The position numbers and the translations under genes are program-made. The notes beneath the pieces were generated by a model. The model did not search any database and was not told the origin of the DNA. It saw only the letters and a list, made by a program, of their open reading frames with translations. DNA of 32,190 nucleotides from Bacteroidales bacterium (lineage in GTDB: Bacteria > Bacteroidota > Bacteroidia > Bacteroidales > UBA3824), in the NCBI GenBank assembly GCA_017541145.1, contig JAFXZT010000153.1, forward strand, positions 1 through 32,190, read 5' to 3'. Shown here one piece after another: positions 1 through 32,190 of the stretch. The number at the start of each line of letters is the position of its first letter. Position 1 is the first letter of the stretch.

Positions 1-1
1 C

Positions 2-691
2 AGTCTTGGCAAAGATTACGAATATCCGTTGATAAAGGGTCGTACCGTATTTACCGATGAAGACGATAACGTTCTGAATTTCAAGACAAAAAGCGAATTC
101 ATCAACGGTATGACATACGATTTGTACATCATTCAAATTCCACATTTGCCAGAACGTCCGAAACGTCCTTTAGAGAAAATGCTTCGCGCTTTCGACCAGC
201 GTTACAAGGTGGAAGGCAATGCAAAATTTGTAGATTTAAACGAAGATGAAGACGATTCTTCCGACTTCAATATTATCCTCAGACGACTTTTTCATGCAAC
301 TGTTAACGAGCAACTTCGCGGCGACCTCGACTATGAAGATTCATTAATTCGTCAAGCTTTATGGGAAAAAGCCGAACGCGAAGAACTCGAATATGAACTG
401 AAAGAAAAAAGAAAAGAAATCGAGGCCAGCAAAAAAGAAATCGAAGCAAGCAAAAAAGAAATCGAGGCTGGTAAAAAACAAATTGAGGCCAGTAAAAAAG
501 AAATTGAGGATAGTAAAAAACAAATTGAGGCCAGTAAAAAAGAAATCGAGGCCAAAGACAAAGAAATTGAAGCCAAAGGCTCACAACTTGCAGCATCAAT
601 AAAAATGCTGTCATCTTTAGGTGTTGATCATACGCAAATAGCCAAAACACTAAAAATTTCTATTGAAGAAGTTAATAAGGTGTTACAATGA
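2..691 (+). CDS. PD-(D/E)XK nuclease family transposase, 3' part (5' end outside window)
   Basis: The reading frame is open from base 2 with no stop, so the gene starts upstream of the window and only about 229 C-terminal codons are visible. The visible part aligns by eye with the complete paralogue at 18882-19880: both share G-x-x-YEY, NGMT, QIP-LP and FDQR motifs, a coiled coil and an ASLG/SSLG-type C-terminal helical segment. This is the Rpn/PDDEXK_2 family (recombination-promoting nuclease or putative transposase). The catalytic core would lie in the missing N-terminal part. Residues encoded at about 413-580 form a run of seven-residue KKEIEAS-like heptads, a charged coiled coil. The C-terminal 30 residues resemble a small HTH (AKTLKISIEEVNKVL). 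Family assignment is fairly sure; its role in the cell is unknown. Confidence 0.8.
   Translation, partial: SLGKDYEYPLIKGRTVFTDEDDNVLNFKTKSEFINGMTYDLYIIQIPHLPERPKRPLEKMLRAFDQRYKVEGNAKFVDLNEDEDDSSDFNIILRRLFHATVNEQLRGDLDYEDSLIRQALWEKAEREELEYELKEKRKEIEASKKEIEASKKEIEAGKKQIEASKKEIEDSKKQIEASKKEIEAKDKEIEAKGSQLAASIKMLSSLGVDHTQIAKTLKISIEEVNKVLQ
413..580 (+). repeat. In-gene 21-bp tandem repeat encoding coiled-coil heptads
   Basis: About seven to eight imperfect 21-bp units (core aaaaaagaaatcgaggccag) sit inside the transposase gene and encode KKEIEAS, KKQIEAS and KKEIEDS heptads. The units differ mostly at silent or conservative positions. The copy number keeps the frame and could change by slippage or recombination. 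The paralogue at 18882-19880 has a different, shorter heptad run (QKSQLQE/QKSRLQE) at the same place. Confidence 0.8.
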
Positions 692-970
692 AAGGTTTCC
701 ACATAGAAATTTTGACAAATCTACTTTTACATAGGAACCGAGAATGGCGTTTTGAGGGATTAGTATGCACACCTCTCAACTCTACAGCTGTATTTCTGAA
801 ATAAGGAAATGCAACAAAACACAACTGAACAAACAACGAAATTGCTACAAACAGTAAGGAAAAATTAGAAGGTTAGTTTTCTCTTGCATTTACTAAAATC
901 CATATATTCAGTATTTTCCGTAGATTAAAAAATATAGAAAAACTCAATTTGCTCCAACACCAAAAGGCAT
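692..970. other. Intergenic stretch without recognised feature
   Basis: Between the transposase stop and the tRNA-Leu terminator I see no ORF of credible length, no strong hairpin and no convincing promoter. The sequence is AT-rich and looks like ordinary or decayed spacer. Confidence 0.5.
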
Positions 971-1010
971 AAAAAAAAAAAATCCTTGAGATTATTTAAA
1001 CCTCAAGGAT
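971..1010 (-). terminator. Rho-independent terminator of tRNA-Leu
   Basis: A perfect 9-bp stem (982-990 with 1002-1010, ATCCTTGAG/CTCAAGGAT) and 11-nt loop are followed on the minus strand by a run of about 11 T (the A-run at 971-981). It lies four bases past the 3' end of the tRNA. Confidence 0.9.
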
Positions 1011-1013
1011 TAG

Positions 1014-1098
1014 TGCCCCAGACAAGACTTGAACTTGCACCCACTATACGTGGACATGCCCCTCAAACATGCGCGTCTACCAATTCCGCCACCAGGGC
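1014..1098 (-). tRNA. tRNA-Leu (anticodon GAG)
   Basis: The reverse complement starts GCCCTGGTGGCGGAATTGGT and folds as a class II tRNA. It has acceptor GCCCTGG/CTGGGGC (two G-U pairs), a D-arm with GGTAGACGCG, anticodon stem CATGT/GCATG around loop TTGAGGG, a long variable arm, and T-arm GTTCAAGTC. Anticodon GAG and the long variable arm identify leucine. CCA is not encoded. It has its own promoter (1118-1149) and terminator (971-1010), so it is a single-gene unit. Confidence 0.95.
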
Positions 1099-1117
1099 TT
1101 TTCTTTAAAAGACAGTG

Positions 1118-1149
1118 CAAAGGTATAGGCATTTGAGTTAACTTCCAAA
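1118..1149 (-). promoter_or_regulatory. Bacteroidota-type promoter of tRNA-Leu
   Basis: On the minus strand a TTTG -33 element (1146-1149) is followed after exactly 20 nt by TACCTTTG (1118-1125), a full match to the TAnnTTTG -7 box. The tRNA begins about 20 nt downstream. Confidence 0.88.
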
Positions 1150-1223
1150 TTTTTTTGAATATTTTTTCAAAAAAAAGTGCAAGCTGTTAGACTTCATCAA
1201 TTTGCAGAGGCAATAATTTCGTA

Positions 1224-2234
1224 TTATTTCTGGTAATATTCAATGCGTCGCTCTTGAATTACATCCGAATACGATCTTTTAAGCCAATTTCCATGAGAAT
1301 CGGTGTCGAGATAATTTATCACAAAAGGTCCTTCAATTGATTCGTCACCATTAGTTTCTTGCAAAATCAAAACTTGCGGCTCATAATTGTTGTTGAACGA
1401 ATACTGAAGCTCACACGAAAAATTATCTTTGGTTTGTAACTGACTTTTCAAAAACAGATGTTGGGTATCGTAAGTAAATGAATTTCTGTCATGTACTCCG
1501 TCTTCTACACTTATAATAAAACCGTCTTGATTTCTTTTAACTTTGTTTTCCGGAACATCACTTTTGGTGTTTGCAACAAATTTTGTCAGATTGCCATTTT
1601 CATCAAAATAAAAAGCACGGTAATCAGAATTGCGGCTGTCACTGTAAATTACACTGCGAACATCACCGCAAACTTCTGCAAATGCGAGATCTTTGGTTCG
1701 ATAATTTTTGTTAACATAATCTGCTACTTTCTGTTTATTATTGTCCCAATCATCAATAATCCATTGATTATCATCAAATTTTAATTTTATTTCATGAGTA
1801 TCTTTCTCGATGTCGGAATGATAATATTCAAACTTTTCGTAAGCTGAAGATTTTTCAACACGAGTTTCCAACGGTACGATTTTATGTTTCTTTGCCATAC
1901 AATCGCCGTTGCCTTCTATAAAATAAAACAAAAATTCTTCATCTCCAATCATATCGTCAAACATCGGCGGAATGGAGAATGCTTTTTCCAAACAACTATA
2001 ATAATCTTCTGTGAAATAAGGTTTTACTTCAGGTTTCAACTTGTGATCGGGAATATATTTCACCAACACCTCTACCCTATTGTTTATGAATTGCAGTGTA
2101 TGAGTAGTATCTACTGATTGATTTTCAGGAACAACTGTCTGGGTATCAACTTTCTGAGAATTTGTAACTGCACCGCCGCACGAAATCAAAATTGTCAACG
2201 GTAACATGTAAAATGCAGATAATTTATTGTACAT
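1224..2234 (-). CDS. Unknown outer-membrane/periplasmic lipoprotein
   Basis: A 336-residue protein. Residues 1-19 form a lipoprotein signal peptide ending in LISC followed by GG, with Cys19 as the lipid-modified residue. Residues about 50-170 look like one globular domain, reminiscent of the DUF3828-type fold (YF..DYYSCLEKAF and a later VKLKFDDNQWIIDDWDN-like ending). Residues about 190-336 contain YFDENGNLTKF and related beta-strand motifs, as in YD-like repeats. No catalytic motif is recognised. It stands alone between the tRNA-Leu unit and the orphan unit at 2322-2533. I see no hairpin terminator at its 3' end. The exported location is well supported; function is unknown. Confidence 0.8.
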   Translation of the reverse strand: MYNKLSAFYMLPLTILISCGGAVTNSQKVDTQTVVPENQSVDTTHTLQFINNRVEVLVKYIPDHKLKPEVKPYFTEDYYSCLEKAFSIPPMFDDMIGDEEFLFYFIEGNGDCMAKKHKIVPLETRVEKSSAYEKFEYYHSDIEKDTHEIKLKFDDNQWIIDDWDNNKQKVADYVNKNYRTKDLAFAEVCGDVRSVIYSDSRNSDYRAFYFDENGNLTKFVANTKSDVPENKVKRNQDGFIISVEDGVHDRNSFTYDTQHLFLKSQLQTKDNFSCELQYSFNNNYEPQVLILQETNGDESIEGPFVINYLDTDSHGNWLKRSYSDVIQERRIEYYQK

Positions 2235-2321
2235 ATTTTTTAGTATTTTATTTGACTTATTTCTGTAACTTCAAAAAATTTCGACGCGAAGTTAACAATT
2301 TTTACCGATATATAATTACAT

Positions 2322-2352
2322 AAAAAAACCTGCATACTTCACAGTCGCAGGT
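2322..2352 (-). terminator. Minus-strand terminator upstream of the lipoprotein gene
   Basis: ACCTGC (2347-2352 read on minus) pairs with GCAGGT (2328-2333) around a 13-nt loop and is followed by a 6-T run. It ends transcription coming from the promoter at 2504-2533, about 90 nt before the lipoprotein start, so it either closes a small RNA or acts as an attenuator. Confidence 0.7.
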
Positions 2353-2497
2353 ATTTGAATCATAATAAATAAATAAAATTTTGATTTTGTAGAAATTTAC
2401 CTAATTACCAATTTTTAATTTTTGTAGAATCCAATACTTACATAAAATAACACTAAAAAAATCTCTTCCAATTACACCATCGGTTTTTCGTTAGCCG
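2335..2497 (-). ncRNA. Possible small RNA or relic of a tRNA unit
   Basis: This stretch is bounded by a good minus-strand promoter and a minus-strand terminator and has no ORF. Near its 5' end it reads CCGATGGTGTAATTGGAAGA, which resembles a tRNA 5' end through the D-loop. I cannot complete an anticodon or T-arm. The simplest reading is a decayed tRNA gene that kept its promoter and terminator; a real small RNA or leader is the alternative. Confidence 0.35.
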
Positions 2498-2503
2498 ACA
2501 ATG

Positions 2504-2533
2504 CAAAAATACGACTAATGTTTTTTTTCACAA
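2504..2533 (-). promoter_or_regulatory. Bacteroidota-type promoter (minus strand, orphan)
   Basis: TTG (2531-2533) and TATTTTTG (2504-2511) are separated by 19 nt on the minus strand. The sequence just downstream (TGCATTGTC) closely resembles the same position at the tRNA-Leu promoter (TGCACTGTC). Confidence 0.65.
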
Positions 2534-2565
2534 CAATTTACAACTAAAATCCAACAAAAAAATTA

Positions 2566-2591
2566 CGCACTCGTTTGCGGTAACGGTTGCA
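2566..2591. promoter_or_regulatory. Two LacI operator-like sites upstream of lacI
   Basis: CGCACTCGTTTGCG (2566-2579) is one base from a perfect palindrome and differs at one position from the site before the third amylase. A degenerate second site (2578-2591, CGGTAACGGTTGCA, 10 of 14 matches to consensus) has its centre 12 bp further on. A weak -7-like TACCTTTA lies at 2637-2644. The arrangement suggests that lacI controls itself. Confidence 0.6.
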
Positions 2592-2733
2592 AAACTTTTT
2601 TTTCAACTTTTATTTTCCAATATCAGTAATAATACTTACCTTTAAGCGAATTTTTCGATAAATGGATTGTCAAAATAACACTAAAATATAACTATTAAAA
2701 AAAAGACTTTGTATTATAACTACTTCTAATATT

Positions 2734-3759
2734 ATGACGAACAAAAGGCAAGCAACGATAAAAGACATCGCAAAAAGACTTGGGCTCTCTGCTTCTACAG
2801 TTTCCCGTGCGCTAAAAGACCATCCGGATATCAGCCTCGAAACCAAAGATGCTGTAAAAAAAACTGCTGAAGAACTTGATTATCAACCTAATGCTTTGGC
2901 ATTGGGACTTCATAATCAAAAGAGTAATATTATAGGTGTAATAATTCCGCAAATTATTCACTACTTTTTTTCGGCAGTAATCAGCGGCATTGAACGCGAA
3001 GCTAGAAAAAAAGGTTACAATGTAATTATCTGTCAGAGCGACGAAAGCATGGAACGTGAAATAGAAAACATCAAGGCTTTGGTATCGCTACGTGTAGACG
3101 GATTTTTGATTTGTATCACCAAAGAGACCAAGGATTATGCTCATTTTCAAAAACTTATGAGTAGAAATGTACCTGTAGTATTTTTCGACCGTCCTCCCGA
3201 GGGATTTGCTTGCGACAGATGTATCATCGACGATTATGCTGCGGCGTATCAGGCTGCGGAACACCTTGTAAAACTTGGTAAAAAGAAAATTTTCCATTTT
3301 GCCGGTCCCGACAATGTAAGAATCGGTAAAGACCGCAGACGGGGTTTTGTAGACTGTATGAAACGCAACGGAATAAAAGTAGACGAAAACACTGTATTTA
3401 AATGCGACTCAAAAGAAGAAGCTAAAGATTTGATTGACAATCTAATAAAAGACAAAAATATTCCCGACGGAATTTTCTGTTGCAACGATACAACGGCAGT
3501 GGCTACAATAAACGCACTGGCAAAATATAATATAAAAGTGCCGGATCAGGTGGCTGTAGAAGGATTTTCAAATGATTTGATTTCGCAACTTTATACACCG
3601 TCGCTTACTACGATAGATCAAAACGGCGGACTTGTAGGCGAAAAAGCATTCGGTTTGCTGCTCAAAAGAATAGAATCTCAGGATTTTACTTCGTATCAAA
3701 CTGTAATAGTACCTACAAAATTGATTGTAAGAGAGTCAACAATCGGCGACATCGAATAG
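2734..3759 (+). CDS. LacI family transcriptional regulator of the maltose/starch locus
   Basis: A 341-residue protein with the classic LacI layout. Residues about 8-27 form the HTH (TIKDIAKRLGLSASTVSRAL), then comes the hinge helix (YQPNALALGL), then the periplasmic-binding-protein-like effector domain beginning NIIGVIIP and ending in the TTIDQNGGLVGEKAFGLL segment. Such proteins bind palindromic DNA with a central CG, and matching sites (TGCAAWCGTTTGCA) lie before this gene, the transporter operon and all three amylases. The maltose genes start 240 bp downstream on the same strand. The effector is inferred to be maltose or a maltose derivative. The operator positions suggest it may activate rather than only repress. 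Family assignment is certain; the regulon is inferred from sites. Confidence 0.93.
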   Translation: MTNKRQATIKDIAKRLGLSASTVSRALKDHPDISLETKDAVKKTAEELDYQPNALALGLHNQKSNIIGVIIPQIIHYFFSAVISGIEREARKKGYNVIICQSDESMEREIENIKALVSLRVDGFLICITKETKDYAHFQKLMSRNVPVVFFDRPPEGFACDRCIIDDYAAAYQAAEHLVKLGKKKIFHFAGPDNVRIGKDRRRGFVDCMKRNGIKVDENTVFKCDSKEEAKDLIDNLIKDKNIPDGIFCCNDTTAVATINALAKYNIKVPDQVAVEGFSNDLISQLYTPSLTTIDQNGGLVGEKAFGLLLKRIESQDFTSYQTVIVPTKLIVRESTIGDIE

Positions 3760-3782
3760 TAAGAAATAATAAAAAATGCAAT

Positions 3783-3796
3783 TGCAAACGTTTGAA
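3783..3796. promoter_or_regulatory. LacI operator upstream of the transporter operon
   Basis: TGCAAACGTTTGAA is a palindrome except for its last bases. Its centre (3789.5) is about 84 bp upstream of the -7 box at 3874, some two helical turns further than the roughly 62 bp seen at the amylase promoters. It starts only 24 bp after the lacI stop codon. Confidence 0.7.
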
Positions 3797-3850
3797 AAAC
3801 AACGAAAGGCTAAAAAATTTATAAAATTGTGATTTTTTTGTTTTAAACTA

Positions 3851-3881
3851 TTGCAAGATAATATTTTTTAGCCTATATTTG
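3851..3881 (+). promoter_or_regulatory. Promoter of the maltose transporter/phosphorylase operon
   Basis: TTG (3851-3853), a 20-nt spacer and TATATTTG (3874-3881) match the Bacteroidota -33/-7 consensus. The predicted leader is about 110 nt long. Confidence 0.8.
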
Positions 3882-4001
3882 CAGTAATAAAATCTCCAAA
3901 ACAATCTCTTCTAAGATATACCATTAAAGTTTTTAGTAGTCGGTGCACATATATATTTTGTAAAAAAATAAAAATTATAATAAAAATAAAAAGCATCGAA
4001 T

Positions 4002-5357
4002 ATGACTAAAAAACCAAAACTAAGTTTTTGGCAAATCTGGAACTTAAGTTTCGGATTTTTGGGCGTACAATTTGGATTTGCGCTTCAGAATGCCAATGTA
4101 AGCAGAATATTATCAAATTTAGGAGCAGACCCCAACAATTTGTCTTTGTTTTGGTTGGCGGCACCAATCATGGGACTTATCGTACAACCGATAGTTGGAG
4201 GCGCATCCGACCATACTTGGAACCGACTCGGTAGAAGATTTCCTTATATCCTCGGCGGTGCAATTATATCGGTACTCGCGATGTTTTTCATGCCGAACTC
4301 TGCTATCGTAACTGCAATAATGCCTCCGTTGGTATTCGGAGCGATAATGATGGCTTTGATGGACGGAAGTTTCAATGTAACATTCCAACCGTTCAGAAGC
4401 TTGGTTTCGGATATGCTTCCCGAAGAACAAAAAAATGTCGGCTACTCAATCCAAAGTTTTCTTATCAATGTAGGTTCGGTATTGGGTTCTGTTTTACCGT
4501 ACATCCTTACCAACTGGTTTGGCGTAAACAACACCGCAGCCGAGGGTCACGTACCGGATTCCGTAATTTGGAGTTTCTATATCGGCGGCGCAGTTTTGAT
4601 GTTGACAGTACTCGTTACCATTTTCACCACCAAAGAATACACACCGGAGCAAATGAAAGAGTTTGCGACTGAAAACAATGAAGAGAAATCTCAATCAGAA
4701 AACAAGAGCGAAGGTTTGATTTCTCTTATCAAAAACGCACCGAAAATCATGTGGCAACTCGCTGTTGTACAGTTTTTTGCATGGTTCGCATTATATTTGA
4801 TGTGGACTTATACCACTTCTGCCGTAGCTCAACACTATTGGGGCACAGAGATTTCGGATACCAAATCAGAAGCATTCAACGAAGCCGGCAACTGGGTAGG
4901 AATTATATTCGGAGCTTACGGCGTATTTGCAGCACTTTTTGCATTGTGCATGCCAAAACTTATCAAATTGTTTAGCCGCAAAATCGTTTACGCAGCAGCC
5001 TTAGCCTGTGGCGGACTCGGTTTTATTTCAATGATAATTTTCACTGATCCAAACATGTTAATTATTAGCATGATAGGAATCGGTATCGCATGGGCTGCAA
5101 TTCTTGCACTTCCGTTTGCAATACTTTCAAGCTCGCTCCCTCAAGAAAAAACCGGAGTTTACCTCGGAATTTTCAACTTCACAGTATCAGTACCGCAAAT
5201 TGTAAGCGGACTTGTTGGCGGTGTAATTTTGAAATACGCATTCAACAGCCAATCAATTAAAATACTCGTATTGTGCGGAGTATCAATGATTTTGGGCAGT
5301 ATATTTGCGTTGACTCTCAAGGATAAACAAAATCAAGAATCAGAAAAATCGAAATAA
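4002..5357 (+). CDS. MFS sugar (probably maltose) transporter, SLC45/GPH-like
   Basis: A 451-residue inner-membrane protein with about 12 hydrophobic segments and a charged central loop (residues about 205-235, rich in E, K and N) between the two six-helix halves. After the second or third helix it carries SDHTWNRLGRRFPY, the D-x-x-x-x-R-x-GRR-P signature of SLC45/GPH-type sugar symporters common in Bacteroidota. The N-terminus LSFWQIWNLSFGFLGVQFGF is typical of this group. It is first in an operon with beta-phosphoglucomutase (60-nt gap) and maltose phosphorylase, so the cargo is most likely maltose or short maltooligosaccharides, driven by an ion gradient. Substrate is inferred from context. 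Confidence 0.9.
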   Translation: MTKKPKLSFWQIWNLSFGFLGVQFGFALQNANVSRILSNLGADPNNLSLFWLAAPIMGLIVQPIVGGASDHTWNRLGRRFPYILGGAIISVLAMFFMPNSAIVTAIMPPLVFGAIMMALMDGSFNVTFQPFRSLVSDMLPEEQKNVGYSIQSFLINVGSVLGSVLPYILTNWFGVNNTAAEGHVPDSVIWSFYIGGAVLMLTVLVTIFTTKEYTPEQMKEFATENNEEKSQSENKSEGLISLIKNAPKIMWQLAVVQFFAWFALYLMWTYTTSAVAQHYWGTEISDTKSEAFNEAGNWVGIIFGAYGVFAALFALCMPKLIKLFSRKIVYAAALACGGLGFISMIIFTDPNMLIISMIGIGIAWAAILALPFAILSSSLPQEKTGVYLGIFNFTVSVPQIVSGLVGGVILKYAFNSQSIKILVLCGVSMILGSIFALTLKDKQNQESEKSK

Positions 5358-5417
5358 TTAAAAATTAAAAAAATTCATATAAACTATTATTTATCAAACA
5401 GAATTATTGAATAAACA

Positions 5418-6068
5418 ATGATAACAGCATGTATATTTGATTTGGACGGAGTATTAGTAGACTCGGCAAAATATCACTATCTCGCATGGAAAGCACTTGC
5501 AGACAAACTCGGTTTTGAATTTACTGAAAAACACAACGAACGTCTCAAAGGTGTATCAAGAATGAAATCTCTTGAAATTCTTCTTGAAGTAGGCGGAATA
5601 ACGATGACTCAAGAAGAAAAAGAAAAAGCTGCAACCGAAAAAAACGAACTCTACAGAAGCTATATTTCCAAGATGACTCCCGACGAAATTCTTCCCGGAG
5701 TAGAAACTTTTTTGAAAGAGATTAAAGCATTGGGAATCAAAACTTCAATAGGTTCGGCCAGCAAAAATACTTCGCTGATAATGGAACGTACCGGACTCAG
5801 CAAATATTTTGACGCGGTAGCTGACGGAACAATGGTAACAAAAGCAAAACCCGATCCTGAAGTTTTCTTGAAAGGTGCAGAACTTTTGAATACCGATCCG
5901 AAAGAATGTGTGGTTTTTGAAGACGCAGAAGCCGGAGTAGAAGCCGCTCATAATGCAGGAATGAGAGCCGTAGGAATCGGTTCTACAAGTACTTTGGGCA
6001 AAGCAGAAATCGTAATTCCGGGCTTTACTGGTTTTGATTTCAAAACTTTGAAAGATAAAATTGATTAA
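5418..6068 (+). CDS. pgmB: Beta-phosphoglucomutase (HAD family)
   Basis: A 216-residue cytoplasmic HAD enzyme that converts beta-D-glucose-1-phosphate to glucose-6-phosphate. The N-terminus carries the DxD motif (FDLDGVLVDSAKYHYLAW), with Asp8 as the phosphorylated nucleophile and Asp10 as the acid/base. The cap domain follows (residues about 15-90), then the SAS-K-N motif, KAKPDPEVFLKGAELL and the metal-binding FEDAEAGVEAA. Length is normal for the family. It sits between the transporter and the maltose phosphorylase (29-nt gap), whose product is its substrate, which supports this specificity over other HAD phosphatases. Confidence 0.94.
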   Translation: MITACIFDLDGVLVDSAKYHYLAWKALADKLGFEFTEKHNERLKGVSRMKSLEILLEVGGITMTQEEKEKAATEKNELYRSYISKMTPDEILPGVETFLKEIKALGIKTSIGSASKNTSLIMERTGLSKYFDAVADGTMVTKAKPDPEVFLKGAELLNTDPKECVVFEDAEAGVEAAHNAGMRAVGIGSTSTLGKAEIVIPGFTGFDFKTLKDKID

Positions 6069-6097
6069 CAAATAACTCAAAAAATATTCTTCAGACA

Positions 6098-8389
6098 ATG
6101 AAAAACTATATCAAATACGATCCGTGGAAAATAATTGAGGATTCTTATAATCCGGAATACAACAAAATTTCCGAAAGTATCTGTTCTCTCGGAAACGGCA
6201 AAGGCGGACAACGCGCCAATTTTGAAGAAACATTCACAGGCAAAACATTGCAAGGAAGCTATGTTTCAGGCGTTTACTATCCTGACAAAACAAGAGTCGG
6301 CTGGTGGAAAAACGGTTATCCTGAATATTTTGCCAAAATGCTGAATGCGCCGTCATGGATTGGAATAAAAATCAATATCGAAGGCGAAGAACTTGATTTG
6401 GCAAAATGTCTCGTAAGCCAATTTTCAAGAGTTTTGGATATGAAACGTGGCGTATTGGAACGTCATTTTGTAGCTACAACCAACAGCGGCAAAAAAGTAG
6501 AAGTAAATTCTACAAGATTTTTATCAATTGTAAGAGACGAAATCGGAGCTATAAAATACAGTATCAAACCTCTGAATTTCAGCAGCAAAGCAACAATTAC
6601 CTGCGATGTTGACGCTGATATCAAAAACGAGGATTCAAACTACGACGAAAAATTCTGGATAGAAATCAACAAAGATGCTGACAAAAATATTTTTGTAACA
6701 GCCGAAACCAAGAAAACACAATTCAGAGTTTGTACCGCAATTTTCAACAAATTCAGCAGCGAACCGATTTCGCAACAATCCATTGTTAAAGAAAAATATG
6801 CCGGCAAAATTTACACTGTAAATTTATCTGAAAATCAAGAATTTACAATTTACAAATACGCCGCAATAACTTCTACGATGTATTACACCGAAAACGAAAT
6901 CGAAAGTAAAACAATCGAAGAACTCAACCAAGCAGCCTCTGACGGTTTCAACCTTTTGCTTGATGAACAAGTAAAGGCATGGGACGAAAAATGGAAGGAA
7001 TCAGACATCATAATTGACGGCGATGTTGCTGCTCAACAAGGTATCAGATTCAATATCTTCCAACTCAACCAAACTTACACCGGACGCGACGAACGATTGA
7101 ATATCGGTCCCAAAGGCTTTACCGGTGAAAAATACGGCGGTACAACTTATTGGGACACAGAAGCTTATTGTTTACCGTTTTACTTAGCAACAGCTGACAA
7201 AAAAGTTGCACATTCGTTGTTGGTTTACCGTTGGAAACACTTACAAAAGGCAATCGAAAATGCAAAAAAACTCGGCTTCACAAACGGTGCAGCCCTCTAC
7301 CCTATGGTAACAATCAACGGCGAAGAATGTCACAACGAATGGGAAATTACATTTGAGGAAATTCACCGCAACGCTGCAATTGCCAATGCTGTAAGGATTT
7401 ACGTAGATTATACCGGCGAAAAGAAATATCTTGCAGATTACGGTTTGGAAGTTCTTATCGGAATTTCAAGATTTTGGGCTCAACGCGTAAACTGGAGCGA
7501 AGACAAACAAAAATATGTAATGCTCGGTGTTACAGGTCCTAACGAATACGAAAACAATGTCAATAACAACTGGTACACTTCATATTCAGCAGTTCAGAAC
7601 TTGAAATATACCATTTTTGCAATCAATTTTGTAAAAGAAAATTATGCTACAGACTGGAAACGTATTCAAGAAGTAACAAAATTCGATGAAAAAGAAATCG
7701 AAAAATGGAATGATATCATCCTCAAGATGTATCTCGGTTACGACGAAAAACGCGGAGTTTTCATTCAGAACGACGGTTTCATGGACAAAGAATTGATTCC
7801 GGTTTCTCAACTTTCCGAATCTCAACGTCCTATCAATCAGCATTGGAGTTGGGACAGAATATTACGAAGCTGTTACATAAAACAAGCCGACGTTTTGCAA
7901 GGTATTTATTTCTTTGAACATCAATTTGATAACGATACAATCAAACGCAATTTTGAATTTTACGAACAATTTACTGTTCACGAAAGTTCGTTATCAAGCT
8001 GCATTCACAATATTTTGGCGGCAAAAGTCGGATTGTACGACAAAGCTTATCAGTTTTATCTGAATGCCAGCCGTTTGGATTTGGACGATTACAACAACGA
8101 TACTTGCGACGGTTGCCATATCACCTCAATGGGCGGCACTTGGATGACAATAGTTCAAGGATTCGGCGGCATGAGAGTAAAAGACGGAATGTTATCGTTT
8201 AACCCGATAATTCCGGAAAAATGGAACAAATACGCTTTCAAAATCCGTCACAAAGACAATATCTTGAAAATTGAAGTTGAAAAGAATAGTGTCAACATCG
8301 AAAACATCGGTGACAACCCGGCAAAAGTTCTAATCAAAGGCAATGAGGTTGAAATAAAACCTCACTCTGAAACGAAAACAAAGATGTAA
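6098..8389 (+). CDS. Maltose phosphorylase (GH65)
   Basis: A 763-residue cytoplasmic enzyme that splits maltose with inorganic phosphate into glucose and beta-glucose-1-phosphate. It has the GH65 N-terminal beta-sandwich, an (alpha/alpha)6 catalytic barrel with GGTTYWDTEAYCLPF, NEWEITFEEIHRNAAI and VTGPNEYENNVNNNWYT, and a small C-terminal beta domain. Glu483 in GPNEYE matches the known general acid of GH65 phosphorylases. The EEIHRN segment fits maltose phosphorylases, while trehalose and kojibiose phosphorylases usually differ there. Last gene of the transporter-pgmB operon, closed by a terminator at 8401. Trehalose or kojibiose specificity cannot be fully excluded from sequence, but the amylase-rich context favours maltose. 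Confidence 0.93.
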   Translation: MKNYIKYDPWKIIEDSYNPEYNKISESICSLGNGKGGQRANFEETFTGKTLQGSYVSGVYYPDKTRVGWWKNGYPEYFAKMLNAPSWIGIKINIEGEELDLAKCLVSQFSRVLDMKRGVLERHFVATTNSGKKVEVNSTRFLSIVRDEIGAIKYSIKPLNFSSKATITCDVDADIKNEDSNYDEKFWIEINKDADKNIFVTAETKKTQFRVCTAIFNKFSSEPISQQSIVKEKYAGKIYTVNLSENQEFTIYKYAAITSTMYYTENEIESKTIEELNQAASDGFNLLLDEQVKAWDEKWKESDIIIDGDVAAQQGIRFNIFQLNQTYTGRDERLNIGPKGFTGEKYGGTTYWDTEAYCLPFYLATADKKVAHSLLVYRWKHLQKAIENAKKLGFTNGAALYPMVTINGEECHNEWEITFEEIHRNAAIANAVRIYVDYTGEKKYLADYGLEVLIGISRFWAQRVNWSEDKQKYVMLGVTGPNEYENNVNNNWYTSYSAVQNLKYTIFAINFVKENYATDWKRIQEVTKFDEKEIEKWNDIILKMYLGYDEKRGVFIQNDGFMDKELIPVSQLSESQRPINQHWSWDRILRSCYIKQADVLQGIYFFEHQFDNDTIKRNFEFYEQFTVHESSLSSCIHNILAAKVGLYDKAYQFYLNASRLDLDDYNNDTCDGCHITSMGGTWMTIVQGFGGMRVKDGMLSFNPIIPEKWNKYAFKIRHKDNILKIEVEKNSVNIENIGDNPAKVLIKGNEVEIKPHSETKTKM

Positions 8390-8399
8390 CATCTAATCC

Positions 8400-8435
8400 A
8401 ACCGCTATCCTTTTTTAGGGTAGCGGTTTTGTTTT
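8400..8435 (+). terminator. Terminator of the maltose operon
   Basis: ACCGCTATCC (8401-8410) pairs with GGGTAGCGGT (8418-8427), with one mismatch, and is followed by TTTGTTTT. It lies 11 nt after the phosphorylase stop. Confidence 0.88.
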
Positions 8436-8475
8436 ATACTAACTTTTTATTTCTCAATTACAACAAACTATAAAT

Positions 8476-8489
8476 TGCAATCGTTTGCA
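8476..8489. promoter_or_regulatory. LacI operator upstream of the T9SS amylase gene
   Basis: TGCAATCGTTTGCA, followed by CATTTTT as at the second amylase. The centre (8482.5) is 62.5 bp before the -7 box at 8545. Confidence 0.78.
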
Positions 8490-8544
8490 CATTTTTAATA
8501 TTCGTTTTTACAGTAAAAATTAGTTACTTCCGAGATTTTTTCAC

Positions 8545-8552
8545 TAAAATTG
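8545..8552 (+). promoter_or_regulatory. -7 box of the T9SS amylase gene
   Basis: TAAAATTG has one mismatch to TAnnTTTG and is identical to the box of the second amylase (12289-12296). No TTG is present at the -33 position, which fits a promoter needing an activator at the upstream operator. Confidence 0.55.
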
Positions 8553-8584
8553 CAATTAGTTAATAATTTTAAAATCCGATAGTT

Positions 8585-11383
8585 ATGAAAAGACTCTTTT
8601 ACACCTTATTGATAATTTTTGCCGCCGTTTCGTTTTCGTGCGGACAAATTATAGAATGTAATCCGGAATTTCCAAATATCAATTCCAACGATATTGTAAT
8701 CACGTTTCATGCTGATAAAGGTTCGGGCGGTTTGAAAAATTTTTCCGGCGATATTTATGCTCATACCGGCGTAATCCTAAAAGGCGGCAGCGATTCCGAT
8801 TGGAAATATGTCGTTGCAGACTGGAATAAAAATGTTGAAAAATGTAAACTTACTAAGACCGATGCAAATACCTATACTTTGAATATCGGCAATATCAAAT
8901 CATTTTACAATCTAAAAGATGATGACGCCGAAAAAGTTGAAAAACTGGCTTTTGTATTCCGCTCGTCAGACGGTAAAAAAGAAGGTAAAGAAACAGGCGG
9001 TAAAAATATTTTTCAAGAAATTTACGAAGCCAACAAACTAAATATCAGCATATTATCACCATCACAATCGCCATATTTTGTAGACCCGAATCAGCAGATT
9101 ACAATTTCGGTAGCGATTTCTGAGCCGGCAATTATTACGTATAGTGTTGACAATGAAACTGTTAAAAAAGAAACACAAGAAAAGACAAACTCATCTTATT
9201 CTATTTCAGCACTTTCTAACGGTATTCACACAATAACAATTACAGCCGAAACTGCCGACAATTCTGCTACTGCAACTTCTCAATATATCGTAAGACAAAA
9301 TGCAGAAACCGCAGAAATGCCAAAAGATTTGCGCCGTGGTGTTAACAAAATTTCTGACAATTCTGCAACTTTTGTTCTCTTTGCTCCAAACAAATCTTCG
9401 GCTTACGTTATCGGAGATTTCAACAATTGGAATATTGACAATCAGTCAGTTATGAAAAAAAACGGTGATTATTTTTTCTGTACAATCAGCGGTTTGGACA
9501 AAGACAAAGAATACGCTTATCAATACATCGTTGACGAAAATATCAGAATTGCAGACCCTTACACCGAAAAAATTCTCGATCCCGACAACGACAAATATAT
9601 TTCTAACTCAGTGTATCCGAATTTGAAATCTTATCCCGAAAACAAAACCACGGGAATAGTTTCAACTTTTACTCTAAACAAAAATCAATACGACTGGTCA
9701 GTTAAAAATTTTAAAACTCCATCAGCCAAAGACCTTGTAATTTACGAACTTTTGATTAGAGATTTTTCAACGGAAGGTACTGTAAAAGCCGTAACTCAAA
9801 ATCTTGATTATCTGGAGAAATTGGGTGTTAATGCAATAGAACTTATGCCGTTTTCAGAATTTGAAGGCAACGACAGTTGGGGCTATAATCCGTCGTATTA
9901 TTTTGCTGCCGACAAGGCTTACGGCACTGCTGACGATTACAAAGAATTTATAGATGAATGTCACAAACGCGGAATTGCAGTAATTCAAGACATCGTTTTG
10001 AATCATGCGTTCGGTTCATGTCCGTTCGTAAAGATGTATTACAACGAATCAACATACAAAGTAACGTCCGAAAATCCGTGGTTTAATGTAGAATCGCCAA
10101 ATACGCTTTACTCTTGGGGTTACGATTTCAATCACGAAAGCGAGGAAACTCAAAAGTTGGTAGACTCTGTAATGTCTTATTGGATAAGCGAATACAATAT
10201 TGACGGTTTCCGTTTTGACTTTACAAAGGGTTTTACAAACAAGCCTGCAAGTACCGATGCTCAATGCTCGGCTTACGATGAATCGCGAATTACAATTCTA
10301 AAACGTATTTACAACACAATAAAATCATACAAATCAGACGCTTACATGATTTGCGAGCATCTTACAGACAACAGCGAAGAAAAAGTACTTGCCAACCACG
10401 GAATTATGCTTTGGGGCAATCTCAACTGGGCATTTTGTCAATCCGGCATGGGCTACGGCGACGGTAGCAGCATTTCATGGGGAAATTATCTAAACCGCGG
10501 TTTTGAACTTCCGGCACTTATAACTTACGCTGAAAGTCACGACGAAGAACGTATGATGTACAAATGTTTACAATACGGCAACACAGCTTCGGGATACAGC
10601 GTAAAAAATTTGGAAACTGCTTTGGAACGCATGAAAGGTACTGCAACAATGCTGCTTGCAACTCCCGGACCTAAAATGATTTGGCAATTTGGCGAGTTAG
10701 GATACGACTATTCAATCAATTACGACATCACAGCCAACGCCGTTAACGACAGTTACAGAACAAACAGAAAACCTGTTCCGGAAGGATATTTGGACGTAGA
10801 TTCACGAAAATCGTTGTACAATTTTTATAGCAACCTCAACAAACTTCGTAAAACCAACGATGCAATGCTAAACGGAACTTCAAAACTTGAAGAAGAGTAT
10901 AACGGATTATTGAAAAAAGTATACAGAAAATCACAAAATGCGAATTTGATTTTTGTAACAAATTTCAATACAACCAACAGCAATACAACCATAAAATTTG
11001 CTCATACCGGCACATGGTACAATATATGCAGCGGCGAATCGTTAACTGTTTCAAGTTCAGAAGTTAACATCGAAATAAAAGCCGGCGAAACAATCATTTA
11101 TTCCGACCAAGAAACGGATATTATGACTGCCACAACAGATGTAATTCCCGAAAAAATTGTAGCTGACATCAAAATATATCCGAATCCGTGTAGCGAATAT
11201 ATTACAGTTTCTACCGACAACAAAATTGACAAAATTACGATATTAAATTCCAACGGACAGCAAGTAAAGACTTTACAACCCGATCAAAATATTATTAATG
11301 TTTCGGATTTAAAATGCGGAGTATATTTGATTCATCTAAAATCCGGCAATCTCAATTTTGTAAAAAAGGTTATTAAAAATTAG
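8585..11383 (+). CDS. Secreted multidomain alpha-amylase (GH13) with T9SS sorting domain
   Basis: A 932-residue exported enzyme. Residues 1-19 form a signal peptide ending FSC; the -3 residue is a poor lipobox, so a cleaved non-lipid signal is more likely. Then follow a possible starch-binding domain (about 35-150), an Ig/E-set-like domain (about 155-240), a CBM48-like domain (about 255-340, APNKSSAYVIGDFNNW) and the GH13 barrel (about 365-720). Catalytic residues are visible: Asp545 (GFRFDF), Glu591 (MICEHL) and Asp653 (AESHDEE). The last ~70 residues (IKIYPNP start, YLIHLKSG..., basic KKVIKN end) are a type A T9SS C-terminal sorting domain, so the enzyme is sent across the outer membrane. 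It has its own operator, promoter and terminator. Likely role: extracellular starch endohydrolysis, possibly pullulanase-like. Confidence 0.92.
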   Translation: MKRLFYTLLIIFAAVSFSCGQIIECNPEFPNINSNDIVITFHADKGSGGLKNFSGDIYAHTGVILKGGSDSDWKYVVADWNKNVEKCKLTKTDANTYTLNIGNIKSFYNLKDDDAEKVEKLAFVFRSSDGKKEGKETGGKNIFQEIYEANKLNISILSPSQSPYFVDPNQQITISVAISEPAIITYSVDNETVKKETQEKTNSSYSISALSNGIHTITITAETADNSATATSQYIVRQNAETAEMPKDLRRGVNKISDNSATFVLFAPNKSSAYVIGDFNNWNIDNQSVMKKNGDYFFCTISGLDKDKEYAYQYIVDENIRIADPYTEKILDPDNDKYISNSVYPNLKSYPENKTTGIVSTFTLNKNQYDWSVKNFKTPSAKDLVIYELLIRDFSTEGTVKAVTQNLDYLEKLGVNAIELMPFSEFEGNDSWGYNPSYYFAADKAYGTADDYKEFIDECHKRGIAVIQDIVLNHAFGSCPFVKMYYNESTYKVTSENPWFNVESPNTLYSWGYDFNHESEETQKLVDSVMSYWISEYNIDGFRFDFTKGFTNKPASTDAQCSAYDESRITILKRIYNTIKSYKSDAYMICEHLTDNSEEKVLANHGIMLWGNLNWAFCQSGMGYGDGSSISWGNYLNRGFELPALITYAESHDEERMMYKCLQYGNTASGYSVKNLETALERMKGTATMLLATPGPKMIWQFGELGYDYSINYDITANAVNDSYRTNRKPVPEGYLDVDSRKSLYNFYSNLNKLRKTNDAMLNGTSKLEEEYNGLLKKVYRKSQNANLIFVTNFNTTNSNTTIKFAHTGTWYNICSGESLTVSSSEVNIEIKAGETIIYSDQETDIMTATTDVIPEKIVADIKIYPNPCSEYITVSTDNKIDKITILNSNGQQVKTLQPDQNIINVSDLKCGVYLIHLKSGNLNFVKKVIKN

Positions 11384-11392
11384 TTTTTCAAA

Positions 11393-11430
11393 AAGGATTA
11401 TCCAACGAGCGGATAATCCTTTTTTTTTTT
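11393..11430 (+). terminator. Terminator of the T9SS amylase gene
   Basis: Perfect 11-bp stem AAGGATTATCC (11393-11403) with GGATAATCCTT (11411-11421), a 7-nt loop, then a run of T. Confidence 0.92.
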
Positions 11431-11548
11431 ATATTTTTTAATTGCTAATTTTGCAAAAAACTACAAGAATTAGCAAGATTTCTTTGTTACAACATGTTTG
11501 CTAATTTTTGACTATCGCCCTAATTTGTATTTTCACGACCCAATATCG

Positions 11549-12121
11549 TTATTTATTATTTTCCATCATTTTTTGTCTGTGTTGAACTCTAGCTTTTGTT
11601 AAGGCGCGTTGTTTTTCTTCCTCTGACCAATTAGGATCGATATAAACTTTTATTGTACCCGAATATCCGCGCTTATATTTTTCGGGAAGATCTGAGTTAG
11701 AATTACTTAAAGCAATTTTGCCTCTTCCGTTACATCTTGTACAATTCCATACAAGTTTACCATTACCGCTACATGTCATGCAACGATTGAAACCTGTAGC
11801 ATCACACGAAGTACAATTGATAAAACCTTCTGAATTGCAACGTTCGCAATTTAGATTACCTTCATCGTTGCAATAATTGCAATTTTCGGAATTGAGACCG
11901 TGACAATGAGTACAACGCAAAAATCCCGAACCGCCACAAAAGGTACAACGAATTTGTTTTTTGCCGTAACAAAGCGAACATTCACGATTGCCTGTGCCGT
12001 GACACGAACTGCACTCGTTTGCAATTTTTCCTGAACCATGACAATCGTCACAATCCGTTTGCGCTTTTACATCAAATGTCATCATCGTAAAAAACGCAAT
12101 TAAAAGTAGTAGCTGTTTCAT
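11549..12121 (-). CDS. Exported Cys-rich protein with DnaJ-type zinc-finger repeats
   Basis: A 190-residue protein with a signal peptide ending DVKA before QTDCDDC. Residues about 22-135 hold ten CxxC motifs (CDDC, CSSC, CSLC, CTFC, CTHC, CNYC, CERC, CTSC, CMTC, CTRC) spaced about 8-12 residues apart, several as CxxCxGxG like the DnaJ cysteine-rich domain. The first CHGSGK and last CNGRGK units are the most canonical. The C-terminal ~55 residues are charged and contain IDPNWSEEEKQRALTKAR. Such repeats normally bind zinc in pairs of CxxC motifs. It is a lone minus-strand gene between two amylase genes, with a possible promoter of the TTG/TATTTTTTTTG type near 12144-12179. Partner and function are unknown. 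Confidence 0.85.
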   Translation of the reverse strand: MKQLLLLIAFFTMMTFDVKAQTDCDDCHGSGKIANECSSCHGTGNRECSLCYGKKQIRCTFCGGSGFLRCTHCHGLNSENCNYCNDEGNLNCERCNSEGFINCTSCDATGFNRCMTCSGNGKLVWNCTRCNGRGKIALSNSNSDLPEKYKRGYSGTIKVYIDPNWSEEEKQRALTKARVQHRQKMMENNK

Positions 12122-12219
12122 AATCTGTAGAATAAAAAAGGTTCAAAAAAAATAGTACTACTAATACGATTTAATACAAAAAGATGTTGTAAAAATTTAG
12201 TTAAAAAACATTATTAAGT

Positions 12220-12233
12220 TGCAAACGTTTGCA
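12220..12233. promoter_or_regulatory. LacI operator upstream of the lipoprotein amylase gene
   Basis: TGCAAACGTTTGCA is a perfect 14-bp palindrome followed by CATTTTTT. The centre (12226.5) is 62.5 bp before the -7 box at 12289, the same distance as at the first amylase. Confidence 0.82.
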
Positions 12234-12288
12234 CATTTTTTTTAACTGTTTTGTATTTAAAAATCACGCTTTTATCGGGATAATTTCA

Positions 12289-12296
12289 TAAAATTG
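12289..12296 (+). promoter_or_regulatory. -7 box of the lipoprotein amylase gene
   Basis: TAAAATTG, same sequence and same distance from the operator as the box at 8545. The predicted start of transcription leaves a leader of only about 20 nt. No -33 TTG is seen. Confidence 0.55.
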
Positions 12297-12322
12297 CAAA
12301 AAACAAAAAGCTACTAAAAACC

Positions 12323-13591
12323 ATGAAAAAATTATTGTATTTATTATTGTCGGCGGCAATGGTTTCGTGCGGCAATGTTAACGAAAAAACTGCCGAAATT
12401 TCTACAGAAAATGTCAACGGCAAAGACAATATTTACGAAGTAAATATCCGTCAATACACTCAAGAAGGAACATTCAAAGCATTTGAAGACAATCATCTCG
12501 AACGTTTAAAAGAGCAGAATGTTGATATTTTGTGGCTTATGCCGATTTTTCCGATTAGCGAGGAAGGCAGAAAAGGTACGCTCGGAAGTTATTATGCCGT
12601 AAAAAATTACACCGAAGTAAATCCTGAATTTGGAACTCTCAACGACTTGCAAAACCTTGTAAATCATGCTCATAAACTCGGCATGAAAGTTATTTTGGAC
12701 TGGGTTGCAAATCATACGGGAAAGGATAACGTTTGGACAAAAGAGCACAAGGATTTTTACAATCTTGATTCATTGGGAAATCCGGCAATCCCCGAAGGCA
12801 CGGATTGGGACGATGTTGCAGACCTCAATTACGACAATCCTCAAATGCGTAAAGCAATGATTGAGGCAATGAAATTTTGGCTCAAAAATGCTGACATCGA
12901 CGGTTTCAGATGTGATGTAGCGGGCATGGTTCCGACCGATTTTTGGGTAGAATGCCGCAAAGAATTAGAAACGGTTAAAAAGCCTATTTTCATGCTTGCC
13001 GAAGATGACAAACCCGAAATTCACAAGGCTTTTGACGCAAGTTATAATTGGAAACTTCACCACGTTTTAAACAAAATTGCTCAGGGCAAAAACACCGCTG
13101 ACAGTTTGGCTGCACTCATTTTGAAAGAAGAAAAAGATTTTCAGAAAAATGATATTTTAATGAATTTCACCTCCAATCACGACGAAAATTCTTGGAGCAA
13201 ATCCGAATACGACCGTATGGGTGATTATGTTAAATCAATGGCGGTTTTAACATATTTTCTTCCCGGAATGCCGCTTTGTTATTCGGGACAAGAGGCGGCA
13301 AACCGAAAAGCTTTGGAATTTTTTGAAAAAGATGTAATTGACTTTTCAAATGTACCGTTGAAAGATTTTTATGCAGAATTGAATAAGACAAAACATTCAC
13401 ATTCAGCACTTTGGAACAACGACATAAAAATCATCAGCAGCAACGACAATGTTTTCGTTTTTGAAAGACAAAGTAAAGACGAAAAGATTCTTTGTATCTT
13501 CAACTTCAACGAAGGCGAAAAAGAAGTGTCGTTGGAAGGCGGCAAAAATATTAAAGTAGAAGGTAAAGGTTACAAAATAATGTTTGAATAG
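12323..13591 (+). CDS. Lipoprotein alpha-amylase family enzyme (GH13)
   Basis: A 422-residue enzyme. Residues 1-16 form a lipoprotein signal peptide (AAMVSC followed by G, Cys16 lipidated), so it is membrane-anchored, periplasmic or surface-exposed. The GH13 barrel spans about residues 38-350 and is compact. Catalytic residues are Asp198 (GFRCDVAG), Glu227 (MLAEDDK) and Asp287 (TSNHDENSW), with the conserved DWVANHTG region earlier. A small C-terminal beta domain (about 360-422) follows. It probably trims maltooligosaccharides made by the larger secreted enzyme. It has its own LacI operator and ends at a long hairpin. The exact cleavage specificity cannot be read from sequence. Confidence 0.92.
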   Translation: MKKLLYLLLSAAMVSCGNVNEKTAEISTENVNGKDNIYEVNIRQYTQEGTFKAFEDNHLERLKEQNVDILWLMPIFPISEEGRKGTLGSYYAVKNYTEVNPEFGTLNDLQNLVNHAHKLGMKVILDWVANHTGKDNVWTKEHKDFYNLDSLGNPAIPEGTDWDDVADLNYDNPQMRKAMIEAMKFWLKNADIDGFRCDVAGMVPTDFWVECRKELETVKKPIFMLAEDDKPEIHKAFDASYNWKLHHVLNKIAQGKNTADSLAALILKEEKDFQKNDILMNFTSNHDENSWSKSEYDRMGDYVKSMAVLTYFLPGMPLCYSGQEAANRKALEFFEKDVIDFSNVPLKDFYAELNKTKHSHSALWNNDIKIISSNDNVFVFERQSKDEKILCIFNFNEGEKEVSLEGGKNIKVEGKGYKIMFE

Positions 13592-13618
13592 TTGAATTTT
13601 CAACAAAATCACAAAAAT

Positions 13619-13675
13619 AAGAAATTGTCTAAAAAGAAACCCAAAAAGTTCCTTTTTAGACAATTTCTTTTTATA
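13619..13675 (+). terminator. Long hairpin terminator after the lipoprotein amylase gene
   Basis: A perfect 18-bp stem (13619-13636 with 13652-13669) with a 15-nt loop is followed by T-rich sequence. The stem is unusually long for a terminator and is AT-rich. Confidence 0.8.
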
Positions 13676-13750
13676 TTTACCTCTGCAATGTGCAAAACCG
13701 CAATCTTAACCAAAACATTTTTTGGCAAACCCTGCTTGTCTGAGCGGCGG

Positions 13751-13784
13751 GCGGTTTCGGAGATTATTTCTGTGGAAATACCGC
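13751..13784. repeat. Imperfect GC-rich inverted repeat
   Basis: GCGGTTTC (13751-13758) pairs with GAAATACCGC (13775-13784) with one bulged base. It sits in a locally GC-rich stretch (about 13725-13795) that stands out from the AT-rich spacer, which suggests a conserved dispersed or structured element. Confidence 0.4.
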
Positions 13785-13869
13785 AATGGGTGTTACCTTT
13801 TGCAACATTTAGACGTAGTACAATAAGATTAGTTTCATCAAAATTATATGCGTAGATTATTATTTTTAG

Positions 13870-13903
13870 CATTAATTGTCTTTTTTGACAATTAATGTTT
13901 TTT
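13870..13903 (+). terminator. Terminator-like hairpin in spacer
   Basis: Perfect 11-bp stem CATTAATTGTC (13870-13880) with GACAATTAATG (13887-13897), a 6-T loop and a following 7-T run. There is no protein gene directly before it, so it may end read-through or an unseen small RNA. Confidence 0.7.
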
Positions 13904-13993
13904 CTCAAAATTTTCGGAATTTTAATTCTGAATATGTAGTTTTCACAGAACAAATTGATTCGATAATACTGAAAAAACATCTTCAATATTTTG

Positions 13994-14043
13994 TTAGATG
14001 CGACCAAATCAATGGTTTTTACCCCACTTTTGGTCGCATCTAA
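13994..14043. repeat. Perfect 15-bp inverted repeat with 20-nt loop
   Basis: TTAGATGCGACCAAA (13994-14008) and its exact reverse complement (14029-14043) enclose a loop with TACCCCAC. No U-run follows on either strand, so it is not a standard terminator; it lies about 20 bp before the promoter of the candidate RNA. Confidence 0.75.
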
Positions 14044-14059
14044 TAAAAATTATATTTTT

Positions 14060-14089
14060 TTTGCACGAAATCATTTTTTTTTACTTTTA
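14060..14089 (+). promoter_or_regulatory. Possible promoter of the candidate structured RNA
   Basis: TTTG (14060-14063) and TACTTTTA (14082-14089, one mismatch to TAnnTTTG) are 18 nt apart. Start of transcription would be near 14097. Confidence 0.45.
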
Positions 14090-14096
14090 CACTAAA

Positions 14097-14342
14097 AATA
14101 TTGGGCGTTTATTTACGCTATTAGTTTTTGACGCACTGAAACTTCGCAACTTTCACTGAAATAGTCAGAAACAATAGCAACGATAAACGCCGTGGGTAGA
14201 TAATGCAGGAACGCAATTTTTTTGTGTGTCTTTGTTATACTTACGGCGTGAGGATTCGTTGCTTGTTTCTCTATTTCAGGTAATGCGAAGACCTCAGTGC
14301 GTGGAAACGAGCAGAATATGGATTCCACGCTTATTTTTTTTC
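14097..14342 (+). ncRNA. Candidate structured non-coding RNA (~245 nt)
   Basis: The 5' part folds into one long rod. GGCGTTTAT (14104-14112) pairs with ATAAACGCC (14183-14191). Then GCTATT (14117-14122) pairs with AATAGC (14173-14178) and GTTTTTGAC (14124-14132) with GTCAGAAAC (14164-14172, one G-U). The rod is topped by TGAAA (14137-14141) with TTTCA (14151-14155). The 3' part has GAGG..TTCG (14250-14258) with CGAA..CCTC (14286-14295). The end is a classic terminator. No plus-strand ORF spans it; a 71-codon minus-strand frame lies across it and runs into the terminator stem. The family is not recognised. Confidence 0.6.
14299..14341 (+). terminator. Terminator of the candidate structured RNA
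   Basis: Perfect 8-bp stem GCGTGGAA (14299-14306) with TTCCACGC (14323-14330) followed by TTATTTTTTTT. It ends about 50 nt before the HTH gene. Confidence 0.85.
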
Positions 14343-14391
14343 AAGTCTGAAATCGGAATCTAATCGGACACAAAAACTTTCTTGTCAAAAT

Positions 14392-14610
14392 ATGTGCATA
14401 CATGTCGGACAAATGATACAACAACGTTTGAAACAACAAGGGCAAAGCGTTACATGGTTTGCAAAACAATTATGTTGTAACCGCACTAATATTTATAATA
14501 TTTTCAAGAAAGAAAACGTTGATACAGAACTACTTAAACATATTTGTATCATTCTTAATTACAACTTTTTTCAAGATATGGCGGACAATATAAAACTATC
14601 AGAAAAATAA
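14392..14610 (+). CDS. Small HTH (XRE-like) DNA-binding protein
   Basis: A 72-residue protein. Residues about 6-60 form a helix-turn-helix domain: QMIQQRLKQQGQSVTWFAKQ, then CNRTNIYNIFKKENVDTELL. This SVTWFA...DRTN-x-Y-x-IF pattern is a widespread small Bacteroidota regulator of unknown target, usually 65-80 residues long. It starts about 50 nt after the candidate RNA terminator, and its last 40 bases overlap, in opposite direction, the 3' end of the RAYT gene. The first ATG (14392) gives a slightly long N-terminus; a start a few codons later is possible. Confidence 0.75.
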   Translation: MCIHVGQMIQQRLKQQGQSVTWFAKQLCCNRTNIYNIFKKENVDTELLKHICIILNYNFFQDMADNIKLSEK

Positions 14611-15080
14611 AATTTATCCTCATACCATTTTGCGGGATTGTTTTTGATGTATTCGGTAATTGTAACGTGCATATCAGAATCCCTGATAATTGAATCATAA
14701 TAATCTCGTTGCCATAATTTTTGGTCAAAGCGTTTCCAACCGTATGCTTTTACACCTTTTATATAATCGTTTGTTGTCATTGTTTTAAACCATCTGACAA
14801 TATCGCCGATTAAATTATCTGTTTTTTCAAAAATATGTATTATGCAATGAAAATGATTTGGCATTACAACATAATCTAAACAATTAATATTATGATATTT
14901 AGACGATAATTCATTATACCATTTTTCAACCATTTTACCGGCATCATTCAAAAACATTGTTTTATCAGCGATATATCCGAACATATTTTCACGGTTTTGA
15001 CAACAAATTGTCAAAAAATACAATCCACGTTGTCCGTAATCGTAATTTTTCAAACGGTGGCTTTGACGGTTATACATCAT
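14571..15080 (-). CDS. REP-associated tyrosine transposase (RAYT, Y1_Tnp/IS200-like)
   Basis: A 169-residue Y1 transposase of the RAYT type. MPNHFHCI gives the HxH metal site (His76, His78). LWQRDYYDSIIRD (about 122-134) is the conserved RAYT segment, with the probable nucleophilic tyrosine at 127 or 128. EYIKNNPAKW (143-152) is the usual C-terminal signature. RAYTs are single-copy, host-kept relatives of IS200/IS605 transposases that act on REP palindromes. A GC-rich nested palindrome with REP-like arms lies 165-360 bp upstream of its start (15246-15437), which fits. Length is complete. It overlaps the 3' end of the HTH gene by 40 bp. Confidence 0.9.
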   Translation of the reverse strand: MMYNRQSHRLKNYDYGQRGLYFLTICCQNRENMFGYIADKTMFLNDAGKMVEKWYNELSSKYHNINCLDYVVMPNHFHCIIHIFEKTDNLIGDIVRWFKTMTTNDYIKGVKAYGWKRFDQKLWQRDYYDSIIRDSDMHVTITEYIKNNPAKWYEDKFYFSDSFILSAIS

Positions 15081-15244
15081 ATTGTCATTTTTTTCAAAAG
15101 TATGAAAATGGATTTAAATTTCCAAATATTTTTTGCGTCATAATTTTTTTTCGTTTTATGACGGATACATTGATTTTGTTTTGGGCGGACACTTCGAGGC
15201 GTAATTTGAATCAAGGCGTATACATTTGTGTCGTAATTCGGGTC

Positions 15245-15437
15245 AGGGCGAACACATAGGTCCGCCCCTACAAATTGCCTTCTTTTTTTGTGGAGGACGG
15301 CGGACGGACAGAGCGGGAGGCGGCTTTGCCGCCTCCCGCTCTGTCCGCCCGCCGCCCATTCTCTCTCCTCCGTATACACATTGGATATTTGTAGGGGCGA
15401 ACCTATGTGTTCGCCATCACCTATGTGTTCGCCATCA
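15245..15437. repeat. REP/BIME-like nested inverted repeat beside the RAYT
   Basis: Two arms of about 25 bp, each itself an imperfect palindrome of the GGGCGAACACATAGGT-CCGCCC kind, face each other (15247-15271 and 15391-15415, 24 of 25 matches as reverse complements). Between them is a 27-bp stem (15298-15324 with 15328-15354, one mismatch) with a TTT loop. The right arm continues into two exact 18-bp copies of CCTATGTGTTCGCCATCA (15402-15419, 15420-15437). The element is far richer in G+C than its surroundings. It is probably a mobile or REP element served by the adjacent RAYT. Confidence 0.85.
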
Positions 15438-15555
15438 CCTCCAAACAAATGTGTCTACAAATTCGTAACATTTTTGTCGAAATATTGGAGACGGTGTTTT
15501 CTTGTTAGGGGAAAATTTTGTGCATTGTTTTGTCAAACAATCTTAAATCAAAAAA
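15438..15555. other. Spacer between REP-like element and interrupted gene
   Basis: Together with 15081-15244 this completes the stretch without protein genes. AT-rich, no clear promoter or hairpin recognised. ORFs running through the palindromes on both strands are products of the inverted repeat. Confidence 0.4.
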
Positions 15556-16143
15556 ATGATGAAACAAATGAACAAATTTATCGGCAAATTGCTTGTTTTG
15601 GCAGTTTTGCTTTCGTTGAGCGTTAATTTGTTTGCTTAACAATATGAAAAAGGACTTGTAAAAGTTCGCCAATATGATGGCATTTATGTCTTTTGTGATA
15701 ATGAACCTATTAGCGAATATGAAATTGTTAATAGAATGCAAATAAAACTTGCATGGTCAGGACATTATACTGAAATTAGAAAAAGATTTCTAAAAGAAGC
15801 CAAATCATATCCGATGGCACAAGCAATTGTACTTGCTGACGGTGGTAGAGCAATTGCAATTAAGTTTAAAGATTCTAATGATGAGAATATTGATATTGCC
15901 CGTGCAACAAAAGAAAACGGTGTATACATTTTCACGGATTGTACTCCGCTTTCAGAATATGAAGTTCTTGGAGAGAAGAAAGTTGCCTCAACAGCAAGAG
16001 CCGCAATGGGAATGTCAGTTTCATATACCACAGTGAAAGAAAAATTGACAAAAAAAGCCGTTAAAGAATATCCGAATGCGTCAGGCATTCTTTTGGATTT
16101 CGGTGGTGTATCAGATAAAACAGAAATTATAAAATTCAAATAA
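15556..16143 (+). pseudogene. Exported protein with duplicated domain, interrupted by an in-frame stop
   Basis: Reading from ATG 15556 gives a signal peptide (MMKQMNKFIGKLLVLAVLLS... ending NLFA), then TAA at 15637-15639, then an uninterrupted frame QYEKGLVKVRQYDG... to the stop at 16143. Only one codon breaks a 195-codon frame, right after the signal peptide; a CAA-to-TAA change would explain it. The mature part is two copies of a ~70-residue module: G-I/V-Y-V/I-F-x-D-x-x-P-I/L-SEYE, then KEA/KEYP-x-A, then I-K-F-K. The intact stretch from ATG 15736 to 16143 could be misread as a 135-residue gene. Twelve bases follow before the next gene. Function unknown. Confidence 0.75.
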
Positions 16144-16172
16144 ACTTATCAAAAAATGAAAAAGTAAAGTTT

Positions 16173-16721
16173 TTGTTCGCCATGTTACTTATGGTAACGG
16201 CGTTAGGATTCACCGCTTGTAGCGATGACGATGAAGGCAAATTAGTTTCGTTTGCCTCAGAACTCTCTGAACTTGGTGATGCTCTCGGCATGGAATTTAA
16301 GGAAAGTGATTTTCAATATAAAGGTACGGCAACCGTTTCAAAAAGCGGTGATAACAAAATCCTTATAAAAGAAGACGGTACTGACGGTGCCCAATGGATT
16401 TTGAACAACATCAGAGAAGCCTCAAACGGTTTTGTTTTCGATGTTGATGCAACAACCGTTGATGATGTTAAATTTACGAATTATTCAGGTTATCATCTTG
16501 AAGGTGAAACCAAAACATACGGCGGCGGTTATATTTCAACAAATAAGAAATTAGAATTCTACATTTATTCTACGATGGAAGAAGTTTTGGACGCGGCTCT
16601 TGATGAAGAAACGGAAGATGCTTTGGTAGACCTTCTTATCGCCGGTGGTTACACCGCTGAAGATGCAAAAGAAGATGCTAAACAAAAAGTTGTTTTTGAA
16701 TTTACTCTTACAAAAAAATAA
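16173..16721 (+). CDS. Small acidic lipoprotein, probable frameshift at its start
   Basis: The visible frame encodes a lipoprotein: hydrophobic core LLMVTALGFTAC then SDDDEG, with the Cys as the lipidation site. The mature part is acidic (about 165 residues) with YKGTATV, DGAQWIL and GGYISTNKKLEFYIYS. The only in-frame starts are TTG 16173 and ATG 16182, which give a signal peptide without a positive N-terminus. An ATG at 16156 reads MKK-stop; one extra A in the A-run after it would give MKKVKFLFAMLL..., a normal lipoprotein start. So a 1-base deletion (or a sequence error) is likely. It is 12 nt downstream of the interrupted gene, probably in one operon, and is closed by a terminator at 16762. 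No family recognised. Confidence 0.7.
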   Translation: MFAMLLMVTALGFTACSDDDEGKLVSFASELSELGDALGMEFKESDFQYKGTATVSKSGDNKILIKEDGTDGAQWILNNIREASNGFVFDVDATTVDDVKFTNYSGYHLEGETKTYGGGYISTNKKLEFYIYSTMEEVLDAALDEETEDALVDLLIAGGYTAEDAKEDAKQKVVFEFTLTKK

Positions 16722-16761
16722 AATTCAAAAAAATAAATCCGACAAATTATTTTATTGTTAC

Positions 16762-16798
16762 GCGGTTTTGGTTCTTGAAATCAAAAACCGCTTTTTTT
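16762..16798 (+). terminator. Terminator before the third amylase gene
   Basis: GCGGTTTT (16762-16769) pairs with AAAACCGC (16784-16791), followed by seven T. The T-run touches the LacI operator that begins at 16799. Confidence 0.85.
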
Positions 16799-16812
16799 CG
16801 CAATCGTTTGCG
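16799..16812. promoter_or_regulatory. LacI operator upstream of the SusA-like amylase gene
   Basis: CGCAATCGTTTGCG followed by CATTTT. The centre (16805.5) is 61.5 bp before the -7 box at 16867. Confidence 0.78.
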
Positions 16813-16866
16813 CATTTTCCTGTTTTAATTCTTAACAAAATATTATGCTTTTAGTCCTAAAAAAAT

Positions 16867-16874
16867 TAAATTTG
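16867..16874 (+). promoter_or_regulatory. -7 box of the SusA-like amylase gene
   Basis: TAAATTTG is a full match to TAnnTTTG. No TTG lies 20 nt upstream. The leader would be about 24 nt. Confidence 0.65.
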
Positions 16875-16904
16875 CAACTATAAACATAATATTAAGAATA
16901 AGAC

Positions 16905-18731
16905 ATGCAAAAAAAAATTTTTGCTGCGTTGTTAGCGGCAGCATCGCTCAACGTCAGCGCACAAAACTTAAAAGTTCAGCCTGAATTTTGGTATTCGGGA
17001 TTCAAAAATCCTGAAGTTCAGGTTTTAATTTACGGTGATAACATCAGCCGTTCAAAAGCCTCTATCACAGCCAAAGAAGCAAAACTGCTTAGCGAACAAA
17101 GGGTTCAGAACAAAAATTATCTGTTCTTAAACTTGAAAGCCGGCGGTGCTGAAAAATTTGAAATCATATTGCAGGATTCCACTTCAAAAAAGAAAAAGCC
17201 GGTAAAAATCGCTTACGAAATCAAAGAACGCACAAAACGCAGTTACGGTTTTTCCGACAAGGATTTGATGTGCCTTATTATGCCCGACAGATTTGCTAAC
17301 GGCGATGTTAACAACGATAATATGCCGGGAATGTTGGAAAAAGCAAACAATTCTGACCCGAACGGCAGACACGGCGGCGACCTCAAAGGTATTGAAGACC
17401 ACGTTGATTATCTCAGAGACCTTGGTCTTACAGCCGTTTGGTTAAATCCTGTTTTGGAAAATAATATGCCCGCATATTCGTATCACGGCTATGCAGTAAC
17501 AGATTTTTATAAAGTTGACGCCCGTTTCGGCACCAACGAAGATTACAAACGTCTTTCCGAAAAACTCCATCAAAACGGCATAAAACTCGTTATGGATATG
17601 ATTTTCAACCATTGCGGAAGCAACAATTTCTTGTACAAAGACGTGCCGGATTCTACATGGTTTCATTTTTGGAAAGAGGGTTATACACCTTCTAATTATA
17701 GAGGAACGGCTTGTTTTGACCCGCACGTTTCAAAAAGCGATTACAAGAAGATGGACGAAGGTTGGTTCGACAAGACAATGCCCGACATCAATCAGAAAAA
17801 CGAGATGTTCTTAACCTATTTGATTCAAAATTCGATGTGGTGGGCAGAATATGTCGGCTTAGACGGTATCAGAATGGACACTTATCCTTACAACGACAAA
17901 TACGCGATGAACAAATGGTGCAAACGCATGCACGAAGAGTTCCCGAATTTTTCGCTGCTTGGAGAATGTTGGTTGAATGATAATCCGTTTACCTCGTATT
18001 ATACTCCGGGAATCAAACACTTAGACGGCTTTGAATCTGGGCTTGACCACGTAACGGATTTTCCGTTGTATTTTGCATTGTCAAAGGGTTTTAACGAGGA
18101 AAACGGTTGGGATACCGGCATTTCAAGAGTTTATCAGAATTTTGTTTCTGACTTTTTGCAACCCTATCCTGAGAACAATTTAGTATTTTTCTCAAATCAT
18201 GACGTTGACCGTCCGGCTACTGTTGTAAAAGGCGATGTTGACAAATTGAAAATGATTTACACGATAATTTTGACGACCCGCGGTATTCCGTGTCTTTATT
18301 ACGGCGACGAAATTTTGTACGAAAGTCCTGAATCCGGCGATGGTTTCAAACGTCAAAATATGTTTGGCGGTTGGCAGGGCGACAAGAAGAACGCTTTCAC
18401 CGGCGAAAATCTTTCTGCAAAAGAAAAAGATATGCAGAAATTTGTTTCAACTTTGGCAAATTTCCGTAAAAAATCGTCTGCTTTTTCCGGCAAAATGACA
18501 CATTTTATTCCTGAAAACGGCGTTTATGTTTATTTCCGTATCAACGGTAATGACAAAGTTATGGTTGTAATTAACTCTTCTGAAAAAGAACAAGAGATTG
18601 ATTTAACAAGATTTGCAGAGTGTATAGACGGTGTAAAATCAATGGAAAATGTATTGACAAACAGCGTTAATTCTCCAAAAGGAAAACTCAAAATTTCAGC
18701 AAAAACTCCGCAAGTTTGGAATTTAAAATAA
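16905..18731 (+). CDS. Periplasmic neopullulanase/cyclomaltodextrinase-type amylase (GH13, SusA-like)
   Basis: A 608-residue protein with a cleavable signal peptide (LNVSA before QNL). Residues about 22-110 are the N-terminal beta domain of cyclomaltodextrinases (VQPEFWYSGFKNPEVQVLIYG). The GH13 barrel follows, with MPDRFANGD, the HGGDLKGI segment and DMIFNHCG, then catalytic Asp325 (GIRMDTYP), Glu354 (LLGECW) and Asp433 (FSNHDVDR). The C-terminal domain ends in VWNLK. Order, length and signal match SusA-type periplasmic neopullulanases (about 617 residues in Bacteroides), which cut maltooligosaccharides, pullulan and cyclodextrins. It has its own LacI operator and terminator. No SusB, SusC or SusD gene accompanies it in this window. 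Confidence 0.93.
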   Translation: MQKKIFAALLAAASLNVSAQNLKVQPEFWYSGFKNPEVQVLIYGDNISRSKASITAKEAKLLSEQRVQNKNYLFLNLKAGGAEKFEIILQDSTSKKKKPVKIAYEIKERTKRSYGFSDKDLMCLIMPDRFANGDVNNDNMPGMLEKANNSDPNGRHGGDLKGIEDHVDYLRDLGLTAVWLNPVLENNMPAYSYHGYAVTDFYKVDARFGTNEDYKRLSEKLHQNGIKLVMDMIFNHCGSNNFLYKDVPDSTWFHFWKEGYTPSNYRGTACFDPHVSKSDYKKMDEGWFDKTMPDINQKNEMFLTYLIQNSMWWAEYVGLDGIRMDTYPYNDKYAMNKWCKRMHEEFPNFSLLGECWLNDNPFTSYYTPGIKHLDGFESGLDHVTDFPLYFALSKGFNEENGWDTGISRVYQNFVSDFLQPYPENNLVFFSNHDVDRPATVVKGDVDKLKMIYTIILTTRGIPCLYYGDEILYESPESGDGFKRQNMFGGWQGDKKNAFTGENLSAKEKDMQKFVSTLANFRKKSSAFSGKMTHFIPENGVYVYFRINGNDKVMVVINSSEKEQEIDLTRFAECIDGVKSMENVLTNSVNSPKGKLKISAKTPQVWNLK

Positions 18732-18760
18732 CATAGGAAAGTTATAAAAATAGAAGTTTT

Positions 18761-18815
18761 TCCCTGTCTATGTTTCCCTGTCCCGTGAGGAAGCGAACAT
18801 AGGCAGGGATTTTTA
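18761..18815 (+). terminator. Terminator of the SusA-like amylase gene
   Basis: TCCCTGTCTATGTT (18761-18774) pairs with AACATAGGCAGGGA (18796-18809), 14 bp with one G-U, followed by TTTTTATTT. Confidence 0.88.
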
Positions 18816-18858
18816 TTTGTATTAACTTTTTTTAAAGGTTTAATCGTAAAAACTTTTT

Positions 18859-18866
18859 TATTTTTG
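18859..18866 (+). promoter_or_regulatory. -7 box of the PD-(D/E)XK transposase gene
   Basis: TATTTTTG matches TAnnTTTG. Transcription would start about 18873, only some nine bases before the ATG at 18882. Confidence 0.55.
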
Positions 18867-18881
18867 CAAAAATTATCGAAA

Positions 18882-19880
18882 ATGGTACGAGTATTTAATC
18901 CCATATACGACACAGTCTTCAAATATTTAGTAGGAGATGAGCGAGTTGCAAAAGTTTTGCTCAGTAATATTTTGGACAAAACAATTGAAAGTGTTTCAAT
19001 GAAACATAACGATCATGTTTTTCAAGTTCAAGACGATCTGAAACTTTTGCGCATTGACTTTGCTGCGACAATTGTTAACAACGACGGTACAAAAGAAGTT
19101 GTAACAATTGAAATTCAAAAAGCATACGAAGAAGACGAAGTTATGAGATTTAGGAGTTATTTTGGTTTGCAAAGTCAAAGCGAGGATAACGCCGAAAAAA
19201 TCACCAAGGTAAGACACAGCAGAAAGAATCCCGGGCAAACAGAAACATACGAAGTTTTAAAACCGTATCATATTTATTCGATTTACATTTTGGGACATAA
19301 ACTTGGTAAGGGATATGAATACGCCGTTATGAAAGGTTCATTTGTTTTTGAAGATTTGGACGGAAACAAAATAGATTTATCTATTCATAATGATTTTATT
19401 AACGGTATGACCCATCATATCGTGATAATTCAAATACCGTATTTACCTGCAAAGCCCAAAAAGCATCTTGAAAAATTACTCAGCGTTTTTGACCAGCGTA
19501 ATAAAGTTAAAGACAACGCTAAATATGTCACTATTGAAGACCTCGGAATTGACGAAGATTATAATATTTTAGTCAACCGTCTTATACGAGCTACGGGTGA
19601 CGTACAACTTGTCGGCGACCTTGATTTTGAAGCCCAAATGTTGCGTAAATTGGAGCGTGACCGAATCAACCTTGACGATGCTCAAATAAAATTAGAGAAC
19701 GCCGAAAAGCAATTAGCAGAACAAAAATCGCAACTTCAAGAACAGAAATCACGACTTCAAGAGAAAGAATCCCAACTTGAAGCGATGATAAAAATGTCTG
19801 CATCTCTTGGCGCGACACCTCAAAAAATTGCCCAAAATTTAAATATTTCGCTTGAAAAAGTATTGAAAATTTTGAACTAA
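18882..19880 (+). CDS. PD-(D/E)XK nuclease family transposase (Rpn-like), complete
   Basis: From ATG 18882 (MVRVFNPIYDTVFKYLVGD) the protein has 332 residues. The in-frame TTG at 18864 lies inside the -7 box and is unlikely as a start. The nuclease core is visible: Asp59 in RIDF, then Glu77-x-Gln79 in TIEIQK, as in the PDDEXK_2/Rpn family. A middle domain (YEYAVMKG, NGMTHH, QIPYLP, FDQR) follows. A coiled coil of seven-residue QKSQLQE-type repeats covers about 265-300, and a small HTH-like end (ATPQKIAQNLNISLEKVLKIL) closes it. Rpn proteins act in recombination or as putative transposases. It is the full-length paralogue of the fragment at 2-691, and no terminal inverted repeats are seen around it. 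Abundant in Bacteroidota genomes. Confidence 0.88.
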   Translation: MVRVFNPIYDTVFKYLVGDERVAKVLLSNILDKTIESVSMKHNDHVFQVQDDLKLLRIDFAATIVNNDGTKEVVTIEIQKAYEEDEVMRFRSYFGLQSQSEDNAEKITKVRHSRKNPGQTETYEVLKPYHIYSIYILGHKLGKGYEYAVMKGSFVFEDLDGNKIDLSIHNDFINGMTHHIVIIQIPYLPAKPKKHLEKLLSVFDQRNKVKDNAKYVTIEDLGIDEDYNILVNRLIRATGDVQLVGDLDFEAQMLRKLERDRINLDDAQIKLENAEKQLAEQKSQLQEQKSRLQEKESQLEAMIKMSASLGATPQKIAQNLNISLEKVLKILN

Positions 19881-19939
19881 TTTTCATTCATGGTGACAAA
19901 GGACAGCATTTGATGAAAACTTCACCGATGCCACCTTTT

Positions 19940-19975
19940 AATAAAAAAAGCCTGATAACTAACTGCTATCAGGCT
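19940..19975 (-). terminator. Terminator of typA
   Basis: On the minus strand AGCCTGATA (19967-19975) pairs with TATCAGGCT (19949-19957), followed by a 7-T run. Confidence 0.92.
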
Positions 19976-20000
19976 GAAATATAAATTACTAACAAATATT

Positions 20001-21812
20001 TTAGTCATCCTTTCGGTTGGCACGTTTACGTTCTGTTTCGTCGAGAATTATCTTGCGCAAACGAATTGTTTTTGGTGTTACTTCTACATATTCGTCTTCT
20101 CTGATATATTCCATACATTCTTCCAACGACATCTTGGTAGCCGGTTCTATCATTACCTTGTCATCAGAACCCGCAGCACGCATGTTTGTAAGTTTCTTTG
20201 TCTTTGTTACGTTAACAACGATATCGTCCTGACGTGTAGTTTCACCGATGATTTCTCCGGCGTAAACCTCATCTCCCGGTTCAATGAAGAATTTTCCACG
20301 GCTCTGAAGGTTGTTGATTGAATAAGGAATTGCTGTACCGGTTTCCATTGCGATAAGCGAACCGTTGCGTTCACTTGAGAAATCTCCTCTCCACGGTTCA
20401 AAATCCTTAAATCTGTGCGATATAATTGCTTCACCTTCAGTAGAAGTAAGTATCGGGTTTGTTAAACCGATAATACCTCTTGACGGGATATTAAATTCCA
20501 AGAATACACGATCGTCTTTGGTTTCGATATTAAGAATATCACCTTTGCGTTTCTGTACAAGGTCGATAACTCTTGAAGAGAAGTTTTCCGGAACTTCTAC
20601 TGTAAGAAGTTCTATCGGCTCCATCTTAACACCGTCAACTTCTTTGATGATAACTTTCGGCTGACCGAGCTGAAGTTCATAACCTTCACGACGCATGGTT
20701 TCTACCAAAACTGCCAAGTGAAGAATACCACGTCCAAATACTTGAAGCTTTTCCGGAGAATCTGTTTCTTCGATTCTCAATGCGAGGTTCTTTTCGGTTT
20801 CTTTGAAAAGACGCTCTCTCAAGTGACGTGATGTTACGAATTTACCTTCTTTACCGAAGAATGGTGAGTTGTTGATTGTGAACAACATACTCATAGTAGG
20901 CTCGTCTACGTGAATACGTTTGAGTTCTTCCGGATTTTCTGGATCTGCTACTGTATCTCCAATATCAAAAGAATCAAGACCGAGAATAGCACATATTTCA
21001 CCACAAACGAGTTCTTGTTTACATTTTTCTTTACCAAGACCTTCAAATGTGTAAAGTTCTTTGATTGTAGAGCGTTCAATAGAGCCGTCAGCTTTCATGA
21101 CTGCAACATTCTGACCCGGTTTTATTGTACCACGGTAAATACGACCGATAGCAATACGACCTTGGTAAGATGAATAGTCCAAAGAACTAATCTGCATTTG
21201 CAACGGACCTTCTACAACTTTAGGAGCAGGAATATGTTTGATAATCAAGTCCAAAAGGTAAGATACATCCTGAGTAGGAGTTTTCCAATCCGGACCCATC
21301 CAGCCGGCTTTGGAGCTACCGTATGCTACAGGGAAATCAAGCTGATCTTCTGTTGCATTGAGCGAGAACATCAAATCGAATACTTGTTCGTAAACTTGTT
21401 CAGGTGTACAATTTGGCTTGTCTACTTTGTTAACTACTACAATAGGCTTAAGGTTGAGTTCAAGTGCCTTCTGAAGTACAAAACGAGTTTGAGGCATAGG
21501 ACCTTCAAATGCGTCTACCAAAAGGATAACACCGTCAGCCATATTCAAGACACGTTCTACCTCACCACCGAAATCAGAGTGACCCGGAGTATCTATGATA
21601 TTGATTTTTACGCCTTTGTATCTTACAGAAACGTTTTTTGAAAGAATTGTTATACCACGTTCGCGTTCGAGGTCGTTGTTATCTAGGATAAGGTCTTTTA
21701 CTTCCTGATTTTCTCTGAAAAGATGAGATTGATGCAATATTCTGTCAACCAAAGTGGTCTTGCCGTGGTCAACGTGAGCAATGATTGCAATATTCCTAAT
21801 GTCTTGTTGCAT
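20001..21812 (-). CDS. typA: Ribosome-associated translational GTPase TypA/BipA
   Basis: A 603-residue, full-length cytoplasmic GTPase of the elongation-factor family that binds the ribosome and helps 50S assembly and stress growth. The G motifs are all present: AHVDHGKTT (residues 12-20), RERGITI, DTPGHSDFGGEV, NKVDKP and the GSSKAGW segment. The EF-G-like domains follow (SLDYSSYQGRIAIGRIYRG, and the GRGILHLAVLVETMRREGYEL domain), then the BipA-specific C-terminal domain ending VTPKTIRLRK. It is a single-gene unit, with a promoter at 21855-21862 and a terminator at 19940-19975. Nothing unusual. Confidence 0.97.
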   Translation of the reverse strand: MQQDIRNIAIIAHVDHGKTTLVDRILHQSHLFRENQEVKDLILDNNDLERERGITILSKNVSVRYKGVKINIIDTPGHSDFGGEVERVLNMADGVILLVDAFEGPMPQTRFVLQKALELNLKPIVVVNKVDKPNCTPEQVYEQVFDLMFSLNATEDQLDFPVAYGSSKAGWMGPDWKTPTQDVSYLLDLIIKHIPAPKVVEGPLQMQISSLDYSSYQGRIAIGRIYRGTIKPGQNVAVMKADGSIERSTIKELYTFEGLGKEKCKQELVCGEICAILGLDSFDIGDTVADPENPEELKRIHVDEPTMSMLFTINNSPFFGKEGKFVTSRHLRERLFKETEKNLALRIEETDSPEKLQVFGRGILHLAVLVETMRREGYELQLGQPKVIIKEVDGVKMEPIELLTVEVPENFSSRVIDLVQKRKGDILNIETKDDRVFLEFNIPSRGIIGLTNPILTSTEGEAIISHRFKDFEPWRGDFSSERNGSLIAMETGTAIPYSINNLQSRGKFFIEPGDEVYAGEIIGETTRQDDIVVNVTKTKKLTNMRAAGSDDKVMIEPATKMSLEECMEYIREDEYVEVTPKTIRLRKIILDETERKRANRKDD

Positions 21813-21854
21813 TATGTTTTAGAACTTTAATATTATCTATAATTTTCAAGTGCG

Positions 21855-21862
21855 CAAAGATA
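21855..21862 (-). promoter_or_regulatory. -7 box of typA
   Basis: TATCTTTG on the minus strand is a full match to TAnnTTTG, about 43 nt before the start codon. A TTG at -33 is not obvious. Confidence 0.6.
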
Positions 21863-21914
21863 CTGAGATTTTGAAAAAAATAATATTATCTTTTGTTTAA
21901 CAATTCTTTAAAAA

Positions 21915-22547
21915 TTATTTTCCAACCGATTTATTGTTGCGGTAAATGTATTGAAACTTATCAATATCTGTTATCCCGTAACTTTTTATTTTTTTTTCGC
22001 TCAATTCCCGATCCTCATCGGTATTAAATCCGGGTATCAACGGTATTCTTACCGTAATTTTGTCCTGAAATCCTTTAGTACACAGATATTCAATATTTTC
22101 CAATACTTGTTTATTGTCCTTGCCGGTATATTTTTTATAAATGTCTGGGTTCATATCTTTGATGTCAACAATAAATTTGGTAGCAAATGTCAAAACATCA
22201 TCGAGATGCTCACGGTCTACATTTAGCGATGTCTCAAAATTATACGACCACAACGGATTGGCTATTTCATGAAACTCTTTTATAAACTTACTTCTAAGCA
22301 ATGGTTCGCCGCCGCCAAATGTAATTCCGCCATTGGTTGCCAAAAAATAAAGATTATCGGGTTTTACAATTTCAAATAATTCTTCCGGTGTATAATAAAC
22401 CCATGTTTTGTTTTCTGTAAGTGAATGAGGATTAAGACAATATTTGCATCTGAGCGGACAACTGCCAAAGGCTGCAAGTGTTGTAACGCCAAATCCGTCG
22501 GTCTTCATTCGATGTCTTACTATGCCGATAAATGGTGCAGTTTGCAT
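21915..22547 (-). CDS. Radical SAM protein, pyruvate formate-lyase activase-like
   Basis: A 210-residue radical SAM enzyme. CPLRCKYC gives the CxxxCxxC cluster-binding motif (Cys30, Cys34, Cys37). GGITFGGGEPLL is the glycine-rich SAM-binding motif of glycyl-radical-enzyme activases, with DIKDMNPDIYKKYTGKD and VRIPLIPGFN later. It is shorter than typical PflA (about 245 residues) and no glycyl radical enzyme gene is adjacent. The family could instead be one of the PflA-like proteins of other function. The start at 22547 agrees with a -7 box (TATATTTG, 22594-22601 on the minus strand). Confidence 0.82.
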   Translation of the reverse strand: MQTAPFIGIVRHRMKTDGFGVTTLAAFGSCPLRCKYCLNPHSLTENKTWVYYTPEELFEIVKPDNLYFLATNGGITFGGGEPLLRSKFIKEFHEIANPLWSYNFETSLNVDREHLDDVLTFATKFIVDIKDMNPDIYKKYTGKDNKQVLENIEYLCTKGFQDKITVRIPLIPGFNTDEDRELSEKKIKSYGITDIDKFQYIYRNNKSVGK

Positions 22548-22593
22548 TTCTATTTTTTATTGTTGTTGACTTGTTTCTGCATGTTTGAACTCA

Positions 22594-22601
22594 CAAATAT
22601 A
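22594..22601 (-). promoter_or_regulatory. -7 box of the radical SAM gene
   Basis: TATATTTG on the minus strand matches the -7 consensus about 47 nt before the start. No clear -33 TTG at the normal distance. Confidence 0.5.
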
Positions 22602-22644
22602 GTAATTTTCTACAAAAAATGTATAAACACGGCAACCGAAAATT

Positions 22645-22672
22645 TTGTTTTACGTTTTAAATTATATATTTG
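22645..22672 (+). promoter_or_regulatory. Promoter of the small membrane protein gene
   Basis: TTG (22645-22647), a 17-nt spacer and TATATTTG (22665-22672). It is back-to-back with the minus-strand box at 22594. Confidence 0.6.
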
Positions 22673-22704
22673 CAATATTGTTAACCTCAAAATTCTGATT
22701 AACC

Positions 22705-23019
22705 ATGGACGAAAATATTTTTTCGATAATGATGTTTATATTCGGCGGCGCATTGTTGCTCTATTCAGGAATCTCGTATCTTACGGGCGATACAATGATT
22801 ATGCACAAAAAAGCGTATTCTATTCCTCAAGGGAAAAAGAAGAAACCATACGTAAGAAAACTTTCCAAAGTAATTGCATTGATTGCGTTGTCATTCATTG
22901 CAAGCAGTTTAGTTGGTCTTACCGAAATTTATTGGTTGGCTGTGATTGTTCTTCTCGGCGGAATTGTCGGAACATGTATTTTGGGAAAGAAAATTATGAA
23001 CAGCCCCGACCCGAAATAA
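22705..23019 (+). CDS. Small integral membrane protein (DUF3784-like)
   Basis: A 104-residue protein with three hydrophobic segments: about residues 6-25 (IMMFIFGGALLLYSGISYL), 55-72 (VIALIALSFIASSLVGL) and 77-95 (LAVIVLLGGIVGTCILG). A basic loop (GKKKKPYVRK) separates the first two. The organisation resembles the small DUF3784-type membrane proteins; no function is known. It has its own promoter and shares a bidirectional terminator with rodA, which points towards it. Confidence 0.75.
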   Translation: MDENIFSIMMFIFGGALLLYSGISYLTGDTMIMHKKAYSIPQGKKKKPYVRKLSKVIALIALSFIASSLVGLTEIYWLAVIVLLGGIVGTCILGKKIMNSPDPK

Positions 23020-23033
23020 TTGATGTTATAATA

Positions 23034-23075
23034 AAAAACGGACGAGAAAATATTATCTTCCCGTCCGTTTTTATT
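23034..23075. terminator. Bidirectional terminator between the membrane protein gene and rodA
   Basis: ACGGACG-A-GAA (from 23038) pairs with TTC-C-CGTCCGT (to 23068), flanked by A-run and T-run. It works on both strands for two convergent transcripts. Confidence 0.85.
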
Positions 23076-23107
23076 TTGAGATATTGTTTCTTTTTAACAT
23101 CTTTTCG

Positions 23108-24535
23108 TTACAACAGCTCGTCCCTGCTGGCATCCATCCTCACAAAGATAAACAGCAATATCGTGAAACTCCAAAGCGAAGAGCCTCCGTAACTGAAAAA
23201 CGGTAACGGAATACCAATCACGGGTACAAGTCCGATTGTCATTCCAACATTAATCGCCACGTGGAAAAACAAAATACTTGCAACACAATATCCGTAAATT
23301 CTTGAAAATACAGAACGTTGTTTTTCTGCGAGATATATAATTCTCAAAATCAATGTCAAAAACAAACCGATTACGATAGTAGAGCCCAAGAAGCCCCACT
23401 CCTCGCCTACCGTACAGAATATAAAGTCAGTAGCTTGCTCCGGCACAAAATTGTATTTTGTTTGAGTTCCTTGCAAATAACCCTTTCCGGCAAAACCGCC
23501 CGAACCAATTGCAATCTTGGATTGTTCCACATTGTAACCCGTACCTTGAGGATCTACTTCCAAACCAAGAAATACGCGAATCAATGTCTGCTGATGGTCG
23601 GTCATCACATTGTTGAAAACAAAGTCAACGGAAAAAACATAAACAAACATCAACAACAATCCGCCGCAAACGAAAACCGCAGTCCAATTCTTTTTCATGT
23701 AACTGTATACCAACGCTACAGGCAACAACAGCAACGATGCAGCCACAATCAAGAAATGAAATTCAAACTTATCGTTGAGAGCAAAATGGTTTATTACCCA
23801 GAATATTGTTGTCAGAACAATAATAATACCCCAAGCAATAAGCGTTTCAGTTAAACTGCGTCCCATTCCGCAATGCCAAATTCCCGCGACTATCACCAGC
23901 CCGATTATCACCACGGAAAGCTCGTATTGCAATGTCGTGACAAACACCGCGATTCCCAGTACTACAAGAAGTAATATCATACCGGTCATACCCTCGCGAT
24001 AAAACACGAATATCAAGCTGAAGTATACCAATACCGAACCCATATCGGGCTGCAAAAGGATAAGTCCCGCCGGCAACAATATTATTGACGCGGACATAAT
24101 CAAATCCCGTAACTTATTTAAATTGAAATCATAAGCCGACATAAACTTCGACAGTGCCAATGCCGTGGCAAATTTCGCAAATTCCGCCGGTTGTATTTTC
24201 AGATTACCGATTTCAAACCAAGATCTTGCGCCGTTTGTTTTGGTGCCGACGACAAGCACCGCCATCAGCAAGATGATGATTCCTCCATATATAAAATAGG
24301 ACAGCACCGAATATATACGATAATTCGACGCCATTATCAATATTATAATTATGTACGAAACTCCAATCCACACAAGCTGTTTGCCATAGCGTGCAGCGAA
24401 ATCAAAAATACTACTGTATTTGTCGTCAAAAACAGCAGCGTGAATATTGAACCAGCCCAAAAATACCAATGCTGTATACAACATAAATACCGGCCAATCC
24501 AACGATCGTAATATATTAGCTCCGCGTTGCTTCAT
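23108..24535 (-). CDS. rodA: Rod-shape peptidoglycan glycosyltransferase RodA
   Basis: A 475-residue SEDS-family inner-membrane protein that polymerises lipid II into glycan strands for side-wall growth, working with PBP2. About ten or more membrane segments are visible. Family motifs include ARSWFEIGNLKIQPAEFAK, the LLQPDMGSVLVY segment and the GSGGFAGKGYLQGTQTKYNF(V)PEQATDFIF loop, with FFSYGGSSLW near the end. Length is that of Bacteroidota RodA, which is longer than E. coli RodA through an extended middle region. It lies 27 nt after mrdA and is the last gene of the aroE/K-aroA-mrdA-rodA operon. Confidence 0.95.
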   Translation of the reverse strand: MKQRGANILRSLDWPVFMLYTALVFLGWFNIHAAVFDDKYSSIFDFAARYGKQLVWIGVSYIIIILIMASNYRIYSVLSYFIYGGIIILLMAVLVVGTKTNGARSWFEIGNLKIQPAEFAKFATALALSKFMSAYDFNLNKLRDLIMSASIILLPAGLILLQPDMGSVLVYFSLIFVFYREGMTGMILLLVVLGIAVFVTTLQYELSVVIIGLVIVAGIWHCGMGRSLTETLIAWGIIIVLTTIFWVINHFALNDKFEFHFLIVAASLLLLPVALVYSYMKKNWTAVFVCGGLLLMFVYVFSVDFVFNNVMTDHQQTLIRVFLGLEVDPQGTGYNVEQSKIAIGSGGFAGKGYLQGTQTKYNFVPEQATDFIFCTVGEEWGFLGSTIVIGLFLTLILRIIYLAEKQRSVFSRIYGYCVASILFFHVAINVGMTIGLVPVIGIPLPFFSYGGSSLWSFTILLFIFVRMDASRDELL

Positions 24536-24562
24536 TCTAATGTGATTTCCTTTTTTTAGATT

Positions 24563-26395
24563 TTAATTTTTCATCTGCGCATTAGCATCCATCAAGTTGG
24601 CATTACACATCCTGATTTCCACATCCTTGCGCGTAATTGTATCGGTCAAATATTTCTCCATCATCAAGCCCGCAATAGGCGCAGCATACTGAGCTCCGAA
24701 ACCGCCGTTCTCAACATATACCGCAATTGCTATTTTGGGATTATCCATCGGAGCAAACGCCTCAAAAATAGAGTGGTCTTTACCATGAGGGTTCTGTGCA
24801 GTACCCGTTTTACCGCATACTTTTATGCCCGGAACTCTTGCAGCACGTCCCGTACCCATTTCACATACTTGATACATCCCCTCTATTACAGCGTCGAAAT
24901 ATTCTTTGCGAATATGCGTATCCTGTTTCTCGAAAAATCTTTGGTCTATCGAGTTGCCGCCGTCTATCTCTTTTACGATATGAGGTATATAGTAATATCC
25001 GCGGTTGGCAATTGTAGCACAAGCATTTGCAATTTGCAACGGTGTAAACGACAATTCGCCCTGACCGATTGACAATGAGATAATTGTAAATGCGCTCCAA
25101 TGTCCCTCACCGTAGAATCTGTTGAAATAATCTTTGGAATAAATAATACCGCGTTTCTCCTGCGAGAGATCCGAATTCAGGATTTTACCCAAACCGAACG
25201 ACTGTACTCGACGTCGCCAGTTGGAATATGCAGAATCGGCTCGTCCGTACTTTTTGTCACCGATAATTTTTGTAAACTCGTAACAAAACCAGGCATTGCA
25301 AGAATGTTGAATTGCCGATACCAAATCCAAAGAGCCGGCATGGTGACACTTCACAACGTGGCTTCCGATACTGAAACCGCCATTACACGGGAACGATGAA
25401 TTTACATTGATTACACCTTCTTGAAGTCCGATAAGCGCATTAATCGGTTTGAAAGTAGAGCCCGGAGGATACATCGCCAACAATGCACGATTGTACATCG
25501 GTTTAAACTTATCACGCTCCAATTTCGGATAGTTGATTGACATATCGCTACCTACCAACAAGTTGGGATCGTAACCCGGCGACGAAACCAATGCTAAAAT
25601 CTCGCCCGTAGCAGGCTCAATAGCTACAATGGCGCCAACTTTGTTTTGCATAAGTTTTTCACCGTACATCTGCAAATCGATATCCAATGTAGAGGTTACA
25701 TTTTCACCTACAATGGCTGCCGTATCGTAGCAACCGTCTTTATAACTGCCTTGAATTCTGTTTTTTACGTCAACGACATAAATTTTAAGCCCCTTACGGC
25801 CGCGCAATTGCTCCTCGTAAGATTTTTCAATACCCGTAACGCCGACATAATCTCCGGCTTTGTAATACGGATTGTGATTGATAACCGCAGTATCTGCCTC
25901 GCGAACATATCCCAAAACGTGAGCAGCTCCGGTATATTCGTATTTGCGGGCGGTACGTTTCTGGACATCGAATCCCGGAAACTTGTACATCTTTTCCTGC
26001 AAATGCGAATATCGGTGTTTTGTTATCTGCTTGAAAATCACGCTCTCTTTGTAACGGGCATATTGTTCAGCTTTTTGAAATTCTTTTCTGAAACTTTCAA
26101 CTGATACTCCCAATATCTCACAAAGGTCAAGTGTATCAAATGGTTCTACATGGTTTGGCGTTACAAGCAAATCGTATGAAGATTCGTTGTATACCAACAA
26201 CTTGTTATTTCGGTCGAAAACAAGTCCTCGCGCCGGATAGTCCACCACCTTGCGGAAGACATTGCTCTCTGCCGACATCTTGTAGCTCGAATCCATCACC
26301 TGAATCGTGAAGAGCTTTATCACATAAATCAGTAATATCATACTGAATATCGAGCCGATTATTATTTTCCTATTTGAGTAACGTGTTTGGTTCAT
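24563..26395 (-). CDS. mrdA: Penicillin-binding protein 2 (transpeptidase MrdA)
   Basis: A 610-residue inner-membrane-anchored transpeptidase that cross-links side-wall peptidoglycan with RodA. There is one N-terminal membrane segment (residues about 11-30), a PBP dimer domain (DYPARGLVFDRNNKLLVYN onwards) and the transpeptidase domain. The active-site Ser313 is in GSTFK (Lys316), the SxN motif is SCN (HSCNAWF) and the KTGT box starts at Lys529. All catalytic motifs are intact. Its start codon directly abuts the aroA stop with no gap. The usual neighbours mreC and mreD are absent here. Confidence 0.95.
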   Translation of the reverse strand: MNQTRYSNRKIIIGSIFSMILLIYVIKLFTIQVMDSSYKMSAESNVFRKVVDYPARGLVFDRNNKLLVYNESSYDLLVTPNHVEPFDTLDLCEILGVSVESFRKEFQKAEQYARYKESVIFKQITKHRYSHLQEKMYKFPGFDVQKRTARKYEYTGAAHVLGYVREADTAVINHNPYYKAGDYVGVTGIEKSYEEQLRGRKGLKIYVVDVKNRIQGSYKDGCYDTAAIVGENVTSTLDIDLQMYGEKLMQNKVGAIVAIEPATGEILALVSSPGYDPNLLVGSDMSINYPKLERDKFKPMYNRALLAMYPPGSTFKPINALIGLQEGVINVNSSFPCNGGFSIGSHVVKCHHAGSLDLVSAIQHSCNAWFCYEFTKIIGDKKYGRADSAYSNWRRRVQSFGLGKILNSDLSQEKRGIIYSKDYFNRFYGEGHWSAFTIISLSIGQGELSFTPLQIANACATIANRGYYYIPHIVKEIDGGNSIDQRFFEKQDTHIRKEYFDAVIEGMYQVCEMGTGRAARVPGIKVCGKTGTAQNPHGKDHSIFEAFAPMDNPKIAIAVYVENGGFGAQYAAPIAGLMMEKYLTDTITRKDVEIRMCNANLMDANAQMKN

Positions 26396-27631
26396 TTAGT
26401 TTCTGTTAAAATCGTCCCAAAAACCGGGATATGATTTACTAACACATTCGGCATCAAGAATTTCTATCTCAGAATCGGAGTTGAGAGCGCAGACTGCCAA
26501 CGACATCGCCATTCTGTGGTCTTTGTGACTGTCTACAAGTGCGCCGTGTATCTTGCCGCCGGTAATTGTCATAATATCACCGTCCAAAGATACGTTAATT
26601 CCGATTTTTGCAAATTCGTCCTTGATAGCATTTGCTCTGTCCGACTCTTTGTGAGCCAATCTCGTAACACCTTTTATATGTGAATCACCGTTGCAACTTG
26701 CTGCAAGCGATGCCAATACAGGGAAAAGGTCGGGACAATCTGTAGCATCAAAGTCAAATGCGTTGAGTTCTTTTTTGGTGATTGTTATTGTATTGTCCTG
26801 TATATCAACTCCCGCGCCGCAAGATTTCAATACTTCCAATACAGCTTTGTCAGCCTGAAGCGAATTTGGATTGAGTCCGTGTATTACAGCTTTTCCCGAA
26901 GTGGCTCCGGCGACAAGATGCGCAGCCGCACTACTCCAATCGCCTTCTACACGGTATTCTGTAGCCTTGTAGGTTTGATTGCCTTTTATCTTGAAGACTT
27001 GATTGTCAATATTCAAAATCTCTCCTCCAAATGTCCGGATGATATCTATCGTCATCTTAACATAAGGAATACTCTTCAGATTACGTACTGTAAGTATCGA
27101 ATCGTTTTCGGCTTTGGGCAAACTTACCAAAAGTCCGGTCAAGAATTGTGAGCTTTCGCTGCCGTCGATTTCTACATCACCGCCGCGAAGTTTTCCGTGA
27201 ATAGTAATAGGAGCAAAACTACCGTTGGATAATACAATTTTTGCACCCAATTGTTCCATAGGCTTTTCAAGCGAATTCATCGGACGTTTTAGCAACGTAC
27301 CTTTGCCCTCCACGGTAATATCCTTACCGAACAAAGCACAAACAGGCGTAAAGAGTCTTAAACCCAATCCCGCCTCTCCTACTGATACTGTAGTGTTAGC
27401 GATTTCCTTAAACGGTGTAATTTTTACTTTGCCGTTACACTCTTCTACCTTGCAGCCCAACGATTTGGCAACTCCAAGTCCCGCCGTAGAATCGTTGCTG
27501 TAGTCTGGATTGATAAGTGTAGATGTACCGTCAGCCAAAATTGCAAGAGCTACTGCCCTTTGCATATAACTCTTAGACGACGGAATTGTAATATTTGCGT
27601 TATAAGCCGAAGGTTTGATATATTTGTTCAT
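26396..27631 (-). CDS. aroA: 3-phosphoshikimate 1-carboxyvinyltransferase (EPSP synthase)
   Basis: A 411-residue cytoplasmic enzyme that joins shikimate-3-phosphate and phosphoenolpyruvate in the sixth shikimate-pathway step. PSSKSYMQRAVALA (Lys20) binds both substrates, and SQFLTGLLVSLP, DCPDLFPVLAS, HKESDRANAI and DSHKDHRMAMSLAV are the later conserved motifs. The common NAGT(A/T)xR motif is replaced by VGEAGLGLRL, a divergence typical of the short Bacteroidota form. It overlaps the 3' end of the aroE-aroK fusion gene by 32 bp and abuts mrdA. Confidence 0.93.
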   Translation of the reverse strand: MNKYIKPSAYNANITIPSSKSYMQRAVALAILADGTSTLINPDYSNDSTAGLGVAKSLGCKVEECNGKVKITPFKEIANTTVSVGEAGLGLRLFTPVCALFGKDITVEGKGTLLKRPMNSLEKPMEQLGAKIVLSNGSFAPITIHGKLRGGDVEIDGSESSQFLTGLLVSLPKAENDSILTVRNLKSIPYVKMTIDIIRTFGGEILNIDNQVFKIKGNQTYKATEYRVEGDWSSAAAHLVAGATSGKAVIHGLNPNSLQADKAVLEVLKSCGAGVDIQDNTITITKKELNAFDFDATDCPDLFPVLASLAASCNGDSHIKGVTRLAHKESDRANAIKDEFAKIGINVSLDGDIMTITGGKIHGALVDSHKDHRMAMSLAVCALNSDSEIEILDAECVSKSYPGFWDDFNRN

Positions 27632-28904
27632 ATATTTTCAAAGCAACTTTGCTGCGGTTAAGATTTTCTACATTTACAATTGCGTATGCCGAATCCACAT
27701 ACAATGGCACTCTCTCGGCAAGAAGTTTTTCTGCCGCCTCAAGAGGATTGTCACATTGTAACAAAGGGCGATTGTTGACATTAAGACCGTCAATACAATA
27801 AGCAGCCGGCGCATATAACCAGATGTTAACAAATTTCTCCCTCAAGGTTTGGCGGTTGTGTTCTGACTTGATAGTACCGCCTCCGCACGAGAGGATAATA
27901 TTTTTGGCATCGGCAAACTCGTCAAGCATCTTGGTTTCCAACACCCGGAAGTACTCCTCTCCTTTGGTCTTGAAGATATCGGAAATTTTCATGCCCTCGC
28001 GATGCTCTATCTCGTGGTCAAGATCCACAAACTTGTAACCCGTAAGAGCCGCAAGCTCACGTCCGGAAGTAGTTTTACCTACGCCCATAAATCCTGTTAA
28101 AGCAATTCGGCCTTCATACTTGAAGTGATATTCGTCCAAAGCCTTGTACATCACCTCAGGAGCTACAGGTTTACCCGTAAAAAGTTCAAACCCCGGAACT
28201 GCTTGATTAACAAGCCAATTCTTACCGTTAAGATATTTAAACCCTATAGCTTGAGATGGTTTCTCGAAAATAGAATCTTTGTAATTGGCATCCAACACGA
28301 TATGATCCTTTGTAAGAATCTCAGGGTCAAACACCTTAGCACCCGAAGGCAGAGCTTGTACAATTACAGGAAATTCGTTGATAACATCACTAAGATATTG
28401 TAAACCCATTGTTCTTACGCCGAAACGCTCTTTCAATTCAGCGAGAGCAATCTGATTTCTAGCAGCAACAGTAACATCCAAACCGAGATTCTGACCTGCA
28501 ATAATCACCGCGGGAGCAGCACCTCCCGAACCAATTACAAGCATTTTGCAGGCAGACAAATATTCAGGATATTTTTTCAGACTCAATTCCACGCCCTTAA
28601 TATCAGTATTATCGCCCCAAAGCTCACCGTCCTTGAGGTAAACGGTGTTAACAGCTTGAGCTCGTTCTGCATTACTTGTAAGATGTTGTAAAAACGGTAT
28701 TACATCTTGTTTGAAAGGTGCGGTAACATTAAGTCCCTTAAAACCAAGTTCTTTAAACGTTTTGATTGCCTCATCGACATACTTAGCAGGGAAACGTAAG
28801 TATCTGCAATCCAAATTATTTTCTTTGATAGCTGCATTCATCAGCACCGGACTAAGACTATGTAACACCGGATTACCGACAACAGCCATTATATTTGTAC
28901 TCAT
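27600..28904 (-). CDS. Fused shikimate dehydrogenase-shikimate kinase (AroE-AroK)
   Basis: A 434-residue bifunctional protein. Residues 1 to about 255 are shikimate dehydrogenase: NPVLHSLSP binds shikimate, Lys65 in NVTAPFK and Asp101 in DNTD are the catalytic pair, and VIGSGGAAPA (about 123-132) is the NADP-binding loop. Residues about 263-434 are shikimate kinase: Walker A GFMGVGKTT (271-279), FVDLDHEIE, the FR(V)LE segment and the SCGGG loop, with an RVPLY motif near the end. So steps four and five of the pathway are on one chain, followed directly by step six (aroA, 32-bp overlap). A frameshift artefact is unlikely because the frame is continuous through the linker (ALDEYHFKYEGRIAL). Confidence 0.93.
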   Translation of the reverse strand: MSTNIMAVVGNPVLHSLSPVLMNAAIKENNLDCRYLRFPAKYVDEAIKTFKELGFKGLNVTAPFKQDVIPFLQHLTSNAERAQAVNTVYLKDGELWGDNTDIKGVELSLKKYPEYLSACKMLVIGSGGAAPAVIIAGQNLGLDVTVAARNQIALAELKERFGVRTMGLQYLSDVINEFPVIVQALPSGAKVFDPEILTKDHIVLDANYKDSIFEKPSQAIGFKYLNGKNWLVNQAVPGFELFTGKPVAPEVMYKALDEYHFKYEGRIALTGFMGVGKTTSGRELAALTGYKFVDLDHEIEHREGMKISDIFKTKGEEYFRVLETKMLDEFADAKNIILSCGGGTIKSEHNRQTLREKFVNIWLYAPAAYCIDGLNVNNRPLLQCDNPLEAAEKLLAERVPLYVDSAYAIVNVENLNRSKVALKIYEQIYQTFGL

Positions 28905-29047
28905 AAATGAAATAGAATCTGTTTTGTATTAAATCGCAAAATTGCAAAAAAAATCGGATTTTTCAGCAGTTTATCGTTATTTTTATCTAAAAAAACAAGG
29001 CTCTAAAAAAAATCCCCCAAGTAAGAACCAAAATTTTTACACAAAAA

Positions 29048-29078
29048 TTGATTTAGCAAAATATTTTTTATATATTTA
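29048..29078 (+). promoter_or_regulatory. Promoter of the low-complexity membrane protein gene
   Basis: TTG (29048-29050), a 20-nt spacer and TATATTTA (29071-29078, one mismatch to TAnnTTTG). Confidence 0.65.
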
Positions 29079-29116
29079 CACCGATTAAATAAATATCAAC
29101 TAAATCAATTCAAACT

Positions 29117-29671
29117 ATGCAAAATAAAAGTAACGGTAAGAAAGGCTGTGTCGTCTTTATAGCAATATTAGCTTTATTGTTTATGATGATTGTTTTTGGC
29201 GGAGATTTTATTACAGGAGGAGTTATATTCCTCATTGTAGCAGGTATTTTGATTATGATACGAAACAAGAACAATCCAAATACTACACATCAGAATGTTG
29301 GCAACAATGTAAATCAACAAAACACCAAGAAAGACGATAATTGGATGTTTTACAGCAATTCGTACATGTATGATTCTAATACCGACTTCTTTAACCAACA
29401 GCATCGGCAAAACAATCAACACAACGACGACAATAATCAACCGCCATATCACGGTCAGTACCCGAACTACAATCAACCACCTCAACACGGATATTATCAA
29501 AATGATGACAACAATCAATATCATCACGATTACAATCATCCGAATGATTACCCGAATGACAACTACACTTCGGGCTACGACAATGAAAATTATGACAGCG
29601 GAAATGACAGCAGTTACGACAGCGGCAGTTTTGACGATTGTGGCGATTGTGGTGGCGACTGCGGGGATTAA
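29117..29671 (+). CDS. Membrane protein with N/Q/H/D/Y-rich tail and Cys-Gly-Asp end
   Basis: A 184-residue protein with two adjacent hydrophobic segments (about residues 10-28 and 32-48) and then about 130 residues of low complexity. The tail is rich in Asn, Gln, His, Asp and Tyr with PPYHGQYPNYNQPPQHGYY-like repeats. It ends in DDCGDCGGDCGD, a short Cys/Asp/Gly motif that could bind metal. The layout suggests a membrane-anchored disordered tail. No family recognised beyond general similarity to other Bacteroidota small membrane proteins with CG-rich ends. It has its own promoter. The convergent truncated gene ends 6 nt past its stop. Confidence 0.75.
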   Translation: MQNKSNGKKGCVVFIAILALLFMMIVFGGDFITGGVIFLIVAGILIMIRNKNNPNTTHQNVGNNVNQQNTKKDDNWMFYSNSYMYDSNTDFFNQQHRQNNQHNDDNNQPPYHGQYPNYNQPPQHGYYQNDDNNQYHHDYNHPNDYPNDNYTSGYDNENYDSGNDSSYDSGSFDDCGDCGGDCGD

Positions 29672-29677
29672 AAAAAA

Positions 29678-30019
29678 TCATACCGTGGGTTTGCACTCTC
29701 CAAAAATACATTCACCGGCAACCATGGCGTAATTATCGTTTTCGTATTTTGCCCATTCTGACTTGTCTGCAACCTTTATCGGATTGGGTGTCAATATTTT
29801 ACGCTCAACGGGCTCTAACACTTTTCCGTTTCTGAGCACTGCCACCCGTTCAATCATATAACCGCCGGTGAGTCCGAGTTGCCATGCCTCGTAACTCATT
29901 GGCGACCACCGCAATTCAATCCCCGCCTTCCCCGGCTTGGAGAGTGCGGCGAGGTGCGGCTGGGCTTGCGAGGAGGTGACAAGGAGCAGGAAGAGGATGA
30001 AGAATAGTTTAGTTTTCAT
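29678..30019 (-). pseudogene. Truncated N-terminus of a large exported protein
   Basis: 113 residues: a clear signal peptide (FFILFLLLVTSSQA before QPHLAAL), then the start of a domain (GIELRWSPMSYEAWQLGLTG, GYMIERVAVLRNG) that I know as the N-terminal start of very long Bacteroidota surface proteins with fibronectin-like domains. It then stops after CIFGECKPTV, far short of a normal length. The first ~100 bases are more G+C-rich than the neighbours. It overlaps the upstream gene by 11 bp. Most likely a deletion removed the rest of the gene; expression of the short product cannot be excluded. Confidence 0.6.
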
Positions 30020-30908
30020 TTGTGTTTAATCTTAATTTATATTGTTCAATCAAATTCCAATATTGTTCAGTTTCATCTTTTGAATAAATTTTACCACGGA
30101 ATAAGTAACCGTAACCACCGTCTAACACTTTTTCATAGTTTTCTGAAGTGCAAAGACTATCCGGACAAATATGCCAACCTGTATTAAACTCAGGATTGAT
30201 ATTAGCGTAAACTAAAAGAGTATCTAATTTTGACTTATTTCTTCCAATATATTGTATTTTATAATTCAAATCATAAAATGAAACATATGTAGAATCATAC
30301 ACAGACGCTTTTAAAACAACATTTAATCCAAAGCTATTATAGGCAACATCTGGTGAATATTTTGCATATTCATAAGAATCATTTCCTATTTCTATTTCTT
30401 TAGAAATACATAATACTGGATATTTATATTTTTCGAAATCAATTGTTGATGGTTTATCTGAAATTATCCACCCTTGATTATTTTGAACATAAATAAGTAA
30501 AAAATCGCCATAGCTCCCTTTATATGGTTCATATCGCCCAATTGAAACATGTCTTTTATTATTCATAAAATCGTAAAATATAATATCATAATTATGTAAA
30601 TTATTCTTATAATTACTACCATTATATAAGCCAATACATTTTATTCCATATTCTGATGACCTAGTATAAATAACATAATATATAGAGTATAAAATATTAA
30701 CTATAAACATTAAAAACATAACATATTTATAATTAGTATATTTATCTACCTTTAGTGACACTTTCACAACAGTCATTAAAGACCATAAAAATACAAGAAA
30801 TAGAGAAAAATAACATGGATCAATAAATTGATAGAAAAAAACACCTACACCTAACAATAAAAGTCCACGAATAGATATATTAGTAAAATACAGAAAAATA
30901 TTATTCAT
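30009..30908 (-). CDS. Unknown membrane protein, possible immunity-type partner
   Basis: A 299-residue protein with three or four hydrophobic segments in the first ~80 residues (ISIRGLLLLGVGVFFYQFI, YFSLFLVFLWSLMTVVKVSL, YVMFLMFIVNILYSIYYVIY) and a ~215-residue Tyr-rich soluble domain after them. No recognised family. It starts 10 nt after the stop of the 394-residue protein and runs 11 bp into the truncated gene, so the three form one operon. The very AT-rich composition and the position next to a toxin-like module suggest, as inference only, an immunity protein. Confidence 0.65.
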   Translation of the reverse strand: MNNIFLYFTNISIRGLLLLGVGVFFYQFIDPCYFSLFLVFLWSLMTVVKVSLKVDKYTNYKYVMFLMFIVNILYSIYYVIYTRSSEYGIKCIGLYNGSNYKNNLHNYDIIFYDFMNNKRHVSIGRYEPYKGSYGDFLLIYVQNNQGWIISDKPSTIDFEKYKYPVLCISKEIEIGNDSYEYAKYSPDVAYNSFGLNVVLKASVYDSTYVSFYDLNYKIQYIGRNKSKLDTLLVYANINPEFNTGWHICPDSLCTSENYEKVLDGGYGYLFRGKIYSKDETEQYWNLIEQYKLRLNTNEN

Positions 30909-30918
30909 AATTTATTGT

Positions 30919-32103
30919 CTATTGTAAAAAGATACTAATTAAATAATCTTCAGAATAAGATTCTAATCCATCAAATAAAATTTGTTCTCCAACAGAATTA
31001 ACAAATGGTATTTTAGCTTTTCTCCACTTATTTATATTATTCTGAAATATATTCGTTATGATACCGAAAATTCCTTGATAAACAGCACGAGAAACACGCT
31101 CCTCTATAGATTTTTTGGGATCTAATAAGGAAGTATAACTTATACCTGAAATAAAACTTAATTTTATTCCAAATGAATTCCATTTATTGTTTGTATTTGA
31201 ACTAAAAGTATTCAACACATTTCTTAAACAACTTTCATATAATGCAACTGAACTAAACAAATTATTTATATATGTTTCAATTTTACGTATAGTTGCTTTT
31301 GAATCAAGTTTTCTAAGCACTTCAATACTATCAGTACAAAATTTTAACGTATTTACGACTATATTAGCCACGAACTCTTGAGCAAACGCATTTACGAAAT
31401 CGGGTGTCTTTTCTACAAAATAATCAATTGCTTTTTGTCTAAGTGTTTTATATTTTTTATCATAGAAAGCGTATGCCTTGTTTTGCAAAGCAGCATTTTT
31501 GTCTGTTTTAATAAAATCAAAAAGTTCTAGTAACCCATCGCCGTTTTTTGGAACGCAATGTTCAAAATCACCGCACAAGGCTTGCAACTGTTTTGTATCA
31601 AACTTATTGTCCTTGATTAACTTATACAAGTATTCACACATCTCATCATCGCAAAATGTCCTCTTAATATAACTGATGTCTAAGTTTGAAACATTTAATT
31701 TTTCCAAAAATTCTACATCTTTATACATATATTCGGGCATATTTTTAGAGCGAATTTTTTTCCATAAATTCAACAACTCCGGACGTTCTTTAAATTTTAC
31801 GAATGACTTTGACTTCTGAAAATCAGAAACAAAATTCTCTTGCATATTTCTTGATAATTTTCCAAATTCTTTTGCTAAATTATCGTTTCCTTCATGAAAA
31901 TATAAATTAAATGCTCTTCCTTGCAAAGCTTTTTTTAATTCAGCGTTTTCTACAAAAGAATACATTTCTCCATAAAAATTGCCGTTATTAAAATCAGGAG
32001 AATTTTTCAAATCTCCAATTAACTCTCTAAATTGGGTTATATTTAATTCTTTTTTATTGGTGTCCGAGAAAAATAAAAAATCGAATAAAAATAGGGCTGC
32101 CAT
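30919..32103 (-). CDS. Orphan toxin-module-like protein of unknown function
   Basis: A 394-residue soluble, mostly helical protein without signal peptide. Segments such as LSRNMQENFVSDFQ and FKERPELLNLWKKIR resemble the region just before the toxin domain in very large Bacteroidota polymorphic toxins, which normally follows long repeats. So this looks like a detached C-terminal cassette. The last ~100 residues (ISGISYTSL..., KIPFVNSVGEQILFDGLESY) may be the effector part; no catalytic motif recognised. The called ATG (32101-32103) lies in the loop of a hairpin terminator, so the true start or the intact upstream part is uncertain; the frame closes at a TGA upstream. Followed after 10 nt by an unknown membrane protein gene. 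Confidence 0.6.
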   Translation of the reverse strand: MAALFLFDFLFFSDTNKKELNITQFRELIGDLKNSPDFNNGNFYGEMYSFVENAELKKALQGRAFNLYFHEGNDNLAKEFGKLSRNMQENFVSDFQKSKSFVKFKERPELLNLWKKIRSKNMPEYMYKDVEFLEKLNVSNLDISYIKRTFCDDEMCEYLYKLIKDNKFDTKQLQALCGDFEHCVPKNGDGLLELFDFIKTDKNAALQNKAYAFYDKKYKTLRQKAIDYFVEKTPDFVNAFAQEFVANIVVNTLKFCTDSIEVLRKLDSKATIRKIETYINNLFSSVALYESCLRNVLNTFSSNTNNKWNSFGIKLSFISGISYTSLLDPKKSIEERVSRAVYQGIFGIITNIFQNNINKWRKAKIPFVNSVGEQILFDGLESYSEDYLISIFLQ

Positions 32104-32136
32104 AATAGGCAGCCCGTTTTTTTTTGGTAACTTTCA
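32093..32136. terminator. Bidirectional hairpin around the start of the toxin-like gene
   Basis: GGGCTGCC (32094-32101) pairs perfectly with GGCAGCCC (32108-32115) around ATAATA. On the plus strand it is followed by G and nine T; on the minus strand by TATTTTTATT. The minus-strand ATG of the 394-residue ORF is partly in its loop. Confidence 0.8.
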
Positions 32137-32165
32137 GTTGCTAAACAAAAACATGTTACCATGGG

Positions 32166-32173
32166 CAAAATTA
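32166..32173 (-). promoter_or_regulatory. -7 box of the toxin-like gene cluster
   Basis: TAATTTTG on the minus strand matches TAnnTTTG; the -33 element would fall outside the window. The predicted leader contains GGTAAC (32156-32161) and GTTACC (32126-32131 region), which can pair, and then the terminator hairpin. Confidence 0.5.
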
Positions 32174-32190
32174 CAAAATATTTCGGACAG

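Follow-up and report, generated by a model that had tools for sequence, protein, structure and literature searches.

Operators at a fixed distance from the -7 box link a LacI-family protein to alpha-glucan genes in Bacteroidales and suggest class-I-like activation

The four operators in the window, i.e. the whole 32,190-nt stretch of Bacteroidales DNA analyzed here, belong to a genus-wide alpha-glucan regulon in which one operator-to-promoter distance, 61.5 or 62.5 bp, spans dozens of promoters. The LacI-family protein encoded at 2734-3759 is probably the regulator of these alpha-glucan genes, bound at a fixed upstream site and touching RNA polymerase, most likely as a class-I-like activator. 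The rigid placement of the sites is not explained by simple occlusion and implies contact with RNA polymerase. A helix-stepped version of the arrangement recurs across this order of gut bacteria, in which the starch regulator studied most, SusR, is a protein of another kind. The spacing rule can be used to predict regulated promoters from sequence, and the regulon provides a ready natural promoter set for probing activation of the Bacteroidota RNA polymerase at its unusual -7/-33 promoters.

The regulator gene is followed by genes for sugar transport and alpha-glucan breakdown:

2734..3759, + strand: LacI-family regulator, 341 aa (Pfam LacI HTH PF00356, 6.6e-14; Peripla_BP_1 PF00532, 1.2e-34)
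4002..5357, + strand: MFS sugar transporter (Pfam MFS_1, 7.2e-31; MFS_2, 2.3e-14)
5418..6068, + strand: beta-phosphoglucomutase (NCBIfam TIGR01990, 240.8 bits, cut-off 189.4)
6098..8389, + strand: GH65 maltose-phosphorylase-type enzyme (Pfam GH65 domains; NF010380, 1114.4 bits, cut-off 838), presumably acting as a phosphorylase
8585..11383, + strand: alpha-amylase-family protein with CBM48 and a type IX secretion tail (Pfam PF00128, PF02922, PF18962)
12323..13591, + strand: GH13 alpha-amylase-family protein (Pfam PF00128, 9.7e-38)
16905..18731, + strand: cyclomaltodextrinase-type GH13 protein (Pfam PF00128, PF09087, PF10438)

The regulator has the LacI/GalR layout, with an N-terminal HTH (PF00356) and a periplasmic-binding-protein-like part (PF00532/PF13377), above cut-off, and the solved structures that it matches best by sequence are those of a LacI regulator (3ctp), PurR and CcpA. 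It scores below the curated models for CcpA (TIGR01481; 172.2 bits, cut-off 442.35), PurR (196.7 bits, cut-off 501), RbsR (207.2 bits, cut-off 382), CytR (200.2 bits, cut-off 436) and MalI (136.9 bits, cut-off 310). The recognition-helix segment STVSRAL is identical in the window protein and in eight LacI proteins read at other loci.

Operators and promoter elements on the window's + strand are as follows, where distance is measured from the operator centre to the first base of the -7 box:

3783..3796, + strand: transporter-operon operator TGCAAACGTTTGAA, 1 mismatch, 84.5 bp before the -7 box
3851..3853, + strand: TTG, candidate -33 element of the transporter promoter, starting 23 bases before the box
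3874..3881, + strand: -7 box TATATTTG of the transporter operon
8476..8489, + strand: operator TGCAATCGTTTGCA, 0 mismatches, 62.5 bp before the -7 box
8545..8552, + strand: -7 box TAAAATTG of gene 8585
12220..12233, + strand: operator TGCAAACGTTTGCA, a perfect palindrome, 0 mismatches, 62.5 bp before the -7 box
12289..12296, + strand: -7 box TAAAATTG of gene 12323
16799..16812, + strand: operator CGCAATCGTTTGCG, 2 mismatches (a T..A to C..G swap at both ends), 61.5 bp before the -7 box
16867..16874, + strand: -7 box TAAATTTG of gene 16905

All four palindromes that the initial annotation had placed at 3783, 8476, 12220 and 16799 are present, at the distances it had given, although the palindrome is better written as YGCAAWCGWTTGCR. 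Its further observations also proved correct: the three amylase operators share the flank CATTTT on their 3' side, and none of the amylase boxes has a TTG beginning 21-25 bases ahead of it, while the transporter promoter has its TTG at 3851. CATTTT is absent after the transporter operator. The boxes exist as well, but two of the amylase boxes, being TAAAATTG, depart from the TAnnTTTG consensus proposed for them. Allowing up to 3 mismatches, the window holds 23 matches to the operator against 11.05 ± 4.13 in shuffled sequences, 1 of 100 shuffles reaching 23; in the whole source genome, matches with up to 2 mismatches number 88 forward and 80 reverse, compared with 36 and 49 for the reversed pattern, and strict YGCAAWCGWTTGCR occurs 6 times compared with 0. 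LacI/GalR operators are described as even palindromes with a central CG (PMC4052901), and YGCAAWCGWTTGCR at these targets is of that type.

Across 18 genomes of the genus, 50 of 60 strict YGCAAWCGWTTGCR sites have a TAnnWTTG box at 61.5 (24 sites) or 62.5 bp (26 sites), whereas random positions have a box at that distance in 111 of 22,400 cases (0.5%). Eight of the remaining ten fit post hoc, once a tandem copy closer to the box or a looser box is accepted, and two (L183 and L223) fit neither way. Random motif positions genome-wide, named in advance as an outcome that would refute the initial reading, were absent, and the opposite was seen in both genus and order. The transporter operator of the window is an exception to the spacing rule. 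It does lie two helical turns farther out, as initially described, but at this one promoter only: nine relatives in the genus, whose transporter genes were identified by eye from their first residues, have the operator at 61.5 or 62.5 bp (L127, L129, L130, L187, L198, L199, L212, L217, L229), which rules out a two-turn displacement as a general rule in the genus.

The order was surveyed in 247 genomes, which gave 94 hits outside the genus. Of these, 35 lie at 60.5-63.5 bp (Poisson 3e-14, against 1.73 per bp in adjacent windows), and the distance histogram has side peaks near 51 and 73 bp beside the main one at about 62. The site lies upstream of the core promoter at helix-stepped distances, 61.5/62.5 bp in the genus and 51, 62 and 73 bp in the order, the side peaks consisting partly of 12-bp tandem arrays. 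Such arrays undercut a reading of the side peaks as free one-turn shifts: 7 of 19 hits at 72.5-75.5 bp are the outer copy of an array whose inner copy is at 60.5-62.5 bp, and 7 of 12 hits at 82.5-85.5 bp are outer copies with the next copy at 72.5-73.5 bp (G037 falls into both sets; in G134, one of the latter set, a third copy lies at 60.5 bp). The inner copy is not always at 62 bp in the order, since three of the 35 main-peak hits (G180, G082, G230) carry an extra copy 12 bp nearer, at 50.5-51.5 bp. Lone operators at 72.5 bp persist upstream of SusC-type genes, assigned by Pfam, at L276 and L279. Among 22 of the 35 main-peak hits that were read, seven precede SusC-type receptors and seven precede alpha-glucan proteins (GH97, GH13, GH77, GH31, glycogen phosphorylase, debranching enzyme and a carbohydrate-binding-module protein). 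In Chitinophagaceae, Cytophagales and Flavobacteriia (L047-L103), none of 40 intergenic sites with up to 1 mismatch has a box at 60.5-63.5 bp, the nearest being two at 58.5 bp; the 62-bp rule is claimed within the order only.

The sites accompany the LacI protein. Strict sites number 2-8 in each of the 11 genus genomes with a LacI hit and 0, 0, 0, 0, 0, 1 and 2 in the seven without; GH65 is missing from the same seven. Because sites and system were gained or lost together, this co-occurrence in the genus may represent few events, and one genome (G017) has two perfect sites yet no LacI or GH65 hit. Outside the genus, in 41 genomes of the order (G018-G058), the operator-box composite occurs in 14 of 21 genomes with a LacI hit versus 1 of 20 without (p = 5e-5). 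These patterns suggest that the window LacI binds the site. It is highly improbable that the sites instead serve a different regulator that recognizes the same motif. PurR-like operators are near identical, a first look at the source genome gave six LacI-like candidates, and a LacI paralog with the STVSRAL segment (L271) adjoins a mannitol-dehydrogenase-type gene and such sites, at 51.5 and 66.5 bp; this case shows that some order-level sites belong to other regulators. Against this, the sites go with this LacI both within the genus and across the 41 order genomes, a single source-genome protein passes 1e-60, and at seven loci (L234, L236, L237, L274, L275, L279, L283) a LacI gene is divergently oriented to a SusC-type gene that carries the operator.

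Turning to the core promoter, a TTG at -25 to -21 relative to the box is found in 9 of 50 regulon promoters versus 14 of 29 promoters in the genus background (p = 0.009). The shortage disappears against the other-family background (6 of 29), p is 0.08 against both backgrounds pooled, and order-level 62-bp promoters, with TTG in 5 of 34, do not differ from the other-family background (p = 0.74). Both background sets are small (29 + 29), with boxes taken as the nearest TAnnWTTG 18-120 bases before an ORF. The other-family control weakens -33 loss as a strong proof, and while the initially proposed regulon with helix-locked upstream operators holds, a regulator substituting for the -33 contact is weakly supported. 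A weak core is indicated by box position 5, where 70% of the 50 regulon promoters have A, versus 2 of 29 in the background. In the genus, A/T tracts recur along the spacers with a period near 10.75 bp (coherence 0.88, 23 spacer clusters); background promoters show weaker A/T phasing too (coherence 0.47, p 0.0014).

We propose that a LacI dimer binds YGCAAWCGWTTGCR, the operator being centred 61.5 or 62.5 bp ahead of where the -7 box begins; if the first base of the box is -12, the operator centre would lie at about -74 from the predicted start. Given a sugar signal, possibly maltose or maltodextrin, the protein would contact RNA polymerase from there like a class I activator; the contact would probably be activating, and its partner may be the alpha-CTD. 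Its targets would be promoters with a weak core, in which the box is TAAAATTG and a TTG at -33 is frequently missing. Within one family, three relatives (G038, G151, G248) carry the operator 24.5-25.5 bp from the lacI box, as would be expected for self-repression. More tentatively, and with the odds somewhat against it, a Bacteroidales-wide LacI lineage could be a dedicated class I activator of alpha-glucan use working in the -74 register, where the T-tract 3' of the operator would serve as the alpha-CTD landing site, phased A/T tracts would bend the spacer to the polymerase and so substitute for the -33 contact, and the same protein would repress lacI from about -37.

The main rival to this class-I-like activation is contact inhibition, in which a repressor bound upstream holds RNA polymerase at the promoter until sugar releases it. 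LacI-family members are mostly repressors, and any direct contact would fit a fixed spacing. GalR bound to OE at -60.5 inhibits gal P1, a promoter without a -35 element, by contact (PMC4693257), so that a fixed spacing and a missing -33 element alone are no proof of activation. The weak-looking cores with the TAAAATTG box would, however, be superfluous for a repressor, and upstream CcpA sites are described as activating as a rule (PMC3463425); we consider contact inhibition unlikely. Steric occlusion or looping by an ordinary repressor, with the spacing an accident of common descent, is quite improbable. In part, the promoters of the genus are orthologs of one another; LacI-family sites are reported to lie 140-30 bp before the start codon in more than 75% of cases (PMC4052901), and the lacI-linked operators of the one family lie near their boxes. 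But other families show the 62-bp distance again, in front of genes of different kinds, and a site at about -74 is clear of the core. As for looping, among the genus loci read a second site 14-250 bp from the first (with up to 1 mismatch; arrays excluded) is limited to the window (at 12010, inside a gene), L197 and L219, and looping pairs are thus not the rule. There is very little probability that LacI acts by anti-activation, blocking or cooperating with a second activator located upstream or between operator and promoter. CytR is a precedent. CcpA at lev is reported to stop productive contact of LevR with RNA polymerase (PMC3463425), but the operator-to-box interval of the 50 genus promoters contains no conserved sequence-specific block besides the A/T tracts, and the 40 bp upstream of the operator (49 sequences) show nothing conserved beyond a T-rich edge.

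LacI-family proteins are textbook repressors, and few activating members are mechanistically understood. Upstream sites at helical steps are shared with class I activation by CRP, which acts via alpha-CTD, but CRP is of another protein family and a role of alpha-CTD here is putative. Activators of the LacI family already exist elsewhere. CcpA of Bacillus subtilis activates ackA, pta and ilvB from sites upstream of the promoter, depending on the helix face, while the same paper describes few activated genes and repression from the upstream lev site (PMC3463425). The CcpA-cre system resembles the present one in protein family, central-CG palindrome, upstream site and helix-face dependence, but CcpA as described is global, uses HPr-Ser-P and activates few promoters, whereas here a local sugar regulon keeps one distance. 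For GalR-OE of E. coli, the helical face sets inhibition or activation at gal P1/P2 (PMC4693257); there too a dimer of the GalR/LacI family contacts RNA polymerase from upstream, a contact that is likely here, but the reported case concerns one operon that has two promoters and an additional operator, as opposed to a fixed site at about -74 in dozens of promoters. Starch genes of Bacteroides thetaiotaomicron are controlled by SusR, described as a maltose-binding activator, but SusR as described is a membrane protein whose C-terminal DNA-binding domain is unlike those of other known factors and whose direct-repeat sites are spaced 67 or 77 bp, and the layout of the window LacI differs from it (PMC3878776). 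KdgR, UxaR, UxmR and UxuR of Bacteroides share family and phylum with the window protein, but are uronate regulators, and their published table contains none for maltose or starch. A fixed-spacing LacI regulon of this kind was not found in the literature searched on Bacteroidota.

A candidate fifth operator lies on the minus strand, and a small RNA transcribed from it is a lead only: its fold does not improve on that of shuffled sequences (z -0.55), the hairpin is absent from the list of the terminator scan, and an Rfam search of the window gave nothing but a tRNA. None of the other 17 genus genomes matches the region 2240-2600 (E up to 0.001). The site itself reads CGCACTCGTTTGCG and has a box in register on the minus strand, pointing away from lacI:

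2566..2579, - strand: candidate fifth operator CGCAAACGAGTGCG
2504..2511, - strand: TATTTTTG box, 61.5 bp from the operator at 2566

The genes for alpha-glucan (starch/maltose) use in the window, which spans the entire 32,190-base contig of a 4.63 Mb source genome in 192 contigs, run from a LacI-family gene through an MFS transporter, beta-phosphoglucomutase and a GH65 enzyme to three genes of the alpha-amylase family:

2734-3759, LacI-family gene, first of this gene series
8585, start of an alpha-amylase-family gene
12323, start of a second alpha-amylase-family gene
16905, start of a third alpha-amylase-family gene

The initial annotation had placed LacI-type palindromes, here called operators, at 3783, 8476, 12220 and 16799, and had given their distances from the -7 boxes (operator centre to first base of the box); all four sites and distances were confirmed in the sequence. 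Elsewhere in the same genome, a GH97 gene carries an operator with one mismatch at 62.5 bp from the box TAAGTTTA, which is one base off consensus. A 65%-identical regulator occurs in one named relative, an uncultured member of the Bacteroidales from red deer. Among the top-ranked literature matches, mostly open-access and without RegPrecise, no LacI-type maltose or starch activator was found in Bacteroidota; the Bacteroides regulator table excerpted from PMC3878776 gives LacI members as uronate regulators only, and SusR for starch.

The proposed distance preference was found throughout the genus. The strict motif YGCAAWCGWTTGCR occurred 60 times in the 18 genus genomes, compared to 4 times for the reversed pattern, and individual reading of all 60 sites, those of the window included, located TAnnWTTG at 61.5 bp (24 sites) or 62.5 bp (26 sites) from the operator centre in 50 of them, against 111 of 22,400 random positions in the same loci. 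The other 10 sites were examined post hoc under looser rules. Three (L196, L208, L218) have a second operator copy 12 bp nearer, at 62.5, 61.5 and 62.5 bp, respectively, with the box TAAACTTG at L208; in two (L195, L214) it is a third copy, closer by 24 bp, that lies at 61.5 bp; L200 has TAATTTCG at 61.5 bp; and both strict sites of L007 form the outer part of an array whose inner copy (one mismatch) has TAACTTCG at 61.5 bp. The strict site of L223 is within a coding frame, and that of L183, ahead of a gene resembling a sugar kinase by eye, is outside the spacing rule. The targets comprise the transporter, beta-phosphoglucomutase, GH65 and three amylase types (assigned by eye from the first residues), as well as two TonB-dependent SusC-type receptors (Pfam).

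Overlapping operator copies recur with a 12-bp step at L007 (3608-3645), L195 (2501-2538), L196, L208, L189 and L226, and with a 13-bp step at L129 and L130; at these genus loci it is the inner copy that has the 61.5 or 62.5 bp distance to the box. Conserved overlaps of about 13 bp between LacI-family operators, hard to square with structures, are described in an excerpt of PMC4052901.

The transporter operator of the window is the exception: its distance is 84.5 bp, and its box TATATTTG matches the consensus and is preceded, 23 bases ahead, by a TTG, compared to 61.5 or 62.5 bp and the box TAAAATTG in nine other genus members. In this single case the promoter seems to have been remodelled into a more self-sufficient one, with the operator about two turns further out.

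When 247 Bacteroidales genomes were searched for the motif with a TAnnWTTG box 47.5-77.5 bp beyond it, 104 rows were obtained, 10 from the genus and 94 from outside it, with 9 in all for the reversed-pattern control. Here, too, a distance preference emerged: 35 of the 94 outside rows fell at 60.5-63.5 bp (Poisson p 3e-14 relative to the adjacent windows 16.5-46.5 and 78.5-108.5, which gave 54 and 53 matches, about 1.7 per bp), and lesser peaks appeared at 49.5-52.5 (13 rows) and 72.5-75.5 bp (19 rows). Among the off-peak rows (n = 50, three rows of one repeat left out), periodicity was significant at 11-11.5 bp (p 0.009 and 0.002) but not at 10 or 10.5 bp (p 0.48 and 0.08). The side peaks partly reflect 12-bp tandem arrays; in 3 of the 35 main-peak rows another copy lies closer to the box by 12 bp. 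In a separate look at 19 stretches around LacI relatives of other families, 22 intergenic sites had 17 boxes, 7 at 60.5-63.5 bp; several of these places coincide with ones from the order search.

Reading 20 stretches of the 62-bp class, covering 22 of the 35 rows, revealed SusC-type TonB-dependent receptors behind 7 rows, all assigned by Pfam, which gives no sugar specificity, and alpha-glucan proteins behind another 7 (GH97, glycogen phosphorylase, cyclomaltodextrinase, GH77 with CBM20, a debranching enzyme, GH31 and a carbohydrate-binding-module protein). lacI itself and GAPDH account for one row each, two rows (L248) lead to genes with no evident link, one (L238) is doubtful, and for three the stretch contains no open frame.

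Sites and regulator occur together. Each of the 11 genus genomes with a LacI match, partial in G014, has 2 to 8 strict sites, and the seven without a match have 0, 0, 0, 0, 0, 1 and 2, the lone site being that of L223. The two belong to G017 (L221, L222) and have perfect architecture, so its LacI gene may be lost from the assembly. GH65 is absent from the same seven genomes, G017 included, and the system is therefore gained and lost as a unit. Among 41 order genomes outside the genus (G018-G058), the operator-box composite at 47.5-77.5 bp was present in 14 of 21 with a LacI match and 1 of 20 without (Fisher p = 5e-5). The recognition-helix segment STVSRAL is common to all 8 LacI proteins encountered in other families; one of them, at L271, adjoins a mannitol-dehydrogenase-type gene, so that the motif can also serve paralogs that have other targets.

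Alignment of the 50 genus promoters on the box reveals A/T tracts near -50, -39, -28, -17 and -7. Their Fourier power peaks at 10.5-11 bp (15.5, versus 4.2 in 29 background promoters), and their phase coherence over 23 clustered spacers is 0.88 (Rayleigh 2e-8); background phasing is weaker (coherence 0.47, p 0.0014). In 34 order-level sequences, an 8.0-bp peak (7.3) comes close to the 10.5-bp power of 8.7, so that phasing is uncertain beyond the genus. The box TAnnATTG occurs in 70% of genus regulon promoters, 2 of 29 background promoters and just 1 of 34 order-level sequences, making box weakness a genus feature. The flank CATTTT 3' of the operator is present in the genus and not shared by the flanks listed from other families. 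TTG at -25 to -21, the contact that the initial annotation had the regulator replace, is found in 9 of 50 regulon promoters (3 of 23 cluster representatives) versus 14 of 29 in the genus background (p = 0.009); with 6 of 29 in the other-family background, the comparison with pooled backgrounds gives p = 0.08, and the order-level 62-bp promoters (5 of 34) do not differ from the other-family background (p = 0.74).

Given that the -7 box covers -12 to -5 in a flavobacterium (PMC9723704), the operator centre would lie at about -73.5 or -74.5. The economical reading is direct contact with polymerase, because a pure occluder needs no distance constant within one base across the promoters of many genes. 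Precedents within the LacI family point in different directions: CcpA activates from upstream sites as a rule and in a helix-face-dependent manner, with an upstream site at lev repressing (PMC3463425), and GalR at -60.5 acts by contact, inhibiting gal P1 and activating P2 (PMC4693257). Contact inhibition of polymerase from the upstream operator, the direction seen at gal P1, is conceivable, if rather unlikely. The weak genus boxes favour activation, and we consider it fairly probable that the regulator activates from this position.

In three stretches of one family (L236 in G151, L237 in G248, L147 in G038), one operator lies 61.5/62.5 bp from a SusC-type box and 24.5/25.5 bp from a lacI box; at the latter distance it would overlap with the -33 region, and probably one site serves two roles. 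These three, as well as L275, L279 and L283, have lacI and a SusC-type gene in divergent orientation about operators that the two share, and lacI is likewise divergent in L271, with a partner that is not SusC-type; distances in the last four differ from those of the first three.

Several minor features were observed. In flavobacterial L060, L071, L076 and L101, the imperfect palindrome TGCAAACCTTTGCA lies ~90 bp ahead of the start of a long gene of SusC size, and a simple pattern found no -7 box at 62 bp. Pairs of operator and box precede small CrcB-like genes (by eye) in two genomes (L248, 62.5 bp; L269, 50.5 bp) and are unexplained. ORF 18864-19880, with zero Pfam or NCBIfam matches, looks related by eye to ORF 29-691, both having glutamate/lysine-rich repetitive ends. 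The stretch 13600-16720, flanked by two of the regulon's amylase genes, holds G+C-rich, repeated-looking DNA and a gene resembling a REP-associated tyrosine (IS200-like) transposase (14571-15080, minus strand; 70.7 bits, under the cut-off of 80), as if an insertion had split the cluster. On the minus strand of 2320-2579, a candidate operator at 2566 has the box TATTTTTG at 61.5 bp, pointing away from lacI; about 160 bases further on, a hairpin followed by seven T precedes a 336-aa ORF without a Pfam match (1224-2234), and the operator could drive either a short RNA or this ORF.
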